A stretch of DNA of 64,000 nt from Micromonospora sp. WMMD980 (GTDB lineage: Bacteria; Actinomycetota; Actinomycetes; Mycobacteriales; Micromonosporaceae), in assembly GCF_029626035.1 (NCBI RefSeq), contig NZ_JARUBE010000003.1, positions 1 to 64,000 of the forward strand, given 5' to 3'. Positions 1 through 64,000 of the stretch are shown one piece after another. Both the position numbers and the translations under genes were made by a program. Below the pieces are notes generated by a model. It was not told the origin of the DNA, did no database searches, and saw nothing but the letters and a program-made list of their open reading frames with translations. Every line of letters begins with the position of its first letter. Within the stretch, counting starts at the first letter, position 1.

Positions 1-120
1 ATCGTCTCGACGTTGGATGACGCGTATGCGGAGACGCCGCCGCAGACCCCGGCCGGGCAGAAGATCGCCACGGACATCGCCCGGCTGCGCTCCGACTTCA
101 CCTGCCCGCCGACCCGGTAG
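1..120 (+). CDS. C-terminal end of a small membrane-anchored protein (partial at window edge)
   Basis: The last 39 codons and stop of the 79-residue protein whose complete copy is at 41851-42090; the N-terminal membrane segment lies outside the window here. The stop (118-120) abuts the stop of the convergent gene at 121. If the left copy is a full tandem unit, the rest of this gene should lie just left of base 1. Confidence 0.8.
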   Translation: MVSTLDDAYAETPPQTPAGQKIATDIARLRSDFTCPPTR

Positions 121-318
121 CTACCGGCACTCGTGCTCGTGCTGCGTCACCAGCCCGCAGCCGTCCTCCTGACAGCGCCACTGGCGGCCCATCCGCCCAC
201 ACACCGCGCACGCACCCCACGCCGGGACCGTGCGCGGATTCCCGTCCGGATCACGGTGCCCGCGCGGGCACGGCTCCGGCACCTCGGCGTACCCGCCGGG
301 CGTCTTCCTGTACCTCAC
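121..318 (-). CDS. Small Cys/His-rich putative zinc-binding protein
   Basis: 65 residues from a GTG at 318, with an AGGGGG Shine-Dalgarno-like run just upstream. Cysteines are spaced as CPRGH near residue 17, CAVC near residue 37 and then two further Cys plus HEHEC at the C-terminus, which suggests two zinc sites. It is convergent with the gene at its 3' end and its start faces the holin-like gene. No family is recognised; small zinc-binding orphans of this kind are common between actinophage lysis and early genes. Confidence 0.5.
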   Translation of the reverse strand: MRYRKTPGGYAEVPEPCPRGHRDPDGNPRTVPAWGACAVCGRMGRQWRCQEDGCGLVTQHEHECR

Positions 319-340
319 CCCCCTGACCTTAGGAGCCGAG

Positions 341-703
341 ATGTTCCAGACCTACGGCAAGGCCCTGGTCGCGGTCGTCGCCGCCGCCCTCACCGTCGCC
401 TACGGGGCGCTGTCCGGCGACCAGCACATCGACCCGGACGAGGCGGTGCAGATCGCCATCGCCGCCGCGACCGCTGTCGGCGTCTACCTGGTGCCGCTGG
501 CCCCGCAGTACCGGTGGGGCAAGACCGCCATCGCCGTCGTCCTGTCGGTGCTGCAGGTGCTAACCACGGTGATCCTGGGCGGGCTGGACTCCGGGGAGTG
601 GATCGCGCTGCTGCTCGCCGCGGCGACGGTCCTCGGGGTCGGCGTGGCACCGGCCGCGTCGGACAACGGCGTCCGCTCGCGCACACCTGTGACCGCCGAC
701 TGA
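341..703 (+). CDS. Holin-like phage membrane protein
   Basis: 120 residues from ATG 341, chosen because TTAGGAG lies 7 nt upstream; a longer frame from 230 has no ribosome site and a non-membrane extension. Three or four hydrophobic segments (about residues 5-24, 34-54, 59-80, 86-106) separated by short polar turns, with a short hydrophilic tail. This size and layout match the holins of actinophages, which form pores in the cytoplasmic membrane to release endolysin. In the complete unit the same gene (42311-42673) lies about 0.8 kb behind the endolysin, which supports the role. Confidence 0.6.
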   Translation: MFQTYGKALVAVVAAALTVAYGALSGDQHIDPDEAVQIAIAAATAVGVYLVPLAPQYRWGKTAIAVVLSVLQVLTTVILGGLDSGEWIALLLAAATVLGVGVAPAASDNGVRSRTPVTAD

Positions 704-724
704 CCCTCGCGCGCTGCACAGACT

Positions 725-762
725 GCGGCCCCCGCTGGAGCGATTGCTCTGGCGGGGGCCGC
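725..762. terminator. Bidirectional hairpin terminator
   Basis: A perfect 11-bp stem GCGGCCCCCGC / GCGGGGGCCGC with a 16-nt loop, lying between the convergent holin-like gene and the minus-strand gene ending at 780. No long U tract, as is usual in high-GC actinobacteria. Confidence 0.75.
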
Positions 763-779
763 TTCGTGCTGTGCGGAGG

Positions 780-959
780 TCAGGCGGGGAGGTGCGCCGC
801 CTTGATCTCATCGATGCGCCGCTCGATCTCGTCGTACAGGCGGCCGGCCTGCCTCTCACTCGGGCCGGCCGCCGCACTGCCCAGTGCCGCGTAACGGCCG
901 GCCACGTCCATGGTTCGGCCGTACTCGCGGATCAGCTCCATCAGGGTCGGCTCGTTCAT
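780..959 (-). CDS. Small helical protein of unknown function
   Basis: 59 residues from the ATG at 959, selected because GAGAGG lies 8-9 nt upstream; a longer open frame to 1139 has no plausible start. Mostly charged helix, with ERQAGRLYDEIERRIDEIKA at the C-terminus. Family not recognised. Its ribosome site directly abuts the 19-bp direct repeats at 973-1018, so expression may be controlled there. Confidence 0.55.
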   Translation of the reverse strand: MNEPTLMELIREYGRTMDVAGRYAALGSAAAGPSERQAGRLYDEIERRIDEIKAAHLPA

Positions 960-972
960 AGCTGGGTTCCTC

Positions 973-1018
973 TCCGAGAAGTTGACCTTGCGGGGAGCGT
1001 CCGAGAAGTTGACCTTGC
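973..1018. repeat. Two 19-bp direct repeats upstream of the small gene at 780-959
   Basis: TCCGAGAAGTTGACCTTGC occurs at 973-991 and again at 1000-1018, 27 nt apart. The first copy partly covers the Shine-Dalgarno of the minus-strand gene starting at 959. A protein- or RNA-level control site is the obvious guess; nothing more can be shown. Confidence 0.6.
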
Positions 1019-1047
1019 CGCAAAGGGGTGGGCCGGAGCCCCGCCCC

Positions 1048-1266
1048 TCAGTAGTAGTCCACCCAGCTCGCGGCGGCCCGGCCCTTGCAGCCCGGGTGGG
1101 CGGCCTCCCCGTTCTCCCGGCAGATCGCGTGGACCTCACCGGCGGCGATCGGGGCCTGGCAGCCGGTGCACTGGGTGGCGGTGTCGCAGTCGGGGCAGGT
1201 GGGGCTGGTGGCGTGGGCCTCGGTGGAGCAGTACTTCTTGCTGCTGTCCCAGGTGTACTTCGTCAT
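1048..1266 (-). CDS. Zinc-ribbon-like small protein
   Basis: 72 residues from ATG 1266 with GAGGGAG upstream. Contains CPDC (about residue 24), CTGC (33) and further Cys/His positions (CRENGEAAHPGC, 49-60), a pattern compatible with one or two zinc ribbons. It is divergent from the excisionase-like gene at 1397 and both face the 26-bp palindrome at 1307-1332. Role unknown; zinc-ribbon proteins of this size are common in actinophages and AICEs. Confidence 0.6.
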   Translation of the reverse strand: MTKYTWDSSKKYCSTEAHATSPTCPDCDTATQCTGCQAPIAAGEVHAICRENGEAAHPGCKGRAAASWVDYY

Positions 1267-1306
1267 TTCCGTCTCCCTCTCGCTCCCTGTACCTATAGTC
1301 TAACCC

Positions 1307-1332
1307 ATGCAGTGGACGATCGTCCACTGCAT
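1307..1332. promoter_or_regulatory. 26-bp perfect palindrome, probable operator between divergent genes
   Basis: Perfect two-fold symmetry around the GATC centre at 1318-1321, with half site GCAGTGGACGA. A matching partial half site (GTCCACT) lies at 1371-1377, between the -35 and -10 of the rightward promoter. A probable minus-strand -10 (TAGACT, near 1296-1301 read on the other strand) borders the palindrome, so one regulator could control both genes. Confidence 0.7.
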
Positions 1333-1361
1333 CTCGCCACTTTCTCAAATATTTTCCGGAG

Positions 1362-1390
1362 TTGACGAAGGTCCACTCAGCGGATAAATT
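1362..1390 (+). promoter_or_regulatory. Consensus-type promoter of the excisionase-like gene
   Basis: TTGACG (1362-1367), a 17-nt spacer and TAAATT (1385-1390); the ATG is only 6 nt after the -10 box, so the transcript is probably leaderless or nearly so. The spacer contains the operator half site GTCCACT, which suits repression by steric block. Confidence 0.7.
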
Positions 1391-1396
1391 GGGAGC

Positions 1397-1600
1397 ATGG
1401 GAAACCCGACCATCGACCCCGACATCCCCCGCCTCTACAGCCTCGCCGAAGCAGCCACCCGCCTCGGCTACAGCTCCAAACAGGGACTCCACAAGCGCCT
1501 GGCAGCAGGTGAGATCCCCTGCGGGCGGGTGGGCACCACATTCGTCCTGCGCGCCGACCTCATCGACGCCCTCGCCGAGCAGGAACGCCCCACCGAATAG
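1397..1600 (+). CDS. Excisionase/MerR-type small DNA-binding protein
   Basis: 67 residues. LYSLAEAATRLGYSSKQGLHKRL (13-35) followed by a short beta wing (GEIPCGRVGTTFVLRADLIDALA) is the helix-turn-helix plus wing of the excisionase/BldC class (HTH_17). Such proteins act as recombination directionality factors or as regulators. Because the complete unit has no recognisable integrase, a regulator role, perhaps at the adjacent palindrome, is as likely as excision. Closed by a strong terminator 14 nt after its stop. Confidence 0.7.
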   Translation: MGNPTIDPDIPRLYSLAEAATRLGYSSKQGLHKRLAAGEIPCGRVGTTFVLRADLIDALAEQERPTE

Positions 1601-1613
1601 CCCCGCACACGAC

Positions 1614-1647
1614 GCGGCCCCTGTCTCCACCCGGAGACAGGGGCCGC
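1614..1647. terminator. Strong hairpin terminator
   Basis: A perfect 15-bp stem (1614-1628 with 1633-1647) with a 4-nt loop, followed by TCTTTCG. Lies between the convergent genes ending at 1600 (+) and 1666 (-), so it can serve both. Confidence 0.85.
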
Positions 1648-1665
1648 TCTTTCGCGTCCGAGGGG

Positions 1666-2220
1666 CTACGTCAACAATTGCGGGACGCGGTTGCGGTGCA
1701 CGCCGAGCCGACGCGCAATCTCAGCGTTCGACAACCCGCCGGCCTGCATCTCCCTGACCGCAGAGCCCCGGACCGCCCGGAGCGCCTTCTGCTGGACCGG
1801 CGCGTCGGCCAACTGCTGCCCGGCCAGCCGCGCCCGCTCCGCCGGATCCTCCACGGCCTCGATGGCATCGGCGGCGGCCTCCCACTCGGCTGGCAGGTCG
1901 CCCGCGTAGCTGGCGAGCCTGGCGCGCGACACCTCGCGCGCCCTAGCGACCATCGCAGCCCGCTCGGCCGGATTGTCGGCGACGTTGTACCTGGGCGACT
2001 CCTGGGCGATGGTGGCCACCTCGGCGCGTTCCGCCGTCGGTCTATCCGGCAACCAGTCGTAGGTGGTGCGAGCGGGGTCGACCTCCGACCACCACGGCTT
2101 CTCCCGCCGGTGCGCGCCCATGCGGCTGGCGGGGGTGCTGGTGATCCCGACGTACAGGAGCTGGCCGTCGCTGTCGCGCAAGCGGTAGAGGGCGGTGGGG
2201 ACGGCGGCGGGGTGGGTCAC
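1666..2220 (-). CDS. GIY-YIG-like domain fused to a C-terminal helix-turn-helix
   Basis: 184 residues from GTG 2220, whose GTGA overlaps the stop of the upstream gene. N-terminus ALYRLRDSDGQLLYVGIT (about 9-26) resembles the GIY-YIG core (Y, YVG, then SRMGAH with the Arg). The middle is helical. The C-terminus GLSNAEIARRLGVHRNRVPQLL (about 162-183) is a resolvase/sigma-4-type HTH. Could be a DNA-nicking enzyme targeted by the HTH or a catalytically idle regulator. Probably cotranscribed with the HTH gene at 2217-2453. Either reading is inference from motifs. Confidence 0.65.
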   Translation of the reverse strand: MTHPAAVPTALYRLRDSDGQLLYVGITSTPASRMGAHRREKPWWSEVDPARTTYDWLPDRPTAERAEVATIAQESPRYNVADNPAERAAMVARAREVSRARLASYAGDLPAEWEAAADAIEAVEDPAERARLAGQQLADAPVQQKALRAVRGSAVREMQAGGLSNAEIARRLGVHRNRVPQLLT

Positions 2221-2453
2221 TTCTCGTCTCCGGCCTGGCCGTCGGGGTCGAGGTGTCGGTAGACGGTCGAGCGGGCACGGCCGGTCCGCTCGGCCAGGTA
2301 GGCCGGCTTCACGCCGAGCTTGTGGGCTGCCCTGACCTTCTCCCACAGCTTCTCGTCGACCTCGTCCGCGTGCTTCGTCGCCCGCTCGACGTCGGCCATC
2401 GCGCGCCGTTGCGCCTCGGTCTCGGGAGTCCACTTGGGTCGCGCCACGCGCAT
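2217..2453 (-). CDS. Small helix-turn-helix protein
   Basis: 78 residues from ATG 2453. Helical N-terminal half, then KLGVKPAYLAERTGRARSTVYRHL (46-69), a resolvase/TetR-like HTH. Its stop overlaps the start of the GIY-YIG-HTH gene by 4 nt, so they form a two-gene operon. Divergent from the gene at 2559, with inverted repeats between them that are natural targets for one of these HTH proteins. Confidence 0.65.
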   Translation of the reverse strand: MRVARPKWTPETEAQRRAMADVERATKHADEVDEKLWEKVRAAHKLGVKPAYLAERTGRARSTVYRHLDPDGQAGDEK

Positions 2454-2469
2454 GATCTTAGCCCTTCGC

Positions 2470-2538
2470 TGTCCGATGGTCGTACACCCTTGCCCGTCTG
2501 CCCGGGGCGCTGTTAGTGTTGCATCATCGGACACTAAC
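2470..2538. promoter_or_regulatory. Two nested inverted repeats in a divergent promoter region
   Basis: GTTAGTGT (2512-2519) pairs with ACACTAAC (2531-2538), and TGTCCGATG (2470-2478) pairs with CATCGGACA (2525-2533). They sit between the divergent HTH operon (2453, -) and the transfer operon (2559, +), as expected for operators controlling the transfer genes. Confidence 0.6.
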
Positions 2539-2558
2539 CCACAAGCAGAGGGAGCCAG

Positions 2559-2726
2559 ATGGGCCTGTTCAGCAGGAAGCCGAGCGTCCCGAACACGATC
2601 AGCGGCAAGCAGATGGCCGACCTGTCCCGCCGGGCACAGAAGGCCAACCCGCAGATGTTCACCGCCAAGGCCATCAAGCAGCGCAAGGCGTCGCAGGCGC
2701 AGCAGAGCAAGGCCAGCCAGAGCTGA
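2559..2726 (+). CDS. Small basic protein at head of transfer operon
   Basis: 55 residues (starts MGLFSRKPSV, ends QQSKASQS), ATG preceded by AGAGGGAG. Small proteins beginning MGLFSRK occur immediately upstream of spd/tra genes in Streptomyces plasmids and AICEs; function unknown. Followed by a hairpin and then the spd-like genes. Confidence 0.65.
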   Translation: MGLFSRKPSVPNTISGKQMADLSRRAQKANPQMFTAKAIKQRKASQAQQSKASQS

Positions 2727-2736
2727 CCAAGTAGGC

Positions 2737-2774
2737 GGCCCCCGGCCGGGCGACTCCACCGCCGGCCGGGGGCC
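2737..2774 (+). terminator. Hairpin, terminator or attenuator inside the transfer operon
   Basis: 13-bp perfect stem GGCCCCCGGCCGG / CCGGCCGGGGGCC with a 12-nt loop, between the small basic protein gene and the Spd-like genes. It could make the first gene more abundant than the rest. Confidence 0.65.
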
Positions 2775-2802
2775 TTGACCGGACCCCCTGGAGGCCCGAC
2801 CC

Positions 2803-2967
2803 ATGTCCATGATGATCGACCGGCTCGTGAAGCGCACCGTCCTGGTGTGCGCCGTGCTGGCCACCCTCGCGTTCGGCGTCAACCACCACGACCACCCGTG
2901 CACCGGCCAGCAGGTCGGCGCGGGCGGCATGTGCGTCTCCACCGCCTGGACCGGAGGTGCCGCGTGA
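2803..2967 (+). CDS. Small single-pass membrane protein (Spd-like)
   Basis: 54 residues from ATG 2803 (TGGAGG upstream). One membrane segment, TVLVCAVLATLAFGV (12-26), then a short exposed tail with two Cys. Stop overlaps the next GTG by 4 nt. Small membrane peptides in this position of AICEs are spread (spd) proteins that help plasmid movement between mycelial compartments; assignment is by context. Confidence 0.6.
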   Translation: MSMMIDRLVKRTVLVCAVLATLAFGVNHHDHPCTGQQVGAGGMCVSTAWTGGAA

Positions 2968-3149
2968 CGCCCGCCCAGTACGTCCTGATGATCGTCGTCG
3001 GTGGGACCGGCACGCCGCTGCTGGTGGCCGAGATCGCCCGCCGGCTGGTGGAGGGCCACGCCAACACCACCGCCCGCGCGATCCGCGAGCAGCAGCCCGC
3101 CGCACCGGCCCGGGCCGCCGCCGTCCGTGAGAAGGAGTTGACGCGGTGA
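2964..3149 (+). CDS. Small membrane protein (Spd-like)
   Basis: 61 residues from GTG 2964. Hydrophobic N-terminus YVLMIVVGGTGTPLLVAEI (6-24), then a charged helix. Translationally coupled at both ends (GTGA overlaps) to its neighbours, forming spd-spd-DUF2637-traB. Confidence 0.6.
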   Translation: MTPAQYVLMIVVGGTGTPLLVAEIARRLVEGHANTTARAIREQQPAAPARAAAVREKELTR

Positions 3150-4549
3150 GCCTTTTTCGCCGGTTGATCCCCGACCCGGAGCTGGAGCGCGCCCGCGCCG
3201 AGGCGTCCCGGGAGCAGGCCCGCGCCGACCTGGAGCGCGCCCGCGTCGAGGCGCAGATCCAGCGGGAGCGCCAGGCCGCCGACGCCGAGTTCGCCCGCCA
3301 GCAGACCCTCGCCGACGAGGAGGAGAAGCGGCGCCGCGACGGCGTACGCCGCGCCGAGCGGGAGGAGCGGTCCAAGCGGCGGCGGAAGGCCCGCGCCGAG
3401 TTCGCCGCGAAGCTGCGCCCGGTGCTGCCGCTGCTGCTCATCAACGGCGGCGCCGCGTACGCCCAGGGCGCGTACGCCTACGAGGAGATCGCCCCCGCCC
3501 ACTGGAACACCCCGTCGAAGGTCGCGTTCGCGGTCGCGTTCTCCGCCGCGTTGGAGTCGATCGCTGTGTACGTGCAGTGGCACGCCCACGACGCGCTCCT
3601 GCTCAACGCGCACGCCACGGCGGCCGGGCTGCGGCGGGCCGCGTGGGGCATCGCCGGGGTGGTGGCGGCCATCAACTACGCGCACTTCGCCGGTGAGGGC
3701 ATGGCGCCGACGTCGGCGGCGGTGGCGTTCGCGCTGCTGTCGCTGCTGTCGCCGTGGCTGTGGGGTTTGCACACCCGCCGCGCTCAGCACGTGCAGCTGC
3801 TCGCCGAGGACGCCAACCTCATCGACGAGGGCGGCGTGGAGTTCTCCCCGCAGCGGCGGCGCGCGTTTCCGTTCCGGGCGTGGCAGGCCCGCCGCTGGTC
3901 CATCGACCACGGGGAGCGGGACCCGCGCCGCGCCTGGGACGGCTACAACCGCGACCGGCGGCGCCAGCTCGCCCAGCGCCCGCCGGCCGGCCGGCTCCGC
4001 GCGGCGGTCACCGTGCTGCGCGGCAAGTCCGTCCCGGCCGGCCCGGTCATCGACGGGGAGGTCAGCGACAAGGAGCAGGAGCTGATCGACCTGGTGCTGG
4101 CGCAGGCCCGCGCCGCCGGCCCTCGACTGAGGGCGCGGACCGCCACGGCACGCAGCTTCCACTGGCCCGCGCCGCCCGCCATCCCGCCGACCACAACCCG
4201 CCACGACGACGGCCTGGACGCGCTCGTGGTGGCGACCTCGGAACCCGCCACCCCGCCCGCCATCGACCCGCCACCGGCCCGCCAGCCGGAGCCGACCGAA
4301 CCCGCCACCGTGGCGACCCGGCAACCCGCCATCGTGGCGGCTGCCGCACCCGCCACGCGGATCACCCGCCGGGTCGCCATCGACCCGCCAGTGCGACCCG
4401 CCAAGTCCAACGCCGACCGGGTCGCCGAACTGGTCGCCAAGAAGCCCGCCATGACGCAGGAGCAGGTCGCCAAGAAGCTCGGCCTCGGCATCCGCACCGT
4501 CCAGCGGTACTGGCCCAAGAACACCACCACTGATCGCAAGGAGGACTGA
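3146..4549 (+). CDS. DUF2637-family membrane protein with coiled coil and C-terminal HTH (SpdB-like)
   Basis: 467 residues. A highly charged Arg/Glu coiled coil (about 10-85), four hydrophobic segments (about 92-110, 125-146, 169-186, 190-212) matching the DUF2637 core, a Pro/Ala/Thr-rich linker (320-400) and a C-terminal HTH (MTQEQVAKKLGLGIRTVQRYW, about 434-454). DUF2637 proteins sit directly before the FtsK/TraB gene of AICEs and are thought to act in intramycelial spread. The HTH tail could tie the membrane complex to element DNA. Six nt from the translocase start. Confidence 0.8.
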   Translation: MSLFRRLIPDPELERARAEASREQARADLERARVEAQIQRERQAADAEFARQQTLADEEEKRRRDGVRRAEREERSKRRRKARAEFAAKLRPVLPLLLINGGAAYAQGAYAYEEIAPAHWNTPSKVAFAVAFSAALESIAVYVQWHAHDALLLNAHATAAGLRRAAWGIAGVVAAINYAHFAGEGMAPTSAAVAFALLSLLSPWLWGLHTRRAQHVQLLAEDANLIDEGGVEFSPQRRRAFPFRAWQARRWSIDHGERDPRRAWDGYNRDRRRQLAQRPPAGRLRAAVTVLRGKSVPAGPVIDGEVSDKEQELIDLVLAQARAAGPRLRARTATARSFHWPAPPAIPPTTTRHDDGLDALVVATSEPATPPAIDPPPARQPEPTEPATVATRQPAIVAAAAPATRITRRVAIDPPVRPAKSNADRVAELVAKKPAMTQEQVAKKLGLGIRTVQRYWPKNTTTDRKED

Positions 4550-4555
4550 CCCCCG

Positions 4556-6709
4556 ATGCCCGAGCAGATCGACCTGGACGAGCTGGAGCCGGTCGTCCCC
4601 GCGCCCCGCCCCGGCGAGCCCGACTACTACGAGCCCCGCGGCGAGCAGGTCGCCATCACGCCCGGCACCGACACCGGCAAGCCCGTCGACCTGCCCCGCA
4701 CCTCCACGACGTTCGCCGACGTCAGCTCGCGGTACAGCGGGCCCCGCAAGCCCATCGTGCCGGCCACCCTGCGCTCCAAGGCGGGCCGGCACGCCATGGT
4801 GCAGTGGGCACTCGCCTTCGCCGGCTACACCCTCGCCTACCACGTCACCCGATCCCCGAAGTACCTGGCGAAGACCGCCGTCTTCGCACCCTGGGGGGCG
4901 CTGCGGCTGTCCGGCAAGGCCATCCACTGGACGTTCGACCTGGAAGGCTTCGGCATCCGGCAGGACGCCGCCAGCCGCAACAACGTACAGGACTACCTGG
5001 CCCTGTCCCGGCAGCGTGACCGGCGCGTGGGCGCCCGCGCCTGGCTGGCCGTGCCTGGGGTGCTGCTGCTGGTCGTGCTGGCGCTGCTGCTGGTGTTCGT
5101 CGCGCCGTGGTGGGCGCAGGCCCTCGCCGCGGCCGTCCTGGTGCCGCTGTTCGCGTACGCCGGGCAGCCAATCGACGCGCCGATCGTGGACCGGGTGTTC
5201 ACCGCTGACAGGTTCGTCCGCCTCACCGCCACCCTGACCCGGCAGGCGATCCTGGCCTGCAACGTCAAGGGCATCAAAGAACCGAAGGACATCAAGTTCC
5301 TGTTCGACATCTCTCTCGCCGGCCCCGGCCACGAAGCTCTGGTGCTGCTGCCCGCCGGTGTGCTGGCCACCGACGTCATCGACGAGCGCGACCGCCTCGC
5401 CTCCGGGTTCCGGCTGCCGAAGACGCAGGTGTGGCCGGCCACCGTCCCTGGCGAGCACCCCGGCGTACTGTCCATCTGGATCGCCCAGAAGCCTGTGAGC
5501 AGCATGAAGGCCCCGGCCTGGCCGCTGCTGGAGAGCGGCACGTTCGACTACTTCACTGACAAGTTCGTCTACGGCCACGACGAGCGGATGCGGCCCGTCT
5601 ACTACTCCCTGGCCGAGAAGAACTCCCTGTTCGGGGGCATCCCCGGTTCCGGGAAGACCCTTGCGGCGCGGCTGGTCATGCTCGCCGCCATCCTCGACCC
5701 GCTGGTCGTGCCGCTGGCGTTCGACCTGAAGGGCTCCGGTGACCTCGACTGCTTCGAGCCGCTGTGCCCGGACGGGCTGCACGGCTCCGGCGCCGACGAG
5801 GGCACCAAGGCCGCGGCGATGGCCGCCCTGGAGTGGCTGCTGACCGAGTGCGACGAGCGGGCGCCGCTGGTCCGCAAGTACGCAGCTCAGGGCATGAACA
5901 CCGCCAACAAGGTCAACCGGCGGATGGCCGAGCACGACGCCCGGCTGCGCCCGCTGGTGGCGTTCTTCGACGAGATCCAGGAACTGATCACCGACCCGAC
6001 CCACGGCAAGCGGGCGAAGTTCCTGCTCACGTCCATCGTCAAGCGTGACCGGGCGCTCGGCATCCACCTGATCCTCGCCTCGCAGCGCATCGACAAGGAG
6101 TCGATCCCGAAGGGCATCAGCAGCAACATGGCCCTGCGGACCTGCCTGGCGGTCACCTCGCACACCGAGGTGAACCTGGTCCTCGGCACCGGTGCGTACT
6201 CCGCCGGCGCCCGGCCCACCGAGTTCGAGACGGGCGACTCGACCGGCCCGAAGGACTCCGGGTGGGGCTACCACGCCGGTGACGGGCCGATCCGGCCGCG
6301 CCGGTCCAGCTTCGTCGACAACCCGGCGGCCGAGCGGGTCGTGCAACGGGCCCTGGAGATGCGCCAGGGTGACAAGCCGGTCGAGGTGCCGCGTATCGCG
6401 CTGCGGAACCTGCTCGCTGACGTCCGGCAGGTGTGGTTCGAGGGCGAGGAGGCGATCTGGTCGGAGCTGATCGTGCCGCGGTTGAAGCATCTCGACCGGG
6501 ACGCGTACGGCGATCTGACCGTCGAGGTGTTCGGCGCGTGGATGGCTCGGGCCGGGGTGAAGACGGAGAGCATCAACCGGCGGATCGACTCCAGCTCGAC
6601 CAAGCGGGCCACCCGGGCCGGCGTGAAACTGGCCGCCCTGGAGGCCCGGATCGCCGAGAAAACCGCCGAGACGATCGCCTCAACCGACCTCGCTGAGGTC
6701 GAGGACTGA
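4556..6709 (+). CDS. FtsK/SpoIIIE-type DNA translocase, TraB-like conjugative transfer protein
   Basis: 717 residues, in the range of Streptomyces TraB/TraSA. Two membrane segments near 163-203 (GVLLLVVLALLLVFVAPWW and the next helix), Walker A GGIPGSGKT at about 360-368, Walker B LVAFFDEIQE near 467 and LILASQRID near 505. Such proteins form a hexameric pump that moves double-stranded DNA between mycelia, recognising clt repeats through a C-terminal winged helix; the last 120 residues are predicted to play that part. A phage head is filled by terminase, so this pump is an independent transfer route. Confidence 0.88.
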   Translation: MPEQIDLDELEPVVPAPRPGEPDYYEPRGEQVAITPGTDTGKPVDLPRTSTTFADVSSRYSGPRKPIVPATLRSKAGRHAMVQWALAFAGYTLAYHVTRSPKYLAKTAVFAPWGALRLSGKAIHWTFDLEGFGIRQDAASRNNVQDYLALSRQRDRRVGARAWLAVPGVLLLVVLALLLVFVAPWWAQALAAAVLVPLFAYAGQPIDAPIVDRVFTADRFVRLTATLTRQAILACNVKGIKEPKDIKFLFDISLAGPGHEALVLLPAGVLATDVIDERDRLASGFRLPKTQVWPATVPGEHPGVLSIWIAQKPVSSMKAPAWPLLESGTFDYFTDKFVYGHDERMRPVYYSLAEKNSLFGGIPGSGKTLAARLVMLAAILDPLVVPLAFDLKGSGDLDCFEPLCPDGLHGSGADEGTKAAAMAALEWLLTECDERAPLVRKYAAQGMNTANKVNRRMAEHDARLRPLVAFFDEIQELITDPTHGKRAKFLLTSIVKRDRALGIHLILASQRIDKESIPKGISSNMALRTCLAVTSHTEVNLVLGTGAYSAGARPTEFETGDSTGPKDSGWGYHAGDGPIRPRRSSFVDNPAAERVVQRALEMRQGDKPVEVPRIALRNLLADVRQVWFEGEEAIWSELIVPRLKHLDRDAYGDLTVEVFGAWMARAGVKTESINRRIDSSSTKRATRAGVKLAALEARIAEKTAETIASTDLAEVED

Positions 6710-6779
6710 TAGCCCCTGCTAGGGCTAGCGCTAGCCCCTCCTCTAGGCCCTCTGAGCTGGGAACTAGGCGCTAGCCCCG
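6710..6779. other. Candidate clt/TRS-like transfer locus: clustered TAGCCCC octamers
   Basis: Directly behind the traB-like stop: TAGCCCCT at 6710-6717 and 6732-6739, TAGGCCCT at 6744-6751, TAGCCCCG at 6772-6779, one inverted copy at 6721-6728, and a perfect 16-bp palindrome GGGCTAGCGCTAGCCC at 6722-6737. TraB proteins of Streptomyces plasmids bind short direct repeats (TRS) in the clt locus close to traB; position and repeat length fit, the sequence itself is new to me. Confidence 0.45.
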
Positions 6780-6818
6780 CAGGCGGTCCGATCCCCGGAA
6801 ACGCCCCCTGGAGGCGCT

Positions 6819-7058
6819 GTGAGAGGCACGCTGACCACTACCGCTATCGGTGTCGCCCTGGTCCTGTTCGTGGTCGCCAGGATCGCGCTGTTCCCGCTGA
6901 AGGACTGCTGGTGCTGCAGCGGGCAAGGTGTGCACCGCTCCGACCTGAACCGGAAGCATCAGCGCCGCTGCTGGTGGTGCAAGGGCACCGGCAAGCGGTG
7001 GCGGATCGGGCGCCGGATCTGGAACCGGATGCGGCAGAAGCACCACGACGCCCGCTGA
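6819..7058 (+). CDS. Small membrane protein with DnaJ-type zinc knuckles
   Basis: 79 residues from GTG 6819 (TGGAGG upstream). One membrane segment (TTTAIGVALVLFVVARIALF, 6-25), then CWCCSGQG (30-37) and CWWCKGTG (51-58), two CxxCxGxG knuckles that probably bind one zinc, and an Arg-rich tail. Cytoplasmic zinc head on a membrane anchor; probably an accessory to the transfer complex by position. Confidence 0.6.
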   Translation: MRGTLTTTAIGVALVLFVVARIALFPLKDCWCCSGQGVHRSDLNRKHQRRCWWCKGTGKRWRIGRRIWNRMRQKHHDAR

Positions 7059-7070
7059 CCCGGACGCAGC

Positions 7071-7103
7071 GACGCCCCCGACCACGCGATGGTCGGGGGC
7101 GTC
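7071..7103. terminator. Bidirectional hairpin terminator after the transfer operon
   Basis: Perfect 14-bp stem GACGCCCCCGACCA / TGGTCGGGGGCGTC with a 5-nt loop, between convergent genes ending at 7058 (+) and 7111 (-). Confidence 0.8.
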
Positions 7104-7110
7104 CTCGTGT

Positions 7111-7287
7111 TCAGCGGGCGAGGGCGGCGGCGCGCTTCCGGCGGTGCTCGGCGAGGAGCTGGGCCGCGTACGCGCCGGCCTCGCACGTCCCGGCCCGACA
7201 GTCCGGGCACTGCCGGTGCGCCTCCAGGATCGTCGCCCCGACCGCGACGTCGCCCCGCTGCCCGAGGTCCGGGCACATCCCGGTCAC
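7111..7287 (-). CDS. Small Cys-containing protein of unknown function
   Basis: 58 residues from GTG 7287, which overlaps the upstream stop as GTGA. Contains CPDCRAGTC (about 31-39) and an Arg/Ala-rich helical tail. Last gene of a three-gene minus-strand operon (7538-7708, 7284-7541, 7111-7287). Family not recognised. Confidence 0.5.
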   Translation of the reverse strand: MTGMCPDLGQRGDVAVGATILEAHRQCPDCRAGTCEAGAYAAQLLAEHRRKRAAALAR

Positions 7288-7541
7288 CGGTTCACCGCGT
7301 CGTACAGAGCCGGGATCCAGACCGCCACCTTCACGCACCACTCCCGCGCGCACGCCACCGACTCCCAGTGGCACTCCGGCATGTGCACCAGCAGCCACAC
7401 CCAGCCCGGCACGCCCTCCATGTCGCCGACCTTCACGACCCGCACGTCCATGTAGATCGTGCCGAGCTGACCCATGTGGCTCGCCCACTCGCCGGGGCGC
7501 AGCGACACCCTGGTCCCGGCCGGGATCTCGGGGACGGTCAC
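7284..7541 (-). CDS. Conserved-looking hypothetical protein
   Basis: 85 residues from GTG 7541 with GGAGGTG upstream. N-terminal VPEIPAGTRVSLRPGEWASHMGQLGTIY reads like a small beta-barrel (SH3/KOW-like), followed by a Trp/Val-rich part. Overlaps both neighbours by 4 nt. No function can be given. Confidence 0.55.
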   Translation of the reverse strand: MTVPEIPAGTRVSLRPGEWASHMGQLGTIYMDVRVVKVGDMEGVPGWVWLLVHMPECHWESVACAREWCVKVAVWIPALYDAVNR

Positions 7542-7708
7542 CGGTACTCACCTCCGCCCTCGTTGCGGATGCGTGCCGCCTGGTCGAGTAGGCGGCGGCG
7601 CGCGTTGCGCGCATCCGCCTCGTCTACGCGCCGCCCGAGAGTTGGGCGGGTCGACGGTTCGGGCCGACCGATCAGCCGGCGGACAAGGGTACGGATCGGC
7701 TGTGCCAC
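7538..7708 (-). CDS. Small Arg-rich hypothetical protein
   Basis: 56 residues (MAQPIRTLVRRLIGRPEPST..., ending GGGEYR) from GTG 7708, with GAGGGAGG about 6 nt upstream; its TGA overlaps the next GTG. Recognised only from ribosome site plus coupling; overlapping longer frames on the same strand lack both. Confidence 0.5.
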   Translation of the reverse strand: MAQPIRTLVRRLIGRPEPSTRPTLGRRVDEADARNARRRLLDQAARIRNEGGGEYR

Positions 7709-7965
7709 ACACGCCTCCCTCGGTCGGGTGGGCGCGGCGACGGGTGTCGTGGTGCAACCTCCGCCGCCGCTACCCGGGGCGCGGTGCTCGCGGACAGTGG
7801 GCCCTGTCGCTCACGCCGTGCCCGGCCGGATGCGACCGCAGCCACGCTCTGGGTGCTGAAGGCTTCGCACTGCCGCATCCGTCGCCAGCGAACAATTCGC
7901 CGACGCATTGGTCACGATCGCATCGTTCCTTCAAGGTCACAAGAGCGACACGGATAGTGAACAAG
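7709..7965. other. Non-coding stretch, no confident feature
   Basis: Together with the following terminator this is about 300 nt without a convincing gene. It must hold the promoter of the minus-strand operon starting at 7708. Open frames through it are Arg/Pro-rich and lack ribosome sites. I see no clear -10/-35 pair. Confidence 0.4.
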
Positions 7966-8003
7966 AAGAGGGCCGGCACCCCGGATGGGATGCCGGCCCT
8001 CTT
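7966..8003 (-). terminator. Hairpin terminator of the XRE/DUF397 operon
   Basis: 13-bp perfect stem AAGAGGGCCGGCA / TGCCGGCCCTCTT with a 12-nt loop, 12 nt beyond the stop of the DUF397 gene. Confidence 0.75.
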
Positions 8004-8014
8004 ATCGCGAGGAA

Positions 8015-8251
8015 TCAGATGTGGTCGAACGCCCCGGCCTTCGCCCCGGCCAGGAACGCCGTCCACTCCGCCCGGTTGTAGACCTGGATCGGCGCATCCG
8101 CGCCGGCCTTGCTGTCGGCCACGGCCACGTCCCCCGATCCGTCGGCCGCCACCGAGAGGTAGATGCACCCCTCGTTGCCGCCGGACTCCGGGCTCTTCTC
8201 CCACGCGGCGAAGCGCGGGTCAGTGGTGTTGCTGAATCGCGGGTCGGACAT
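8015..8251 (-). CDS. DUF397 domain protein
   Basis: 78 residues. WEKSPESGGNEGCIYLSVAADGSGDVAVADSK..., ending WTAFLAGAKAGAFD, is the complete DUF397 signature. In Streptomyces and relatives these small proteins are encoded directly behind an XRE/DUF5753 regulator and modulate it (WhiJ-type pairs); this gene is 9 nt after such a regulator. Confidence 0.85.
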   Translation of the reverse strand: MSDPRFSNTTDPRFAAWEKSPESGGNEGCIYLSVAADGSGDVAVADSKAGADAPIQVYNRAEWTAFLAGAKAGAFDHI

Positions 8252-8260
8252 CGGATCTCC

Positions 8261-9151
8261 TCACATCGTGGCGGCCAGCTTGTCGGCCGCCTCGCGGATG
8301 TACGCCGCACTGTCCGCGTCAGACAGTGCGGCCTCACGCAGCCGCAGATGCAACTGCGCGTACCCCGACACGTCCTCCGGCTCCGTGACGAGTAGCGCTT
8401 TCGTCACGTTGTCGACCACCACGATCGGCGGATCGTCCATGTCGGGGTAGCTCACGTGGCTGTACGGCGCCCGAGGGGCGTAGCCGTCGGCCAACTGCTG
8501 CGAGTCCAGCGGCACCACCCGCACGCTGACGTGCTCGGCGCCGATCAGCGCCAGGAGGTGGTGCAGCTGCTTCAGCATCACGTCGGCGGGCACCGGCCGT
8601 CGGCGGATCGCCTGCTCCTCCAAGACCAGCTCGTAGTTCGCTTCACCACCGCCGACGCTCTGCCTCTGCCGCTGCATCCGGCCCCGCACGATCGCGTCGG
8701 TGTCGGTGATCGGTCCGTCCCCCGTGACCGCGAGAACCCGGTGGTGGGCGTACTCGGGAGTCTGCACGAGACCGGGAAGCAGCATGCCGGCGTACTCGCG
8801 GATCATCGACGCACCCGCCTCGACGAGCGCCCAGGTGCGCTGCCCGTCGCCCATCCGGCTGTGGGCAGGCGCGTCCCACCAGCGGCCGGTGAGCGCGTCC
8901 TCGGCGTACGCCTCGATGCGCGTCCAGTCAGGCCCGCCGCGCGGCACCTCAAGGGCGTCGAGCAGCCGCCGGATGGACAGCAGATTGGCGCGACGGTGCA
9001 CGTCGCCGAACGGGTTCTCGGTCCGGGAGATCACCGAGGCGGAGATGCCGCTGCGCCGGCTCAGCTCGGCGTGGTTGATGCCGCGGTCGAGTCGCAGCTT
9101 CAGCAGCGCGGCGGAGAGCCGCCGCTGGCGGGCCAGCGGGTTCGGGGTCAC
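8261..9151 (-). CDS. XRE-family regulator with C-terminal DUF5753
   Basis: 296 residues from GTG 9151 (AAGGAAGG upstream). HTH_XRE at about 10-65 (LRLDRGINHAELSRRSGISASVISRTE), then a DUF5753 ligand/partner domain (about 100-285, containing LLPGLVQTPEYA and the VVPLDSQQ motif). It pairs with the downstream DUF397 gene. Divergent from the GntR gene; the TCGTGCCG-centred palindrome at 9180-9197, 29 nt upstream of its start, is a likely operator. Confidence 0.88.
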   Translation of the reverse strand: MTPNPLARQRRLSAALLKLRLDRGINHAELSRRSGISASVISRTENPFGDVHRRANLLSIRRLLDALEVPRGGPDWTRIEAYAEDALTGRWWDAPAHSRMGDGQRTWALVEAGASMIREYAGMLLPGLVQTPEYAHHRVLAVTGDGPITDTDAIVRGRMQRQRQSVGGGEANYELVLEEQAIRRRPVPADVMLKQLHHLLALIGAEHVSVRVVPLDSQQLADGYAPRAPYSHVSYPDMDDPPIVVVDNVTKALLVTEPEDVSGYAQLHLRLREAALSDADSAAYIREAADKLAATM

Positions 9152-9179
9152 CGGTCCGACCTTCCTTTGCCGAGTCGAA

Positions 9180-9197
9180 TCGTGCCGGTCGGCACGA
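9180..9197. promoter_or_regulatory. Palindromic operator between XRE and GntR genes
   Basis: TCGTGCCG-GT-CGGCACGA, perfect 8-bp arms, just upstream of the XRE/DUF5753 gene in the divergent intergenic region. Confidence 0.55.
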
Positions 9198-9380
9198 CAT
9201 GAGCGTACTCAATGCGCACCGGCGACGGCGTTACCTGGATCGGTGTGCCCCGATACGCTGGGATGCACCCTCGACGCGGGTCGGGGCGGAGGGCCTGGCC
9301 GCGTCAGCCGGGCCCTCCACCACGCGCAAGGGGGACCCCGGGATCCCCGGGTGCCGGGATGTGAAGGCGTGTGCGGTCCG

Positions 9381-9386
9381 TACCGT
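9381..9386 (+). promoter_or_regulatory. Probable -10 box of the GntR gene (leaderless)
   Basis: TACCGT ends 6 nt before GTG 9393 and there is no Shine-Dalgarno, the arrangement of leaderless actinobacterial transcripts. Confidence 0.5.
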
Positions 9387-9392
9387 GCGACC

Positions 9393-9803
9393 GTGCTCGA
9401 CCCCCACCTGGACCGGCCGCTCTTCCGGCAGCTCGCCGACGCCCTGCGGGACCAGATCATCACCGGCCAGCTCACACCGGGCAGCGCCGTGCCGTCCATC
9501 AAGGCGCTGGAGCACCGGTACGGGGTCAGTCGGGAGACCATCCGCCGGGCGCTGGCCGCGCTGCGCGTGGAAGGCCTCGTCGTCGCCGAGCGGGGCTACG
9601 GTACGCGGGTGGTCGACGAGCAGCCGCGCGAGCAGGTGAAGGTCCCTCGCGGCGCCCGGGTGCGGTCGCGGATGCCCACCGAGGCCGAGCGCGCCGAGCT
9701 GGGCATCGAGCCGGGCGCCGTGGTGCCCGTCCTGGTCGTGACGCTCGGCGGCCGGGTGCGTGGCGTGTACGCGGCAGACCGCGTGGAACTCACGTTCAGC
9801 TGA
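9393..9803 (+). CDS. GntR-family transcriptional repressor (KorSA-like)
   Basis: 136 residues from GTG 9393. N-terminal winged helix (PLFRQLADALRDQIITGQLTPGSAVPSIKALEHRYGVSRETIRRALAAL..., about 9-65) is typical GntR; the C-terminus is too short for a full effector domain. GntR repressors of this kind (for example KorSA of pSAM2) hold down transfer and replication genes of AICEs. IR TGTGCGT-T-ACGCACA begins 7 nt after its stop and may be its operator for the next gene. Confidence 0.8.
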   Translation: MLDPHLDRPLFRQLADALRDQIITGQLTPGSAVPSIKALEHRYGVSRETIRRALAALRVEGLVVAERGYGTRVVDEQPREQVKVPRGARVRSRMPTEAERAELGIEPGAVVPVLVVTLGGRVRGVYAADRVELTFS

Positions 9804-9810
9804 CCGGGAA

Positions 9811-9825
9811 TGTGCGTTACGCACA
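9811..9825. promoter_or_regulatory. Inverted repeat upstream of the two-TM protein gene
   Basis: TGTGCGT-T-ACGCACA, perfect 7-bp arms, followed by a second CGTTACG at 9826. A further hairpin (AGCGCGC/GCGCGCT, 9918-9937) precedes the ribosome site. Confidence 0.5.
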
Positions 9826-9959
9826 CGTTACGGCCGGTGCGGGATTTTTCGTTGTTGGCTGAAACTTCTTGAGTGTCGTGCAGGCCGGGCGCATGATCGG
9901 CGATCTACCTTGCAGAAAGCGCGCGGGGGTGCGCGCTCAGTGATCATGTGGGGGACGTC

Positions 9960-10128
9960 ATGTCGAACAGGAGTGACAACACAGCCGCCGCAGCACCGAT
10001 CCGGCTCGCCATCGCCCACCAGCGAGCCCACGACAAAGCCGAACGGGAGCAGCGCACCGCCCACGGACCCGGCCGGTGGCACCGAGGGCTGCTCGTCGCC
10101 GCCACCATCGCCGCACCGGCCAGCTGGA
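9960..10128 (+). pseudogene. 5' fragment of the two-TM protein gene, cut at the repeat boundary
   Basis: The first 169 nt (56 codons) match the intact gene at 51930-52379, then the sequence changes at 10129 in the middle of the first membrane helix. The reading frame stays open across the junction and runs in frame into the XRE gene to 10502, so a 180-residue hybrid is possible but is probably accidental. Confidence 0.8.
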
Positions 10129-10147
10129 CGGACGTCACTCTCTCCAC

Positions 10148-10268
10148 GTTGCATGCGTGCAACGGTAGGTGCCCGACCGGTCGCGCTCAAATCAGCCGAA
10201 CGGCTGATGTGTTGCATGGTTGCAACATCACCGTGTTGCGGCGTACGGTCTGCTGCATGAGTGCAGCA
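10148..10268. promoter_or_regulatory. Operator array at the left edge of the unit, upstream of the XRE gene
   Basis: Three palindromes share the core TGCA-N4-TGCA: GTTGCA-N4-TGCAAC at 10148-10163 and at 10211-10226, and TGCTGCA-N4-TGCAGCA at 10251-10268, the last covering the XRE start codon. A fourth palindrome, ATCAGCCG-AA-CGGCTGAT, lies at 10191-10208. A -10-like TACGGT (10244-10249) ends 7 nt before the ATG, suggesting a leaderless, self-repressed transcript. Confidence 0.7.
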
Positions 10269-10502
10269 CCGACACGAGGCGACATTGCAGCATCGTCGCC
10301 GATCCGGCTGCGAACCGACGTGTTCGATCGGCTCGCGACATCCCTCGCGGACACCGAGCAGGACCGGGCGAACCTGCTCGGCCTCGACCGGGCCACCCTC
10401 TGGCGCATCCGCAAGGGGCAGACGCCCACCCTGCGGGTTGCCATGCGCATCGCCGAGTCCCTCGGCTCCACCGTCGACGAGCTGTTCGAGGTCGCGCCGT
10501 GA
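10257..10502 (+). CDS. Cro/XRE-type phage regulator
   Basis: 81 residues from ATG 10257. HTH about 35-62 (EQDRANLLGLDRATLWRIRKGQTPTLRVAMRIAESLG) as in Cro/C1-type proteins. No ribosome site; the start codon sits inside one of three matching palindromes, so autoregulation is likely. First gene of a run of some fifteen plus-strand early genes with 4-nt overlaps. Confidence 0.8.
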   Translation: MSAAPTRGDIAASSPIRLRTDVFDRLATSLADTEQDRANLLGLDRATLWRIRKGQTPTLRVAMRIAESLGSTVDELFEVAP

Positions 10503-10687
10503 CGCACCCGCCCAGCGGCCCACAGACGCCGCCGCCGCCGTCCGGCCCCCGAGTCCCGAAGGTCGCCCCGATCGACCCGGACAGCCCCGCCGGCCGCGCC
10601 GCCACCGAGGCGCTGTCGCAGGCACTCGCCGAGATCCAGGTCGCCATCTGGCGGCGCAAGGCCGCCGCGAAGAACGCAGCGGCCTGA
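10499..10687 (+). CDS. Small Pro-rich hypothetical protein
   Basis: 62 residues from GTG 10499 (GTGA overlap with the XRE gene). Pro-rich N-terminus, then a helix ATEALSQALAEIQVAIWRRKAA. Function unknown. Confidence 0.55.
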   Translation: MTHPPSGPQTPPPPSGPRVPKVAPIDPDSPAGRAATEALSQALAEIQVAIWRRKAAAKNAAA

Positions 10688-10696
10688 GCACGACGA

Positions 10697-10724
10697 AGCC
10701 CCCGCCGTCCGACCGGCAGGGGCT
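10697..10724 (+). terminator. Imperfect hairpin, attenuator-like
   Basis: AGCCCCCGCCG pairs with CGGCAGGGGCT with one mismatch and a 6-nt loop, between the XRE pair and the next gene; a partial stop separating regulator from early operon. Confidence 0.45.
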
Positions 10725-10760
10725 CCCCACCCGGATCCAAGCCCAACACGAGGAGTCCAA

Positions 10761-11111
10761 GTGCAGACGCAGAGTACCCCGATCATCCGCCGGGACCTCC
10801 ACACCAGCCCGGCTTCCCTCGCGGCCGCGCTCCGCAGCGCCGCCGACCAGCTCGACCTGATGGGCCACGTCGAGATCAGCCCCATCGCTCTCCAGCTCAA
10901 CCTCCAAGCCGTGGCCCACCAAGGCACCTTTGAGCAGCGCAAGGACACCATCGACGCGCTGGGCATCGCCCTGGTCGGCGAGCCGGGCGTCACCGAGGAC
11001 TGCGACGGCCCGTACCACCGGCTGCCCTTCGAGCACCGCGGAGCGCGGGGCGACTGCGACATCGCGCTCTACACCGCCAGCAACGACTCTCGCCGTGGCG
11101 GCGCCCGATGA
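10761..11111 (+). CDS. Hypothetical early phage protein
   Basis: 116 residues from GTG 10761 with AGGAG upstream. Helical first half (SPASLAAALRSAADQLDLMGHVEI), acidic second half. No family recognised. Couples by ATGA to the next gene. Confidence 0.6.
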   Translation: MQTQSTPIIRRDLHTSPASLAAALRSAADQLDLMGHVEISPIALQLNLQAVAHQGTFEQRKDTIDALGIALVGEPGVTEDCDGPYHRLPFEHRGARGDCDIALYTASNDSRRGGAR

Positions 11112-11452
11112 GCCACCCGACGAACCCGTACCCCGGCCCGAACCCGCCGACCGGGCCCGGCCCGTGCGTCGACGACCCGACCGGCCTGACCTTCGACCGG
11201 GCCGACCTGGACGAGCCGGCCACCACCCGCACCGCCGGCGCCGGCTGGGCGGTCACCGGCCGGGGCCCGTACGCCATGCAGATCAAGGACTGCTGCGGCA
11301 TCGGCGCCGGCGAGGCCTGCGACTGCGCCGAGATGACCCGCCAGCTCCACCACGCCCCGGTGATCCGGCTTGCGCCGTTCAACCTCCGCCAGCTCGCCGC
11401 GCAGCACATCACCGCCGCCGAGCAGGACCGGCGAGAGCGAGGTGCCGCATGA
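11108..11452 (+). CDS. Hypothetical protein with clustered cysteines
   Basis: 114 residues. Pro-rich start; DCCGIGAGEACDCAEM at about 61-76 holds four Cys in 12 residues, a likely metal site. ATGA overlaps at both ends. Function unknown. Confidence 0.55.
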   Translation: MSHPTNPYPGPNPPTGPGPCVDDPTGLTFDRADLDEPATTRTAGAGWAVTGRGPYAMQIKDCCGIGAGEACDCAEMTRQLHHAPVIRLAPFNLRQLAAQHITAAEQDRRERGAA

Positions 11453-11940
11453 GCCTGTTCCCGACTCCGTTCCGCCTCACCCTACTCGACCGGGTCGCCG
11501 CCGGCACCGTCCAGTACGGCATCGGCCCCGACGGCTCGCCCACCGGCCCGCGGCGCGCTCCGGCCGCCTGGGACGTCAGCGACCCGCACCGTGGGCCGCA
11601 GAAGGTCACCGCCGCCATCACGGAGATGGCGACCGCCGGCTGGGTCGAGCGTCCGGACCGGTCTGCGGTCTGGCGGCTGACTCGGCTCGGTCGTGCCGTT
11701 CACTCCGTGCGGCTCATGGACTACGGCACGCACGCCGTCGCCGAGACCGGCCCCGTCGACGAGCCGACGTACCTCGGCATCGTTGAGGGCGACCCGAACC
11801 GGCCGTCGCGGTGGCTGGCCCGGGTCGGCCCGGACACAGTCGCCGGCCTGCGCCGGCCCGCCGCGGTCGCCGCGCTGCACCGCCTGGCCGTCGCCGCGGT
11901 CGTCGCCATGGAGGCCGACGCCCTGGACGGTGCCGCGTGA
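11449..11940 (+). CDS. Winged-helix-like DNA-binding protein
   Basis: 163 residues from ATG 11449. The stretch KVTAAITEMATAGWVERP...WRLTRLGRAVHSV (about 50-82) resembles a MarR-type recognition helix and wing. Possible early-gene regulator; weak similarity by eye only. Confidence 0.55.
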   Translation: MSLFPTPFRLTLLDRVAAGTVQYGIGPDGSPTGPRRAPAAWDVSDPHRGPQKVTAAITEMATAGWVERPDRSAVWRLTRLGRAVHSVRLMDYGTHAVAETGPVDEPTYLGIVEGDPNRPSRWLARVGPDTVAGLRRPAAVAALHRLAVAAVVAMEADALDGAA

Positions 11941-12071
11941 CCCGCCGCCGCACGTGGGGCCTCGCCCTGCTCACCAGCCTCGCCCTCTGGACCGCCCTCT
12001 ACGGCATCGCCCACTGCGTCGCCACCGCCACCTGGAACTTCGTCACCCTGCTCGCCCAGGCGGCGGCATGA
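11937..12071 (+). CDS. Small membrane peptide
   Basis: 44 residues from GTG 11937, overlaps its neighbours by 4 nt at both ends. One long hydrophobic stretch (WGLALLTSLALWTALYGIAH). Probably a single-pass membrane peptide of the early region; role unknown. Confidence 0.55.
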   Translation: MTRRRTWGLALLTSLALWTALYGIAHCVATATWNFVTLLAQAAA

Positions 12072-12343
12072 ACACCGCGCTGACCATCTGGGCGCTCGCG
12101 TCCATCGGCGTGTGCGTGGTCGTCGCCCTGGCTGTGTACGGGCCGGTGCTCGCCCCGGTACGCCGCGAAGGCCGCGCCGTCACCCGGGCCGCGCAGACCG
12201 CGACCGCCGCCATCGAGGCTCGGGCCGCCGAGGTCGACCTCACCCCCGCGCAGCAGCAGGCCATCGACGCGTTCCGCGCTCAGCTCGCCGCGCTGCCCAC
12301 CGCCGCCGAACCCCGGCCCATTTGGAAGGACCTCCTGCCGTGA
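12068..12343 (+). CDS. Single-pass membrane protein with coiled-coil tail
   Basis: 91 residues. Membrane segment LTIWALASIGVCVVVALAVYG (5-25) followed by a helical, Ala/Arg-rich cytoplasmic part (ARAAEVDLTPAQQQAIDAFRAQLAAL). Coupled to the membrane peptide before it. Function unknown. Confidence 0.6.
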   Translation: MNTALTIWALASIGVCVVVALAVYGPVLAPVRREGRAVTRAAQTATAAIEARAAEVDLTPAQQQAIDAFRAQLAALPTAAEPRPIWKDLLP

Positions 12344-12672
12344 GCACCACCTACACCGGCCGGCACCGCCGCGGCGCCGTCGTGCCCGCCCCCGCCGACT
12401 ACAACCCCCTCGCACCCGCCGACCGGCAAGCCCTCGCCCCCCACCACTGGGCCGACCGGGCCCTGCCCGCCGGCCCCGACGAGCGCACCGGCCGCATCGA
12501 CCCGACCGTCGTGCAGGCGCTGCGCCAGCCCACCCCCGTCGACCAGGACCGCACGCAGATCCTCGCCGACATCCGCGCCGGCGCGAACACCCCGCCGGAA
12601 GTCCTCGCCTCCCTCAACGCGTGGAAGGCCGCCGGCTGCCCCATGACCGACGAGACGGGAGACCAGCAGTGA
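12340..12672 (+). CDS. Hypothetical early protein
   Basis: 110 residues from GTG 12340. Basic, Pro-rich N-terminus and a helical C-terminus (ILADIRAGANTPPEVLASLNAWKAAG). No family recognised. Confidence 0.55.
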   Translation: MSTTYTGRHRRGAVVPAPADYNPLAPADRQALAPHHWADRALPAGPDERTGRIDPTVVQALRQPTPVDQDRTQILADIRAGANTPPEVLASLNAWKAAGCPMTDETGDQQ

Positions 12673-12908
12673 CCGCCCTCACCATGCCGGCCGCGCCGGA
12701 GGTCGCGCCGATCGACCTGCGCGCCATCCGGCTCATCGCCGCCGGCTACACCGTCCGCCAGGTCGCCCGCAGTCTCGGCTCCAGCGAGGCCGCGACCTGG
12801 TCGCGACTCGCACGGATGCGCAGGCAGCTCGGCGCGAAGACCCTCACGCACGCCGTCGTCATCCTGGCCCGCGCCGGCCAGCTCGACCTCACGGAGATCA
12901 CCCGATGA
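12669..12908 (+). CDS. LuxR/GerE-type helix-turn-helix regulator
   Basis: 79 residues from GTG 12669. IDLRAIRLIAAGYTVRQVARSLGSSEAATWSRLARMRRQLGAKTLTHAVVILARAG is a stand-alone LuxR C-terminal HTH. Sits just before the helicase gene (ATGA overlap) and may control the replication genes. Confidence 0.75.
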   Translation: MTALTMPAAPEVAPIDLRAIRLIAAGYTVRQVARSLGSSEAATWSRLARMRRQLGAKTLTHAVVILARAGQLDLTEITR

Positions 12909-14266
12909 CCGACACCGACCTGCGACTGGCCGACCTCGTCGGCACCGAACAGCCGCCCCCGCCGGCGCCCGTCGCCACCGGCGACCTCGACTTCGCGCCC
13001 CAGCAGGAAGAGGCCATCCGCCGCATCACCGACTGGTACGCCGACGGGGACAGCCAGGTGTTCCGGCTGTTCGGCTACGCCGGCACCGGCAAGACCACCC
13101 TCGCCCGGCACATCGTCGAAGGCCTCGGCGTCTCCGCCCTGTACGCGGCGTTCACCGGCAAGGCCGCCTACGTCCTGCGGTCGAAGGGCTGCGACGGCGC
13201 GTCGACCGTCCACAGCCTCATCTACCAGCCTGTGGAAAAGGCCCGCAAGCGGCTGGAGGGGCTGAAGGCGCAGCTGCGCGACAGCGACGACCCGGGCGAA
13301 CGGGCCGAGCTGGCCCGGCACATCGCCGCCGAACAGGCGAAGATCGACAGCCCGGACTGGATCCTCCGCGATGAGTCCGAGCTGTCCGCCGCCAACCTCC
13401 TCGTCCTCGACGAGGTGTCGATGGTGGGCGAGCGGATGGCCTACGACCTGCTCACCTACGGCACGAAGATCCTGTGCCTCGGCGACCCCGCCCAACTCCC
13501 GCCGGTCGACGGCGGCGGCTACTTCATCAACGCCGCACCCGACCACCTCCTCACCGAGATCCACCGCTCCGCCCTCGACAGCCCCGTCACCCGGATGGCC
13601 ACCGCCATCCGCGACAGCCAGCCCGGCCAGCGCAACTACGGCATCACCGGGCAGGACGGCGACTCCGGCCGCCTCGACCGCATGTCGATCGGTGAACTGC
13701 TGGAGTTCGACCAGGTCCTCGTCGGCCGCAACGCCACCCGCTGGCAGGCCGTGCACCTCCTGCGGGCGCTGCGCGGCCTCACCGGCGGCCCCCAGGCCGG
13801 CGACCGGATCATCGCCCTCGCCAACAGCGGCGAGGCCGAGGTGTTCAACGGCCAGCAGTTCGACGTCGTCGACACCCTCGACAGCGACCGACCCGACCGA
13901 CACCGCCTCGTCGTCCGCGACGACGAAGGCAACCAGCGGGACCTGACCTGCTGGGCGTCCGGGTTCCGCGACCTGGAGGGCGAGAAGCAGGCGAAGCGGG
14001 ACGGCCGCGGCACCGTCGTGGCCGCCACCTTCGCCCAGGCCATCACCACCCACAAGAGTCAGGGCTCCCAGTGGCCCCGCGTCCTCGTCGTCGACGAGAG
14101 CTCCGTCTTCTACGGCGCCGCGTACCGCGAGCACGCGAAGACGCTCGGCCCGGCCGCTGCCGCGATCGAGGGGCACGTCAACGGCCGACGGTGGCTGTAT
14201 ACGGCGATCACGCGGGCGTCACACCGGGCCGTCATCGTTCCCAGCCTCAACGGAGTCCTCTCATGA
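12905..14266 (+). CDS. RecD/Dda-like superfamily 1 DNA helicase
   Basis: 453 residues. Walker A GYAGTGKT (about 56-63), Walker B LVLDEVSMVGE (about 166), and a C-terminal UvrD-type block with THKSQGSQWP (about 381) and TAITRAS near the end. Resembles RecD2/Dda single-domain helicases of phages that drive replication or recombination with 5'-3' polarity. Lies two genes before the Cas4/RecB-like nuclease, suggesting a phage recombination/replication set. Confidence 0.85.
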   Translation: MTDTDLRLADLVGTEQPPPPAPVATGDLDFAPQQEEAIRRITDWYADGDSQVFRLFGYAGTGKTTLARHIVEGLGVSALYAAFTGKAAYVLRSKGCDGASTVHSLIYQPVEKARKRLEGLKAQLRDSDDPGERAELARHIAAEQAKIDSPDWILRDESELSAANLLVLDEVSMVGERMAYDLLTYGTKILCLGDPAQLPPVDGGGYFINAAPDHLLTEIHRSALDSPVTRMATAIRDSQPGQRNYGITGQDGDSGRLDRMSIGELLEFDQVLVGRNATRWQAVHLLRALRGLTGGPQAGDRIIALANSGEAEVFNGQQFDVVDTLDSDRPDRHRLVVRDDEGNQRDLTCWASGFRDLEGEKQAKRDGRGTVVAATFAQAITTHKSQGSQWPRVLVVDESSVFYGAAYREHAKTLGPAAAAIEGHVNGRRWLYTAITRASHRAVIVPSLNGVLS

Positions 14267-14763
14267 CCACGCCGAAGCGCATCCAGCGCCGTCGTACCCC
14301 CGGCTGGCGGATGCCCGCCAACACCGCCTACGTCGGCCGCCCCACCAAGTTCGGCAACCCCTTCGGCTACCACCAGCAGATGGGCGGCCTCGTCCACTAC
14401 GGCCCGAACCACCTGGAGCGGTTCGGCCGCGCCTGGGACTTCGAGGGCCGCATCAGCGGCGACGGCAACCGCCACGACATGTGGTTCAGCCAGGAGGACG
14501 TCGTCGAGACCTACGTGCGGTGGGGCACCCGCGCCGAGCTGGTCGAGCTGTTCCGGCTCACCCTCACCCGCCCGACGCCCGGCATGCTCTTGTCGTACCC
14601 GAGCCGCGGCGGCCGGTTCCTCAAGGTCTCCATCGCGGACATCCGCCGCGACCTCGCCGGCAAGAACCTCGCCTGCTGGTGCCCCATCGGCGAACCCTGC
14701 CACGCCGACGTCCTCTTGGAGATCGCCAACGCCCCGGTCGTCGCTGAGCTGGTGACGGCATGA
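14263..14763 (+). CDS. DUF4326 protein
   Basis: 166 residues. NTAYVGRPTKFGNPF (about 19-33) and the C-terminal NLACWCPIGEPCHADVLLEIAN (about 130-151) are the two marks of DUF4326, a family common in phages and sometimes met near nucleotide-metabolism genes. The Cys/His set (C-W-C...C-H-A-D) suggests a metal or active site. Biochemical function unknown. Confidence 0.75.
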   Translation: MTTPKRIQRRRTPGWRMPANTAYVGRPTKFGNPFGYHQQMGGLVHYGPNHLERFGRAWDFEGRISGDGNRHDMWFSQEDVVETYVRWGTRAELVELFRLTLTRPTPGMLLSYPSRGGRFLKVSIADIRRDLAGKNLACWCPIGEPCHADVLLEIANAPVVAELVTA

Positions 14764-15932
14764 CGTCGGCGGTGGACAGCGAGCTGGCCGCGCTCATCGA
14801 GTCGCTGCGCCTCGCCCCGACCCCGGCCGCTCCGGCCGAGCCGCGCTGTGCGGTCACCGAGCTGCTCGTCACCGCCTGCGCGCACTGCCGGCCGGCCGTC
14901 GACGAGGAGCCGGCCCGCCTCGGCCCGTGGATCAGCGCCACCTACCGCGGCCGGTGCGGCGGCTGCGGCGCCACGATCGAGGAGCTCGACGAGATCCGCG
15001 CCGACCCGACCCGGGGCGGCTGGCTCGGCCGATGCTGCGGCGAGCAGCCGGTCACCGCGCCGGCCGGGCAGACCCCTGACGGGCTGATCGTCGCGCCGGC
15101 GCCGCAGATCGCGGTGCCGGCCGGCCCGCCGCCGTCGACCGTGGCCGAGATGCGGGAAGTCCTCGGTGACCTCGACGCGTCCCGGCCCCGCAGCCAGCAG
15201 GTCCGGCTCGGCCCGTCCGAACTGGGCACCCCCTGCCAGCGGCAGATCGCCATGAAGCTCGCCGGCATCGTGCGGCAGCCGGAGGACAAGCGGCCTCCGT
15301 GGGCGCCGATGCAGGGCACCGCCATGCACGGCCTCATGGAAGAGGCGCTGCGCTTCCACAACGCGCAGCTCGGCCGCGAACGGTGGCTCGTCGAGGAGGC
15401 CCTGGTCGTCGACCCCGGTCTGCCCGACGTCGACCCGATCACCGGCCACGGCGACGCGTACGACACCGACCACGGGATGGTCGTCGACTGGAAGTACACC
15501 GGCGTCACCGCCCTGCGCGCCGTCAAGCGCAAGACCGTCCCCAACGACCAGCTCGTCAAGCCCGAGTACCGGGTCCAGGCCCACCTGTACGGGCGCGGCC
15601 ACGAGCGCGCCGGCCGCGACGTCCGCTACGTGCGGCTGGTGTTCCTGGCCCGCTCCCACGACTACGCGGACAGCGCGGAGTGGACCGAGGAGTACCGGCC
15701 CGACATCGCCGAATGGGCCGTCAACCGGTTCTACGAGACCCACGACCTCATCGGCGTCAACGGCCTCAACCTCGCCGCCAACCCCGAACTGTGGCCCGCG
15801 GTGCCCGCCGAGCCCGGCAAGGCGTGTTCGTGGTGCCCGTTTCGAAGGGTCGGCGGGCCGGCGGACCAGACCGGCTGCCCGGGCGATACCGACCAGAAGA
15901 TCAACAACCAGCTCCGTGGGCTGATCGCATGA
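14760..15932 (+). CDS. Cas4/RecB-like PD-(D/E)XK exonuclease with Fe-S cysteine pattern
   Basis: 390 residues. N-terminal zinc-like part (CAHC near 39, CGGC near 65), then the nuclease: GHGDAYDT (about 230) and VVDWKYTG (about 242) supply D...DxK, with QAHLYGRG behind. One Cys before (GTPC, about 158) and CSWC...GC after (about 355-372) fit the four-Cys Fe-S cluster of Cas4/AddB-like nucleases. In phages such enzymes resect DNA ends for recombination. No cas genes or CRISPR are nearby. Confidence 0.8.
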   Translation: MTSAVDSELAALIESLRLAPTPAAPAEPRCAVTELLVTACAHCRPAVDEEPARLGPWISATYRGRCGGCGATIEELDEIRADPTRGGWLGRCCGEQPVTAPAGQTPDGLIVAPAPQIAVPAGPPPSTVAEMREVLGDLDASRPRSQQVRLGPSELGTPCQRQIAMKLAGIVRQPEDKRPPWAPMQGTAMHGLMEEALRFHNAQLGRERWLVEEALVVDPGLPDVDPITGHGDAYDTDHGMVVDWKYTGVTALRAVKRKTVPNDQLVKPEYRVQAHLYGRGHERAGRDVRYVRLVFLARSHDYADSAEWTEEYRPDIAEWAVNRFYETHDLIGVNGLNLAANPELWPAVPAEPGKACSWCPFRRVGGPADQTGCPGDTDQKINNQLRGLIA

Positions 15933-16372
15933 CCGCCACCACGCTGGAGCGCCTCCGCCGCGGCTTCGTGCAGGGCGGCGACGACGAGTGCTGGCTGTGG
16001 CATCGGGCGAAGGACCCGTTCGGCTACGGGCGCATCTGGCACGACGGCGGCATGCGCCTTGCCCACCGGGTGATGTTCGAGCTCCACCGCGGCCCGGTCC
16101 CGGAGGGCCTAGTCCTCGACCACCTGTGTCGGGTGACCAGTTGCGTCAACCCGGCTCACCTCGAACCGGTGGCGCACGCGGTCAACGTCCGGCGAGGCAA
16201 CTCCGGCAGGGCGCAGGCGGCAAGGACCCACTGCCCGCGCGGCCACGAGTACACGGAGGACAACACGCACATCGGGAAGAGCGGCAGTCGCTTCTGCCGC
16301 ACCTGCGACAAGAGCCGAAGCCAGGACAAGAACCGGATCCGGAACCTCCGGAGAAGAGGAGTCATCAAGTGA
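15929..16372 (+). CDS. HNH endonuclease, free-standing homing type
   Basis: 147 residues. AHRVMFELHRG...GLVLDHLCRVTSCVNPAHLEPV (about 43-77) is the HNH_3 core with a zinc-binding C-terminal part (CPRGHEY...CRTC). These genes often behave as mobile insertions between phage genes; this one is inserted with perfect 4-nt overlaps, so if mobile it is well settled. Confidence 0.85.
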   Translation: MTATTLERLRRGFVQGGDDECWLWHRAKDPFGYGRIWHDGGMRLAHRVMFELHRGPVPEGLVLDHLCRVTSCVNPAHLEPVAHAVNVRRGNSGRAQAARTHCPRGHEYTEDNTHIGKSGSRFCRTCDKSRSQDKNRIRNLRRRGVIK

Positions 16373-17013
16373 CCAGCATCGATGCAAACAGCCTTTTGAT
16401 GGGTGGCGGCATCAAGTCCGTCAACTGGAAGGACAACCCGGTCGGCCACACCGTCATCGGCACCATCACCGAGACGCCGAAGGTCGAGCAGATGAAGAAG
16501 TTCAACTCCGACGAGCTGGACTTCTGGCCCTCCGGCGACCCGAAGATGCAGATCATCGTCACCCTCCAGACCGACCAGCGGGACCCGGCCAACGCCGACG
16601 ACGACGGCAAGCGCCGCCTGCACATCTCGCCGCGCATGATGACCTGCGTCCGCGAGGCCATCCTGAAGGTCGGCGCGAAGGGCCTGGAGATCGGCGGCCG
16701 GCTCGCCGTGCAGCGCGTCGGCGGCACCGGCGCCGTCGGCGACCCGTACACCTTCGCCGCCGAGTACGGCGCGCCGACCGTCGACCCGGGCGGCCTCCTC
16801 GGCGGCGGCCAGGGCACGCCGGCCGCCGCGCCGGTGTCGGCCGCGGCGCAGTCCCTCGGCATCAGCACTCCGCCGGCCGCCACGGCAGGTATCGCGTGCC
16901 CGCCCGGCATGGACCCGGGCAAGTGGGCCGCCCTCCCGGTCGAGCAGCAGCGCGCCATCTCCGCCGCCATGGCCCCCCAGCCGGCCACCCCCGGTGTCAC
17001 CCCGCCGTTCTGA
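16369..17013 (+). CDS. Putative single-stranded DNA-binding phage protein
   Basis: 214 residues from GTG 16369. N-terminal half has the beta-rich rhythm of an OB fold (KDNPVGHTVIGTITETPKVEQ..., MQIIVTLQTDQRDP..., KGLEIGGRLAVQRVGGTG), the C-terminal half is Ala/Pro/Gly-rich and disordered. Placed between recombination nucleases and primase, where an ssDNA-binding protein would be expected. By-eye assignment. Confidence 0.5.
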   Translation: MTSIDANSLLMGGGIKSVNWKDNPVGHTVIGTITETPKVEQMKKFNSDELDFWPSGDPKMQIIVTLQTDQRDPANADDDGKRRLHISPRMMTCVREAILKVGAKGLEIGGRLAVQRVGGTGAVGDPYTFAAEYGAPTVDPGGLLGGGQGTPAAAPVSAAAQSLGISTPPAATAGIACPPGMDPGKWAALPVEQQRAISAAMAPQPATPGVTPPF

Positions 17014-17040
17014 TCCCGCCCGCTCCACCCAGCTCAACCG

Positions 17041-17071
17041 CCGGCCCCGACCCCGCCCGGGGCGGGGCCGG
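17041..17071 (+). terminator. Hairpin terminator
   Basis: CCGGCCCCGACCCC pairs with GGGGCGGGGCCGG (one bulge/mismatch), loop GCCC; it separates the gene ending at 17013 from that starting at 17094. Confidence 0.6.
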
Positions 17072-17093
17072 CCCCATCAAGATCGGAGCATCG

Positions 17094-17792
17094 ATGACCA
17101 TCACCACGGCGGGACGGCCCCACGGCTACGCCCGATACAAGCTCGATGGCTGCCGCTGCTACACCTGCTGCTTCGACGTCTCCGAGTACAACCGGCGCCG
17201 CGACAAGGCCATCGCCGCCGGCACCTGGCGCAGCGACACCACCCCGGTACGTGCCCACATCCGCTCCCTGATGGCCGCCGGCATGGGCTGGAAGCAGGTC
17301 GCCAAGACCGCCGACGTCAACCCCAGCACCGTCGGCCGCATCCTCTACGGCCGCCCCGACCAGGGAACCCCACCACCCAAGACCACCCGCTACGACATCG
17401 CCCAAAAACTCCTCGCCGTCAAGCTGAACCTGCACCCCAACACACCGATCGACGCCACCGGCACCATCCGCCGCATCCGCGCCCTCGCCGCGATCGGCCA
17501 CACCCTGACGGCCATCGCCGAGGGGATCGGCTGGACCCTGCAGAACCTCAGCCACCTGGCGCACTCCGACGCCGGCCCGCGCGGCCGCCACGTCGAGGTC
17601 CGCACCGCCCAGGCCGTCGCCGGCCTCTACGACTCCTGGTCGATGACCGTCCCCACCGGCTGGGTGTGCGACCGGGCCCGCCGGCGCGCCGCCGAACTCG
17701 GCTGGCCGCCCCCGCTCGCCTGGGACGACGACCAGATCGACGACCCGACCGCCACCGCACACACCAGCGCCGTTCGGAAGGCCACTGCGTGA
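17094..17792 (+). CDS. Helix-turn-helix phage protein with N-terminal Cys motif
   Basis: 232 residues from ATG 17094 (GATCGGAG upstream). Starts with DGCRCYTCC (about 18-26), then two HTH-like units: MGWKQVAKTADVNPSTVGRILYGRP (about 64-88) and LTAIAEGIGWTLQNLSHLAH. Likely DNA-binding regulator or replication accessory; such two-HTH proteins are frequent in actinophages. Stop overlaps the primase start. Confidence 0.6.
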   Translation: MTITTAGRPHGYARYKLDGCRCYTCCFDVSEYNRRRDKAIAAGTWRSDTTPVRAHIRSLMAAGMGWKQVAKTADVNPSTVGRILYGRPDQGTPPPKTTRYDIAQKLLAVKLNLHPNTPIDATGTIRRIRALAAIGHTLTAIAEGIGWTLQNLSHLAHSDAGPRGRHVEVRTAQAVAGLYDSWSMTVPTGWVCDRARRRAAELGWPPPLAWDDDQIDDPTATAHTSAVRKATA

Positions 17793-20563
17793 ACGCCACC
17801 ATCGACCAGGCCGCCGTCCGCCGCTGGCTCGGCATCCTCCACGGCGACAGCCCAGGCCACGTGCACATCTGCTCCACCGACGACTGGACCGGCCGCACCT
17901 ACCCCGCCGACCAGCTCGACGCCGCCGCCGGCTACGTCGCTCACCTCGACACGACCGGCCGCGAAGGCATCTACCTGCGGGTCACCAGCCTCACCCGGCC
18001 ACTGCCGGCCGGGCAGCGCGGCGGCGCCGCCGACTCCGCCGCGCTGCCCGCCCTGTGGGCCGACCTCGACCTCGCCGGCCCCGGCCACGCCGAACAGGAC
18101 CTCCCGCCCGACGAGACCGCCGGCCGCGCCGTCATCGCCGCCACCGGCCTGCCCGAGCCCACCATCTGGGTGCACTCCGGCGGCGGCCTCTACCCGATCT
18201 GGCTCCTCAACCAGCCCCACACGCTCACCGGCGACAACCTCGACCAGGCCAAGCAGCTGGCGAAGGATTGGCAGCGGGTCATCGAGCACGCCGCCGCCTC
18301 GCTCGGCTGGCGCTACGGCCGCGGCGTCGGCGACCTCGCCCGCGTGCTGCGCATCCCCGGCACCGTCAACCGCAAAGCCGGCCTCGCCCGCCCCTGCCGC
18401 ATCACCGCCGCCATCCCCACCCGCTACACCGTGCAGCAGCTCGTCGACGCCCTGGCCGACGCCACCGCGCGCATCACCCCGCCCGAGCCGACCACCGTGG
18501 GCACCTCGCTGGTCGGCGCGCCCGCCGGACCACGACCCGACGGGCAGCTCGCGCCCGGCGAGGACTTCAACACGCGCGTCGAGTGGCCGCAGATCCTCGG
18601 CCCGGCCGGCTGGCGCGAGCACTACCGCTCCGACGACGTCACCTACTGGACCCGGCCCGGCAAGCCCACCGGCATCAGCGCCTCCACCAACGCCCTCGGC
18701 ACCGACCGGCTGCACGTCTTCACCACCGGCGCCGCGCCGCTCGACGGCGGCGAGTCGCACTCCAAGTTCGGCACCTACGCGGCCCTGCACTTCGGCGGCG
18801 ACCACAAGGCCGCCGCGAAGGCTCTCGGCCAGCAGGGCTACGGCAGCCCCCTACCCGACCCGGCCACCGAACAGGCCGCGATGCTCCGCGACCTCGTCGG
18901 TTACCTCGACCAGCCCGCCGCCACCGCCACTCAGCCGCCGGCGGCGGCCGCGCCCCGGAACCCGCTGCGGATCTGGGCACCCGAGATCGACGTGTCGAAC
19001 CCGGCCATCGCCGCCGACTGGCTCCGCGAGGAAGCCGGCCGCGGTCGACTCGCCGGCCTGTTCAAGCGCCTCGACACCGTCGTGCACACCCCCTGCGAAG
19101 GCGAAGACGGCTACGTGCCGCTCACCGACGACGACGCCAACACCGACGGGCCCGCGCAGATCCGGCCCGTCAACGACTCCACCCTCGCCAGCCGCATCAC
19201 CTACACCTACGGCTGCTACCGGATGGTCAAGAAAGGTGAGGACTGGGAGCCCGTCCAGGCGACCTTCCCCCGCACCGCCGCCCGGATCCCCCTCGACGTC
19301 CCCGACATGCTGCCCAACCTCCGACCGCTGCGCGGAGTGATCCACACCCCGATCGTCCGCGCAGACGGCAGCGTCATCGAGGCCCCCGGCTACGACCAGG
19401 CGACCGGGCTGCTGCACCTTCCCGAGCCTGGCCTGCACGTGCCGCCCGTGCCGGAGACCCCGGGCGCCGGGCAGGTCTCCGACGCCGTGAAGCTGCTCCT
19501 GGAGATGGTCGACGGGTTCCCGTTCATCTCCGAGCACTACCGGGCCAACTACCTCGGCGCGCTGCTCACCCCGCTGCTGCGGGCGCTCACCCCGCCGCCA
19601 TACAAGCTGCACGCCATCGAGGCCCACCAGCCCGGCTCCGGCAAGACGCTGCTGGCCAACCTCGCCCGGCACATCCACGGCGGCGTGTTCCGCGCCGAGA
19701 TGCCCGAGGACGACACCGAGCTGCGTAAGCAGATCACCGCCATCCTCGGCATCACCACCGGCCCGGTCGTCGTCCTCGACAACGTCTCCGGACAGCTGCG
19801 CTCGTCCACCCTCGCCGGCCTGCTCACCACCGACCTCTGGGACGACCGGCCGCTGGGCTCCACCGCCTGGACCCGGGCCACCAACGACCGCATCTGGACC
19901 ATCACCGGCAACAACATCGCCATCGGCGGCGACCTGCCCCGGCGCACCATCCGCACCGTCATCGACCCCGGCCGTCCCAACCCGGAACTGCGCACCGGCT
20001 TCGCCATCTCCAACCTGGAGATGTGGGTGCGGGATCGGCGCGGAGAACTGCTCCACGCGCTCCTCACTCTCGTGCGCGCCTGGGTCGCGGCCGGGAAACC
20101 GTTGCCGCCGGAGCGCGCCAGCGATTCCTACGCCCGCTGGGTCCGCACCGTCGAGGGCATTCTCGCCGTCGCCGGAATTGAGGGCCAATTCGATCACCCG
20201 AGCACCCAGGTTGATGTCGGAACCGATGACGACGAATGGGGCGTGTTCCTCGCCGCCGCTTTCAAGGCGTATCAGGAGCAGCACTGGACCGCCAAGGAGC
20301 TCCTGGCCGACGTCGACACCGGCAACCTCATCGCACCCGGCCGCATCCCCGGTGACGCGCTGCCGGACGAGCTCGCCGCCAAGGCGTCCAAGCACAAGAG
20401 CGGGCCCGTCGGCATCGCCCGGTCGCTCGGGTGGTGGCTCCGCAACCGTGAAGGCCGGTGGGCGAGCGGTCTGGTCGTCCGGTGCGTCGGCGACGACGGT
20501 CACGGCACCAAGGTCTGGCAGATCCAGGCAAGCCACACCGAAACGGACGGTCGGCAGCCATGA
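17789..20563 (+). CDS. Primase-polymerase/helicase replication protein
   Basis: 924 residues from GTG 17789. N-terminal archaeo-eukaryotic primase-like part (LPALWADLDLAG with the D-x-D about residue 91; RVLRIPGTVNRK about 188), a linker, and a C-terminal P-loop ATPase: HQPGSGKT (about 613) and VVVLDNVSG (about 661). Such fusions unwind and prime the replication fork of phages and plasmids, and AICE replication proteins include the same prim-pol type. This is the element's replication initiator candidate; a 27-bp inverted repeat lies directly after it. Confidence 0.82.
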   Translation: MNATIDQAAVRRWLGILHGDSPGHVHICSTDDWTGRTYPADQLDAAAGYVAHLDTTGREGIYLRVTSLTRPLPAGQRGGAADSAALPALWADLDLAGPGHAEQDLPPDETAGRAVIAATGLPEPTIWVHSGGGLYPIWLLNQPHTLTGDNLDQAKQLAKDWQRVIEHAAASLGWRYGRGVGDLARVLRIPGTVNRKAGLARPCRITAAIPTRYTVQQLVDALADATARITPPEPTTVGTSLVGAPAGPRPDGQLAPGEDFNTRVEWPQILGPAGWREHYRSDDVTYWTRPGKPTGISASTNALGTDRLHVFTTGAAPLDGGESHSKFGTYAALHFGGDHKAAAKALGQQGYGSPLPDPATEQAAMLRDLVGYLDQPAATATQPPAAAAPRNPLRIWAPEIDVSNPAIAADWLREEAGRGRLAGLFKRLDTVVHTPCEGEDGYVPLTDDDANTDGPAQIRPVNDSTLASRITYTYGCYRMVKKGEDWEPVQATFPRTAARIPLDVPDMLPNLRPLRGVIHTPIVRADGSVIEAPGYDQATGLLHLPEPGLHVPPVPETPGAGQVSDAVKLLLEMVDGFPFISEHYRANYLGALLTPLLRALTPPPYKLHAIEAHQPGSGKTLLANLARHIHGGVFRAEMPEDDTELRKQITAILGITTGPVVVLDNVSGQLRSSTLAGLLTTDLWDDRPLGSTAWTRATNDRIWTITGNNIAIGGDLPRRTIRTVIDPGRPNPELRTGFAISNLEMWVRDRRGELLHALLTLVRAWVAAGKPLPPERASDSYARWVRTVEGILAVAGIEGQFDHPSTQVDVGTDDDEWGVFLAAAFKAYQEQHWTAKELLADVDTGNLIAPGRIPGDALPDELAAKASKHKSGPVGIARSLGWWLRNREGRWASGLVVRCVGDDGHGTKVWQIQASHTETDGRQP

Positions 20564-20733
20564 TCATCCGGGTTTCAGGGTTTCTCCGGTTTTTCTCCGT
20601 CCCCCGCGCGCCCGCGAAAAACCAAACGAACACGGAGCGTAGCGAAACCGTGGAGACGCCTTCACACACCGGCCGCCAAAAACCGGAGAAACCCAGAAAC
20701 CCGGAAGACCCCACGACCGGAGGCACCCGGTGA
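20560..20733 (+). CDS. Possible small protein overlying a large inverted repeat
   Basis: 57-codon frame from ATG 20560, coupled by ATGA/GTGA overlaps to both neighbours, but its composition (FLRFFSVPRAPAKNQTN...) follows a 27-bp inverted repeat at 20568-20594/20678-20704. The DNA structure may be the functional item and the frame a by-product. Confidence 0.35.
   Translation: MIIRVSGFLRFFSVPRAPAKNQTNTERSETVETPSHTGRQKPEKPRNPEDPTTGGTR
20568..20704. repeat. Large inverted repeat (27-bp arms) behind the primase gene
   Basis: Arm 20568-20594 pairs with 20678-20704 with a single mismatch, around an 83-nt centre. The arms are rich in TTTC/GAAA runs, the most AT-rich patch nearby. Candidate origin or single-strand initiation hairpin, or a MITE-like insertion; no target duplication is visible. 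Confidence 0.8.
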
Positions 20734-21038
20734 GCCGACACCTGATCTCCACCGTCGCCACCGAGCACCGCTGCGACCGCTGCCGCGCGCCGATCATCAC
20801 CGCCCACGACGACGGAATCCCCGCCCGAGTCGACACCGCCCCGCTCCCAGACCGCCAAGCAGAAATCGCCGCCCTCCTCGACGGCAAATGGACCTACACC
20901 CTCACCCTCAACCGCCACCTCATCCACCGCGACGCAGAACGCATCACCGCCAACAACCTCACCGGCACCATCCACGCCGAACACAAATGTGCAGGCCCCA
21001 CCCAACTCACATTCGACGACCTGAACGGACAGCAATGA
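20730..21038 (+). CDS. Zinc-binding-type hypothetical phage protein
   Basis: 102 residues from GTG 20730. CDRCRAPI near residue 15 and HKC near residue 85 suggest a zinc site; the middle carries an acidic Leu-rich helix. No named family. Confidence 0.55.
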   Translation: MSRHLISTVATEHRCDRCRAPIITAHDDGIPARVDTAPLPDRQAEIAALLDGKWTYTLTLNRHLIHRDAERITANNLTGTIHAEHKCAGPTQLTFDDLNGQQ

Positions 21039-21421
21039 GCGCCAGCAAACGCAAAGGCACCGCCTGGGAATCCGCGATCGTTGCCTACCTCACCGACAAC
21101 GGAGTCCCGCACGCCGAACGCCGCACCCTCGCCGGCGCCAAGGACCGCGGCGACATCGCCGGCATCCCCGGCGTCGTCATCGAAGCGAAGTCCGCCGCCC
21201 GTATCGACCTCGCCGGCTGGCTCGACGAGACCGAGGCCGAACGCCGCAACGACCGCGCCCCGATCGGAGCCGCCTGGGTGAAGCGCCGCGGCAAGGCGTC
21301 CCCCGGCCACGGCTACGTGCTGATGACCGGCGAACGGTTCCTACGGCTGCTCGCCGACGCCGGCTACATCCCCCAACCGCCGGTCAACGACATCACCCCG
21401 GCCGACGGCGACCTCCCGTGA
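21035..21421 (+). CDS. Hjc-like Holliday junction resolvase / PD-(D/E)XK nuclease
   Basis: 128 residues. KRKGTAWESAIVAYLTDNGV (Glu near 12), DRGDIAGIPGVVIEAKSA (Asp near 47, E-x-K near 56) is the archaeal-type resolvase core also found in actinophages. Would resolve recombination or replication intermediates before packaging. ATGA/GTGA coupled to neighbours. Confidence 0.75.
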   Translation: MSASKRKGTAWESAIVAYLTDNGVPHAERRTLAGAKDRGDIAGIPGVVIEAKSAARIDLAGWLDETEAERRNDRAPIGAAWVKRRGKASPGHGYVLMTGERFLRLLADAGYIPQPPVNDITPADGDLP

Positions 21422-21780
21422 CCAGCCGCGCCAACGTCGACCGCAGCCTCCCCGTCCGCGCGGACATCGGCGACGCCATCCGCGAAGGCCGCCACGCCCT
21501 CGGCATGACGCAACGCCAGTTCGCCGCCATCTCCGGCATCCGGCAGTGCTCCGTGTCCTACATCGAGCGGGCCACCCGCGACATCCTCGCGTCCACGCTC
21601 ATCGACGCCGCCGCCACCGTCGGCCTGCACGTCGCCCTGGCCGCCCAGCAACACCTGCCGCTGCTCCAGCTCACCCCCGCCGAGGCCCGCGCCGTCGTCG
21701 CCGCCGTCCGCGCCTACGGCAACCCCAACGGCCACCCGCACCTCGACACCGCCCTGCGCAAGCTCACCGACCCGACCTGA
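21418..21780 (+). CDS. XRE-family regulator
   Basis: 120 residues. HTH at about 17-72 (IGDAIREGRHALGMTQRQFAAISGIRQCSVSYIERATRD), then a helical C-terminus. A second Cro-like regulator, in the middle of the early operon, possibly governing the early/late switch. Confidence 0.75.
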   Translation: MTSRANVDRSLPVRADIGDAIREGRHALGMTQRQFAAISGIRQCSVSYIERATRDILASTLIDAAATVGLHVALAAQQHLPLLQLTPAEARAVVAAVRAYGNPNGHPHLDTALRKLTDPT

Positions 21781-21791
21781 GGAAGACGACC

Positions 21792-22124
21792 GTGTCCGAG
21801 ACCAACCCGCCCGTCGCCCACGCCCGCCTCACTGAAATGACCTTCTGCGCCCTGCCTGAGGACAACATCAACCACGACATCTACGCCGTCACCGTCACCT
21901 GGCGCGGCGGCGAGCAGTACGCCGTCAAGCGCCACTCGCAGGTCCTCGGCGCCGACGGCGAGTGGGACTACGAGCCCAGCCCGTCCAACCGCAACGACGA
22001 GTGGATCGCCACCCACCGCTTCGACTACGACACCGCCTGCCGCCTCGCCATGGAGGCGTGCCAGCACATCACCGTCAACGGCCTCACCGTCGCCGACGCG
22101 CTCGCCCGGGCCGGTGGCCGATGA
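21792..22124 (+). CDS. Hypothetical phage protein
   Basis: 110 residues from GTG 21792. Alternating beta segments (HDIYAVTVTWRGGEQYAVKRHSQVL) and a C-terminal helix. No family recognised. Confidence 0.55.
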   Translation: MSETNPPVAHARLTEMTFCALPEDNINHDIYAVTVTWRGGEQYAVKRHSQVLGADGEWDYEPSPSNRNDEWIATHRFDYDTACRLAMEACQHITVNGLTVADALARAGGR

Positions 22125-22279
22125 CCGCCGCCGACCGCACCCTGCACGCCATCGACGCCACCCTCGCCGCCACGGAGGAGCCCATGCCCACTCACCCGAT
22201 CGCCGACCGCATCCCGCTCCGGAGCGACGCCGGACTTCCCACCGTCGAGCAGCTCCGCCGGCATAACTACACCGCCTGA
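22121..22279 (+). CDS. Small hypothetical protein
   Basis: 52 residues from ATG 22121 (ATGA overlap). Two short helices; unknown. Confidence 0.5.
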   Translation: MTAADRTLHAIDATLAATEEPMPTHPIADRIPLRSDAGLPTVEQLRRHNYTA

Positions 22280-22292
22280 GGAGCACCACGCC

Positions 22293-22898
22293 GTGACGCC
22301 GCACCACCTCCACGCCACCGCCGCCGCCTGGTCCCTCCAGGCGGCCCTGGCCGACCTCGAAACCGCCGCCAAGAACGCCATCACCAACGCCATCGACGGC
22401 AACCGCGGCACCCACGACATCGGCATCCCCAGCCAGGTGTTCGGCCGCCGCCACGGCCTCGGCGGACACGGCGACCCCACCGCAGACCGCGCACTCAGCG
22501 CGTGGGCCCCCGCCCGACCCGACCCCTACGCCGAAGCCCTCGGGAGCCTCCTGCGCGCTCTGGAGCCGGTTGCCGGGGCACTCCCGGGGGCACCCGGCAC
22601 CGACCCCGTCACCCGCATCCGCCGCGCCATCCCCGGCATGAGCGACCACGCCGCCCAACGCACCGCCGCCGCGCTCGCCCACCTCGACCGGTCGGCACGC
22701 CGCACTCTCGGCATCGGCCCCGCCCGCACCCCGCTCGTCGGCCAGGCCTGCCCCGGCTGCGGGCAGCGCCGCCTGGAGGTCACCACCGCCGGGCCCGAGA
22801 CGGACCGGGCGGTGGTGTGCGCCGCCTGTGACGGCATCTGGCGGCGCGACCACGTGCTCCGTGCGGTCGCGGGGGCCGCACCGACCCAGACCAACTGA
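22293..22898 (+). CDS. Phage protein with C-terminal zinc ribbon
   Basis: 201 residues from GTG 22293 (GAGGAG upstream). Helical N-terminal two thirds; CPGCGQRRLEV...VVCAACDGIWRR at about 151-187 is a zinc ribbon of the kind attached to phage early regulators. Function unknown. Confidence 0.6.
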   Translation: MTPHHLHATAAAWSLQAALADLETAAKNAITNAIDGNRGTHDIGIPSQVFGRRHGLGGHGDPTADRALSAWAPARPDPYAEALGSLLRALEPVAGALPGAPGTDPVTRIRRAIPGMSDHAAQRTAAALAHLDRSARRTLGIGPARTPLVGQACPGCGQRRLEVTTAGPETDRAVVCAACDGIWRRDHVLRAVAGAAPTQTN

Positions 22899-22922
22899 CC
22901 GATCCGATCGAAGGAGAGCGCC

Positions 22923-23288
22923 GTGAGCTACCTCAACCCGCACACCCACCAGCTCGACGGACCCGACAAGCCGCCCGTCATCGTGCTCTGCGGCTCCACC
23001 CGCTTCCGCGACTACTTCCACCGCCTCAACCAGCAGCTCACCCTCGACGGCCTGATCGTCCTCGCCCCGGGCGTCTTCGGCCACGCCGACGACTTCACGC
23101 CCAGCGACGATGAGAAGGCCCGCCTCGACGCACTGCACCTGCGGAAGATCGACCTTGCCGACCGGGTGCTCGTCGTCAATCCGAACGGCTACATCGGCGA
23201 CTCGACGCGCGACGAGATCGCCTACGCCGAGCGGACCGGCAAGCCCGTCGGCTACCTGGAGCGACCAGCGGTCGCCCCGATGCCCTGA
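22923..23288 (+). CDS. Nucleoside 2-deoxyribosyltransferase-like protein
   Basis: 121 residues from GTG 22923 (GAAGGAGAG upstream). PPVIVLCGSTRFRDYFHRLN (about 18-37), a middle KIDLADRVLVVNPNGYIGDSTRDEI and ERTGKPVGYLE follow the order of the deoxyribosyltransferase fold: phosphate-binding first loop, Asp/Asn, and a catalytic-type Glu. Phage members may salvage or alter nucleotides, or act on NAD-related signals. Which base is used cannot be told. Confidence 0.7.
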   Translation: MSYLNPHTHQLDGPDKPPVIVLCGSTRFRDYFHRLNQQLTLDGLIVLAPGVFGHADDFTPSDDEKARLDALHLRKIDLADRVLVVNPNGYIGDSTRDEIAYAERTGKPVGYLERPAVAPMP

Positions 23289-23323
23289 CCGGTCCGGCCC
23301 GAGACGCGCCTCAGACGCGCGTC

Positions 23324-23336
23324 TTGGGCCGCCCAA
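23324..23336. promoter_or_regulatory. Inverted repeat in the gap before the small HTH gene
   Basis: TTGGGC-C-GCCCAA, followed at 23356-23361 by a CATAAT -10-like box; likely a local promoter for the gene at 23414. Confidence 0.4.
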
Positions 23337-23413
23337 ACCGGACATAAGCGAGCACCATAATGCGCCTTTTGATGTAGCCGTGGGAATCCCACCAGCCGAG
23401 GGAGAATCGAGCC

Positions 23414-23665
23414 GTGATCCGCGACCCGCGCACCGGCCGCGAGTGGGGTACCGCCGTCGAGCTGGCCGCCCGGCTCACCGGCGAGGACATCGTCACCGAA
23501 CGCATGATCGTCAACTGGCGAGGCCGCGACGGCCTCGAATGCCGCCACGTCGGCCGAACCGTCTACTCGCCCCTCGACCAAGCAGCCACCATCGAAGCCG
23601 CCAAGCGACGCTCACCACGCGGACGGCCCCGCCAGCTTGACGAACACCAGGTCAGCGCCGCATGA
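23414..23665 (+). CDS. Small MerR/excisionase-like DNA-binding protein
   Basis: 83 residues from GTG 23414 (GAGGGAG upstream). EWGTAVELAARLTGEDIVTERMIVNWRGRDGLECRHVGRTVYSPLDQAA reads as HTH plus wing of the excisionase class, with a basic tail (AAKRRSPRGRPR). Last gene before the late module; possible late-gene regulator. Confidence 0.6.
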   Translation: MIRDPRTGREWGTAVELAARLTGEDIVTERMIVNWRGRDGLECRHVGRTVYSPLDQAATIEAAKRRSPRGRPRQLDEHQVSAA

Positions 23666-23776
23666 TTTGATCACACGCCACGCAGGTGGAGTGTGCCCAC
23701 ACAGCCCGGTCGAGCGACCCCCAGCGCTCCCGGGCTGACGTGCGTCCAGGGTCGGGACGCCGGGGCGCGGGGAAGA

Positions 23777-23810
23777 GCGGGCCGGTCACCGCGGCGGGTG
23801 GCCGGCCCGC
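23777..23810 (+). terminator. Hairpin terminator before the late genes
   Basis: GCGGGCCGGTCACC pairs with GGTGGCCGGCCCGC (one mismatch), 6-nt loop, in the 166-nt gap between early and late modules. Confidence 0.6.
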
Positions 23811-23831
23811 ACCACCCACCAGGCAGGCACC

Positions 23832-24134
23832 ATGCCACGCAGCAGACACCGAGTCGGCCACGCCTACCGCACAGCCAGGCAACAGATGTTCGCCCTCTAC
23901 GGCGACCGCTGCCACCTCTGCGGCCACGGTGGTGCCAGGCAAGCCGACCACCTCACACCCATCAGCACCGACCCCAACCAACCCATCGACCCACACACCA
24001 TGCGCCCAGCCCACGGCGCAGGCGACCCGAAGCGCGGACTCGACAACCCCTGCCCCCGCTGCGGCAGACGCTGCAACCAAGAACGCGGCGCGAAGACGAC
24101 GAGCAAGGTCTTCAAGCCTGCACTGCGGTGGTGA
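23832..24134 (+). CDS. HNH endonuclease next to terminase
   Basis: 100 residues. CHLCG near 27, ADHLTPIS (HNH His near 39), CPRCGRRCNQERG near 76. Small HNH proteins beside terminase, as HK97 gp74, are needed for cos cleavage with the terminase. This placement strongly suggests a cos-type packaging mode. Confidence 0.85.
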   Translation: MPRSRHRVGHAYRTARQQMFALYGDRCHLCGHGGARQADHLTPISTDPNQPIDPHTMRPAHGAGDPKRGLDNPCPRCGRRCNQERGAKTTSKVFKPALRW

Positions 24135-24244
24135 ATGCCCTGGTCACAGGGGTAGGGGGGTCGGAATCGCTCCGGCCCAAGGCCTTGGAGACCCCGCCGT
24201 ACGTGTCCGTTCTATCCCCCCGCGTGGCGAATCTGGAGGGCGCG
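24135..24244. other. Candidate cos/packaging-initiation region
   Basis: 110-nt non-coding gap between HNH and small terminase genes, the usual place of cos in phages with this gene order. Contains a G run (GGGGTAGGGGGG, about 24149-24160) and the palindrome CCAAGGCCTTGG (24177-24188). No consensus can be checked by eye. Confidence 0.35.
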
Positions 24245-24802
24245 ATGGCCGATCGCACCGCCGCTGAGCGCCAGCGCCGTTACCGCGCTCGTAAGCGAGC
24301 TGAGCAGGCGCAACACGCATCTGAAGTCACGGCTTCCGTGACGCCGGGCGTAACGCGTGACGCCGTGACAGCACCGGAGGCGGGCCCGCGCGAGCTGGGC
24401 GCCCGTGGCCGCCGGCTGTGGCAGCAGGTCGCCAGCGACGGCCCGGCGCTCAAGCCGGCCGAGCTGGTGCTCCTCGAAGAGGCGTGCCGGACCGCTGACC
24501 GCTTGGACGTGCTCGACCGGATCCTGCGCGGCGACGAGGACTACTGGGTGCGACTGCACACGGCGAACGAGGACGGCTCGATCGTCAAGGTGGTGCTCAA
24601 CAACGCGCTCGCGGAGGCCCGCCAGCAGCAGGTGGCCCTGAAGGCGCTGCTGGCGGAGCTGCGGACGTCGCAGGCGGGCGGACCGGCCAAGCCGGGCGCC
24701 GGGAAGCAGCCGGCTCCGGCCGGGACGGGAGGCGGGGGTGTCGCAGGCGTTGCTGACATCGCCGCTCGGATTGCCGCTCGGCGCGCCCAAGCCGCGGGTT
24801 GA
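24245..24802 (+). CDS. Terminase small subunit
   Basis: 185 residues from ATG 24245 (GGAGGG upstream). Basic N-terminus (AERQRRYRARKRAEQ), then LGARGRRLWQQVASDGPALKPAELVLLEEACRTADRLDVLDRIL, the helical core of actinophage P27-type small terminases. Binds the packaging site and loads the large subunit; its 3' end overlaps the large-subunit gene by 65 nt. Confidence 0.8.
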   Translation: MADRTAAERQRRYRARKRAEQAQHASEVTASVTPGVTRDAVTAPEAGPRELGARGRRLWQQVASDGPALKPAELVLLEEACRTADRLDVLDRILRGDEDYWVRLHTANEDGSIVKVVLNNALAEARQQQVALKALLAELRTSQAGGPAKPGAGKQPAPAGTGGGGVAGVADIAARIAARRAQAAG

Positions 24803-26357
24803 GACCCACCCTGACTACGCGTTCAGCTTCGGCGAAGAGGCCGCCGAGCTGATGGCCCGAGCGCGCCGCCCGCTCGACCAGTGGCAGATCGACGCGGTCA
24901 CGCTGATGCTCGCCGTGCGCGAGGATGGCAAGTGGGCCTGCTTCGAGTGCTGCGAGTGGGTGTGCCGCCAGCAGGGCAAGGGCGCGATCCTGGAAGCGCG
25001 AGCGCTGACCGGGTTCCTGCTGCTCGGCGAAGAGCTGATCATGTGGTCGGCTCACGAGTACAAGACCGCGATGGAGGCGTTCCGGCGGGTCAAGGGGATC
25101 ATCCGGGCGCTCGGTACGCAGGTCGACGTGGCGGGCAACCTGTTCGACGTCGATGGCATCCTTATCAAGGTCAACAACACCAACGGTGAAGAGGCCTTCG
25201 AGCGGCTCGACACCGGGGCCCGCATCAAGTTCATCGCCCGCAGCAAGGGCAGCGGCCGTGGCTTCAGCGGCGATGTGAATATCATCGACGAGGCGTTCGC
25301 GTATTCCCCGGAGCAGCACAGCGCGCTGCTCTACACGGTGAGCGCCCGGCCGAACCCGCAGTTCATCTACACGTCGTCACCGCCGCTGACGGGCGACACG
25401 GGCGACATCATGTACGCGCTGCGGCAGCGCGGAGACCCGACCGCTCCGCGGACTGCTGAGGATGGTCCGTGGGAGCGGGACCCGTCGCTGGGTTACCGCG
25501 ACTGGGGGTTGGCCGGTGACCTGGACAGCCTTGACGACGTCGACCTCGACGACATGGCCTTGGCTGCCGCGTCGAACCCCGCGTTGGGCGCGCAGCGGGC
25601 GAACGGTTCGGGGCTGACGCACGAGACGGTGCTCCGAGAGCGCCGGGCGACCCTGGCCACGCCGGCTGGCTACGCAAGGGAGCGGCTGGGCATCTGGCCG
25701 CGCCGGGCGACCGGCCGCTCCGGGGTGATCCCCGACGAGGCGTGGCAGCGGCAGCGGGATCCGAACTACACCGATCCGGCGTCGGTGGTGCGCCCGCGCG
25801 AGGTGGTGTTCGTGGTGCAGGTCAACGCGACCCGCTCGCACACGACGATCGCGGCGGTGGGCGCCCGGCCGGACGGCACGCTGCTGGCGTCGATCGTCGA
25901 CCACCGGCCGGGCACCCGGTGGGCGCCGACGCGGGTGGCGGACTTGAGGCGGCGGCACAACCCGCTGTTCGTCGTCGCGCAGGACAAGGGGCCGACGGGC
26001 ACGCTGCTGCCGGAGCTGGCCGACCTCGGGGTGACGGCGGCGGTGGACCGGGACAAGCCGCGCCGCGGTGACCTGGTGGTGCCGTGGGCGGCGGACGTCG
26101 CGATGGCGTACGGGCTGTTCCTCGACGCGGTCGTCGACGAGGGCCGCCTGTGCCACCTCGACGAGGGCCCGCTGAACGTGGCTCTGGGTGCCTGCGGGAC
26201 CCGGGCCCTGGCCGGCGGCACCGCGTGGGACTACACCGACCCGGCGGCCGGGCCGCTGCTGGCGGTGACGTTGGGGACCTGGGCGGTGCTGACGCTCAAG
26301 CCGCAGGCGCGCCGCTCGGCGTACGAGGACGACAACGCAGAGCTGATGGTCGTGTGA
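24738..26357 (+). CDS. Terminase large subunit
   Basis: 539 residues from GTG 24738. ATPase part with a degenerate Walker A CRQQGKGAI (about 75-83, usual in this family), Walker B VNIIDEAF (about 180) and the coupling motif YTSSPP; C-terminal half is the nuclease (VVFVVQVNATRSHTTIAAV, and D-rich strands). Motor that cuts and pumps DNA into the head. Confidence 0.9.
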   Translation: MSQALLTSPLGLPLGAPKPRVETHPDYAFSFGEEAAELMARARRPLDQWQIDAVTLMLAVREDGKWACFECCEWVCRQQGKGAILEARALTGFLLLGEELIMWSAHEYKTAMEAFRRVKGIIRALGTQVDVAGNLFDVDGILIKVNNTNGEEAFERLDTGARIKFIARSKGSGRGFSGDVNIIDEAFAYSPEQHSALLYTVSARPNPQFIYTSSPPLTGDTGDIMYALRQRGDPTAPRTAEDGPWERDPSLGYRDWGLAGDLDSLDDVDLDDMALAAASNPALGAQRANGSGLTHETVLRERRATLATPAGYARERLGIWPRRATGRSGVIPDEAWQRQRDPNYTDPASVVRPREVVFVVQVNATRSHTTIAAVGARPDGTLLASIVDHRPGTRWAPTRVADLRRRHNPLFVVAQDKGPTGTLLPELADLGVTAAVDRDKPRRGDLVVPWAADVAMAYGLFLDAVVDEGRLCHLDEGPLNVALGACGTRALAGGTAWDYTDPAAGPLLAVTLGTWAVLTLKPQARRSAYEDDNAELMVV

Positions 26358-26377
26358 CCAGGTGAAAGGGGGCGGGT

Positions 26378-26584
26378 GTGCTGACTGTTCGTCGCCGGCC
26401 CGTCGTCGTGAACCTGGTCGACGGGCGCACCACGCTGGTCGGTGAGCGCCGCTGGTCGTGGCCGTGGCAGGTGAAGCTGACCGGCGCCCGGCTGCACCGC
26501 GGCCCGGGCCACCCGGAGCAGCCGGTCGACGGCGTGGTGCTGATCCCGCGTCACCGGATCGACTTCGTGCAGGTGGTGAGCTGA
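26378..26584 (+). CDS. Small hypothetical protein between terminase and portal
   Basis: 68 residues from GTG 26378 (GAAAGGGGG upstream). Beta-rich, Trp-containing (ERRWSWPWQVKLTG). Small genes in this slot are frequent in actinophages; role unknown. Stop overlaps the portal start by one base (TGATG). Confidence 0.55.
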   Translation: MLTVRRRPVVVNLVDGRTTLVGERRWSWPWQVKLTGARLHRGPGHPEQPVDGVVLIPRHRIDFVQVVS

Positions 26585-27870
26585 TGGCGTTCGTGGTGTC
26601 CGCGGGGCAGCTACGCGCCCTGGAGCCGTCCGCCCCGCAGGCCTCGATGTGGCCGGCCTACGCCTCGCAGCTCGGCGGCAACCAGGCGATGACGTACGCG
26701 GCGATCTACCGGTCGCAGCCGGCGGTCCGGACCGTGGTCGGGTTCCTCGCCCGCAACCTGGCCCAGCTCGGCCTGCACGCCTACCGCCGGCTGGACGACA
26801 ACGACCGCGAGCGGCTGACCGACCATCCGATCGCCGCGCTGCTGCGGGCGCCGAACCCGACGACCACCACGTACCGGCTGGTCCGGGCGCTGGTGTCGGA
26901 CCTGGCGATCTTCGATGACGCCTACTGGGTGATGCTGCGCGCCGAGGACACCACCCCGGTGGGGGTGCGCCGGCTGCCGCCGTGGCGGGTGGAGGCCCGC
27001 GGCGCGGACTGGACGGACGCCGAGTCGTACCGGCTGCACGGCACCCACGGCTACCTGGACCTGGACGCGGCGAACGTCGTGCACTTCCGCGGCTACAACC
27101 CGGACGACTCGCGGGTCGGGTCGTCGCCGATTGAGGCGCTGCGGCAGGTCCTCGCCGAGGAGCACGCGGCGGCACGCTGGCGCGAGCAGATGTGGTCCAA
27201 CGGCGCCCGGATCTCCGGCTACCTGAAGCGGCCGGTGGACGCCCCGGAGTGGTCGGATCGGGCGCGGGAGCGGTTCCGGGCCGGCTGGCAGTCGCAGTAC
27301 ACCGGCGACGGACCGCAGGCCGGCGGGACGCCGGTGCTCGAGGACGGCATGGAATTCGTGGCGGCCGGGGTCAATCCGAAGGAAGCGCAGTACGTGGAGT
27401 CGCGGAAGCTGACCCGCGAAGAGACGGCTGCGGCGTATCACATCGCGCCGCCGCTGGTCGGGATCCTCGACCACGCCACGTTCTCCAACATCCGTGAGCA
27501 GCACAAGCAGCTCTATCAGGACACGCTGGGCCCGTGGTGCGCGGAGATCGAGCAGGAAATCGGGTTGCAGCTGCTGCCGTTCCTGCCGGACAGCGGCCGG
27601 GTGTACGTCGAGTTCAACATCGCCGAGAAGTTGCAGGGCTCGTTCGACGAGCAGGCTCAGCAGTTGCAGATGGCGGTGGGCGGGCCGTACATGACCCGCA
27701 ACGAAGCCCGCGGCCTGAGCAACCTGTCGCGCGTCGACGGCGGCGACGAGCTGATCGTGCCGCTGAACGTGGCGATCGGCGAGCCGGCCGACGTTCAGGG
27801 CGAGCAGCCCGCGCTACCGGCCGGCCCTGCCGGCACCGACACCACCGGGGAGGGACCCGATGCGGACTAA
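26584..27870 (+). CDS. Portal protein (HK97 type)
   Basis: 428 residues from ATG 26584. YRSQPAVRTVVGFLARNLAQL, DHPIAALLRAPNP, VVHFRGYNPDD, GSSPIEALRQVLAEEHAA and the stretch VGILDHATFSNIREQHKQLYQDTL are classic phage portal family signatures. Forms the dodecameric ring at the head vertex. Overlaps the protease gene by 11 nt. Confidence 0.92.
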   Translation: MAFVVSAGQLRALEPSAPQASMWPAYASQLGGNQAMTYAAIYRSQPAVRTVVGFLARNLAQLGLHAYRRLDDNDRERLTDHPIAALLRAPNPTTTTYRLVRALVSDLAIFDDAYWVMLRAEDTTPVGVRRLPPWRVEARGADWTDAESYRLHGTHGYLDLDAANVVHFRGYNPDDSRVGSSPIEALRQVLAEEHAAARWREQMWSNGARISGYLKRPVDAPEWSDRARERFRAGWQSQYTGDGPQAGGTPVLEDGMEFVAAGVNPKEAQYVESRKLTREETAAAYHIAPPLVGILDHATFSNIREQHKQLYQDTLGPWCAEIEQEIGLQLLPFLPDSGRVYVEFNIAEKLQGSFDEQAQQLQMAVGGPYMTRNEARGLSNLSRVDGGDELIVPLNVAIGEPADVQGEQPALPAGPAGTDTTGEGPDAD

Positions 27871-28570
27871 GGCGTTCCCGGCGCACGTGAAGGCGGCCGG
27901 TGAGCAGGACGGCCTGGCGGCCGGGCAGTTCGAAGCGATCGTGTCCGTGTTCGGCAACGTCGACCACGGCGGTGACGTGGTGTTGCCGGGCGCGTTCTCC
28001 CGCTCCCTGGCGGAGTGGAAGGACGCCGGCGACCCGATCCCGGTGATCTGGTCGCACCAGATCGGCGACCCGGACTCGCACATCGGTGTGGTCCTCGACG
28101 CGGCGGAGCTGCTCGCCGGCGACGAGCGGCTGCCGGAGAAGCTGCGCGGCAACGGCGGCCTGTGGGTGCTCGGCCAGCTCGACCTGGACGAGCCGCGGGC
28201 GGCGAAGGTGCACCGGCTGCTCAAGGGCCGCCGGGTCAAGCAGTTCAGCTTCAGCTACGACATCCGCGACGGGGCGCTCGGCGAGCGCGACGGCCGCGAC
28301 GTGTATGAGCTGCGCGACCTCGACCTGTTCGAGGTCGGTCCCACCCTGCTCGGCATGAACGCGTCCACCGAGCTGGTGGGCGCGAAGACGAGCACCTGCC
28401 CGGCGTGCGGGCAGCCCGACAGCACCAAGGCCAAGCCAGCCCCGGCCACCGACGACGCCGAGCCCACGCCTGCCGAGCAGGCCCCGGCGGCACCCGTCGA
28501 GCCCACCCTGAGCCCCGCCTCCGTCCTGCTGTCGCTCCAGGTCGACGCGCTCGCGTACGACCTCGACTGA
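27860..28570 (+). CDS. Prohead protease (HK97/U35 type)
   Basis: 236 residues. FEAIVSVFGNVDHGGDVVLPGAF, the catalytic-type His in PVIWSH (about 66), Ser in KQFSFSYD (about 130) and LFEVGPTLLGMN follow the family. Cleaves the capsid N-terminus during maturation. The C-terminal 60 residues after CPACGQ are Pro/Ala-rich and may act in scaffolding. Confidence 0.88.
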   Translation: MRTKAFPAHVKAAGEQDGLAAGQFEAIVSVFGNVDHGGDVVLPGAFSRSLAEWKDAGDPIPVIWSHQIGDPDSHIGVVLDAAELLAGDERLPEKLRGNGGLWVLGQLDLDEPRAAKVHRLLKGRRVKQFSFSYDIRDGALGERDGRDVYELRDLDLFEVGPTLLGMNASTELVGAKTSTCPACGQPDSTKAKPAPATDDAEPTPAEQAPAAPVEPTLSPASVLLSLQVDALAYDLD

Positions 28571-28593
28571 CGATCACGGAGGAACCGAACACC

Positions 28594-29913
28594 ATGAGCA
28601 CCGCAGTGATGGAGCGGCTCCGCAAGGAGCTGGCCGCCGCGCTCTCCCCGGCCCGCGACATCGCGGCCAAGGCCGAGGCGGAGAAGCGCGACCTGACCGA
28701 CGACGAGCGGACCCGGGTGACCGACGCGGTGAAGGCCGCGAACGGCCTGAAGGCCCGCATCGACCAGGCGAAGGCCGACAACGACCTGACCAAGCAGCTC
28801 GGCGACCTGGGCGAGGGCATCACCTTCGAGCCCGGCGGCAAGGAGCGCAACCAGCCCACCGACGGGCTGTGGACGCCGCGCAAGGGCGAGACCATCGGTC
28901 AGGCGTTCGTCAAGTCCGCCCAGTACAAGAACATGCTGGCCGAGGCCAACGGCGGCACGTTCGGCAAGAACCAGCGCGTCCACTCGGCGCCGTTCGGCGC
29001 GAAGGCCCTCGTGACCGGCCTGTCGGACACCAGCGCCGGCGCGATGGTCGTCAACGACAACATCGGGCTCCAGGTGGGCCTGGAGGCTTTCCAGCGTCCG
29101 CTGAAGCTGCGTGACCTGGTCACCAGCGGCAACACCACGTCCGACGCGATCGAGTACGTGCGGGTCACGTCGACGACGAACAACGCGGCGCCGGTGGCGG
29201 AGGCCACCACGGCGGCGCTGCCGACCGCTCCGGGCGGGGCGGGTGCGCTGGTCAACGCGGCCGGCGGCGGCTACAAGCCGGAATCGGCGATGGCGCTGGC
29301 GAAGGTCAGCACCCCGGTGAAGACGATCGCGCACTGGATCCCGGCGACGAAGCGGGCCCTGGCCGACGCCGGGCAGGTCCGCACCCTGATCGACCAGTTC
29401 CTCCGCTACGGCCTGGAGGAGGAGCTGGAGGACCAGATGGTCAACGGTGACGGCACCGGCGAGAACTTCGAGGGCCTGACCACCGTGTCCGGCACCCAGT
29501 CGCAGGCGTACGACACCGACATCCTGACCACGCTGCGCAAGGCGAAGACGAAGGTCCGCACCGTCGGCCGGTCGATCGCCACCGCGTACGTCATGAACCC
29601 GGCCGACTGGGAGAAGGTCGACCTCCTCCAGGACAACGAGGCCCGCTACTACTTCGGCGGGCCGATGCGCGAGGGGCAGCCCACCGTGTGGGGCCTGCCG
29701 GTAGTCGAGTCGGAGGCGGTCGCCGAGGGCGCGCCGTGGGTCGGGGCGTGGCGCAAGGCGGTCCTGTGGGACCGGGAGCAGGCCACCGTGCAGGCGACCG
29801 ACTCGCACGCGGACTTCTTCATCCGCAACCTGGTCGCGATCCTCGGCGAGATGCGCGCGGGGTTCGGCGTCGTGCAGCCCAACGCGTTCGTCGAGATCGA
29901 CATCACCCCGTAA
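28594..29913 (+). CDS. Major capsid protein (HK97 fold)
   Basis: 439 residues from ATG 28594 (GGAGG upstream). Charged helical delta domain (1-75), linker, then the HK97 body: QVGLEAFQRPLKLRDLV, AHWIPATKRALADAGQVRTLIDQFLRYGLEEELEDQMVNGDGTGENFEGL, VMNPADWEKVDLLQD, GLPVVESEAVAEG. The delta domain is presumably removed by the protease encoded just before. Confidence 0.92.
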   Translation: MSTAVMERLRKELAAALSPARDIAAKAEAEKRDLTDDERTRVTDAVKAANGLKARIDQAKADNDLTKQLGDLGEGITFEPGGKERNQPTDGLWTPRKGETIGQAFVKSAQYKNMLAEANGGTFGKNQRVHSAPFGAKALVTGLSDTSAGAMVVNDNIGLQVGLEAFQRPLKLRDLVTSGNTTSDAIEYVRVTSTTNNAAPVAEATTAALPTAPGGAGALVNAAGGGYKPESAMALAKVSTPVKTIAHWIPATKRALADAGQVRTLIDQFLRYGLEEELEDQMVNGDGTGENFEGLTTVSGTQSQAYDTDILTTLRKAKTKVRTVGRSIATAYVMNPADWEKVDLLQDNEARYYFGGPMREGQPTVWGLPVVESEAVAEGAPWVGAWRKAVLWDREQATVQATDSHADFFIRNLVAILGEMRAGFGVVQPNAFVEIDITP

Positions 29914-29927
29914 GGAGGGCCCGGAGA

Positions 29928-30116
29928 ATGGCGTACCTGAACGGCGACAAGGGCGCGCAGCGCGCCGGGAAGCGCGGCGCCGCGGTCGCGAGCGTGGCCA
30001 CGGCGAACGCGGACGCGACCTACGGTCAGCCCGAGGCGGACCTGATCAACGAGCTGAAGACGAAGGTGAACGCGCTGCTGACGCAGCTTCGCGCCGCCGG
30101 CGTGATCGCTCCCTGA
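29928..30116 (+). CDS. Small virion-associated candidate
   Basis: 62 residues from ATG 29928 (CCGGAG upstream). Basic start (GDKGAQRAGKRGAAVAS), helical end (EADLINELKTKVNALLTQLRAAGVI). Sits directly after capsid, where head-fibre or decoration proteins are encoded. Confidence 0.6.
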   Translation: MAYLNGDKGAQRAGKRGAAVASVATANADATYGQPEADLINELKTKVNALLTQLRAAGVIAP

Positions 30117-30478
30117 TGCTCATCCGTTCGTCCGGTGCCGGCTGTCCTGTCTGCGGGGCGGCACACGCCTCCTGCGGGCCGGCCGGCACCGGGTCACCCA
30201 TCGACATCCCGACGAGGAGGGATCGCACCGTGGGAGCTGTCCGGAAGTACCACGTGACCCACAACGGTCACCGCACGATCATGCGGCTTAACGACACCGA
30301 CGTGAAGCTGTACCCGGGCGCCGAGCTGGTCGACGAGTCGGCCACCGCCGAGTCGGAGTCGGCCGAGGAGCCGACCGACGCCGAGCCGGAGAGCAAGCCG
30401 GCGACGAAGGCCGCGGCGACCAAGACCCGGACGGCGGCGGACAAGACCCGCTCGGCCGGCGGCGACAAGGCGTCCTGA
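30116..30478 (+). CDS. Hypothetical head-region protein
   Basis: 120 residues from ATG 30116 (TGATG overlap). CPVCGAAHASC near 10-20, a short beta domain (YHVTHNGHRTIMRLNDTDVKLYPGAELV) and a repetitive Ala/Glu/Lys tail. An internal GTG at 30231 (after GAGGAGGGA) would give an 82-residue protein lacking the Cys part and is a serious alternative start. Confidence 0.55.
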   Translation: MLIRSSGAGCPVCGAAHASCGPAGTGSPIDIPTRRDRTVGAVRKYHVTHNGHRTIMRLNDTDVKLYPGAELVDESATAESESAEEPTDAEPESKPATKAAATKTRTAADKTRSAGGDKAS

Positions 30479-30480
30479 CC

Positions 30481-30906
30481 GTGAGCGGGTACTTCACCCC
30501 GTTCACCGAGGGCATCCTGGACGGGTCGATCGACCTGGACACCGCCACGGTCAAGGTTGCGCTGGTGCGTGGCTACACCTTCAGCGGAGCGCACAAGTTC
30601 GTCTCGGACGTGACCGGCGCGGGCGGCACGATCAACGGCACGTCGGCGGCGCTGTCCAGCAAGACCGTCAGCGGCGGTGTGTTCGACGCGGACGACACGA
30701 CGATTTCCGCGACCGCGTCGGGCAGCAACCATGGCCTGCTGCTGTTCCAGGCCAGTGCGGTGACCGGCGGCGCCGACGTGGCGGCCGGCTCCCAGCGAGT
30801 GATCGCCTGGTATGACACCGGCACGGGTCTGCCGATCCAGCCGGGCACCGGCACGGTCACCATCACCTGGCCGGCCAGCAACCCGAAGATCCTCAAGGTG
30901 GGCTGA
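30481..30906 (+). CDS. Head decoration or minor head protein candidate
   Basis: 141 residues from GTG 30481. Beta-rich with Gly/Thr/Ser (FTEGILDGSIDLDTATVKVALVRGYTF..., VIAWYDTGTGLPIQPGTGTVTITWP). This protein type is found between capsid and connector genes in actinophages; likely virion surface. Confidence 0.6.
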   Translation: MSGYFTPFTEGILDGSIDLDTATVKVALVRGYTFSGAHKFVSDVTGAGGTINGTSAALSSKTVSGGVFDADDTTISATASGSNHGLLLFQASAVTGGADVAAGSQRVIAWYDTGTGLPIQPGTGTVTITWPASNPKILKVG

Positions 30907-30920
30907 CGGGAGGTCCGTCC

Positions 30921-32162
30921 GTGGCGGTCTCCCTCGTCGGTACGCCCAGCTCGGGCAACACGGCCGCAGGCACGTCCAACAGCCTGCCGACGTCGCTGCC
31001 GTCCGGGTGGGCGGCCGGTGACGTCGCGATCCTGGTCGGGCATCTGTCGGGCGGCAGCCTGAACATGTCGACGCCGGCCGGCTGGACGTCCCTACCCGGG
31101 GTGTCGTGGCCGGTGACGGAGTCGACGTCGAGCCGGATGTACGCCTGGTATCGGGTGCTCCAGTCCGGTGACAGCGCGCCGACGATCAGCATCAACGGGG
31201 CGATGACCGGCGGCTGGGAGCTGCTGGTGTTCCGGGACGCCTCCGGGGTGGCGCAGGCAGCGACCGCGACCGCGTCGGGCACCGCGGCGACCCTGCCGAC
31301 CCTGACCGGGGTGCTGGCCGGCTCGGCGGTGGTCGAGGCCGCGCACGTACGGGTCACCTCCGGAACGATCCCGACCGGGCTGACGCCGAACGTGGCGTAC
31401 ACCGAGGTGATCGACCACGCGACGTCGCGGTCCACCGGCTCGGCGAACGTGCGGATGAACGCCAGCTACCGGCTGATCGGCTCGGCCGGCTCGTACGGTG
31501 GCGAGCAGGTCACCTCCGACGTGACCGGTTCGATGGTCGCCGTGCTGGTCGAGCTGGCGGCGGCGTCGGTGGACGCCACCGTCGCGCCGGCCGGGGTGTC
31601 GGTGCCCGCCGAGGTCGGCTCCCCATCCGTGGACGGCACGCTGGCAGCCGGCCCGACCGGGCTGACCGTTGCGGCGTCGCTCGGCTCCCCGTCCGTGGAC
31701 GGTGCTGTGGGCGTCACCCCGGGCGGGGTGTCCCTTCCGGTGGCGGTCGGGTTGCCTGGGGCGTCCTGGGCGGTCGAGGCGGCACCGGCCGGCGTGCTGG
31801 TGTCGGTGACCTTCGGCGCGCCGGGGATCCTCGGCGCCGGAGCCAGCTCGGACGAACTGCTGGTGCCCGCCGAGGTGGGCTCGCCGTCCGTGCTGTGGGC
31901 TGCCGACGTCGTTCCGGACGGCCTGGCCACCGACGTCGAGGTCGGCGCGCCCGATCTGGCATGGTCGGTCGAGGTGGCGCTGGATGGCGTCGACGTGTCC
32001 GTGGAGGTCGGCGAGCCGTCGCTGGCCGCCCCGCCGGCCGTAGGCGGGCCCGGCGCGCTTACCGCCACGACACGGTCCCCGGCTCTGACCGCGCGTACCG
32101 GCGGGCCGCGGCTCACCGCGTCGGCCGCTGCTGCCCGGCTCACACCTACCACCTGGCCCTGA
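30921..32162 (+). CDS. Beta-rich virion protein with seven ~21-residue repeats
   Basis: 413 residues. The first 210 form a lectin-like beta domain (PSGWAAGDVAILVGHLSGG..., WELLVFRDASG). From about 214 to 364 there are seven imperfect repeats of 21-22 residues, typified by PAGVSVPAEVGSPSVDGT and later PAEVGSPSVLWA. Tail about 365-413 is Thr/Ala-rich. Such repeat proteins are surface-exposed; a host-contact role is possible but it lies in the head region rather than the tail fibre region. Confidence 0.6.
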   Translation: MAVSLVGTPSSGNTAAGTSNSLPTSLPSGWAAGDVAILVGHLSGGSLNMSTPAGWTSLPGVSWPVTESTSSRMYAWYRVLQSGDSAPTISINGAMTGGWELLVFRDASGVAQAATATASGTAATLPTLTGVLAGSAVVEAAHVRVTSGTIPTGLTPNVAYTEVIDHATSRSTGSANVRMNASYRLIGSAGSYGGEQVTSDVTGSMVAVLVELAAASVDATVAPAGVSVPAEVGSPSVDGTLAAGPTGLTVAASLGSPSVDGAVGVTPGGVSLPVAVGLPGASWAVEAAPAGVLVSVTFGAPGILGAGASSDELLVPAEVGSPSVLWAADVVPDGLATDVEVGAPDLAWSVEVALDGVDVSVEVGEPSLAAPPAVGGPGALTATTRSPALTARTGGPRLTASAAAARLTPTTWP

Positions 32163-32172
32163 GGAGGAGCAC

Positions 32173-32976
32173 GTGTCGTATCTGCTGGGCCAACGTGACA
32201 GTCTCCGCCTGGAGGTCCGCGACGAGCAGGGCGAGCTGGCCGCCGCCACCGTCGTGCTGACCCTCACCCGGCCGGACGGCACCACCGACACCCCGGCCGT
32301 GACCAACCCGAGCCTCGGCGTCTACACCGCGCAGGTCACGTACGACCAGGCCGGTGACTGGCTGCGGGTGTGGCAGGTCAGCGGGGCCGTGGTCGCGGTC
32401 GACGCCGACCAGGTGCACATCACCGCGCCCGCGCTGCGGATCGTCGGCCTGGCCGAGGTCAAGCGGCAGCTCAACATCGACCCCGCGGACACGTCGCAGG
32501 ACGAGGAGCTGTCGGGCTACATCGCCGCGGTCACCGAAGTGGTCGAGGACATCGTCGGCCCGGTCGTGCCGCGCACCGTCACCGAGACCCACGTCGGCGG
32601 CGCCGCGACGCTGATCCTGCGCCGGCCGCCGCTCATCGCGATCACCTCGGTGCTCGAAGCCGGCGTCAACCTGGCCAGCAGCACCTGGGCGGTCGACCCG
32701 GAGACGGGGGTCCTGACCCGGGCCGGTGGCCGCTGGTTCGGGCCGGTGACCGTCGCCTACCGGGCCGGGCGGGCGAGCATCCCGCCGTCGATCCGGCTCG
32801 CCGCGAAGGAGCTGGCCATGGTGAACTACCGCCCCCAGCTCGGCGGCGACTACTCGCCGTTCGACACCGACTCCCCCGAGGAGGGCATCCCCGGGGAGGT
32901 CCGTCTCGGGTTCTTCGTGCCCCGCCGGGTGCGCGAGCTGCTGAAGTCGTACGAGCAGGGCGGATGGCTGCCCTGA
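32173..32976 (+). CDS. Head-tail connector protein (gp6-like), with extra N-terminal beta domain
   Basis: 267 residues from GTG 32173 (GGAGGAG upstream). N-terminal 90 residues form a beta domain (LRLEVRDEQGELAAATVVLTLTRPDG). The rest (VKRQLNIDPADTSQDEELSGYIAAVTEVVEDIVG..., VAYRAGRASIPPSIRLAAKELAMVNYRPQ) is a head-tail adaptor of the HK97 gp6 class. The extra domain is not part of the usual family. Confidence 0.75.
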   Translation: MSYLLGQRDSLRLEVRDEQGELAAATVVLTLTRPDGTTDTPAVTNPSLGVYTAQVTYDQAGDWLRVWQVSGAVVAVDADQVHITAPALRIVGLAEVKRQLNIDPADTSQDEELSGYIAAVTEVVEDIVGPVVPRTVTETHVGGAATLILRRPPLIAITSVLEAGVNLASSTWAVDPETGVLTRAGGRWFGPVTVAYRAGRASIPPSIRLAAKELAMVNYRPQLGGDYSPFDTDSPEEGIPGEVRLGFFVPRRVRELLKSYEQGGWLP

Positions 32977-33368
32977 CCGTCGACTGGTCGGCTCGCACGA
33001 TCACCGGGCTGGCTCTGCCGTACGGGCCGGTGGGGATCACCGAGGGCCGCCGGTGGCGGTATCTCCGCGGTACGGTCCGCCCGGCCGCCCGGGTGTGGCT
33101 GCTGCACGACCACGTGCAGTCGCGCCGCGCCGGCCGACTCGTCGACGTCGACGACACCGAGGCCGGGTTGTGGACGGCGTTCCGCGCCGACCGCAGTGGC
33201 GACGGGGACCTGGCCCTGGCGTACGCCGACGCCGGCCGGCACGGCCTGTCCGCCGGCGTGGAGGTGACCGCGACCAGCTGGTCCGGGCAGCCGCGCGTGT
33301 ACGTGCCGACCGCGGCGGAGCTGACCGAGGTGTCGCTGACCGAGCGGCCCGTCTTCGTCTGGAGCTGA
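32964..33368 (+). CDS. Second prohead-protease-like protein
   Basis: 134 residues from ATG 32964. ARTITGLALPYG..., LLHDHVQSRRAGRLVD (His near 47), LALAYADAGRHGLSAGVEV (Ser near 97) and LTEVSLTERPVF follow the prohead protease order in compact form. The usual protease is already present at 27860, so this one may be a structural derivative or an additional maturation enzyme. Overlaps the connector gene by 13 nt. Confidence 0.6.
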   Translation: MAALTVDWSARTITGLALPYGPVGITEGRRWRYLRGTVRPAARVWLLHDHVQSRRAGRLVDVDDTEAGLWTAFRADRSGDGDLALAYADAGRHGLSAGVEVTATSWSGQPRVYVPTAAELTEVSLTERPVFVWS

Positions 33369-33370
33369 CC

Positions 33371-33712
33371 ATGGACCTCGCCGCCGGCCGCAAGCAGCTC
33401 GTCGACGCGCTCTCCAGCGCTCCTGACGTGACCGGGCACCTGTTCCGGCCGCCGAAGCCCCGCGCCGGCGATGCATGGCCGCTGCTCGGGGCGATGGAAC
33501 GGGCCGAAGGGCGGGCGTTCACCGTGACCTGGCGCGTGCTGGTGTTCCTCCCCGAGGGCGCGACGGGCTCTGCCGAGTGGGTGGAGCAGCACGTCAACGA
33601 GCTGGTCGACGCACTGGAGCCGGTCGGGTTCGTCGAGCGCATCGAGCCGACCACGATCACCGACAGCGACACCGAACGCTACGCCCTACAGATCTCCGTG
33701 AGAGGTGAGTGA
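33371..33712 (+). CDS. Head-tail joining / tail terminator candidate
   Basis: 113 residues from ATG 33371. Pattern LVDALSSAPDVTGHLFRPPKPRAGDAWPLL...FTVTWRVLVFLP...WVEQHVNELVDALEP is typical of the small alpha/beta tail-completion proteins encoded between connector and major tail protein. Confidence 0.65.
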   Translation: MDLAAGRKQLVDALSSAPDVTGHLFRPPKPRAGDAWPLLGAMERAEGRAFTVTWRVLVFLPEGATGSAEWVEQHVNELVDALEPVGFVERIEPTTITDSDTERYALQISVRGE

Positions 33713-33714
33713 CC

Positions 33715-34125
33715 ATGCCTGCTGCCGCCGGCGCGCACGTCTTCAAGAACGCGCTCGTCAAGATCGACGACGTCGAGTACGCCAACCAGCTGACGAAGGC
33801 CCGGCTGGTGCCGGACCAGCCGGTGCAGACGCAGCGGACCCTGGTGCCGGACGGCGTCGTGTCCGACGTCGACTCGCCGGTCTGGACCTTCGAGATGTCC
33901 GGCCTCCAGATCAACATCGCGGGAGGCTTGGCGAAGGCGCTGCGCGACGCCAACGGCGGCGAGCTGGAGATCACCCTCCAGCCGAAGGCGGGCACCGGGC
34001 AGGCGACGGCGACGTTCACGGCGATCGCGCTGATGCCGGCGTTCGGCGGCGAGCAGGGCGAATGGCTCACCCAGGAGCTCGAGCTCCCGGTGGTCGGCGC
34101 GCCCGTATTCGGGCTGAGCAGCTGA
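33715..34125 (+). CDS. Major tail protein
   Basis: 136 residues from ATG 33715, preferred over GTG 33709 because AGAGGTG is well spaced from it. HVFKNALVKIDDVEYANQLTKARLVPDQPVQTQRTLVPDGVVSDVDSPVWTFEMSG and the C-terminal ELEITLQPKAGTGQATATFTAIAL match the tail tube family. Placed directly before the tail assembly chaperone, as in nearly all siphoviruses. Confidence 0.8.
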   Translation: MPAAAGAHVFKNALVKIDDVEYANQLTKARLVPDQPVQTQRTLVPDGVVSDVDSPVWTFEMSGLQINIAGGLAKALRDANGGELEITLQPKAGTGQATATFTAIALMPAFGGEQGEWLTQELELPVVGAPVFGLSS

Positions 34126-34475
34126 TGCCGAAGATCCTCATCGATCTGCACGTCGAGCTGGAGGACGGTGCCACTCACGAGGTGGTCGCCGACCAGCGCG
34201 ACGTGGCGAAGTGGGAGATCCAGGACTTCGGCTGCCCGTTCGACGCGATCGGGGACCGGCCGCACCTGGCGCTGCGGTGGCTGGCCTGGTCGGTGATGTC
34301 CCGGCGCTCCCTGACCGCCCTGTCGTGGCTCGACTTCGACGCCGTGTGCGTCGAGGTCTCCGACTCGGGCGACGGCGACGACGTCGACATCGAGGTGGCC
34401 GAGCCGGACCCTGGCCGGCCGGCTCCGTCCGAGGAGACCTCGTCGTCCTCGCCTGGCGCACCGGGCAGCCACTGA
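34125..34475 (+). CDS. Tail assembly chaperone (G part)
   Basis: 116 residues from ATG 34125 (TGATG overlap). ILIDLHVELEDGATHEVVADQRDVAKWEIQ... followed by an acidic, Ser-rich end is the gpG-like half. Works with a frameshifted longer form to assemble the tape measure protein. Confidence 0.75.
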   Translation: MPKILIDLHVELEDGATHEVVADQRDVAKWEIQDFGCPFDAIGDRPHLALRWLAWSVMSRRSLTALSWLDFDAVCVEVSDSGDGDDVDIEVAEPDPGRPAPSEETSSSSPGAPGSH

Positions 34476-34579
34476 CGGGGCCGGCTGGCCTGGAGTCCTG
34501 GCACCCCCGGGACCTGGCCACCCTGATCGATCTGCTCGAGGAGGACGCCGCGGCGCGGCGCCGGGCGGCACGGAGGTGA
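34430..34579 (+). CDS. Tail assembly chaperone T part, reached by a -1 frameshift
   Basis: In the -1 frame relative to the chaperone, codons for GDLVVLAWRTGQPLTGPAGLESWHPRDLATLIDLLEEDAAARRRA run to a stop at 34577-34579. No start codon with a ribosome site serves this stretch. Frameshifted G-GT pairs are universal in siphoviruses, but I see no canonical X-XXY-YYZ slip site; the start of this feature is therefore approximate. Confidence 0.65.
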   Translation, partial: RGDLVVLAWRTGQPLTGPAGLESWHPRDLATLIDLLEEDAAARRRAARR

Positions 34580-34583
34580 CCTG

Positions 34584-35042
34584 GTGGGCTCGCTCGACGA
34601 CCTGATTCGGGACCTGCGCCGCTTCGAGCAGCGTCGCGAGGTCACCAACGCGCTGGCGCGGGAGATCCGCAAGCCGGTGCCCGGCGCCCGCAAGGCGATC
34701 CGGGCGCGGGCGAAGAGCACCCTGCCGTCGCGGGGTGGGCTCGGCTTGTGGGTGTCGAAGCTGTCGGTGACGGCGAAGGTGAAGCTCCAGGGCCGGGCGG
34801 CCGGGGTGACGCTGAAGGGCCGCCGCAAGGGCTTCCCGGACAAGAACCCGAAGGTGGACTTGCGGCGCATCGACCAGGGGCGGGTGGCCGCCCCGTCCTG
34901 GGGCCGCCGCCGCGCCGGCGACTGGCACTTCCAGAACGTGCCGCCGGGCTTCTTCTCGGCGCCGTCGACCGAGGTGGACCAGTGGCGCGACGCCGCGCTG
35001 CGAGCCGTGGACCAGGCGCTGGAGGTGATCCGCCGTGGCTGA
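34584..35042 (+). CDS. gp10-like minor tail protein
   Basis: 152 residues from GTG 34584 (GGAGG upstream). LDDLIRDLRRFEQRREVTNALAREIRKPVPGARKAIRARAKSTLPSRGG and a basic centre resemble the HK97 gp10/phage tail completion family, unusually placed between chaperone and tape measure. Confidence 0.6.
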   Translation: MGSLDDLIRDLRRFEQRREVTNALAREIRKPVPGARKAIRARAKSTLPSRGGLGLWVSKLSVTAKVKLQGRAAGVTLKGRRKGFPDKNPKVDLRRIDQGRVAAPSWGRRRAGDWHFQNVPPGFFSAPSTEVDQWRDAALRAVDQALEVIRRG

Positions 35043-36777
35043 CCGTGACGTAACCGTCGACATCATCGCCCGGGACAAGACCGCCGCGGCGACCGGCTCG
35101 GCCGCCCGGAGCCTGAAGCAGGTCGAGAAGTCATGGAAGGACGTCGACGGCCAGGGGAAGCGCACCGTGGCTGCGGCCAAGGAGATCGCCGGTCAGTGGG
35201 GCCGCGGCCTGGCCAAGGTGTCCGGGGCGGCGTCGAAGTGGGCCAACTCCGGCGACAGCGCGGGGAAGCGGTTCGCCCGGGGTATCGGCTCGGGGATTTC
35301 GAAGGTCGGGCAGCTGGGTGCGTCCATCGGCGGCGGCCTGTCCAAAGCGGTCAGCGCGGCTGGCCCGTACGTCCAGGTGGCCATGGCGGCCGTGCTGGTC
35401 GGCGCGGCGATCTCGGCGGCCCCGGCGGTGGCCGGCGCGATCGTCGGCGGTGCCGGGCTCGGCGGGGTGGTCGGCGGTCTGCTCATCGCCTCGAAGGACG
35501 CCCGGGTCGCCTCCGCCTTCGACGACCTGAAGGAGGACCTCGGATCCGGGTTGCAGGAGGCGGCGGGCCGTTTCGTGCCCGCCACCTTGTCGGCGGTCCG
35601 CGACGCCCGGTCGGCGTTCCGTGGGCTGCTGCCGGACCTGCGGCGGATCTTCGACGTGTCCGCGACGTGGCTGGGCCCGCTGACCCGGTCCATCGGACGC
35701 GGCACCCAGGCGATGCTCGACGGCATTACCCAGGCCGTGACGAAGGCCGGCCCGATCGTCAACGTCATCGGGCAGGGTATCGAGATGATCGGCCGGGCCA
35801 TCGGCGGCCTGTTCGCCGGGCTGTCCGATAACGGCGAGTCCATGGCCCTCGCGCTGAAGGGCGTGTTCGCGCTGGTTGCCGGTGCCATCCAGCAGGCCGG
35901 GATCGCCCTGAACTTCCTCACCGAGACCTTCGAGTTCTTCGTCAAGCGGATCCCCGGCGGGACCGCGTTGTTGCGGTCGATGACCGCCAGCCAGGACGGG
36001 GCGAAGTCGTCGGCGTTCAACCTGGCCGGCAGCTTCCAGGCCCTGGCCGACGAGGCGAACGGCACGGCGGCCGGGCTGACCAAGGCCAAGCAGGCCGCCG
36101 ACGAGCTGGTCGGCAGCAACATCAGCCTGTCGCGGGCGCAGATCGCCTCCCGCGACGCCGTCCGTGAGGCCACCAAGGCCGTCAAGGAGAACAACAACGC
36201 CAAGCTGACCAACAGCCAGCGCTCCGACCGGCAGATGAGCACCCTGCTCAACCTCGCCGACGCGTTCAACACCGAGACCGCCGCCGGCGAGAAGTCGAAG
36301 ATCAGCGCGAACGCGGCGTCCGAGGCGTACGCCCGCAACCGCACCCGGCTGGTCAACATGGCCATCGCCGCGGGGAAGAGCCGCGCCGAGGCCGAGCGGC
36401 TCGCGGCGAAGCTCCTGACCATCCCGAAGAACGTGAACACCGACGTCAACGTGGACACCTCCGGCGCGACGGCGAAGCTGGCCACGTTCCAGAAGCGCAT
36501 CAACGGGCTGCGCGGCAAGACGGTCACGGTGCAGATCCGCACCAACGGCGACCACTACATCCCCGGCGTCGGCACCCAGCTCAAGAACGCGTTGGGGGAC
36601 ACCTTCCGCCCTGGTGAGGCGGCCGGCGTCTACCGCTCCGGCGGGCCGACCCAGGTGGAGGTGGAGTCGACGGTGCTGGTCAACCTCGACGGTCGACCGT
36701 TCCGGCAGATGACCGCCAGCGCGATCGCCGCCGAGCGGCGCCGCGAGCGGTGGCGGCAGAAAGTCGGGGCACGCTGA
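35035..36777 (+). CDS. Tape measure protein
   Basis: 580 residues from GTG 35035. Helical throughout with a central hydrophobic pair (VAMAAVLVGAAISAAPAVAGAIVGGAGLGGVVGGLL, about 115-150), a domain ending INGLRGKTVTVQIRTNG and VEVESTVLVNLDGRPF near the C-terminus, as in many siphoviral tape measures. The small size predicts a short tail, roughly 85-90 nm by the usual ~0.15 nm per residue. Confidence 0.85.
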   Translation: MADRDVTVDIIARDKTAAATGSAARSLKQVEKSWKDVDGQGKRTVAAAKEIAGQWGRGLAKVSGAASKWANSGDSAGKRFARGIGSGISKVGQLGASIGGGLSKAVSAAGPYVQVAMAAVLVGAAISAAPAVAGAIVGGAGLGGVVGGLLIASKDARVASAFDDLKEDLGSGLQEAAGRFVPATLSAVRDARSAFRGLLPDLRRIFDVSATWLGPLTRSIGRGTQAMLDGITQAVTKAGPIVNVIGQGIEMIGRAIGGLFAGLSDNGESMALALKGVFALVAGAIQQAGIALNFLTETFEFFVKRIPGGTALLRSMTASQDGAKSSAFNLAGSFQALADEANGTAAGLTKAKQAADELVGSNISLSRAQIASRDAVREATKAVKENNNAKLTNSQRSDRQMSTLLNLADAFNTETAAGEKSKISANAASEAYARNRTRLVNMAIAAGKSRAEAERLAAKLLTIPKNVNTDVNVDTSGATAKLATFQKRINGLRGKTVTVQIRTNGDHYIPGVGTQLKNALGDTFRPGEAAGVYRSGGPTQVEVESTVLVNLDGRPFRQMTASAIAAERRRERWRQKVGAR

Positions 36778-38009
36778 TGCCGGCGATCACGGCCACCGTG
36801 CAGGACACGTGGCCGCCGCGGGTGCTGGTGTCGGTCACCGGCCTGACCGTCGGTGACGCCGTCGAGGTGTACCGGGTCGTCGCCGGGCAGCGGACTTTGC
36901 TGCGGGCCGGCGCGTCCGCCTCGGTGATCGACCCGGCGTTCCTGCGCGTCGACGCGGAGCTGCCGTTCGGCGTGCCGGTGGCGTACGTGGCGGTCGTCAA
37001 CGGCGGCACCGAGTACGCCACCAGCGCGGTCGCGTGCAACCTGCCGGGCGGCCGCGTCGCCGTCTCCGACGCGATCACCGGCGACGCCGCCGAGACGGTC
37101 ATCATGGCCTGGCCGGACAAGCTGCGGGAGCGGGACAACACCGTCTTCCGGGTGGGCGGCCGTAACGTGGTCGTGTCCGGGCCGATGGCCGGGTTCACCG
37201 GCGACGTCGAGTTCTACGCCGCGAGCACGTCGGCACGTGACGACCTGATGGATCTGCTGGCCGCCGCCACCGAGGGCGTGGTGCAGATCCGGCAGCCGGG
37301 CGGCTACGACGGCGTCGACTCGTACGTGGCGGTCCTGGCAGTCACCGAGCGCCGCTGGTCGCAGGACGGCTCGGACCCGCGGCGGCGCATCCTCGTCCAG
37401 GTCGCCGAGGTGGACGCCTGGGCGCCGGCGCTGGAGGCCCGCGGAGCCACGTTGCAGGACATCGCGGACGCGTACACGGGCACGGTGCCGGTGGCCAGCT
37501 ATTCCTTCGCCTCGGGCGTTGAGGGCTGGGCAGCGGTTGACGGTGGCACTCTCGCGCAGGTGGCGACCCCGAGCGATGACGGCGACGGGTCGCTCCGGTT
37601 CACCCCGCCGGGTGGTATGGCAACCCTTGGCCTACGCCGGTCGTCAGGGACAGATTTGTTGCCGAATGCAGGCACGTACACCGCGACGGCGAAAGTTCGA
37701 TCACCGCTGGCGTGGGGCGATGTGCGGGTGGTCATCGACTGGTTTGACGCGGCCAGCTCTCTGATTTCCACATCTGGGTTGTCGGGTTCGTCGTCCATCC
37801 TGGCGGATGCCTGGACCACCCTCACGACCACGGCGGCGACCTCCACGATCGCCGTTCGGGCGAGGGTCCGCGTACGCATGTCCGGTACGCCCGGAGCCTC
37901 GAACATTCTCTATGTCGACTTTGCGTCGCTGGTCAAGGAGCTGACCATCCAAGACATCGCCAATGACTATGCGACGCTCCTTGGCCTGGCGCAGGGGGAA
38001 TTCTTGTGA
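36777..38009 (+). CDS. Distal tail protein with inserted carbohydrate-binding-like domain
   Basis: 410 residues from ATG 36777. About 1-230 reads as a tail-tip beta protein (VFRVGGRNVVVSGPMAGFTGDVEFYAAS). Between TLQDIADAYTG (about 224) and TIQDIANDYATL (about 389) lies a jelly-roll-like domain (VASYSFASGVEGWAAVDGG..., TYTATAKVRSPLAWGDVRVVIDWFDA, ILYVDFASLV) resembling carbohydrate-binding modules. The insert has clearly lower GC at third positions than its neighbours. Likely receptor contact at the tail tip. Confidence 0.65.
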   Translation: MPAITATVQDTWPPRVLVSVTGLTVGDAVEVYRVVAGQRTLLRAGASASVIDPAFLRVDAELPFGVPVAYVAVVNGGTEYATSAVACNLPGGRVAVSDAITGDAAETVIMAWPDKLRERDNTVFRVGGRNVVVSGPMAGFTGDVEFYAASTSARDDLMDLLAAATEGVVQIRQPGGYDGVDSYVAVLAVTERRWSQDGSDPRRRILVQVAEVDAWAPALEARGATLQDIADAYTGTVPVASYSFASGVEGWAAVDGGTLAQVATPSDDGDGSLRFTPPGGMATLGLRRSSGTDLLPNAGTYTATAKVRSPLAWGDVRVVIDWFDAASSLISTSGLSGSSSILADAWTTLTTTAATSTIAVRARVRVRMSGTPGASNILYVDFASLVKELTIQDIANDYATLLGLAQGEFL

Positions 38010-39085
38010 TTCCGCTTTCCGGCGAGGCTGAGTCGGTCCTGACCCGCTCGTACGGGCTGCGCCTGGCCGTGGAGTCGTGGCTGGGTGACCAGCTGCTCGC
38101 CGACAGCGTGCCGGTGGACGTGGCGGCGGAGGAGACCGACCGGGGGCTGCGGGTGCCGGAGCGGGTGACGCTGGTGGTGCCGCGCCGGGACCGGGGGGTC
38201 ACCTGGTCGCCGACCAGCGACGATCACCCCCTGGCGGCGAACGGGCAGCGGCTGCGGGTGCAGCTCGGCGTCGAGCTGGCCGGCGGCGTCGTCGAGTGGT
38301 TCCAGCGCGGCTGGTTTCTGGTGCAGGACGCCCAGGCCGACGACGATCGGGTGTCGGTGACCGCCGTCGGTCTGCTCGCCCTGATCGATGAGGCGCGGCT
38401 GGTGTCGCCCTTCCAGCCGTCCGGCACCCTTGCCTCGACGCTGCGGGGGCTGATCGAGCCGGCGCTGACCGTGGTCATCGACAGCGCGTTGACGGACCGG
38501 TCGGTGCCGGCCGGCATCAACTACGACGACGACCGGCTCGGCGCGGTGACGGAGCTGCTCGACGCGTGGGGCGCCGACGCCGCGGTCACATCGGACGGCT
38601 ACCTGTCGGTGTTCCCGATGGGCCCGAGCCTCACCCCGGTGCTCACCCTGACCGACCAGGCGGGCGGCACGGTGGTGGAGGCGACCGGCGGGTCCACCCG
38701 CGACGGCGCGTACAACGTGGTCGTCGCCCGGGGAACCGCCTCCGACGGGGCGCAGGTCCAGGGCGTCGCCTACGACACGGCCGGCCCGAAGAGGTTCGGC
38801 GGCCCGTTCAACCCTCTCGCCGTGCCCTACTACTACGAGTCGCCGCTGCTGACGACGGTGGCGCAGGCCTCGACCGCCGCGCAGACCGTCCTCGCGCGGA
38901 TGCGCCGGGCCACCGCCCGACAGTTCGACATCGAGTGCGTCCCCCACCCGGGCCTCCAGGTGGGCGACACGGTGTCGGTGACGGCCGGGGACTACTCGGG
39001 GCTGCTGTGCACCGTGGAGTCGCTGACGCTGCCGTACACGGCCGGCGGTGGGCCGCAGCGGTTGACCGTGCGGAGCCTGACGTGA
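38006..39085 (+). CDS. Tail-tip/baseplate hub protein
   Basis: 359 residues from GTG 38006. LRLAVESWLGDQLLADSVPVD..., WFQRGWFLVQDAQADDDRVSVTAVGLLALID, VVVARGTASDGAQVQGVAYD and FDIECVPHPGLQVGDTVSV resemble the DUF5047/gp27-like hub proteins that follow the distal tail protein in actinophages. Confidence 0.7.
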   Translation: MIPLSGEAESVLTRSYGLRLAVESWLGDQLLADSVPVDVAAEETDRGLRVPERVTLVVPRRDRGVTWSPTSDDHPLAANGQRLRVQLGVELAGGVVEWFQRGWFLVQDAQADDDRVSVTAVGLLALIDEARLVSPFQPSGTLASTLRGLIEPALTVVIDSALTDRSVPAGINYDDDRLGAVTELLDAWGADAAVTSDGYLSVFPMGPSLTPVLTLTDQAGGTVVEATGGSTRDGAYNVVVARGTASDGAQVQGVAYDTAGPKRFGGPFNPLAVPYYYESPLLTTVAQASTAAQTVLARMRRATARQFDIECVPHPGLQVGDTVSVTAGDYSGLLCTVESLTLPYTAGGGPQRLTVRSLT

Positions 39086-39801
39086 GCGCCCGCCTGGCCA
39101 CCGCCACGACCGCGAAGTCTTCCGGCACGGTGACGGCGCTGGTGAACGGCGCGGCGGTGACGGTGCAGGTGGCCCGGGACCTGACGGTGGCCTCCGGCGA
39201 CGTGCTGCTCGTCGAGAAGGTCGGCGCGCAGTGGTTCGCGTACGCCCGCCTGTTCACCGCGGCCGCGCCGCCGCCGGCCGACAACGACCCGGTCCCCGAC
39301 CCGAAGCCGGCCGCGACGACCGGGACGCTGATCGTGGCGCCGGTGGAGACCCGCTCGTACCGGCCGACGTCGGGGTGGAGCAGCGACTCCACCGACGTCT
39401 ATCAGGGTCAGTACGGCGGCTATGACAACAGCACCGGCGCCGCGTTCTACGGCTCGGCGGCGCGGTCGCTGGCGGGGGCGACGGTCACGAAGGTCACCGT
39501 GCGGGTGCGGCGGAAGTCGGCCGGCACGTACGCGGCGCAGGCGACGACGCTGCGGCTGGTCACCGAGTCCACCCGCCCGGTCGGCGCGCCCACCCTCGGC
39601 GCTTCCACCGCCGGCCCGTCCCTCGCCGTTGGCGACTCGACAACGTTCGTGCTGCCCGACAGCTGGGGGCAGGCCCTCGTCGACGGCACCGCAGGCGGCC
39701 TCGCCATCTACGACGCGACCGGCTCCCCGTACGTCCGGCTCGCCGGCCGCGGCAGCTGGTCGCCCGCGTTCACCCTGGCTATCTCGTGGCGGAGAGGATG
39801 A
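39082..39801 (+). CDS. Minor tail protein
   Basis: 239 residues from GTG 39082 (GTGA overlap). An N-terminal beta part (ALVNGAAVTVQVARDLTVASGDVLLVEKVGAQWFAYARL), a Pro linker and a C-terminal galactose-binding-like domain (VQ/SYRPTSGWSSDSTDVYQGQYGGYDNS... GGLAIYDATGSPYVRLAG). Probably part of the receptor-binding tip. Confidence 0.65.
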   Translation: MSARLATATTAKSSGTVTALVNGAAVTVQVARDLTVASGDVLLVEKVGAQWFAYARLFTAAAPPPADNDPVPDPKPAATTGTLIVAPVETRSYRPTSGWSSDSTDVYQGQYGGYDNSTGAAFYGSAARSLAGATVTKVTVRVRRKSAGTYAAQATTLRLVTESTRPVGAPTLGASTAGPSLAVGDSTTFVLPDSWGQALVDGTAGGLAIYDATGSPYVRLAGRGSWSPAFTLAISWRRG

Positions 39802-39804
39802 CTC

Positions 39805-40356
39805 GTGCCCACCACCTCGCTCGGCATCACCTACCCGGGGTCCACCTCCCACGCCCGCATCTGGGAGCACCTCCAGACGCTGGCGCAGGACGTCAACACG
39901 CTGCTGCTGGGGGTCAACGCCCCGGCCATGGCCATGCTGCGGTGCAGCAGCGGGCAGATGATCCCGAACAACAACTTCGTCAGCGTCAACATGCAGTCCG
40001 AGGACCTCGACACCGCGAACGGGCACAGCACCTCGTCGTCGACGTCGCGGTACGTCGTACAGACCGCCGGCTGGTATCGGCTCGCCGGCGGGGTCACGTT
40101 CGTCGGCAACGGCACCGGCCGGCGCGGCACCCGCTGGCTGAAGAACGGCACCAACCCGGTCGACGGCGGTGACGTGCTGATCGCCGCCGCCGGCACCGGC
40201 GCGGGCGGGCCGCCCGCCTCGTCGCCGCTGGTGCTGCTCCAGGCCGGCGACTACATCGAGTTGCAGGTGTTCCAGGACTCGGGCAGCTCGCTGGCGCTGG
40301 TCACGTCGGCGGCAAACCACACCTGGATGTCAGTGGAGTGGCGCAGAGCCCCGTAG
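39805..40356 (+). CDS. Tail fibre tip protein, C1q/TNF-like fold candidate
   Basis: 183 residues from GTG 39805. TSLGITYPGSTSHARIWEHLQTLAQDVNTLL forms a short coil, then SRYVVQTAGWYRLAGGVTFVGNGTGRRGTRWLKNGT... LLQAGDYIELQVFQDSGSSL, the classic C1q-like beta sandwich of phage fibre tips. Last structural tail gene. Confidence 0.7.
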   Translation: MPTTSLGITYPGSTSHARIWEHLQTLAQDVNTLLLGVNAPAMAMLRCSSGQMIPNNNFVSVNMQSEDLDTANGHSTSSSTSRYVVQTAGWYRLAGGVTFVGNGTGRRGTRWLKNGTNPVDGGDVLIAAAGTGAGGPPASSPLVLLQAGDYIELQVFQDSGSSLALVTSAANHTWMSVEWRRAP

Positions 40357-40365
40357 GAGGTAACC

Positions 40366-40677
40366 GTGGCGTGGGAAGTGCTCGAGGAGAATCGGTGGCG
40401 GTGGCCCGGCTCTGTCGAGGGCGGCGACGTGGGCGTGCACGTGATGCGCCTGGCCGACGGGGTGTTCGCCGAATACCACTGGTTCGGCGCGATCGTCTTC
40501 TACCGGCAGGTGGAGGACGAGTTCGATCCGCAGTGGCCGCTCACGAACGCCCCGTATATGCACATGATCGACGCGACTCCATGCCCGCCGCTGGAGACCG
40601 AGGACGCGGCGTGGGCGCTCATCGACCAGGCGCTCGCTGAGCTGGAGGGAGACGCCGGTGGCGACGACGGCCCCTGA
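40366..40677 (+). CDS. Hypothetical tail/lysis junction protein
   Basis: 103 residues from GTG 40366 (TAGGAGG upstream). Trp-rich, acidic; overlaps the endolysin start by 20 nt. Function unknown. Confidence 0.55.
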   Translation: MAWEVLEENRWRWPGSVEGGDVGVHVMRLADGVFAEYHWFGAIVFYRQVEDEFDPQWPLTNAPYMHMIDATPCPPLETEDAAWALIDQALAELEGDAGGDDGP

Positions 40678-41503
40678 GACCCTGCTCGCCGCCCGCCGGC
40701 TGCTGTTGGAGCACCTCGGCGGGCACGGCCTGTCCGGCGCCGCCGTCGGCATCGTCGGTGACCCCGCCCACCGGGGCGGCTACCACTGCGGCTCCGACCG
40801 GGTCATCTCCGGCGACTACTCCGTGGTGGAGTCGTCCCGGGACCGGTCGGGGCTGGCGCAGTGGGCGTGCGCGCTCGACGTCGGCGCGTTCAGCGTGGCC
40901 ACGGCCGGCCGCCGCTACGACCTGCCGCACTTCTCCGCCTGGCTCGTTTCAGAGTGCGCGAAGGGCACGGACGACACCCGGGACATCCGGGAGGTCATCT
41001 ACTCGCTGGACGGGCGCACGGTGGTCCGCTGGGACCGCCTCGGCCGACGCCGCAGCGGAGACGACTCGCACCGGTGGCACACGCACATCAGCTACCACCG
41101 GGACGCGATCCGCGCCGGCCGGGACCAGAGCGCGGTCATCCGCCGCTACCTGACCACCATCGGCCTGATCCAGGCCACTCCGATCCAGGAGGCAGACATG
41201 CCGCTGACCGAGGCCGACGCCAACACCGTCTGGGCCGCGAAGGCGCTGGAGTACGTCGACGAGTTCGGCGACGGCAAGCGCGACGCCCGCACGGTGAAGG
41301 ACATCCTGTTCGCCACGCACGCCGCGGCGCTGGCCGCCGCCGACCCGACCCGGATGGCCAGGGCGGTCGCCGACCTGATCCGCGCCGACCTCGCCCAGCT
41401 GCCCCCGGGCGCCGGGCTGACCGTGGAGCAGGTGGAGGGGGCGACGGAGCGAGGCATCCGCCGGGCCCTGGGCAGCCTCGACGGTGCCACCCCGCAGGGG
41501 TGA
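40658..41503 (+). CDS. Endolysin, metallopeptidase (M15-like)
   Basis: 281 residues from GTG 40658. Catalytic part 1-160 with QWACALDVGAF (zinc Asp) and RWHTHISYHRD (zinc His) in the arrangement of D-Ala-D-Ala carboxypeptidase-like endolysins; it would cut peptidoglycan peptides. C-terminal 110 residues are helical and may bind the wall or oligomerise. First of the lysis genes. Confidence 0.75.
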   Translation: MATTAPETLLAARRLLLEHLGGHGLSGAAVGIVGDPAHRGGYHCGSDRVISGDYSVVESSRDRSGLAQWACALDVGAFSVATAGRRYDLPHFSAWLVSECAKGTDDTRDIREVIYSLDGRTVVRWDRLGRRRSGDDSHRWHTHISYHRDAIRAGRDQSAVIRRYLTTIGLIQATPIQEADMPLTEADANTVWAAKALEYVDEFGDGKRDARTVKDILFATHAAALAAADPTRMARAVADLIRADLAQLPPGAGLTVEQVEGATERGIRRALGSLDGATPQG

Positions 41504-41551
41504 GCCGATCGGGTTCAGCCGGACTGGCACCGGGAAGGTTAGGGCCTGTGC

Positions 41552-41854
41552 GTGGCAGCGATGAGAGCGGAACGCGTCATCAGGATCGTGCTGGACGTCG
41601 GGTGCATCCTGGTAGGCCTGGGCGGGATCGTGCACCAGACGGTCCTCGTCGCTCCCGGCCAGGCGTCGGAGGCGCTGCTGGTGGCGTACGTGTCGGTGCT
41701 GGGGATCCCGGCCGGGGTGGGTCTGCTCTCGCTGCGAGCCAGTGGCGGGAGCGGTACGACCGGGCCGCCGTCGCCGTCTCCGGGGCCGGACTCACCGCCG
41801 CCGGGATCATCATCGCCGTCGCCGGCGCCGTCCGGGGCGGGTGAACCCGGGTGA
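41552..41854 (+). CDS. Membrane protein of the lysis cassette (holin/antiholin candidate)
   Basis: 100 residues from GTG 41552; ATG 41561 is an equally good start. Two membrane segments (VLDVGCILVGLGGIVHQTVLV and ALLVAYVSVLGIPAGVGLLSL), then a Pro/Ser-rich tail. Directly after the endolysin, so a holin role competes with the gene at 42311. Confidence 0.6.
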   Translation: MAAMRAERVIRIVLDVGCILVGLGGIVHQTVLVAPGQASEALLVAYVSVLGIPAGVGLLSLRASGGSGTTGPPSPSPGPDSPPPGSSSPSPAPSGAGEPG

Positions 41855-42090
41855 CGTTCCGCGCCTGGCAGACCCTGGTGGTGGCGCTGCTGTTCGCGCT
41901 CGTCGCCGCCGTCGGATCGATGACCTACACGAACGCTGCGGCTCGGGAGTCGGAGCGGAAGTGTTGCGGCATCGTCTCGACGTTGGATGACGCGTATGCG
42001 GAGACGCCGCCGCAGACCCCGGCCGGGCAGAAGATCGCCACGGACATCGCCCGGCTGCGCTCCGACTTCACCTGCCCGCCGACCCGGTAG
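41851..42090 (+). CDS. Membrane-anchored small protein behind the lysis genes
   Basis: 79 residues from GTG 41851 (GTGA overlap). N-terminal anchor (TLVVALLFALVAAVGSMTY), then a helical outer part with Cys pair KCCG. Size and topology recall spanin-like or Rz-like lysis accessories, though spanins are not expected without an outer membrane. The repeat boundary used in this report (41971) falls inside it only because the window starts there. Confidence 0.6.
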   Translation: MTFRAWQTLVVALLFALVAAVGSMTYTNAAARESERKCCGIVSTLDDAYAETPPQTPAGQKIATDIARLRSDFTCPPTR

Positions 42091-42288
42091 CTACCGGCAC
42101 TCGTGCTCGTGCTGCGTCACCAGCCCGCAGCCGTCCTCCTGACAGCGCCACTGGCGGCCCATCCGCCCACACACCGCGCACGCACCCCACGCCGGGACCG
42201 TGCGCGGATTCCCGTCCGGATCACGGTGCCCGCGCGGGCACGGCTCCGGCACCTCGGCGTACCCGCCGGGCGTCTTCCTGTACCTCAC
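42091..42288 (-). CDS. Small Cys/His-rich putative zinc-binding protein (second copy)
   Basis: Same as 121-318: 65 residues from GTG, Cys/His pattern CPRGH, CAVC, HEHEC. Here the convergent partner (41851-42090) is complete. Confidence 0.5.
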   Translation of the reverse strand: MRYRKTPGGYAEVPEPCPRGHRDPDGNPRTVPAWGACAVCGRMGRQWRCQEDGCGLVTQHEHECR

Positions 42289-42310
42289 CCCCCTGACCTT
42301 AGGAGCCGAG

Positions 42311-42673
42311 ATGTTCCAGACCTACGGCAAGGCCCTGGTCGCGGTCGTCGCCGCCGCCCTCACCGTCGCCTACGGGGCGCTGTCCGGCGACCAGCACATC
42401 GACCCGGACGAGGCGGTGCAGATCGCCATCGCCGCCGCGACCGCTGTCGGCGTCTACCTGGTGCCGCTGGCCCCGCAGTACCGGTGGGGCAAGACCGCCA
42501 TCGCCGTCGTCCTGTCGGTGCTGCAGGTGCTAACCACGGTGATCCTGGGCGGGCTGGACTCCGGGGAGTGGATCGCGCTGCTGCTCGCCGCGGCGACGGT
42601 CCTCGGGGTCGGCGTGGCACCGGCCGCGTCGGACAACGGCGTCCGCTCGCGCACACCTGTGACCGCCGACTGA
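42311..42673 (+). CDS. Holin-like phage membrane protein (second copy)
   Basis: Same as 341-703. In this complete context it is the last plus-strand gene of the lysis region, about 0.8 kb behind the endolysin (40658-41503), with three or four membrane segments in 120 residues, which makes holin the best reading. Confidence 0.62.
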   Translation: MFQTYGKALVAVVAAALTVAYGALSGDQHIDPDEAVQIAIAAATAVGVYLVPLAPQYRWGKTAIAVVLSVLQVLTTVILGGLDSGEWIALLLAAATVLGVGVAPAASDNGVRSRTPVTAD

Positions 42674-42694
42674 CCCTCGCGCGCTGCACAGACT

Positions 42695-42732
42695 GCGGCC
42701 CCCGCTGGAGCGATTGCTCTGGCGGGGGCCGC
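42695..42732. terminator. Terminator closing the late operon (second copy)
   Basis: Same 11-bp-stem hairpin as 725-762. Here it visibly ends the long rightward late transcript that begins near the terminase genes. Confidence 0.75.
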
Positions 42733-42749
42733 TTCGTGCTGTGCGGAGG

Positions 42750-42929
42750 TCAGGCGGGGAGGTGCGCCGCCTTGATCTCATCGATGCGCCGCTCGATCTC
42801 GTCGTACAGGCGGCCGGCCTGCCTCTCACTCGGGCCGGCCGCCGCACTGCCCAGTGCCGCGTAACGGCCGGCCACGTCCATGGTTCGGCCGTACTCGCGG
42901 ATCAGCTCCATCAGGGTCGGCTCGTTCAT
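42750..42929 (-). CDS. Small helical protein (second copy)
   Basis: Identical to 780-959; 59 residues, charged helix, unknown function, GAGAGG ribosome site. Confidence 0.55.
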   Translation of the reverse strand: MNEPTLMELIREYGRTMDVAGRYAALGSAAAGPSERQAGRLYDEIERRIDEIKAAHLPA

Positions 42930-42942
42930 AGCTGGGTTCCTC

Positions 42943-42988
42943 TCCGAGAAGTTGACCTTGCGGGGAGCGTCCGAGAAGTTGACCTTGC
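42943..42988. repeat. 19-bp direct repeat pair (second copy)
   Basis: Same as 973-1018, at 42943-42961 and 42970-42988. Confidence 0.6.
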
Positions 42989-43017
42989 CGCAAAGGGGTG
43001 GGCCGGAGCCCCGCCCC

Positions 43018-43236
43018 TCAGTAGTAGTCCACCCAGCTCGCGGCGGCCCGGCCCTTGCAGCCCGGGTGGGCGGCCTCCCCGTTCTCCCGGCAGATCGCGT
43101 GGACCTCACCGGCGGCGATCGGGGCCTGGCAGCCGGTGCACTGGGTGGCGGTGTCGCAGTCGGGGCAGGTGGGGCTGGTGGCGTGGGCCTCGGTGGAGCA
43201 GTACTTCTTGCTGCTGTCCCAGGTGTACTTCGTCAT
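43018..43236 (-). CDS. Zinc-ribbon-like small protein (second copy)
   Basis: Identical to 1048-1266; CPDC and CTGC knuckles in 72 residues; divergent from the excisionase-like gene. Confidence 0.6.
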   Translation of the reverse strand: MTKYTWDSSKKYCSTEAHATSPTCPDCDTATQCTGCQAPIAAGEVHAICRENGEAAHPGCKGRAAASWVDYY

Positions 43237-43276
43237 TTCCGTCTCCCTCTCGCTCCCTGTACCTATAGTCTAACCC

Positions 43277-43302
43277 ATGCAGTGGACGATCGTCCACTGC
43301 AT
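43277..43302. promoter_or_regulatory. 26-bp palindromic operator (second copy)
   Basis: Same as 1307-1332; with two repeat copies in one cell, the cognate regulator has twice the operator load. Confidence 0.7.
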
Positions 43303-43331
43303 CTCGCCACTTTCTCAAATATTTTCCGGAG

Positions 43332-43360
43332 TTGACGAAGGTCCACTCAGCGGATAAATT
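43332..43360 (+). promoter_or_regulatory. Promoter of the excisionase-like gene (second copy)
   Basis: TTGACG, 17 nt, TAAATT, as at 1362-1390. Confidence 0.7.
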
Positions 43361-43366
43361 GGGAGC

Positions 43367-43570
43367 ATGGGAAACCCGACCATCGACCCCGACATCCCCC
43401 GCCTCTACAGCCTCGCCGAAGCAGCCACCCGCCTCGGCTACAGCTCCAAACAGGGACTCCACAAGCGCCTGGCAGCAGGTGAGATCCCCTGCGGGCGGGT
43501 GGGCACCACATTCGTCCTGCGCGCCGACCTCATCGACGCCCTCGCCGAGCAGGAACGCCCCACCGAATAG
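43367..43570 (+). CDS. Excisionase/MerR-type small DNA-binding protein (second copy)
   Basis: Identical to 1397-1600; 67 residues, HTH plus wing. Confidence 0.7.
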   Translation: MGNPTIDPDIPRLYSLAEAATRLGYSSKQGLHKRLAAGEIPCGRVGTTFVLRADLIDALAEQERPTE

Positions 43571-43583
43571 CCCCGCACACGAC

Positions 43584-43617
43584 GCGGCCCCTGTCTCCAC
43601 CCGGAGACAGGGGCCGC
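43584..43617. terminator. Strong hairpin terminator (second copy)
   Basis: 15-bp stem, 4-nt loop, as at 1614-1647. Confidence 0.85.
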
Positions 43618-43635
43618 TCTTTCGCGTCCGAGGGG

Positions 43636-44190
43636 CTACGTCAACAATTGCGGGACGCGGTTGCGGTGCACGCCGAGCCGACGCGCAATCTCAGCGTTCG
43701 ACAACCCGCCGGCCTGCATCTCCCTGACCGCAGAGCCCCGGACCGCCCGGAGCGCCTTCTGCTGGACCGGCGCGTCGGCCAACTGCTGCCCGGCCAGCCG
43801 CGCCCGCTCCGCCGGATCCTCCACGGCCTCGATGGCATCGGCGGCGGCCTCCCACTCGGCTGGCAGGTCGCCCGCGTAGCTGGCGAGCCTGGCGCGCGAC
43901 ACCTCGCGCGCCCTAGCGACCATCGCAGCCCGCTCGGCCGGATTGTCGGCGACGTTGTACCTGGGCGACTCCTGGGCGATGGTGGCCACCTCGGCGCGTT
44001 CCGCCGTCGGTCTATCCGGCAACCAGTCGTAGGTGGTGCGAGCGGGGTCGACCTCCGACCACCACGGCTTCTCCCGCCGGTGCGCGCCCATGCGGCTGGC
44101 GGGGGTGCTGGTGATCCCGACGTACAGGAGCTGGCCGTCGCTGTCGCGCAAGCGGTAGAGGGCGGTGGGGACGGCGGCGGGGTGGGTCAC
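43636..44190 (-). CDS. GIY-YIG-like/HTH fusion protein (second copy)
   Basis: Identical to 1666-2220; 184 residues from GTG, GIY-YIG-like N-terminus (LYRLRD...LLYVGIT) and C-terminal HTH. Confidence 0.65.
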   Translation of the reverse strand: MTHPAAVPTALYRLRDSDGQLLYVGITSTPASRMGAHRREKPWWSEVDPARTTYDWLPDRPTAERAEVATIAQESPRYNVADNPAERAAMVARAREVSRARLASYAGDLPAEWEAAADAIEAVEDPAERARLAGQQLADAPVQQKALRAVRGSAVREMQAGGLSNAEIARRLGVHRNRVPQLLT

Positions 44191-44423
44191 TTCTCGTCTC
44201 CGGCCTGGCCGTCGGGGTCGAGGTGTCGGTAGACGGTCGAGCGGGCACGGCCGGTCCGCTCGGCCAGGTAGGCCGGCTTCACGCCGAGCTTGTGGGCTGC
44301 CCTGACCTTCTCCCACAGCTTCTCGTCGACCTCGTCCGCGTGCTTCGTCGCCCGCTCGACGTCGGCCATCGCGCGCCGTTGCGCCTCGGTCTCGGGAGTC
44401 CACTTGGGTCGCGCCACGCGCAT
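44187..44423 (-). CDS. Small helix-turn-helix protein (second copy)
   Basis: Identical to 2217-2453; 78 residues; operon partner of the GIY-YIG-HTH gene. Confidence 0.65.
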   Translation of the reverse strand: MRVARPKWTPETEAQRRAMADVERATKHADEVDEKLWEKVRAAHKLGVKPAYLAERTGRARSTVYRHLDPDGQAGDEK

Positions 44424-44439
44424 GATCTTAGCCCTTCGC

Positions 44440-44508
44440 TGTCCGATGGTCGTACACCCTTGCCCGTCTGCCCGGGGCGCTGTTAGTGTTGCATCATCGG
44501 ACACTAAC
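44440..44508. promoter_or_regulatory. Nested inverted repeats before the transfer operon (second copy)
   Basis: GTTAGTGT/ACACTAAC and TGTCCGATG/CATCGGACA as at 2470-2538. Confidence 0.6.
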
Positions 44509-44528
44509 CCACAAGCAGAGGGAGCCAG

Positions 44529-44696
44529 ATGGGCCTGTTCAGCAGGAAGCCGAGCGTCCCGAACACGATCAGCGGCAAGCAGATGGCCGACCTGTCCCGC
44601 CGGGCACAGAAGGCCAACCCGCAGATGTTCACCGCCAAGGCCATCAAGCAGCGCAAGGCGTCGCAGGCGCAGCAGAGCAAGGCCAGCCAGAGCTGA
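44529..44696 (+). CDS. Small basic protein at head of transfer operon (second copy)
   Basis: Identical to 2559-2726; 55 residues beginning MGLFSRK. Confidence 0.65.
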   Translation: MGLFSRKPSVPNTISGKQMADLSRRAQKANPQMFTAKAIKQRKASQAQQSKASQS

Positions 44697-44706
44697 CCAA
44701 GTAGGC

Positions 44707-44744
44707 GGCCCCCGGCCGGGCGACTCCACCGCCGGCCGGGGGCC
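44707..44744 (+). terminator. Hairpin in the transfer operon (second copy)
   Basis: 13-bp stem as at 2737-2774. Confidence 0.65.
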
Positions 44745-44772
44745 TTGACCGGACCCCCTGGAGGCCCGACCC

Positions 44773-44937
44773 ATGTCCATGATGATCGACCGGCTCGTGA
44801 AGCGCACCGTCCTGGTGTGCGCCGTGCTGGCCACCCTCGCGTTCGGCGTCAACCACCACGACCACCCGTGCACCGGCCAGCAGGTCGGCGCGGGCGGCAT
44901 GTGCGTCTCCACCGCCTGGACCGGAGGTGCCGCGTGA
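44773..44937 (+). CDS. Small single-pass membrane protein, Spd-like (second copy)
   Basis: Identical to 2803-2967; 54 residues with one membrane segment. Confidence 0.6.
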   Translation: MSMMIDRLVKRTVLVCAVLATLAFGVNHHDHPCTGQQVGAGGMCVSTAWTGGAA

Positions 44938-45119
44938 CGCCCGCCCAGTACGTCCTGATGATCGTCGTCGGTGGGACCGGCACGCCGCTGCTGGTGGCCG
45001 AGATCGCCCGCCGGCTGGTGGAGGGCCACGCCAACACCACCGCCCGCGCGATCCGCGAGCAGCAGCCCGCCGCACCGGCCCGGGCCGCCGCCGTCCGTGA
45101 GAAGGAGTTGACGCGGTGA
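44934..45119 (+). CDS. Small membrane protein, Spd-like (second copy)
   Basis: Identical to 2964-3149; 61 residues, coupled to both neighbours. Confidence 0.6.
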   Translation: MTPAQYVLMIVVGGTGTPLLVAEIARRLVEGHANTTARAIREQQPAAPARAAAVREKELTR

Positions 45120-46519
45120 GCCTTTTTCGCCGGTTGATCCCCGACCCGGAGCTGGAGCGCGCCCGCGCCGAGGCGTCCCGGGAGCAGGCCCGCGCCGACC
45201 TGGAGCGCGCCCGCGTCGAGGCGCAGATCCAGCGGGAGCGCCAGGCCGCCGACGCCGAGTTCGCCCGCCAGCAGACCCTCGCCGACGAGGAGGAGAAGCG
45301 GCGCCGCGACGGCGTACGCCGCGCCGAGCGGGAGGAGCGGTCCAAGCGGCGGCGGAAGGCCCGCGCCGAGTTCGCCGCGAAGCTGCGCCCGGTGCTGCCG
45401 CTGCTGCTCATCAACGGCGGCGCCGCGTACGCCCAGGGCGCGTACGCCTACGAGGAGATCGCCCCCGCCCACTGGAACACCCCGTCGAAGGTCGCGTTCG
45501 CGGTCGCGTTCTCCGCCGCGTTGGAGTCGATCGCTGTGTACGTGCAGTGGCACGCCCACGACGCGCTCCTGCTCAACGCGCACGCCACGGCGGCCGGGCT
45601 GCGGCGGGCCGCGTGGGGCATCGCCGGGGTGGTGGCGGCCATCAACTACGCGCACTTCGCCGGTGAGGGCATGGCGCCGACGTCGGCGGCGGTGGCGTTC
45701 GCGCTGCTGTCGCTGCTGTCGCCGTGGCTGTGGGGTTTGCACACCCGCCGCGCTCAGCACGTGCAGCTGCTCGCCGAGGACGCCAACCTCATCGACGAGG
45801 GCGGCGTGGAGTTCTCCCCGCAGCGGCGGCGCGCGTTTCCGTTCCGGGCGTGGCAGGCCCGCCGCTGGTCCATCGACCACGGGGAGCGGGACCCGCGCCG
45901 CGCCTGGGACGGCTACAACCGCGACCGGCGGCGCCAGCTCGCCCAGCGCCCGCCGGCCGGCCGGCTCCGCGCGGCGGTCACCGTGCTGCGCGGCAAGTCC
46001 GTCCCGGCCGGCCCGGTCATCGACGGGGAGGTCAGCGACAAGGAGCAGGAGCTGATCGACCTGGTGCTGGCGCAGGCCCGCGCCGCCGGCCCTCGACTGA
46101 GGGCGCGGACCGCCACGGCACGCAGCTTCCACTGGCCCGCGCCGCCCGCCATCCCGCCGACCACAACCCGCCACGACGACGGCCTGGACGCGCTCGTGGT
46201 GGCGACCTCGGAACCCGCCACCCCGCCCGCCATCGACCCGCCACCGGCCCGCCAGCCGGAGCCGACCGAACCCGCCACCGTGGCGACCCGGCAACCCGCC
46301 ATCGTGGCGGCTGCCGCACCCGCCACGCGGATCACCCGCCGGGTCGCCATCGACCCGCCAGTGCGACCCGCCAAGTCCAACGCCGACCGGGTCGCCGAAC
46401 TGGTCGCCAAGAAGCCCGCCATGACGCAGGAGCAGGTCGCCAAGAAGCTCGGCCTCGGCATCCGCACCGTCCAGCGGTACTGGCCCAAGAACACCACCAC
46501 TGATCGCAAGGAGGACTGA
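45116..46519 (+). CDS. DUF2637-family membrane protein, SpdB-like (second copy)
   Basis: Identical to 3146-4549: coiled coil, four membrane segments, disordered linker, C-terminal HTH in 467 residues; acts with the adjacent translocase. Confidence 0.8.
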   Translation: MSLFRRLIPDPELERARAEASREQARADLERARVEAQIQRERQAADAEFARQQTLADEEEKRRRDGVRRAEREERSKRRRKARAEFAAKLRPVLPLLLINGGAAYAQGAYAYEEIAPAHWNTPSKVAFAVAFSAALESIAVYVQWHAHDALLLNAHATAAGLRRAAWGIAGVVAAINYAHFAGEGMAPTSAAVAFALLSLLSPWLWGLHTRRAQHVQLLAEDANLIDEGGVEFSPQRRRAFPFRAWQARRWSIDHGERDPRRAWDGYNRDRRRQLAQRPPAGRLRAAVTVLRGKSVPAGPVIDGEVSDKEQELIDLVLAQARAAGPRLRARTATARSFHWPAPPAIPPTTTRHDDGLDALVVATSEPATPPAIDPPPARQPEPTEPATVATRQPAIVAAAAPATRITRRVAIDPPVRPAKSNADRVAELVAKKPAMTQEQVAKKLGLGIRTVQRYWPKNTTTDRKED

Positions 46520-46525
46520 CCCCCG

Positions 46526-48679
46526 ATGCCCGAGCAGATCGACCTGGACGAGCTGGAGCCGGTCGTCCCCGCGCCCCGCCCCGGCGAGCCCGACTACTAC
46601 GAGCCCCGCGGCGAGCAGGTCGCCATCACGCCCGGCACCGACACCGGCAAGCCCGTCGACCTGCCCCGCACCTCCACGACGTTCGCCGACGTCAGCTCGC
46701 GGTACAGCGGGCCCCGCAAGCCCATCGTGCCGGCCACCCTGCGCTCCAAGGCGGGCCGGCACGCCATGGTGCAGTGGGCACTCGCCTTCGCCGGCTACAC
46801 CCTCGCCTACCACGTCACCCGATCCCCGAAGTACCTGGCGAAGACCGCCGTCTTCGCACCCTGGGGGGCGCTGCGGCTGTCCGGCAAGGCCATCCACTGG
46901 ACGTTCGACCTGGAAGGCTTCGGCATCCGGCAGGACGCCGCCAGCCGCAACAACGTACAGGACTACCTGGCCCTGTCCCGGCAGCGTGACCGGCGCGTGG
47001 GCGCCCGCGCCTGGCTGGCCGTGCCTGGGGTGCTGCTGCTGGTCGTGCTGGCGCTGCTGCTGGTGTTCGTCGCGCCGTGGTGGGCGCAGGCCCTCGCCGC
47101 GGCCGTCCTGGTGCCGCTGTTCGCGTACGCCGGGCAGCCAATCGACGCGCCGATCGTGGACCGGGTGTTCACCGCTGACAGGTTCGTCCGCCTCACCGCC
47201 ACCCTGACCCGGCAGGCGATCCTGGCCTGCAACGTCAAGGGCATCAAAGAACCGAAGGACATCAAGTTCCTGTTCGACATCTCTCTCGCCGGCCCCGGCC
47301 ACGAAGCTCTGGTGCTGCTGCCCGCCGGTGTGCTGGCCACCGACGTCATCGACGAGCGCGACCGCCTCGCCTCCGGGTTCCGGCTGCCGAAGACGCAGGT
47401 GTGGCCGGCCACCGTCCCTGGCGAGCACCCCGGCGTACTGTCCATCTGGATCGCCCAGAAGCCTGTGAGCAGCATGAAGGCCCCGGCCTGGCCGCTGCTG
47501 GAGAGCGGCACGTTCGACTACTTCACTGACAAGTTCGTCTACGGCCACGACGAGCGGATGCGGCCCGTCTACTACTCCCTGGCCGAGAAGAACTCCCTGT
47601 TCGGGGGCATCCCCGGTTCCGGGAAGACCCTTGCGGCGCGGCTGGTCATGCTCGCCGCCATCCTCGACCCGCTGGTCGTGCCGCTGGCGTTCGACCTGAA
47701 GGGCTCCGGTGACCTCGACTGCTTCGAGCCGCTGTGCCCGGACGGGCTGCACGGCTCCGGCGCCGACGAGGGCACCAAGGCCGCGGCGATGGCCGCCCTG
47801 GAGTGGCTGCTGACCGAGTGCGACGAGCGGGCGCCGCTGGTCCGCAAGTACGCAGCTCAGGGCATGAACACCGCCAACAAGGTCAACCGGCGGATGGCCG
47901 AGCACGACGCCCGGCTGCGCCCGCTGGTGGCGTTCTTCGACGAGATCCAGGAACTGATCACCGACCCGACCCACGGCAAGCGGGCGAAGTTCCTGCTCAC
48001 GTCCATCGTCAAGCGTGACCGGGCGCTCGGCATCCACCTGATCCTCGCCTCGCAGCGCATCGACAAGGAGTCGATCCCGAAGGGCATCAGCAGCAACATG
48101 GCCCTGCGGACCTGCCTGGCGGTCACCTCGCACACCGAGGTGAACCTGGTCCTCGGCACCGGTGCGTACTCCGCCGGCGCCCGGCCCACCGAGTTCGAGA
48201 CGGGCGACTCGACCGGCCCGAAGGACTCCGGGTGGGGCTACCACGCCGGTGACGGGCCGATCCGGCCGCGCCGGTCCAGCTTCGTCGACAACCCGGCGGC
48301 CGAGCGGGTCGTGCAACGGGCCCTGGAGATGCGCCAGGGTGACAAGCCGGTCGAGGTGCCGCGTATCGCGCTGCGGAACCTGCTCGCTGACGTCCGGCAG
48401 GTGTGGTTCGAGGGCGAGGAGGCGATCTGGTCGGAGCTGATCGTGCCGCGGTTGAAGCATCTCGACCGGGACGCGTACGGCGATCTGACCGTCGAGGTGT
48501 TCGGCGCGTGGATGGCTCGGGCCGGGGTGAAGACGGAGAGCATCAACCGGCGGATCGACTCCAGCTCGACCAAGCGGGCCACCCGGGCCGGCGTGAAACT
48601 GGCCGCCCTGGAGGCCCGGATCGCCGAGAAAACCGCCGAGACGATCGCCTCAACCGACCTCGCTGAGGTCGAGGACTGA
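46526..48679 (+). CDS. FtsK/TraB-type DNA translocase (second copy)
   Basis: Identical to 4556-6709: 717 residues, two membrane segments, Walker A GGIPGSGKT, Walker B LVAFFDEIQE. In this complete context it lies about 4.5 kb downstream of the phage late operon terminator, on the same strand. Confidence 0.88.
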   Translation: MPEQIDLDELEPVVPAPRPGEPDYYEPRGEQVAITPGTDTGKPVDLPRTSTTFADVSSRYSGPRKPIVPATLRSKAGRHAMVQWALAFAGYTLAYHVTRSPKYLAKTAVFAPWGALRLSGKAIHWTFDLEGFGIRQDAASRNNVQDYLALSRQRDRRVGARAWLAVPGVLLLVVLALLLVFVAPWWAQALAAAVLVPLFAYAGQPIDAPIVDRVFTADRFVRLTATLTRQAILACNVKGIKEPKDIKFLFDISLAGPGHEALVLLPAGVLATDVIDERDRLASGFRLPKTQVWPATVPGEHPGVLSIWIAQKPVSSMKAPAWPLLESGTFDYFTDKFVYGHDERMRPVYYSLAEKNSLFGGIPGSGKTLAARLVMLAAILDPLVVPLAFDLKGSGDLDCFEPLCPDGLHGSGADEGTKAAAMAALEWLLTECDERAPLVRKYAAQGMNTANKVNRRMAEHDARLRPLVAFFDEIQELITDPTHGKRAKFLLTSIVKRDRALGIHLILASQRIDKESIPKGISSNMALRTCLAVTSHTEVNLVLGTGAYSAGARPTEFETGDSTGPKDSGWGYHAGDGPIRPRRSSFVDNPAAERVVQRALEMRQGDKPVEVPRIALRNLLADVRQVWFEGEEAIWSELIVPRLKHLDRDAYGDLTVEVFGAWMARAGVKTESINRRIDSSSTKRATRAGVKLAALEARIAEKTAETIASTDLAEVED

Positions 48680-48749
48680 TAGCCCCTGCTAGGGCTAGCG
48701 CTAGCCCCTCCTCTAGGCCCTCTGAGCTGGGAACTAGGCGCTAGCCCCG
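48680..48749. other. Candidate clt/TRS-like repeat cluster (second copy)
   Basis: TAGCCCC-type octamers at 48680, 48702, 48714 and 48742 and the palindrome at 48692-48707, as at 6710-6779. Confidence 0.45.
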
Positions 48750-48788
48750 CAGGCGGTCCGATCCCCGGAAACGCCCCCTGGAGGCGCT

Positions 48789-49028
48789 GTGAGAGGCACG
48801 CTGACCACTACCGCTATCGGTGTCGCCCTGGTCCTGTTCGTGGTCGCCAGGATCGCGCTGTTCCCGCTGAAGGACTGCTGGTGCTGCAGCGGGCAAGGTG
48901 TGCACCGCTCCGACCTGAACCGGAAGCATCAGCGCCGCTGCTGGTGGTGCAAGGGCACCGGCAAGCGGTGGCGGATCGGGCGCCGGATCTGGAACCGGAT
49001 GCGGCAGAAGCACCACGACGCCCGCTGA
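48789..49028 (+). CDS. Membrane protein with DnaJ-type zinc knuckles (second copy)
   Basis: Identical to 6819-7058; CWCCSGQG and CWWCKGTG behind one membrane segment. Confidence 0.6.
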   Translation: MRGTLTTTAIGVALVLFVVARIALFPLKDCWCCSGQGVHRSDLNRKHQRRCWWCKGTGKRWRIGRRIWNRMRQKHHDAR

Positions 49029-49040
49029 CCCGGACGCAGC

Positions 49041-49073
49041 GACGCCCCCGACCACGCGATGGTCGGGGGCGTC
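49041..49073. terminator. Terminator after the transfer operon (second copy)
   Basis: 14-bp stem, 5-nt loop, as at 7071-7103. Confidence 0.8.
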
Positions 49074-49080
49074 CTCGTGT

Positions 49081-49257
49081 TCAGCGGGCGAGGGCGGCGG
49101 CGCGCTTCCGGCGGTGCTCGGCGAGGAGCTGGGCCGCGTACGCGCCGGCCTCGCACGTCCCGGCCCGACAGTCCGGGCACTGCCGGTGCGCCTCCAGGAT
49201 CGTCGCCCCGACCGCGACGTCGCCCCGCTGCCCGAGGTCCGGGCACATCCCGGTCAC
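49081..49257 (-). CDS. Small Cys-containing protein (second copy)
   Basis: Identical to 7111-7287; 58 residues, CPDCRAGTC. Confidence 0.5.
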   Translation of the reverse strand: MTGMCPDLGQRGDVAVGATILEAHRQCPDCRAGTCEAGAYAAQLLAEHRRKRAAALAR

Positions 49258-49511
49258 CGGTTCACCGCGTCGTACAGAGCCGGGATCCAGACCGCCACCT
49301 TCACGCACCACTCCCGCGCGCACGCCACCGACTCCCAGTGGCACTCCGGCATGTGCACCAGCAGCCACACCCAGCCCGGCACGCCCTCCATGTCGCCGAC
49401 CTTCACGACCCGCACGTCCATGTAGATCGTGCCGAGCTGACCCATGTGGCTCGCCCACTCGCCGGGGCGCAGCGACACCCTGGTCCCGGCCGGGATCTCG
49501 GGGACGGTCAC
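49254..49511 (-). CDS. Hypothetical small beta-type protein (second copy)
   Basis: Identical to 7284-7541; 85 residues. Confidence 0.55.
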   Translation of the reverse strand: MTVPEIPAGTRVSLRPGEWASHMGQLGTIYMDVRVVKVGDMEGVPGWVWLLVHMPECHWESVACAREWCVKVAVWIPALYDAVNR

Positions 49512-49678
49512 CGGTACTCACCTCCGCCCTCGTTGCGGATGCGTGCCGCCTGGTCGAGTAGGCGGCGGCGCGCGTTGCGCGCATCCGCCTCGTCTACGCG
49601 CCGCCCGAGAGTTGGGCGGGTCGACGGTTCGGGCCGACCGATCAGCCGGCGGACAAGGGTACGGATCGGCTGTGCCAC
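49508..49678 (-). CDS. Small Arg-rich hypothetical protein (second copy)
   Basis: Identical to 7538-7708; 56 residues, GAGGGAGG ribosome site. Confidence 0.5.
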   Translation of the reverse strand: MAQPIRTLVRRLIGRPEPSTRPTLGRRVDEADARNARRRLLDQAARIRNEGGGEYR

Positions 49679-49935
49679 ACACGCCTCCCTCGGTCGGGTG
49701 GGCGCGGCGACGGGTGTCGTGGTGCAACCTCCGCCGCCGCTACCCGGGGCGCGGTGCTCGCGGACAGTGGGCCCTGTCGCTCACGCCGTGCCCGGCCGGA
49801 TGCGACCGCAGCCACGCTCTGGGTGCTGAAGGCTTCGCACTGCCGCATCCGTCGCCAGCGAACAATTCGCCGACGCATTGGTCACGATCGCATCGTTCCT
49901 TCAAGGTCACAAGAGCGACACGGATAGTGAACAAG
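49679..49935. other. Non-coding stretch, no confident feature (second copy)
   Basis: Same as 7709-7965; presumably holds the promoter of the minus-strand operon starting at 49678. Confidence 0.4.
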
Positions 49936-49973
49936 AAGAGGGCCGGCACCCCGGATGGGATGCCGGCCCTCTT
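49936..49973 (-). terminator. Terminator of the XRE/DUF397 operon (second copy)
   Basis: 13-bp stem as at 7966-8003. Confidence 0.75.
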
Positions 49974-49984
49974 ATCGCGAGGAA

Positions 49985-50221
49985 TCAGATGTGGTCGAAC
50001 GCCCCGGCCTTCGCCCCGGCCAGGAACGCCGTCCACTCCGCCCGGTTGTAGACCTGGATCGGCGCATCCGCGCCGGCCTTGCTGTCGGCCACGGCCACGT
50101 CCCCCGATCCGTCGGCCGCCACCGAGAGGTAGATGCACCCCTCGTTGCCGCCGGACTCCGGGCTCTTCTCCCACGCGGCGAAGCGCGGGTCAGTGGTGTT
50201 GCTGAATCGCGGGTCGGACAT
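49985..50221 (-). CDS. DUF397 domain protein (second copy)
   Basis: Identical to 8015-8251; partner of the XRE/DUF5753 regulator. Confidence 0.85.
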   Translation of the reverse strand: MSDPRFSNTTDPRFAAWEKSPESGGNEGCIYLSVAADGSGDVAVADSKAGADAPIQVYNRAEWTAFLAGAKAGAFDHI

Positions 50222-50230
50222 CGGATCTCC

Positions 50231-51121
50231 TCACATCGTGGCGGCCAGCTTGTCGGCCGCCTCGCGGATGTACGCCGCACTGTCCGCGTCAGACAGTGCG
50301 GCCTCACGCAGCCGCAGATGCAACTGCGCGTACCCCGACACGTCCTCCGGCTCCGTGACGAGTAGCGCTTTCGTCACGTTGTCGACCACCACGATCGGCG
50401 GATCGTCCATGTCGGGGTAGCTCACGTGGCTGTACGGCGCCCGAGGGGCGTAGCCGTCGGCCAACTGCTGCGAGTCCAGCGGCACCACCCGCACGCTGAC
50501 GTGCTCGGCGCCGATCAGCGCCAGGAGGTGGTGCAGCTGCTTCAGCATCACGTCGGCGGGCACCGGCCGTCGGCGGATCGCCTGCTCCTCCAAGACCAGC
50601 TCGTAGTTCGCTTCACCACCGCCGACGCTCTGCCTCTGCCGCTGCATCCGGCCCCGCACGATCGCGTCGGTGTCGGTGATCGGTCCGTCCCCCGTGACCG
50701 CGAGAACCCGGTGGTGGGCGTACTCGGGAGTCTGCACGAGACCGGGAAGCAGCATGCCGGCGTACTCGCGGATCATCGACGCACCCGCCTCGACGAGCGC
50801 CCAGGTGCGCTGCCCGTCGCCCATCCGGCTGTGGGCAGGCGCGTCCCACCAGCGGCCGGTGAGCGCGTCCTCGGCGTACGCCTCGATGCGCGTCCAGTCA
50901 GGCCCGCCGCGCGGCACCTCAAGGGCGTCGAGCAGCCGCCGGATGGACAGCAGATTGGCGCGACGGTGCACGTCGCCGAACGGGTTCTCGGTCCGGGAGA
51001 TCACCGAGGCGGAGATGCCGCTGCGCCGGCTCAGCTCGGCGTGGTTGATGCCGCGGTCGAGTCGCAGCTTCAGCAGCGCGGCGGAGAGCCGCCGCTGGCG
51101 GGCCAGCGGGTTCGGGGTCAC
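50231..51121 (-). CDS. XRE-family regulator with DUF5753 (second copy)
   Basis: Identical to 8261-9151; 296 residues, N-terminal XRE HTH, C-terminal DUF5753. Confidence 0.88.
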   Translation of the reverse strand: MTPNPLARQRRLSAALLKLRLDRGINHAELSRRSGISASVISRTENPFGDVHRRANLLSIRRLLDALEVPRGGPDWTRIEAYAEDALTGRWWDAPAHSRMGDGQRTWALVEAGASMIREYAGMLLPGLVQTPEYAHHRVLAVTGDGPITDTDAIVRGRMQRQRQSVGGGEANYELVLEEQAIRRRPVPADVMLKQLHHLLALIGAEHVSVRVVPLDSQQLADGYAPRAPYSHVSYPDMDDPPIVVVDNVTKALLVTEPEDVSGYAQLHLRLREAALSDADSAAYIREAADKLAATM

Positions 51122-51149
51122 CGGTCCGACCTTCCTTTGCCGAGTCGAA

Positions 51150-51167
51150 TCGTGCCGGTCGGCACGA
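51150..51167. promoter_or_regulatory. Palindromic operator between XRE and GntR genes (second copy)
   Basis: TCGTGCCG-GT-CGGCACGA as at 9180-9197. Confidence 0.55.
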
Positions 51168-51350
51168 CATGAGCGTACTCAATGCGCACCGGCGACGGCG
51201 TTACCTGGATCGGTGTGCCCCGATACGCTGGGATGCACCCTCGACGCGGGTCGGGGCGGAGGGCCTGGCCGCGTCAGCCGGGCCCTCCACCACGCGCAAG
51301 GGGGACCCCGGGATCCCCGGGTGCCGGGATGTGAAGGCGTGTGCGGTCCG

Positions 51351-51356
51351 TACCGT
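51351..51356 (+). promoter_or_regulatory. -10 box of the GntR gene (second copy)
   Basis: TACCGT, 6 nt before GTG 51363, leaderless arrangement. Confidence 0.5.
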
Positions 51357-51362
51357 GCGACC

Positions 51363-51773
51363 GTGCTCGACCCCCACCTGGACCGGCCGCTCTTCCGGCA
51401 GCTCGCCGACGCCCTGCGGGACCAGATCATCACCGGCCAGCTCACACCGGGCAGCGCCGTGCCGTCCATCAAGGCGCTGGAGCACCGGTACGGGGTCAGT
51501 CGGGAGACCATCCGCCGGGCGCTGGCCGCGCTGCGCGTGGAAGGCCTCGTCGTCGCCGAGCGGGGCTACGGTACGCGGGTGGTCGACGAGCAGCCGCGCG
51601 AGCAGGTGAAGGTCCCTCGCGGCGCCCGGGTGCGGTCGCGGATGCCCACCGAGGCCGAGCGCGCCGAGCTGGGCATCGAGCCGGGCGCCGTGGTGCCCGT
51701 CCTGGTCGTGACGCTCGGCGGCCGGGTGCGTGGCGTGTACGCGGCAGACCGCGTGGAACTCACGTTCAGCTGA
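51363..51773 (+). CDS. GntR-family repressor, KorSA-like (second copy)
   Basis: Identical to 9393-9803; 136 residues, winged helix at the N-terminus. Here followed by an intact downstream gene, its probable target. Confidence 0.8.
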   Translation: MLDPHLDRPLFRQLADALRDQIITGQLTPGSAVPSIKALEHRYGVSRETIRRALAALRVEGLVVAERGYGTRVVDEQPREQVKVPRGARVRSRMPTEAERAELGIEPGAVVPVLVVTLGGRVRGVYAADRVELTFS

Positions 51774-51780
51774 CCGGGAA

Positions 51781-51795
51781 TGTGCGTTACGCACA
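51781..51795. promoter_or_regulatory. Inverted repeat upstream of the two-TM gene (second copy)
   Basis: TGTGCGT-T-ACGCACA as at 9811-9825. Confidence 0.5.
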
Positions 51796-51929
51796 CGTTA
51801 CGGCCGGTGCGGGATTTTTCGTTGTTGGCTGAAACTTCTTGAGTGTCGTGCAGGCCGGGCGCATGATCGGCGATCTACCTTGCAGAAAGCGCGCGGGGGT
51901 GCGCGCTCAGTGATCATGTGGGGGACGTC

Positions 51930-52379
51930 ATGTCGAACAGGAGTGACAACACAGCCGCCGCAGCACCGATCCGGCTCGCCATCGCCCACCAGCGAGCCCA
52001 CGACAAAGCCGAACGGGAGCAGCGCACCGCCCACGGACCCGGCCGGTGGCACCGAGGGCTGCTCGTCGCCGCCACCATCGCCGCACCGGCCAGCTGGATG
52101 GGACTCGCCTGGGCCGTCGCCATGTGGCACAACCACCAGGCGCTGTTCGGCCACCTCGTCTACGTCGGGTTCGCCACCGTCCTCGCACCCGTCGCCGTCG
52201 TCCTGGCCGTCGGCTACGTCGTACGGCGGGGCCAGGCCGAACAGCACCACGAACTCCTCGTCGCCGTCGACGCGCTGCTCATCGAAGCGGCGAAGCGCGA
52301 CGCCGACCTCGACCCCGCCAGCGCCGAAGCCGTCGAACGCATCGGCATGCGCCTGCTCAACGGCACCAGAACCAGCTGA
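51930..52379 (+). CDS. Intact two-TM protein spanning the repeat boundary
   Basis: 149 residues from ATG 51930 (GGGGG 9 nt upstream). Basic N-terminal 40 residues, membrane helix 1 (GLLVAATIAAPASWMGLAWAVAMW, about 44-67), helix 2 (LVYVGFATVLAPVAVVLAVGYVV), then an acidic helical tail. The repeat ends within helix 1, yet the protein reads as a natural whole, so this is the ancestral form and 9960-10128 the broken one. Membrane proteins in this place sit beside the attachment site of several AICEs; function unknown. Confidence 0.75.
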   Translation: MSNRSDNTAAAAPIRLAIAHQRAHDKAEREQRTAHGPGRWHRGLLVAATIAAPASWMGLAWAVAMWHNHQALFGHLVYVGFATVLAPVAVVLAVGYVVRRGQAEQHHELLVAVDALLIEAAKRDADLDPASAEAVERIGMRLLNGTRTS

Positions 52380-52395
52380 TCACACACGGCTAATA

Positions 52396-52420
52396 GCACT
52401 TTGCAATTCTCCACGATCGT
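52396..52420. other. Probable attR: element/host junction inside the 5' end of ssb
   Basis: Ssb homology begins at codons for TIVGNLLTAPEWRR (from about 52412), but the expected N-terminus (MFDTYV-type) is replaced by unrelated bases that follow the element's last stop at 52379. The crossover core most likely lies in CCACGATCGTCGGCAAC (52411-52427 region). The other end, attL, should be left of the window with the missing ssb start. Confidence 0.55.
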
Positions 52421-53144
52421 CGGCAACCTGCTGACCGCGCCGGAGTGGCGCCGCACCACGCAGAGCGGCACGCTCGTGGCCAACTTCAAGGTCGCCTCGA
52501 CCGCACGCCGCCTCGACCGGGACAGCGGTCGCTGGGTCGACGGCAACAGCCTGCGGGTGCGGGTGAACTGCTGGCGGCGGCTCGCCGAGGGGGTGGCGGC
52601 GTCGGTGGCCCTGGGCGATCCGGTGATCGTCGCCGGCCGCCTCTACACCCGCGACTGGACCGACGAGGCCGGCAACCACCGGACGCTCTACGAGTTGGAG
52701 GCCGTGGCGGTCGGGCACGACCTGTCCCGGGGGCGGGCCCGGTTCCTGCGCAACCAGCCGCGCGCGGCCACCAGTTCGGTCGAGGACGCCGAGGCGGAGC
52801 AGCGCGTGCACGGCGAGGCGACCGAGGCCGTGCCCGACGAGCTGGCCCCGACCACGTTCGACGCCCGGCCGTTCGACGACGACATCCTGCCGCCGGAGTT
52901 CGGGCCGGCGCGGGTCGGCCTCACCGGCGCGCTCGACCGGCCGGCCGAACCCGACCCGCTCGACGCCCGGCCCGGGGAGCCGGGGGAACTGGGTGAGGGG
53001 GGAGACAAGCTGGGCGCCGCCGAGGACGACGAGCTGGGCGAGGTGGAGCTGCCCGTCGACGACGGGCCTGGCGTCGCGGGGCCCGACGGCGGAGGGTCCG
53101 CCCCGGGGCGCCGCGGCCGACGGCGTGGCACGGTGTCCGTCTGA
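52401..53144 (+). CDS. ssb: Single-stranded DNA-binding protein, 5' end altered by the element
   Basis: 247 residues if translation starts at TTG 52401, the only candidate; no Shine-Dalgarno is visible. OB fold from about 4-110 (TIVGNLLTAPEWRRTTQSGTLVANFKVASTARRLDRDSGRWVDG, LRVRVNCWRRLAEGVAASVALGDPVIVAGRLYTRDW). Long acidic/Gly C-terminal part without an evident DDDIPF-type end, as in the accessory ssb paralogue of actinobacteria. The first strand is shortened, so the product may be weak, or expressed from an element promoter. Confidence 0.8.
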   Translation: MQFSTIVGNLLTAPEWRRTTQSGTLVANFKVASTARRLDRDSGRWVDGNSLRVRVNCWRRLAEGVAASVALGDPVIVAGRLYTRDWTDEAGNHRTLYELEAVAVGHDLSRGRARFLRNQPRAATSSVEDAEAEQRVHGEATEAVPDELAPTTFDARPFDDDILPPEFGPARVGLTGALDRPAEPDPLDARPGEPGELGEGGDKLGAAEDDELGEVELPVDDGPGVAGPDGGGSAPGRRGRRRGTVSV

Positions 53145-53170
53145 GGCCGCGGCCGGTGCGACGGGGGCGC

Positions 53171-53199
53171 GGGGTGGCGACGCCGGGCGTGGCCACCCC
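53171..53199 (+). terminator. Hairpin terminator after ssb
   Basis: GGGGTGGC with GCCACCCC, inner ACGC with GCGT, 3-nt loop. Confidence 0.65.
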
Positions 53200-53315
53200 G
53201 CGGTACGGGGATGCCGCGCCCCGGAGAAGAGAGCGCCACCTCGGGTCGCATACCGGTAGCGGGATGGTGGATCGTCAGGGAGGGCGGAGCGTCCCTCGGG
53301 AACCGCGGGTGCGGC

Positions 53316-53321
53316 TAGGCT
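53316..53321 (+). promoter_or_regulatory. Probable -10 box of cobD
   Basis: TAGGCT, 22 nt before GTG 53344, with GGAGG in the leader. Confidence 0.4.
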
Positions 53322-53343
53322 GGCCGGCCGGAGGTGGTGACGG

Positions 53344-54513
53344 GTGCGGCAGGCGACCGCCATGGCGAACGCGACCGGGCTGGCGGTGGGCTACGCGCTC
53401 GACGCGCTGCTCGGCGACCCGCGCAGGTGGCATCCGGTGGCCGGTTTCGGTCGCGCGGCAGGTGCCCTGGAGCGGCGGGTCTACCGCCCGCGGCGGTCGG
53501 TCGGGGTGGCGTTCACCGCGCTCGCGGTCGGCGGGCCGGTGCTGCTCGGCGCTGCCGCCGCGCTCGCCACCCGGCGTCACCCGGTGGCCCGGGCCGCGCT
53601 GGTGGCCGCCGGCACCTGGGCGGTGCTGGGCGGGCGCACGCTGCGGCACGAGTCGCGGGTGATGGGTCGGGCGCTGCGTCGTGCCGACCTGCCCGCCGCC
53701 CGGGCCCGCCTCGGCCACCTGTGCGGGCGGGACCCGTCCGCCCTGGACGAGCCGGAACTGGCCCGTGCCACCGTCGAGTCGGTGGCCGAGAACACCTCCG
53801 ACGCGGTGGTCGCGCCGCTGGTCTGGGGGGCGGTCGCCGGGCTGCCCGGCCTGCTCGGTTACCGGGCGGCGAACACGCTCGACGCCATGGTCGGTCACCG
53901 CTCACCCCGCTACGCCCGCTTCGGCACCCCGGCCGCCCGGCTGGACGACCTGCTCAACCTGGCGCCGTCGCGGTTGACCGGGCTGCTCACGGTGGCCGTC
54001 GCGCCGGTGGCGCACGGGGACCGGGCGACGGCCTGGCACGTCTGGCGGCGGGACCGGGGCGACCATCCGAGCCCGAACGCCGGGCAGTGTGAGGCGGCGA
54101 TGGCGGGCGTGCTCGGTGTCCGGCTGGGTGGGCGCAACGTCTACTTCGGCCGCTCGGATACGCGGCCGTTCCTCGGCGACGGGCCCCGTCCGGAGGCCCG
54201 GCACCTGACGCGCGCGGCCCGGGTCTCCGGCGCGGTGGGCCTGGCCGCTCTCGGGTTGGCGGCGCTCTACCCGGTGACCGTGGGTCGGCTGGCCGGTGCG
54301 ACCGGTCGCGCCGCGCTGCGCGCACTCGCCGGCGCCGCCGGGCGTGGCCCGACCGACGCCGCGCTCGCCGGTATCACCGGGCGTGGCCCGACCGACGCCG
54401 CGCTCGCCGGCATCACCGGGCGCGGGTACGGCGCCGCCCGGTGTGGACCGACCGGCGCTCCCGGGCGCACGCCAGGAGGCGTCGCGGCGAGCGGCTCGGG
54501 CAGCGGGCGGTGA
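53344..54513 (+). CDS. cobD: Adenosylcobinamide-phosphate synthase CobD/CbiB
   Basis: 389 residues from GTG 53344. [21 protein letters not shown] at the start, [33 protein letters not shown] and [15 protein letters not shown] are conserved marks of this membrane enzyme, which joins the aminopropanol arm to cobyric acid in cobalamin synthesis. The C-terminal 60 residues contain a tandem [13 protein letters not shown] repeat (39-bp DNA repeat) outside the family core. Its stop overlaps cobQ. Confidence 0.88.
54340..54417 (+). repeat. 39-bp tandem repeat in the 3' end of cobD
   Basis: Two copies (54340-54378, 54379-54417) differing at one base, with a degenerate third start; encodes [13 protein letters not shown] twice. 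Confidence 0.75.
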
Positions 54514-56066
54514 GCGGCGGGCTGCTGGTCGCGGGCACCACCTCCGACGCCGGCAAGAGCGTGCTGACCGCCGGCATCTGCCGTTGGCTCCGTCGGCGGG
54601 GCATTCGGGTCGCGCCGTTCAAGGCGCAGAACATGTCGAACAACTCGGCCGTGGTGGTCGGCCCGGACGGCCGGGGCGGGGAGATCGGCCGGGCCCAGGC
54701 CATGCAGGCCGCCGCCGCCGGGCTCGCGCCGGACCTGCGGTTCAACCCGGTGCTGCTCAAGCCGGGTAGCGACCACGCCAGCCAGGTGGTGCTGCTCGGC
54801 GAGGCGGTCGACACGGTCACCGCAGGCAACTTCCACACGCTGCGGCCCCGGCTCGCCGCCACCGCGTACGCGGCGCTGGCCGAGCTGCGCACCGAGTACG
54901 ACGTGGTGGTCTGCGAGGGCGCGGGCAGCCCTGCGGAGATCAACCTGCGGGCCGGTGACTACGTCAACATGGGGCTGGCCCGCCAGGCCGGCCTGCCCAC
55001 GATCGTGGTCGGCGACATCGACCGCGGCGGGGTGTTCGCCTCGATGTTCGGCACCGTGGCCCTGCTCGACGCCGCCGACCAGGCGCTGGTCGCCGGCTTC
55101 GTGGTCAACAAGTTCCGCGGTGACCTGGGGCTGCTCCGGCCCGGGCTGGACATGCTGCGGCAGGCCACCGGCCGCCCCACCTTCGGCGTGCTGCCGTGGG
55201 CGCTGGACCTGTGGCTGGACGCGGAGGACTCGCTCGCGTACGGGCGGGTGCTCGGCCGGCCGGCGGCGCCGCGCGGCACGGACTGGCTCGACGTCGCGGT
55301 GGTCCGGCTGCCCCGGATCTCCAACGCCACCGACGTCGAGGCGCTCGCCACCGAGCCGGGGGTGCGGGTGCGGCTGACCGTCGAGCCGGCCGAACTGGCC
55401 GCCGCCGACCTGGTGGTGCTGCCCGGCTCCAAGTCGACCGTCGCCGACCTGGCCTGGCTGCGGGAGACCGGGCTGGCCGACGCGGTGCGGGCGCACGTCG
55501 CCGCCGGTCGCCCGCTGCTCGGCGTCTGCGGCGGGTTCCAGATGCTCGGCCGGATGATCCACGACCCGGTGGAGAGCCGCCGGGGCAGCGTGCCCGGCCT
55601 CGGGCTGCTGCCCGTCGAGATCACCTTCGACAGGCGCAAGACGGTCCGCCGGGCCGCGGGCGTCGCCGCCGGTGACGTGCCGGTGCACGGGTACGAGATC
55701 CACCACGGCCGGGTCTCCGCCGCCGACCCGGGGTTGCCGCCGCTGCTGCGCTACACCGACGGCACCGGCGAGGGCGCCCGGCTCGGCGCGCTGTACGGAA
55801 CCCACTGGCACGGCGCGTTCGAGTCGGACGCGTTCCGCCGCCGGTTCCTCGCCGAGGTCGCCGAGGCGGCCGGCCGGACCGGCTTCGCGGTCGCGCCGGA
55901 CAACTCGTTCGCGGCGGCCCGGGAACGGACGCTGGACCTGCTCGGTGACCTGGTGGAGGAGCACCTGGACACCGGCGCGTTGTGGCGGCTGGTCGAGGAG
56001 GGCCCGCCGCCGGGCCTGCCGTTCGTGCCGCCCGGCGCGCCCGGGCGACCGCCCGGCCCGTCGTGA
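54510..56066 (+). CDS. cobQ: Cobyric acid synthase CobQ
   Basis: 518 residues from GTG 54510 (GTGA overlap with cobD). ATP-binding [14 protein letters not shown] (about 8-21), [36 protein letters not shown], and the amidotransferase nucleophile in [11 protein letters not shown] (Cys near 340) with [10 protein letters not shown]. Amidates cobyrinic acid a,c-diamide at four positions using glutamine. Confidence 0.92.
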
Positions 56067-56100
56067 CCGGAGCGGTCCGGCGGCACCCGGTCGGGACGGC

Positions 56101-56502
56101 TCAGTGGCGCACGTCCGCCGGGCGGTCGGACATCGGCAGGCCGGCCTCGCGCCAGCCCTGCACGCCGCCGATCATGTCGGTGGCGTGCCGCAGGCCGAGG
56201 GTCTGCAGGCTGGCGGCGGCCAGGCTGGAGCTGTAGCCCTGCCGGCACACCACCACGATCTCGCGGTCGTAGCCGATCGCCTCCGGGATGCGCCACTCGC
56301 TGGCCGGGTCGAGTCGCCACTCCAGCACCGTGCGGTCGATGACGATCGCGCCGGGCAGCTCACCCTCCTCGCGGCGCTGCGCCTCGGTGCGCGTGTCGAC
56401 GAGCAGCGCGCCGTTGCGGACCGCCTCGACGGTCTCGTGCGGGGTGAGCCGGCGGAGACCGGCGCGGGCCTGTTCCAGGAGGGCGTCGACGCCCGGACAC
56501 AT
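56101..56502 (-). CDS. Rhodanese-like sulfurtransferase
   Basis: 133 residues from ATG 56502. LRRLTPHETVEAVRNGALLVDTRTEAQRREEGELPGAIVIDR, active-site loop CRQGYSS (Cys near 93) and DMIGGVQGWREAGLP give a single complete rhodanese domain that can carry a persulfide. Divergent from the kinase gene. Confidence 0.85.
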   Translation of the reverse strand: MCPGVDALLEQARAGLRRLTPHETVEAVRNGALLVDTRTEAQRREEGELPGAIVIDRTVLEWRLDPASEWRIPEAIGYDREIVVVCRQGYSSSLAAASLQTLGLRHATDMIGGVQGWREAGLPMSDRPADVRH

Positions 56503-56613
56503 CACGTCATGGAGCACCCCCAGATCATGCCCGCGGCGTCGGCGGGCCGCCGGGTGAAACGGTCCGCCCGGGTCGCAGGATCCAGCGGACGGGGGAACGT
56601 TAGCGTCGGTCGG

Positions 56614-57264
56614 GTGAACGTCGCGGTGGTCGAGGCGTACGCCGGGTTGGTCCGGCGGGTGCTGGCCGCGCCGCCGCGGTTGGGACGGACCCGGCTGGTG
56701 GCTGTTGACGGGCCGAGCGGCGCGGGCAAGAGCGTGTTCGCGACGCGCCTCGCGGACGCGTTCGTGGCGACCGGCGCGGGCCGGCCGCCACTGGTCCACA
56801 CCGACGACCTGCTGGACGGCTGGGACGACCAGCTCACGTTCTGGGCCAGGCTGGAGGAGCGGGTGCTCGGGCCGGTGCGGGCCGGCCGGCCGGGCGGCTA
56901 CCGCCGGTACAGCTGGGTGCGCGGGCGTTTCCTGGGTCCGGTGGTGCCGGTGCCGGCGGCGCCGGTGCTGCTCGTCGAGGGGGTGAGCGCGGCGCGCGCC
57001 GTGGTGCGCCCCGAGCTGACCCTCTCGGTGCTGGTCACCGCGCCGGGGGAGCTGCGGTTGTCCCGGGCGTTGGCCCGCGACGGCGCGCAGGTCCTGCCCG
57101 AACTGCGCCGCTGGCACGCCGGGGAGCGGGCGCACTTCGCCGCCGACGGCACCCCGGCGGCGGTGGACCTGGTCGTCGACGGCGCTTCCGACCTGCCGCA
57201 CGACCCGGAGCGCTACTACGTGCGGCTCGGGCGGCGGCCGGGCTCGGACGGCGTGACCGGGTAA
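56614..57264 (+). CDS. Uridine kinase-like P-loop protein
   Basis: 216 residues from GTG 56614. Walker A VDGPSGAGKSVFATRLADA (about 31-49), HTDDLLDGWDDQ (about 66), LLVEGVSAARAVVRPEL. Fits the small uridine-kinase/phosphoribulokinase-like group; substrate uncertain. A TAGCGT box 8 nt before the start suggests a leaderless transcript. Confidence 0.75.
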   Translation: MNVAVVEAYAGLVRRVLAAPPRLGRTRLVAVDGPSGAGKSVFATRLADAFVATGAGRPPLVHTDDLLDGWDDQLTFWARLEERVLGPVRAGRPGGYRRYSWVRGRFLGPVVPVPAAPVLLVEGVSAARAVVRPELTLSVLVTAPGELRLSRALARDGAQVLPELRRWHAGERAHFAADGTPAAVDLVVDGASDLPHDPERYYVRLGRRPGSDGVTG

Positions 57265-57272
57265 GGCCGGCA

Positions 57273-57278
57273 TACGAT
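57273..57278 (+). promoter_or_regulatory. -10 box of the M20 peptidase gene
   Basis: TACGAT, 7 nt before ATG 57286, no Shine-Dalgarno; leaderless arrangement. Confidence 0.45.
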
Positions 57279-57285
57279 TCCGGTC

Positions 57286-58656
57286 ATGACCACTCCGATC
57301 ATTTCCGAGTCCGAGGTGCGGGCCGCCGTCGAGCGGGAACTGCCCGGTGTCCGTGCCGACCTGGAACGACTCGTCCGCATCCCGGGCATCGCCTTCGACG
57401 GCTTCGACCACTCGCACGTGGAGCGCTCCGCCGAGGCGGTGGCGGAGCTGCTGCGCGGTTGCGGCCTGGACACCCGGATCGTCCGCTCCGGCGGCCAGCC
57501 GGCGGTGATCGGGACGAAGGCGGCTCCGGCCGGCGCGCCCACCGTGCTGCTCTACGCCCACCACGACGTGCAGCCGGTCGGCGACCTGGCGTTGTGGGAG
57601 TCCGACCCGTTCGAGCCGGTGGAGCGCGACGGCCGCCTCTACGGCCGGGGCGCGGCCGACGACAAGGCCGGCATCATGGCGCACGTCGCCGCGCTGCGCG
57701 CGTTCGGCGACCGGCTGCCGGTCGGCGTGGTGCTGTTCGTCGAGGGCGAGGAGGAGTACGGCTCCGACTCGCTGGAGCGGCTGCTCGCCGAGCACCGCGA
57801 CGACCTGGCGTCGGACGTCATCGTGATCGCCGACTCCACCAACTGGGACGTCGGCGTGCCGGCGCTGACCACCTCGCTGCGCGGCATCGTGAACTGCTTC
57901 GTGGAGGTCCGCACGCTCGACCACGCGGTGCACAGCGGCATGTTCGGCGGTGCCGTCCCGGACGCGCTCACCGCGCTGGTGAAGCTGCTCGGCACGCTGC
58001 ACGACGACGCCGGTGACGTGGCGGTGGACGGGCTGGCCGGGCGCGAGGGCGCGAGCGTCGACTACCCGGAGGACCGGTTCCGCGCGGAGGCCGGCCTGGT
58101 CGACGGCGCGCGGCTGTTCGGCACCGGCCGGATCACCGACCGGCTCTGGACGAAGCCGGCGCTGGCGATCCTCGGCGTCGACGCGCCGACCACCGGGGAG
58201 GCGCCGAACGCGCTGGTCCCGGCCGCGAAGGCGAAGCTGAGCGTACGGCTGGCGCCGGGTGACGACCCGAAGAAGGCGTACGCCGCGCTGAGCGCGCACC
58301 TGGAGCGGCACGCGCCGTGGGGCGCGCAGGTGACGGTGACGTTCGAGCACGACGGCGCGCCCTGCGTGATCGATGCCAGCGGGCCGATGTTCGACGCGGC
58401 GCGGGCGGCGTTCCGGGGCGCCTGGGACGGCACCGACCCGGTCGACATCGGGGTGGGTGGCTCGATCCCGTTCATCGCCACCTTCCAGGAGATGTTCCCG
58501 GGCGCGGCGATCCTGGTGACCGGCGTGGAGGACCCGCACGCCCGGGCGCACGGGCCGAACGAGAGCCTGCACCTGGGCGAGTTCGCCCGGGTCTGCCTGG
58601 CCGAGGCGTTGCTGCTGGCCAAGGTGGCCGAGGCGGGTGCCGGAAACCGCGCCTGA
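57286..58656 (+). CDS. M20-family metallopeptidase (dipeptidase type)
   Basis: 456 residues. Zinc ligands and catalytic residues visible: YAHHDVQP (His near 92), GRGAADDKAGIMAH (Asp), EGEEEYGS (Glu pair near 154), and HGPNESLHLGEF at the C-terminus. Cytosolic di/tripeptidase or amidohydrolase; exact substrate unknown. Confidence 0.88.
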   Translation: MTTPIISESEVRAAVERELPGVRADLERLVRIPGIAFDGFDHSHVERSAEAVAELLRGCGLDTRIVRSGGQPAVIGTKAAPAGAPTVLLYAHHDVQPVGDLALWESDPFEPVERDGRLYGRGAADDKAGIMAHVAALRAFGDRLPVGVVLFVEGEEEYGSDSLERLLAEHRDDLASDVIVIADSTNWDVGVPALTTSLRGIVNCFVEVRTLDHAVHSGMFGGAVPDALTALVKLLGTLHDDAGDVAVDGLAGREGASVDYPEDRFRAEAGLVDGARLFGTGRITDRLWTKPALAILGVDAPTTGEAPNALVPAAKAKLSVRLAPGDDPKKAYAALSAHLERHAPWGAQVTVTFEHDGAPCVIDASGPMFDAARAAFRGAWDGTDPVDIGVGGSIPFIATFQEMFPGAAILVTGVEDPHARAHGPNESLHLGEFARVCLAEALLLAKVAEAGAGNRA

Positions 58657-58734
58657 GGTGTCGGAACGATAACTTCGGGGCGGATGTCGGAGTTCGCGGC
58701 GTGTCGAACGGCCGGGTGTTATAGCCTTTCGAAC

Positions 58735-58941
58735 ATGCGTACGAACGACGAGATGGCGCGGCTCCAGGCCGCCGTCCGTGCTCTGGGGGACGTCGACGTC
58801 TCCGCGTGGCCCGAGGCCACGCTCAAGGAACAGCTCGGTGAGCTATCCGCCACGCTGGTCACGCTCGACGCGCTGCTGACCCGGGTCGCCGACGGGGTGC
58901 GCGGGCGCGGCCTGCGCGTCGAGGAGCCGGTCTCGGCCTGA
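58735..58941 (+). CDS. Small coiled-coil hypothetical protein
   Basis: 68 residues from ATG 58735; TATAGC lies shortly upstream (58720-58725). Helical (DEMARLQAAVRALGDV... LKEQLGELSATLVTLDALLTRVADG). Chromosomal orphan found in Micromonosporaceae-type gene orders; function unknown. Confidence 0.6.
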   Translation: MRTNDEMARLQAAVRALGDVDVSAWPEATLKEQLGELSATLVTLDALLTRVADGVRGRGLRVEEPVSA

Positions 58942-58949
58942 TCTCCGCA

Positions 58950-58971
58950 GGGCCCGGAGCGATCCGGGCCC
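58950..58971 (+). terminator. Hairpin terminator
   Basis: GGGCCCGGA / TCCGGGCCC, 4-nt loop, just after the small protein gene. Confidence 0.75.
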
Positions 58972-59103
58972 GGGCGCGCGGCTCGGCGTCCGGCAACGCC
59001 CGGGCCCGTCGCGTCCGGGCGTCCGGCGGGTCGGCGCACCCGGAACGGTGCGTCGACCCGCCGGAACCGCCCCGGTGTCACCGGTGGCTGACAGGATGTG
59101 GGC

Positions 59104-60687
59104 GTGCACTTCGCGGAGTTGGCGGCCACCTCGGCTGCGGTGGGCGCCACCGGCGGCCGGCGGGCCAAGGTGGAGCTGCTGGCCGCCGCGCTGCGCGCCC
59201 TCGACCCGGGCGAGATCCCGGCCGGTGCCGGCTACCTCGCCGGTGAGCTGCGGCAGCGGCAGACCGGCGTCGGCTGGGCGAGCCTGCGTGACCTGCCGCC
59301 ACCGGCGGCCGAGCCGACGCTGACCGTGGGCGCCGTCGACGCGGGGATCGAGGAGATCTCCCGGGTCGGCGGCGCCGGCTCCCAGGCGCGGCGGCGGGAG
59401 CTGGTCGGCCGGCTGTTCGCCGCGGCCACCGCCGACGAGCAGCGCCTGCTGGTCGGCCTGTTCCGCGGCGAGCTCCGGCAGGGCGCACAGGCCGGCCTGC
59501 TCGCCGAGGCGGTGGCCCGGGCCGCCGACGTGCCGGTGACGGCCGTCCGGCGGGCCCTCCTGCTCGCCGGTGACCTGCGGGCGGTGGCGGTCGCGGCGCT
59601 CACCGGCGGCGCCGCCGCGCTGGCCGGGTTCGGGCTCCAGGTGGGCCGCCCGCTCGCGCCGATGCTGGCGCAGAGCGCGCCCTCGGTCGACGAGGCGCTC
59701 ACCGCCACCGGCACCCCGGCCGTGGTCGACGTCAAGCTCGACGGCATCCGCATCCAGGTGCACCGCTCCGGGTCGGACATCGCGGTCTTCACCCGCAGTC
59801 TCGACGAGATCACCGGTCGGCTCCCCGAGGTGGTGGCCGCCGTCCGCGCGTTGCCCGCCCGCGAGCTGGTGCTCGACGGCGAGGCGATCGGGCTGGACGC
59901 CGCCGGCCGGCCGCTGCCGTTCCAGCAGACGTCGAGCCACGCGGCTCGGCGCACCACCCCCAGCACCACCGGCCGCGCCCCGGTCGCGCCCGGCGTGCTG
60001 GCCGCCGCCGAGCGGGCCGGCGAGCCCGTGCTCACCCCGTACTTCTTCGACCTGCTGCACCTCGACGGCGCCGACCTGATCGACAGGCCCGGGCGGGAGC
60101 GGTGGGCGACGCTCGCCCGCGCGGTCGACCCGGCGCTGCTGGTCGGCCGGGTGGAGGTGGACGACGCCGGGCAGGCCGCCGCGGCGTTCGCCGCGGCGGT
60201 CGACGCCGGCCAGGAGGGGGTGGTGGTCAAGGACCCGGCCGCGCCCTACGACGCCGGGCGGCGTGGCGCGGCCTGGGTCAAGGTCAAGCCCCGGCACACG
60301 CTCGATCTGGTGGTGCTCGCCGTCGAATGGGGCAGCGGCCGGCGTCAGGGCTGGCTGTCCAACCTGCACCTGGGCGCCCGCGACCCGGGCAGTGGCGAGT
60401 TCGTCATGCTCGGCAAGACGTTCAAGGGGCTCACCGACGAGACGCTGCGCTGGCAGACCGAACGCTTCCTGTCGCTGGCCGTGGAGAAGGGCGACTGGGT
60501 GGTGCGGGTCCGCCCGGAGCAGGTGGTCGAGATCGCCTTCGACGGGGTGCAGACCAGCAGCCGCTACCCGGGTGGGATGGCACTGCGTTTCGCCCGGGTG
60601 GTGCGCTACCGCGACGACAAGACGGCCGCCGAGGCGGACACGATCGACGCGGTCCGGGCGATCCACGCCGGCCGGGTCACCGGCTGA
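59104..60687 (+). CDS. ligB: ATP-dependent DNA ligase (LigB type)
   Basis: 527 residues from GTG 59104 (GTG 59098 is two codons upstream; a -10-like CAGGAT ends 6 nt before 59104). N-terminal DNA-binding domain (VELLAAALRALDPGEIPAGAGYLAGELRQRQ), nucleotidyl-transfer Lys in VDVKLDGIRIQ (about 211), ELVLDGEAIG, EGVVVKDPAAPYDAGRRGAAWVKVKP (motifs IV-V), and OB fold. Accessory ligase of actinobacteria involved in repair. Confidence 0.9.
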   Translation: MHFAELAATSAAVGATGGRRAKVELLAAALRALDPGEIPAGAGYLAGELRQRQTGVGWASLRDLPPPAAEPTLTVGAVDAGIEEISRVGGAGSQARRRELVGRLFAAATADEQRLLVGLFRGELRQGAQAGLLAEAVARAADVPVTAVRRALLLAGDLRAVAVAALTGGAAALAGFGLQVGRPLAPMLAQSAPSVDEALTATGTPAVVDVKLDGIRIQVHRSGSDIAVFTRSLDEITGRLPEVVAAVRALPARELVLDGEAIGLDAAGRPLPFQQTSSHAARRTTPSTTGRAPVAPGVLAAAERAGEPVLTPYFFDLLHLDGADLIDRPGRERWATLARAVDPALLVGRVEVDDAGQAAAAFAAAVDAGQEGVVVKDPAAPYDAGRRGAAWVKVKPRHTLDLVVLAVEWGSGRRQGWLSNLHLGARDPGSGEFVMLGKTFKGLTDETLRWQTERFLSLAVEKGDWVVRVRPEQVVEIAFDGVQTSSRYPGGMALRFARVVRYRDDKTAAEADTIDAVRAIHAGRVTG

Positions 60688-60702
60688 GTCGGCGGTCCGG
60701 GC

Positions 60703-61566
60703 TCAGGAGCCGGCGGGCCCGGCGGCAGCCGGCTCGGCGGCCCGGTCCACCGGCACCCCCGGGCCGTCCAGGCCGGCCCGGCGGCGGGCCTCCCGGCGCG
60801 CCACCCAGCCGTAGCCGACCAGGCTCATCACCGCGAAGATCCACCACTGCCACACGTAGCCGAAGTTCTGCCAGTTGTTGGTGTGCCCGATCGGCACCGC
60901 CCGGAAGGCCGGGTCGGCGGCCGGGGTCTGCCCGTCCAGCAGCACGTAGCCGCCGGTCACCGGATAGGGGAGCTGCTTGGCCAGGCGGGCGATGTCGATC
61001 CGCCGGGCCTCCAGCTTGCCGTCGCGGCGGGCGACCGCGCCGCCGCCGCTCTCGCCGCCGACCACCCGGCCGGTGACCGTCACCTCGCCGGTCGGGGCCG
61101 CCGGCACCGACGGCTGGGCGGTCGCGCCGCCGCCCGGGACCGGCGGGATCCAGCCGCGGTCGACCAGCACCGCGCTGCCGTCGGCGAGCACCAGCGGGGT
61201 GAGCACCTCGAAGCCGACCGTGCTGTCCACGGTGCGGCCGCGGATCAGGACGTCGTTCCCGCTGTCGTAGCGGCCGGTGGCGGTGACCCGGCTCCAGGTG
61301 AGCCGGTCGGCCGGGGCCGGGCCGACACTGCCGGCGGCGCCGGTCGGCGCGGGCAGGGCGTCGCGCAACGGCGCGGGGGTCATCGTGGCGCCGGCGTCGA
61401 TCCGTTCGTTGACCGCCGTCCGGGCGTGGTAGCGGTCCAGCTGCCAGTCGCCCAGGAACACCATCACCGCGGCGGCCGCCAGGGTCAGCGCGAGGTAGCC
61501 GAGCCAGCGTGGGGTCAGCAGGAACCGGTACACGTTGGCAAAGGCTACCCGTATGAGCGGGGCCAC
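60703..61566 (-). CDS. SURF1-family cytochrome oxidase assembly protein
   Basis: 287 residues. N-terminal membrane helix WLGYLALTLAAAAVMVFLGDWQLDRYHARTAVN, the SURF1 core (VLIRGRTVDSTVGFEVLTPLVLADGSAVLVDRGWIP), and C-terminal helix FGYVWQWWIFAVMSLVGYGWVA. Helps heme insertion into cytochrome c oxidase. Convergent with ligase, divergent from cobB. Confidence 0.9.
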   Translation of the reverse strand: MAPLIRVAFANVYRFLLTPRWLGYLALTLAAAAVMVFLGDWQLDRYHARTAVNERIDAGATMTPAPLRDALPAPTGAAGSVGPAPADRLTWSRVTATGRYDSGNDVLIRGRTVDSTVGFEVLTPLVLADGSAVLVDRGWIPPVPGGGATAQPSVPAAPTGEVTVTGRVVGGESGGGAVARRDGKLEARRIDIARLAKQLPYPVTGGYVLLDGQTPAADPAFRAVPIGHTNNWQNFGYVWQWWIFAVMSLVGYGWVARREARRRAGLDGPGVPVDRAAEPAAAGPAGS

Positions 61567-61668
61567 TCCGGGCTGCCGGTGGAATCCCGGCGCCGGGCGG
61601 ACGCCGCGCGTCGGACCGGACGGGTATGGTCACGCGGGCGGAAATCCCCCCGGATCCAGGAGTCGATG

Positions 61669-63039
61669 ATGACCGACGTGCCCCGCGTCGTGCTGAGCGC
61701 GCCCTCCTCGGGGCACGGCACCGGTGCCCTCTCCCTCGGCCTGCTCGCGGCCCTGGCCGACCGGGAGCTGGCGGTCGCCGGGTTCAAGGTCGGGCCGGAC
61801 CAGGTGGACGCCGCCTACCTCGGGCTGGCCGCCGGTCGGCCGGGGCGCACGCTCGACCCGCGCCTGGTCGGCCCGGAGCTGATCGCCCCGCTCTTCGCGC
61901 ACGGCGCGACCGGGGCCGGTTTCGCGCTGGTCCAGGGCACGATGGGGCTCTACGACTCGGTCGCCGGCCGCCCGGAGAGCGAGTCCACCGCCGCCGTCGC
62001 CACCGCGCTGCGCAGCCCGGTGGTGCTGGTGGTCGACGTGGCCGCGATGGGCCAGTCGGTGGCCGCGCTGGTGCACGGCTTCCGGGCCTACGACGAGCAG
62101 CTCTGGCTGGGCGGCGTGATCCTCAACCGGGTGGCCTCGCCCCGGCACGAGGCGCTGCTGCGCGAGGCGCTCGACGACGTCGGGGTGCCGGTCTACGGCG
62201 CGCTGCGCCGGCACGAGCTGCCCCCGGTGCTGCCCGCCCGCCGGCACGGCGCCGCGCCCGTGGTGCGCGGTGACGCCGAGGCCGAGCGCGGGGTGCGCCG
62301 GCTCGGTGAGGCGGTGGCCGCCACCGTCGACCTGGATCGGCTGCTGACGCTCGCCCGCTCCGCGCCCGCGCTGACCGTCGAGCCCTGGTCGGCGGAGCCG
62401 GCGGACGGCCCGCCCGGGTCCGGTCAGCGGCCGGTGGTCGCGCTGGCCGGTGGTCCGGCCGGCAGCTACAGCCACCCGGAGACCGCCGAGCTGCTGCGCG
62501 CCGCCGGCGCCGAGGTGGCCACCGTCGACCCGCTGCGCGACGAGGCGCTGCCCGCCGGGGCCCGCGCGCTCGTCGTCGGCGGCGGGCTCCCCGAGATGTA
62601 CGCGGAGCAGCTCTCCGCCAACCGCCGGCTCTGCATCGCGGTGGCCGAGCTGGCCCGCTCCGGCCGCCCGGTGGTCGCCGAGGGCGCCGGCCTGCTGTGG
62701 CTGGCCCGCGAGCTGGACGGCCTGCCGATGTGCGGGGTGCTCGACGCGGTCGGCACGGTCCGCGACGGCCTGGTGGTCGGCTACCGGGACGCCACCTCGG
62801 TCACCGGCAGCGTGGTGGCGCCGGCCGGAGTCACGGTGACCGGGCACAAGCAGCACGCGGCGGTGCTCACCCCGCGCGCCGGTGACCGGCCGGCCTGGCA
62901 GTGGGGCGGCGGCACCCCGGAGGGCTTCGTCCACCACGGCGTGCACGCCTCGCAGCTCGTGCCGCACTGGGCCGCGCTGCCCGGCGTCGCCGAGCGGCTG
63001 GTGGCCGCCGCCCGGACACCGGCGGCGACGCCCGCGTGA
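61669..63039 (+). CDS. cobB: Cobyrinic acid a,c-diamide synthase CobB/CbiA with unusual amidotransferase site
   Basis: 456 residues from ATG 61669 (AGGAG 6 nt upstream; ATG 61666 also possible). N-terminal ATP part LSAPSSGHGTGALSLGLL, FKVGPDQVDAAYL, GTMGLYDS; C-terminal triad-type glutaminase. The position where the family has the nucleophile Cys (usually AEC-G/A-G) reads VVAEGAGLLWLARELDG here (Gly, codon GGC at 62693-62695), while the His in SQLVPHW is kept. Either a sequencing error, or an enzyme dependent on free ammonia. Confidence 0.85.
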   Translation: MTDVPRVVLSAPSSGHGTGALSLGLLAALADRELAVAGFKVGPDQVDAAYLGLAAGRPGRTLDPRLVGPELIAPLFAHGATGAGFALVQGTMGLYDSVAGRPESESTAAVATALRSPVVLVVDVAAMGQSVAALVHGFRAYDEQLWLGGVILNRVASPRHEALLREALDDVGVPVYGALRRHELPPVLPARRHGAAPVVRGDAEAERGVRRLGEAVAATVDLDRLLTLARSAPALTVEPWSAEPADGPPGSGQRPVVALAGGPAGSYSHPETAELLRAAGAEVATVDPLRDEALPAGARALVVGGGLPEMYAEQLSANRRLCIAVAELARSGRPVVAEGAGLLWLARELDGLPMCGVLDAVGTVRDGLVVGYRDATSVTGSVVAPAGVTVTGHKQHAAVLTPRAGDRPAWQWGGGTPEGFVHHGVHASQLVPHWAALPGVAERLVAAARTPAATPA

Positions 63040-63070
63040 TCGGTCAGGCGGTGGACGAGGTGCGGAAGTC

Positions 63071-63124
63071 GATCAAGGAGTTCGCGTCGGGAACCACGCG
63101 GTCCCGGACGCGAACTCCTTGATC
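63071..63124. repeat. Intergenic palindrome, REP-like and terminator-like
   Basis: Perfect 18-bp arms GATCAAGGAGTTCGCGTC (63071-63088) and its complement (63107-63124), inner GGGA/TCCC, between convergent cobB and the penicillin-binding protein gene. I recall similar GATCAAGGAGTT-type palindromes scattered in Micromonosporaceae genomes. Confidence 0.7.
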
Positions 63125-63161
63125 AACTGGCCCGGGCGCACCCCCGGGCGGATCATGGGGG

Positions 63162-64000
63162 TCAGCCGACGATCTGGTCGGACGGTGGGGTGAACTGGCG
63201 GGTGGGCTGGCCCTTCAGCGCGTCGCGCAGCGTCTGCGCCACCGCGTTCACCGGGACCTGCGACTGCCCGTCGCCCACCGCGTTGAACGGGTTGTCCGGA
63301 TCCGCGATGAAGCTCGCCGCGGCCAGTTCGGGCGTGTAGCCGACGAACCACGCCGACCGGGTGCTGTCCGTGGTGCCGGTCTTGCCGGCCACCGGGCGGC
63401 CCACGGTGCCCCGGACGCTGTCGGCCGTCGACCAGCCGCCGCAGCTCCCCTTGGCCGGGGTGTCGCCGGTCGGGCAGCGCGCGGCGTCGGTGGCCGCCCG
63501 GGCCGCGTCCGCGTTGACCACCTGCCGGCACCGGGGCTTGGCCACCTCCCGCTGCACCCCGCCCGGCGTCGACCAGGTCGCCGGCGTACCGTCCCGATTC
63601 ATGATCGCGTTGACCGGGATCGCCTCGCAGTAACGCCCGTCGGCGGCGACGGCGGCGTACGCGTTCGCCATCTCCAGCGGGGTGGCGTCGGAGACGCCGA
63701 GCGTGAACGCGCCCCACTTCTTCGCCTTGCCCGGCGACGCCTGCTCCTTGTCGACGTCGGTGCGCCAGCGCAGCCCCAGCTGCTCGGCCAGGCGTACCCC
63801 GGTGTCCGCGCCGATCTTCTCCTCCAGTTGGACGAAGTAGGTGTTCACCGACTTGCCGAAGCCGGACCACATGGTCTGCCGGCCGGTCATCGCGCCGCTG
63901 GCGTTCGACGGCGCCCAACCGTCGTAGACCGCCGACTGGTACTTGTAGGGCGAGTCGTAGGCGGTGGAGAGGGGCATCCCGGCGTTGAGCGCGGCGAGCA
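63162..64000 (-). CDS. Class A penicillin-binding protein, C-terminal part (runs off the window)
   Basis: About 279 residues visible, open at 64000. Transpeptidase motifs SVNTYFVQLEEKIG (SxN) and VAGKTGTTD (KTG) with the SAWFVGYTPELAAASFI stretch are typical; the glycosyltransferase half and the catalytic SxxK lie beyond the edge. Builds peptidoglycan outside the membrane. Confidence 0.88.
   Translation of the reverse strand, partial: LAALNAGMPLSTAYDSPYKYQSAVYDGWAPSNASGAMTGRQTMWSGFGKSVNTYFVQLEEKIGADTGVRLAEQLGLRWRTDVDKEQASPGKAKKWGAFTLGVSDATPLEMANAYAAVAADGRYCEAIPVNAIMNRDGTPATWSTPGGVQREVAKPRCRQVVNADAARAATDAARCPTGDTPAKGSCGGWSTADSVRGTVGRPVAGKTGTTDSTRSAWFVGYTPELAAASFIADPDNPFNAVGDGQSQVPVNAVAQTLRDALKGQPTRQFTPPSDQIVG

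Follow-up and report, generated by a model that had tools for sequence, protein, structure and literature searches.

Gene content and limits of the element

Most of an integrative element with siphovirus-type genes and a TraB/FtsK-like pump lies in the window, by which we mean the whole stretch of 64,000 nucleotides that was analysed (Table 1). Its gene order is integrase/XRE, early genes, HK97-type head, tail, lysis, membrane protein, TraB/FtsK-like pump and GntR. The virion genes at 24738-39085 (terminase, portal, prohead protease, HK97 capsid, connector, major tail and tail proteins) are all present and open. In the Pfam and PHROG scans, no match that names a function was obtained for many of the early genes, the tape measure protein or the endolysin, and the polymerase/primase was matched by a PHROG only, with none in Pfam; part of this protein matches pump-adjacent proteins in 8 of 13 loci or records of relatives and none in the remainder. 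A tRNA-Arg proposed by ARAGORN was regarded as unsupported because an Rfam scan of window positions 10000-52500 gave no match.

Table 1. Positions of the features in the window and the evidence for each.
Feature	Position	Strand	Evidence or remark
Exact duplicate of 41971-52098, with which contig C3 begins	1..10128	.	Sequence comparison; comparison with C2
Part of the element inside the window	10127..52420	.	42,294 bp; contig comparison
AAA/UvrD-type helicase	12905..14266	+	PF13604 E 6e-23
Exonuclease (Cas4-like)	14760..15932	+	phrog_1674 E 6e-52
Phage-type DNA polymerase/primase	17789..20563	+	phrog_19930 E 1.5e-66
Terminase large subunit	24738..26357	+	phrog_9 E 9e-51
Portal	26584..27870	+	PF04860 E 5e-87
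Prohead protease	27860..28570	+	PF04586 E 3e-18
HK97-type major capsid protein	28606..29913	+	PF05065 E 7e-46
Head-tail connector	32173..32976	+	phrog_442 E 2e-27
Major tail protein	33709..34125	+	phrog_4574 E 4e-7
Probable tape measure protein (by position)	35035..36777	+	phrog_34159 (no known function); 29-31% to sisters
Tail protein (DUF5047)	38006..39085	+	phrog_1887 E 1e-33; PF16466
Putative endolysin (by position)	40658..41503	+	No family match; 66-68% to same gene in sisters
Membrane-type protein in DUF2637/Spd position adjoining the pump	45116..46519	+	29% over 203 aa to pFP11 DUF2637 protein, E 5e-9
TraB-like FtsK/SpoIIIE DNA pump, 717 aa	46526..48679	+	PF01580 E 6e-8; N-terminal part hydrophobic; FtsK motor
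clt-like TAGC/GCTA repeat immediately following the pump gene	48677..48760	+	TAGC/GCTA count
DUF397 protein	49985..50221	-	PF04149
XRE-DUF5753 regulator	50231..51121	-	PF19054 E 4e-39
GntR regulator	51363..51773	+	PF00392 E 8e-19; 54% to GntR of G302
ssb-like host gene, start interrupted by the element	52401..53144	+	Intact in C4
attR core CACGATCGT	52412..52420	.	Common to attL (C1), attB (C4) and attP (C2)

Comparison of the contigs gave a circle length of 44,282 bp (about 44.3 kb) for the element. The 1,988 bp that lie off the window correspond to C1:13112-15099, are present only in contigs C1 and C2, and encode a serine integrase (matching PF00239 and PF07508) and an XRE regulator. The earlier note had placed the start of the unit at 10129 and its end at 52379; both limits had to be moved, since the element continues to the left into these off-window 1,988 bp and ends at attR. 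Both attL and attR lie in an ssb-like gene and flank the whole element, and the 9-bp core is identical in all four att states (attL, attR, attP and empty attB). The empty site is present in the same assembly on contig C4, where the uninterrupted version of the ssb-like gene matches PF00436 (E 6e-18), while in contig C2 the integrase is connected with the pump module's right end, an arrangement that can be read as a circle junction or, equally, as a tandem junction. Because the assembly holds both the empty site and this junction, one excisable unit must contain both modules, and the earlier proposal that siphovirus-type genes and an AICE-type pump module form a single unit is borne out by the one att pair that encloses them.

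A prophage and an AICE that are adjacent by chance, or one inserted in the other, could mimic a single element, and it is true that most pump relatives in the family are found without a phage portal and that two related phages (G304 and G311) are without a pump. However, a single att pair encloses both modules, the pump module is linked by its right end with the integrase in contig C2, the sister proviruses described below share the order, and no integrase was found among the scanned window proteins, some small frames lying outside the scan. The single att pair goes most of the way to refuting the two-element reading, which seems to us barely credible.

The window opens with an exact repeat at a spacing of 41,970 bp, its first mismatch falling at 10129/52099. 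Where the copy at 1-10128 meets 10129, attP, the integrase and XRE are missing; the junction 10128/10129 is short of 2,310 bp, and this junction of contig C3 agrees with no other contig. Contig C3, moreover, begins inside the element. The repeat and the alternative contigs could on these grounds be assembly errors, leaving a plain integrated prophage only. We consider this quite unlikely, since C4 and C2 join exactly at the 9-bp core, consistent with attL/attR, which random chimeras hardly would do, and since the hybrid is also seen in independent records.

The pump and its neighbouring genes

The reading frame of the pump is open, with a hydropathy peak at residues 157-200, and carries GGIPGSGKT, which we take to be a P-loop. 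In a comparison of models, its predicted fold resembles the FtsK motor and the conjugation protein TcpA; helices are predicted towards the C-terminus at 636-665 and 692-708, and the C-terminal domain alone, which in Streptomyces-type TraB is a winged helix that recognises repeated 8-mers of clt, has no Pfam match. The pump combines an FtsK motor with a membrane part, as expected of a Streptomyces-type TraB, whereas against the curated plasmid TraB model NF041214 it reached 21.8 bits with a cut-off of 800; because this score lies far below the cut-off, the pump is called TraB-like only.

The TraB/FtsK-type pump and the GntR regulator reported in the earlier note were both seen. Its DUF2637 assignment held in part: the protein before the pump gave no Pfam DUF2637 match, but it is similar to the DUF2637 protein of pFP11; the label 'Spd-like' derives from position only. 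Among phage records the pump had three weak matches only and the membrane protein before it none, and an IMG/VR scan with the pump sequence as query gave no relative.

A clt-like repeat at the 3' end of the pump gene

At the repeat, TAGC/GCTA occurs 8 times in 133 nt, against a window average of 0.26 per 130 nt. Clusters of at least 6 TAGC/GCTA per 130 nt were found in the window only at the pump 3' end, one per copy (in the duplicate at steps 6610-6720), and in both sister proviruses a TAGC-rich cluster is likewise located only at the 3' end of their own pump. The TAGC motif was picked after inspecting the sequences; in a blind test of the pump loci, repeated 8-mers were compared with 40 shuffles. 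They were strong (0 or 1 shuffle as high) in 7 of 15 pump loci. After the pump gene of the window they were not significant (18 of 40 shuffles as high), nor were they strong in G305, G302, pPaSha2, G120, G298, G098 and G757 (25, 7, 14, 39, 27, 8 and 7 of 40 shuffles as high, respectively). The TAGC array itself is absent from six of nine phage pumps (pPaSha2, pFP3, P. broussonetiae, G760, G778 and pPoc2). In pSVH1, which served as a control, repeats lie directly after the FtsK-domain gene, and the passages on clt in PMC3583192 define that of pWTY27 as 16 bp of traA with the adjoining 159 bp. The repeat of the window occupies the position where clt lies in conjugative Streptomyces plasmids and is a candidate, clt-like site for the pump.

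Sister proviruses and exchange of the pump

Two sister proviruses, IMGVR_UViG_2936116814_000001 (G302) and IMGVR_UViG_2855676851_000001 (G305), have the same head genes and the same layout as the window element and carry a pump in the same slot. Their identity to the window (G302 and G305, respectively) is 94% and 92% for the capsid, 84% and 68% for the terminase, and 26% and 42% for the pump. They differ from the window element in these distant pump alleles and in a tyrosine instead of a serine integrase, which means that the left end has been swapped too. Capsid relatives were rare, being found in 3 of 354 family genomes and 2 of 394 class genomes (own genome included in each), and a portal scan of genome contigs gave none.

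According to the earlier note, relatives that consistently showed one module only, with a sharp boundary at this place, would point to a chance insertion. The relatives are mixed in this respect. Both modules are present in the two sisters, but the two long relatives G304 and G311 are phages without a pump, and in G124, G040 and G757, the three other genomes in which the capsid searches found a relative, no pump lies on the contig of the capsid, so the pump is dispensable. Also on this side, in 106 of 108 family genomes with a pump, the 40 kb on either side of it held no PF04860 portal; this count covers 108 of the 109 other pump-bearing genomes of the family (30 + 78, with G240 left out), many of them in short contigs, and one pump place of G273, on a contig other than that of its portal, stands outside the distance count. 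A chance insertion is nevertheless unlikely because the pump stands at the same position in both sisters, whose capsids are 92-94% identical to that of the window element: an exchangeable pump module fits the relatives, whereas chance insertion does not.

Phage and pump hybrids were also found in Streptomyces and Pseudonocardia. The combination that the earlier note had suggested looking for elsewhere recurs in the two sisters and in other genera. The candidate clt-like repeat beside the window pump also speaks for the hybrid. The hybrid counts are lower bounds, since PF01580 alone misses real pumps (that of G302 is one), and the IMG/VR and named genome sets may share strains. The pump of G786 was dropped from the count, as it lay below the Pfam cut-off and had no match to the pump set, and S. 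virginiae (G792) is not a hybrid, its pump and capsid loci not overlapping.

In a pump tree of 25 rows, five changes between phage and non-phage labels are forced by starred branches; an earlier tree of 28 rows, which still held the long-branched pumps of pFP3, G760 and P. broussonetiae, forced four. A pump counts as 'non-phage' when its contig shows no PF04860 portal at a distance of up to 40 kb; NBC00562, pFP11 and pSVH1 were so labelled from annotation, the last two from partial records. A clade of the window, G302 and G305 pumps was rejected in the 28-row tree (p-AU 1.3e-37), and one of the window and G305 pumps in the 25-row tree (p-AU 4e-69). In the latter, the window pump pairs with the non-phage pump of G120 (100/100), to which it is 68% identical and near which there is no portal; the G302 pump pairs with that of G040 (100/100) and the G778 pump with that of plasmid pFP11 (96/94). 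The slot is kept while its content is swapped with pumps of non-phage elements.

Such frequent swaps of pump alleles, and the related phages that have no pump, would also suit a passive remnant, open but unused and carried along by recombination. This seems very improbable given the open frame with its presumed P-loop, the repeat with the lettering of its clade in the window, G302 and G305, and the fact that a single phage lineage has acquired open pump genes more than once.

Interpretation

From gene content and arrangement, we judge with a probability of about 70% that the element is a temperate prophage of the siphovirus type whose host is a Micromonosporaceae-like actinomycete, and that it carries a TraB-type conjugation module as well; the latter would comprise the membrane protein, the FtsK-like pump, the clt-like site and GntR control. 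The element may be able to spread in two ways, as a virus and through mating. Once excised, it would offer the clt-like repeat as the place on which the pump assembles, and the pump would drive the circular double-stranded DNA through septa or into hyphae nearby. If the head and tail genes are induced, the element would be released as virions. XRE and GntR would govern the two routes separately.

The pump could instead serve the phage in another way, by moving the circle across septa of the same mycelium, in segregation of an episome or in packaging, with no transfer to new hosts. PHROGs classes phage FtsK-like proteins as moron/host takeover, and PMC4170104, in its account of TraB systems, counts the Spd-mediated spread of plasmids through a mycelium as part of them. 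We hold such a role to be unlikely, however: the element has its own terminase, the nearest pump relatives found are in plasmids and in genome loci with no portal nearby and not in phage records, and a repeat stands at the clt position beside the pump in the window, G302 and G305.

Beyond the prophage with a conjugation module, we tentatively suggest, at somewhat less than even odds, an integrating actinophage lineage with a fixed slot for a pump and its own cis-acting site, refilled repeatedly from AICE-type elements and plasmids. Dual spread, by particles and by hyphal contact, would then have been selected and be no accident. If the pump works, the prophage could get out of a mycelium that stays alive and enter hyphae that are resistant to its virions. 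Repeated swapping of pumps between phage and non-phage elements would help to account for the spread of conjugation modules among the mobile elements of actinomycetes, and mating genes would then have phages as one of their routes. With pump, site and phage genes in one 44-kb element, and excised states already in the assembly, a direct test is possible.

Comparison with known systems

Terminase, portal, protease, HK97 capsid and tail genes together make the element an HK97-type tailed phage, and the integrase, attL/attR and empty attB mark it as a temperate one. With an AICE it shares a serine integrase, a pump of the FtsK type, GntR and a candidate clt-like site. AICEs are not known to carry virion genes, and because such genes are present here the element was not filed as one. 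As to the traits by which AICEs are recognised, the relevant passages of PMC3218068 name an FtsK/SpoIIIE Tra protein (PF01580), an integrase (PF07508 or PF00589) and RepSA, RepAM (PF12307) or Prim-pol (PF09250); the element has the Tra protein (PF01580) and the integrase (PF07508), and for the third trait it offers the polymerase/primase at 17789-20563, which a PHROG but no Pfam model matches.

Plasmid pFP3 of Streptomyces sp. F2 (NC_023067) resembles the element in having terminase-to-tail genes, DUF2637, an FtsK-domain protein and GntR within 34 kb, but it is a plasmid record with ParA and DnaB and a tyrosine integrase, and its pump was not recovered by a search with the window pump. Phage genes and a pump are also combined in pPaSha2 (CP052773), whose pump is 35% identical to that of the window, and in pPoc2, both of Pseudonocardia; an identical copy of pPoc2 also lies in the chromosome, with one end 43 bp from its serine integrase gene. 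Unlike the element, these two have pumps of other branches, no TAGC array and a different layout.

The earlier note had regarded conjugative pumps as no standard part of phages, and its hybrid is less novel than that implied: as PMC4170104 puts it in its passages on plasmid-phages, those of Streptomyces both conjugate and make infective particles. Citing papers describe pZL12 and pFP4 (Zhong 2010; Chen 2012) as single replicons that unite a phage with a transfer function of the Streptomyces type, and the element likewise has virion genes and a tra-type gene on one replicon. By these descriptions pZL12 and pFP4 are episomes, whereas the element is a prophage that has integrated, with an integrase of the serine type and an attB in an ssb-like gene. 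The category is precedented by pZL12 and pFP4, and the element is a variant within it rather than a new category.

Attachment sites and ends of the element

The assembly consists of four contigs, of which C3 (6.78 Mb) begins with the 64 kb of the window. Contig C1 (23.9 kb) runs from the chromosome through 1,988 bp that are absent from the window and then continues from window position 10127 onward. On the reverse strand, contig C2 (19.7 kb) carries window 43216-52420, followed by this 1,988-bp stretch and by window 10127-18657, and in contig C4 (10.9 kb) the left chromosomal flank of C1 is joined straight to window 52412-57976. A 9-bp core, CACGATCGT, is common to all of these junctions in C1, the window, C2 and C4. 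Because of this single core and the layout of the contigs, we assign C1 as attL, window 52412-52420 as attR, C4 as the empty attB and C2 as attP. The source of the attP in C2 may be an excised circle or a tandem arrangement of copies; as a circle, the element is 44,282 bp long. The right end of C3 matches C1 until 355 bp before the core, as expected for a circular chromosome. We also noticed a perfect 16-bp palindrome, CTCCACGATCGTGGAG, in the attP of C2 (L017:10480-10560); its central AT is also symmetric, and this may be relevant to the direction in which the element integrates.

Integration takes place within the first codons of an ssb-like gene (PF00436), and a TTG at 52401 opens a frame that could restart this gene after integration. 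The integrase and the genes beside the pump are listed in the table.

Location of selected features of the element
Feature	Location	Direction	Family match
Serine recombinase, 475 aa	C1:13137-14564	leftward	PF00239 (E 6e-24), PF07508 (E 7e-6)
XRE-type regulator	in the 1,988-bp stretch of C1/C2	leftward	
Segment amid head genes (1.2 kb)	window 30921-32162		none
tRNA-Arg (CCG), ARAGORN	window 31479-31556		none in Rfam
GIY-YIG endonuclease, beside the pump	window 43636-44403		
DUF5753-XRE/DUF397 pair, beside the pump	window 49985-51121		

Window 1-10128 and 41971-52098 are identical to each other, with zero mismatches, and contigs C1, C2 and C4 account for most of this arrangement. At 10128/10129 a second copy of the pump module is joined onto position 10129 without 2,310 bp, comprising the end of the 51930-52379 frame, attP, the integrase and XRE. 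Two bases (GA) are common to both sides, and the join was matched by none of the other contigs of the assembly. Either a deleted version of the circle or a chimeric read may lie behind it. A window-like contig start was seen in G120, another genome of the family, where two equal-scoring terminase/portal matches lie near 8248-11119 and 56252-59123 of its own contig C1, at a spacing of 48,004 bp.

Phage genes and related hybrids

The early region encodes a helicase, a Cas4-like exonuclease and a polymerase/primase. Clear family matches were obtained for terminase, portal, protease, HK97 capsid and connector, and tail genes had matches of their own (phrog_4574, phrog_1887); the putative tape measure and endolysin were named solely from their position and their counterparts in the sisters. 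No contractile-tail family was matched among the element proteins scanned, and we therefore call the element siphovirus-type. The segment amid the head genes in which ARAGORN calls a tRNA has no counterpart in the gene lists of the sister proviruses G302 and G305.

IMG/VR supplied the phages for comparison, chosen for a related portal or capsid. The sisters G302 (44.8 kb) and G305 (43.2 kb) have the gene order of the element: integrase, regulator, early, head, tail and lysis genes, the protein in the DUF2637 place directly before the pump, and the FtsK/SpoIIIE-domain pump. Identity to the window is 94% and 92% for the capsid and 84% and 68% for the terminase in G302 and G305, respectively, and just 26% and 42% for the pump. 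Over 60 aa, the protein that precedes the pump in G302 shows 45% identity to its counterpart here, and no relation is recognisable for that of G305. The integrases of both sisters are of the tyrosine type, versus serine in this element, so the left end has been exchanged too. In two relatives with 68% capsid identity, G304 (41.2 kb) and G311 (38.4 kb), no pump was found.

A clear pump occurs in at least 4 of 37 of these IMG/VR records with a length of 30 kb or more (G302, found with the window's pump as query, and G305, G760 and G778, found with PF01580), a count from which G786 was kept out because its match was weak. Of the 22 named genomes that carry a related capsid, at least five have a pump no more than about 30 kb away from it: Streptomyces filamentosus JCM 4122, Streptomyces sp. 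ISL-94, S. katrae NRRL B-16271, Streptomyces sp. NBC_01214 and Pseudonocardia oceani KRD185. These are minimum figures, strains may overlap between the sets, and the second leaves out three MAG loci. In G124, G040 and G757, which have a related capsid, no pump was found on the contig of the capsid. The 61-kb phage-plasmid pPoc2 of P. oceani, which has a pump, is identical to a chromosomal stretch across the 57,484 bp compared, and a gap of 43 bp separates the one observed end of the chromosomal copy from a gene for a serine integrase. Virion genes and a pump are also found together in the plasmid records pPaSha2, pFP3 and one of P. broussonetiae; the phage-like plasmids NBC_01177, NBC_01335 and NBC_01259 gave no PF01580 match.

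Origin of the pumps

Two pump trees were built, one of 28 rows and one of 25 after three long rows were dropped; a pump was labelled non-phage when no PF04860 portal lay within 40 kb. The phage pumps do not form one group in either tree, and the starred branches force four label changes in the 28-row tree and five in the 25-row tree. In the latter, the window's pump is the partner of the non-phage G120 pump (68% identical, support 100/100), within a starred set of ten whose other nine members are non-phage. The same tree pairs the pump of G302 with that of G040, and that of G778 with the one of plasmid pFP11; the DUF2637 neighbours of the latter two are 61.5% identical. A single clade of the window, G302 and G305 pumps was rejected (28-row tree, p-AU 1.3e-37), as was one of the window and G305 pumps (25-row tree, p-AU 4e-69). 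In both trees the program flags a meeting of long branches between the G302 and G778 groups.

Two of the 108 other pump-bearing genomes of the family that were examined have a portal on the pump's contig within 40 kb: in G030 it lies at 34 kb and in G109 at 27 kb. The G030 locus (G030:C8:78000-117800) appears to be another hybrid, with terminase, capsid and tail genes followed by a pFP3-type pump; the gene with this pump is related to the DUF2637-place protein of G305, and a second pump, of the G305 type, lies 13 kb beyond. In G109 the pump lies 5.8 kb beyond a lysin-like gene. GntR-like genes and polymerase/helicase relatives are found near several non-phage pumps.

A candidate cis-site beside the pump

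The pump of Streptomyces plasmids has a repeat, clt, as its site of action, which in pWTY27 comprises 16 bp of traA and the adjoining 159 bp (PMC3583192). In the control plasmid pSVH1, GACCCGGA repeats stand directly 3' of the FtsK-domain gene; downstream of the window's pump we found TAGCCCCTGCTAGGGCTAGCGCTAGCCCC, and the array continues. TAGC or GCTA was counted per 130-nt step, six or more being taken as a cluster; the motif was picked after the sequences had been inspected. Clusters occurred solely at the 3' ends of the pump's two copies in the window (24 of 6,387 steps), and only at the 3' end of the own pump in G302 (4 of 4,470) and G305 (5 of 4,304). In 23 of 34 non-phage pump loci the sequence following the gene held six or more, and in 15 of these it held 12-14. 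By eye, the lettering seems to follow the pump clade, the window, G120 and G298 having TAGCCCC, and G302 and G040 having GGTAGCG. A blind test for repeated 8-mers was strong in seven of 15 pump loci and not strong in the window, G305, G302, pPaSha2, G120, G298, G098 and G757. The TAGC array is absent after six of nine phage pumps (G760, G778, pPaSha2, pFP3, P. broussonetiae and pPoc2); in G778 two ACCCGGA words follow the pump.

Proposed working and comparison with known elements

At the level of sequence, the element is established as a unit with four att states and open frames, a pump slot that both sisters retain although the pumps in it have been exchanged, and a repeat beside the pump. 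We propose that the serine integrase would excise the element and that the pump would move the double-stranded circle, starting at the repeat, into neighbouring hyphae; virion packaging would be a second route of spread, and XRE and GntR might control the two routes separately. Our literature search, in which subscription papers were mostly outside the scope, did not turn up any lineage of integrating prophages in which the pump slot is exchangeable and a cis-site is present. Plasmid-phages of Streptomyces are reported to conjugate as well as to form infective particles (PMC4170104). Transfer of the plasmid-phage pZL12 requires a tra gene and two neighbouring genes (work by others, as cited in PMC3583192), and PhiNon1, a similar element in Nonomuraea, was observed as a circle, a prophage and an empty site (PMC5431353). 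Because of plasmid-phages such as pZL12 and of PhiNon1, the kind of element to which this prophage would belong is already known.
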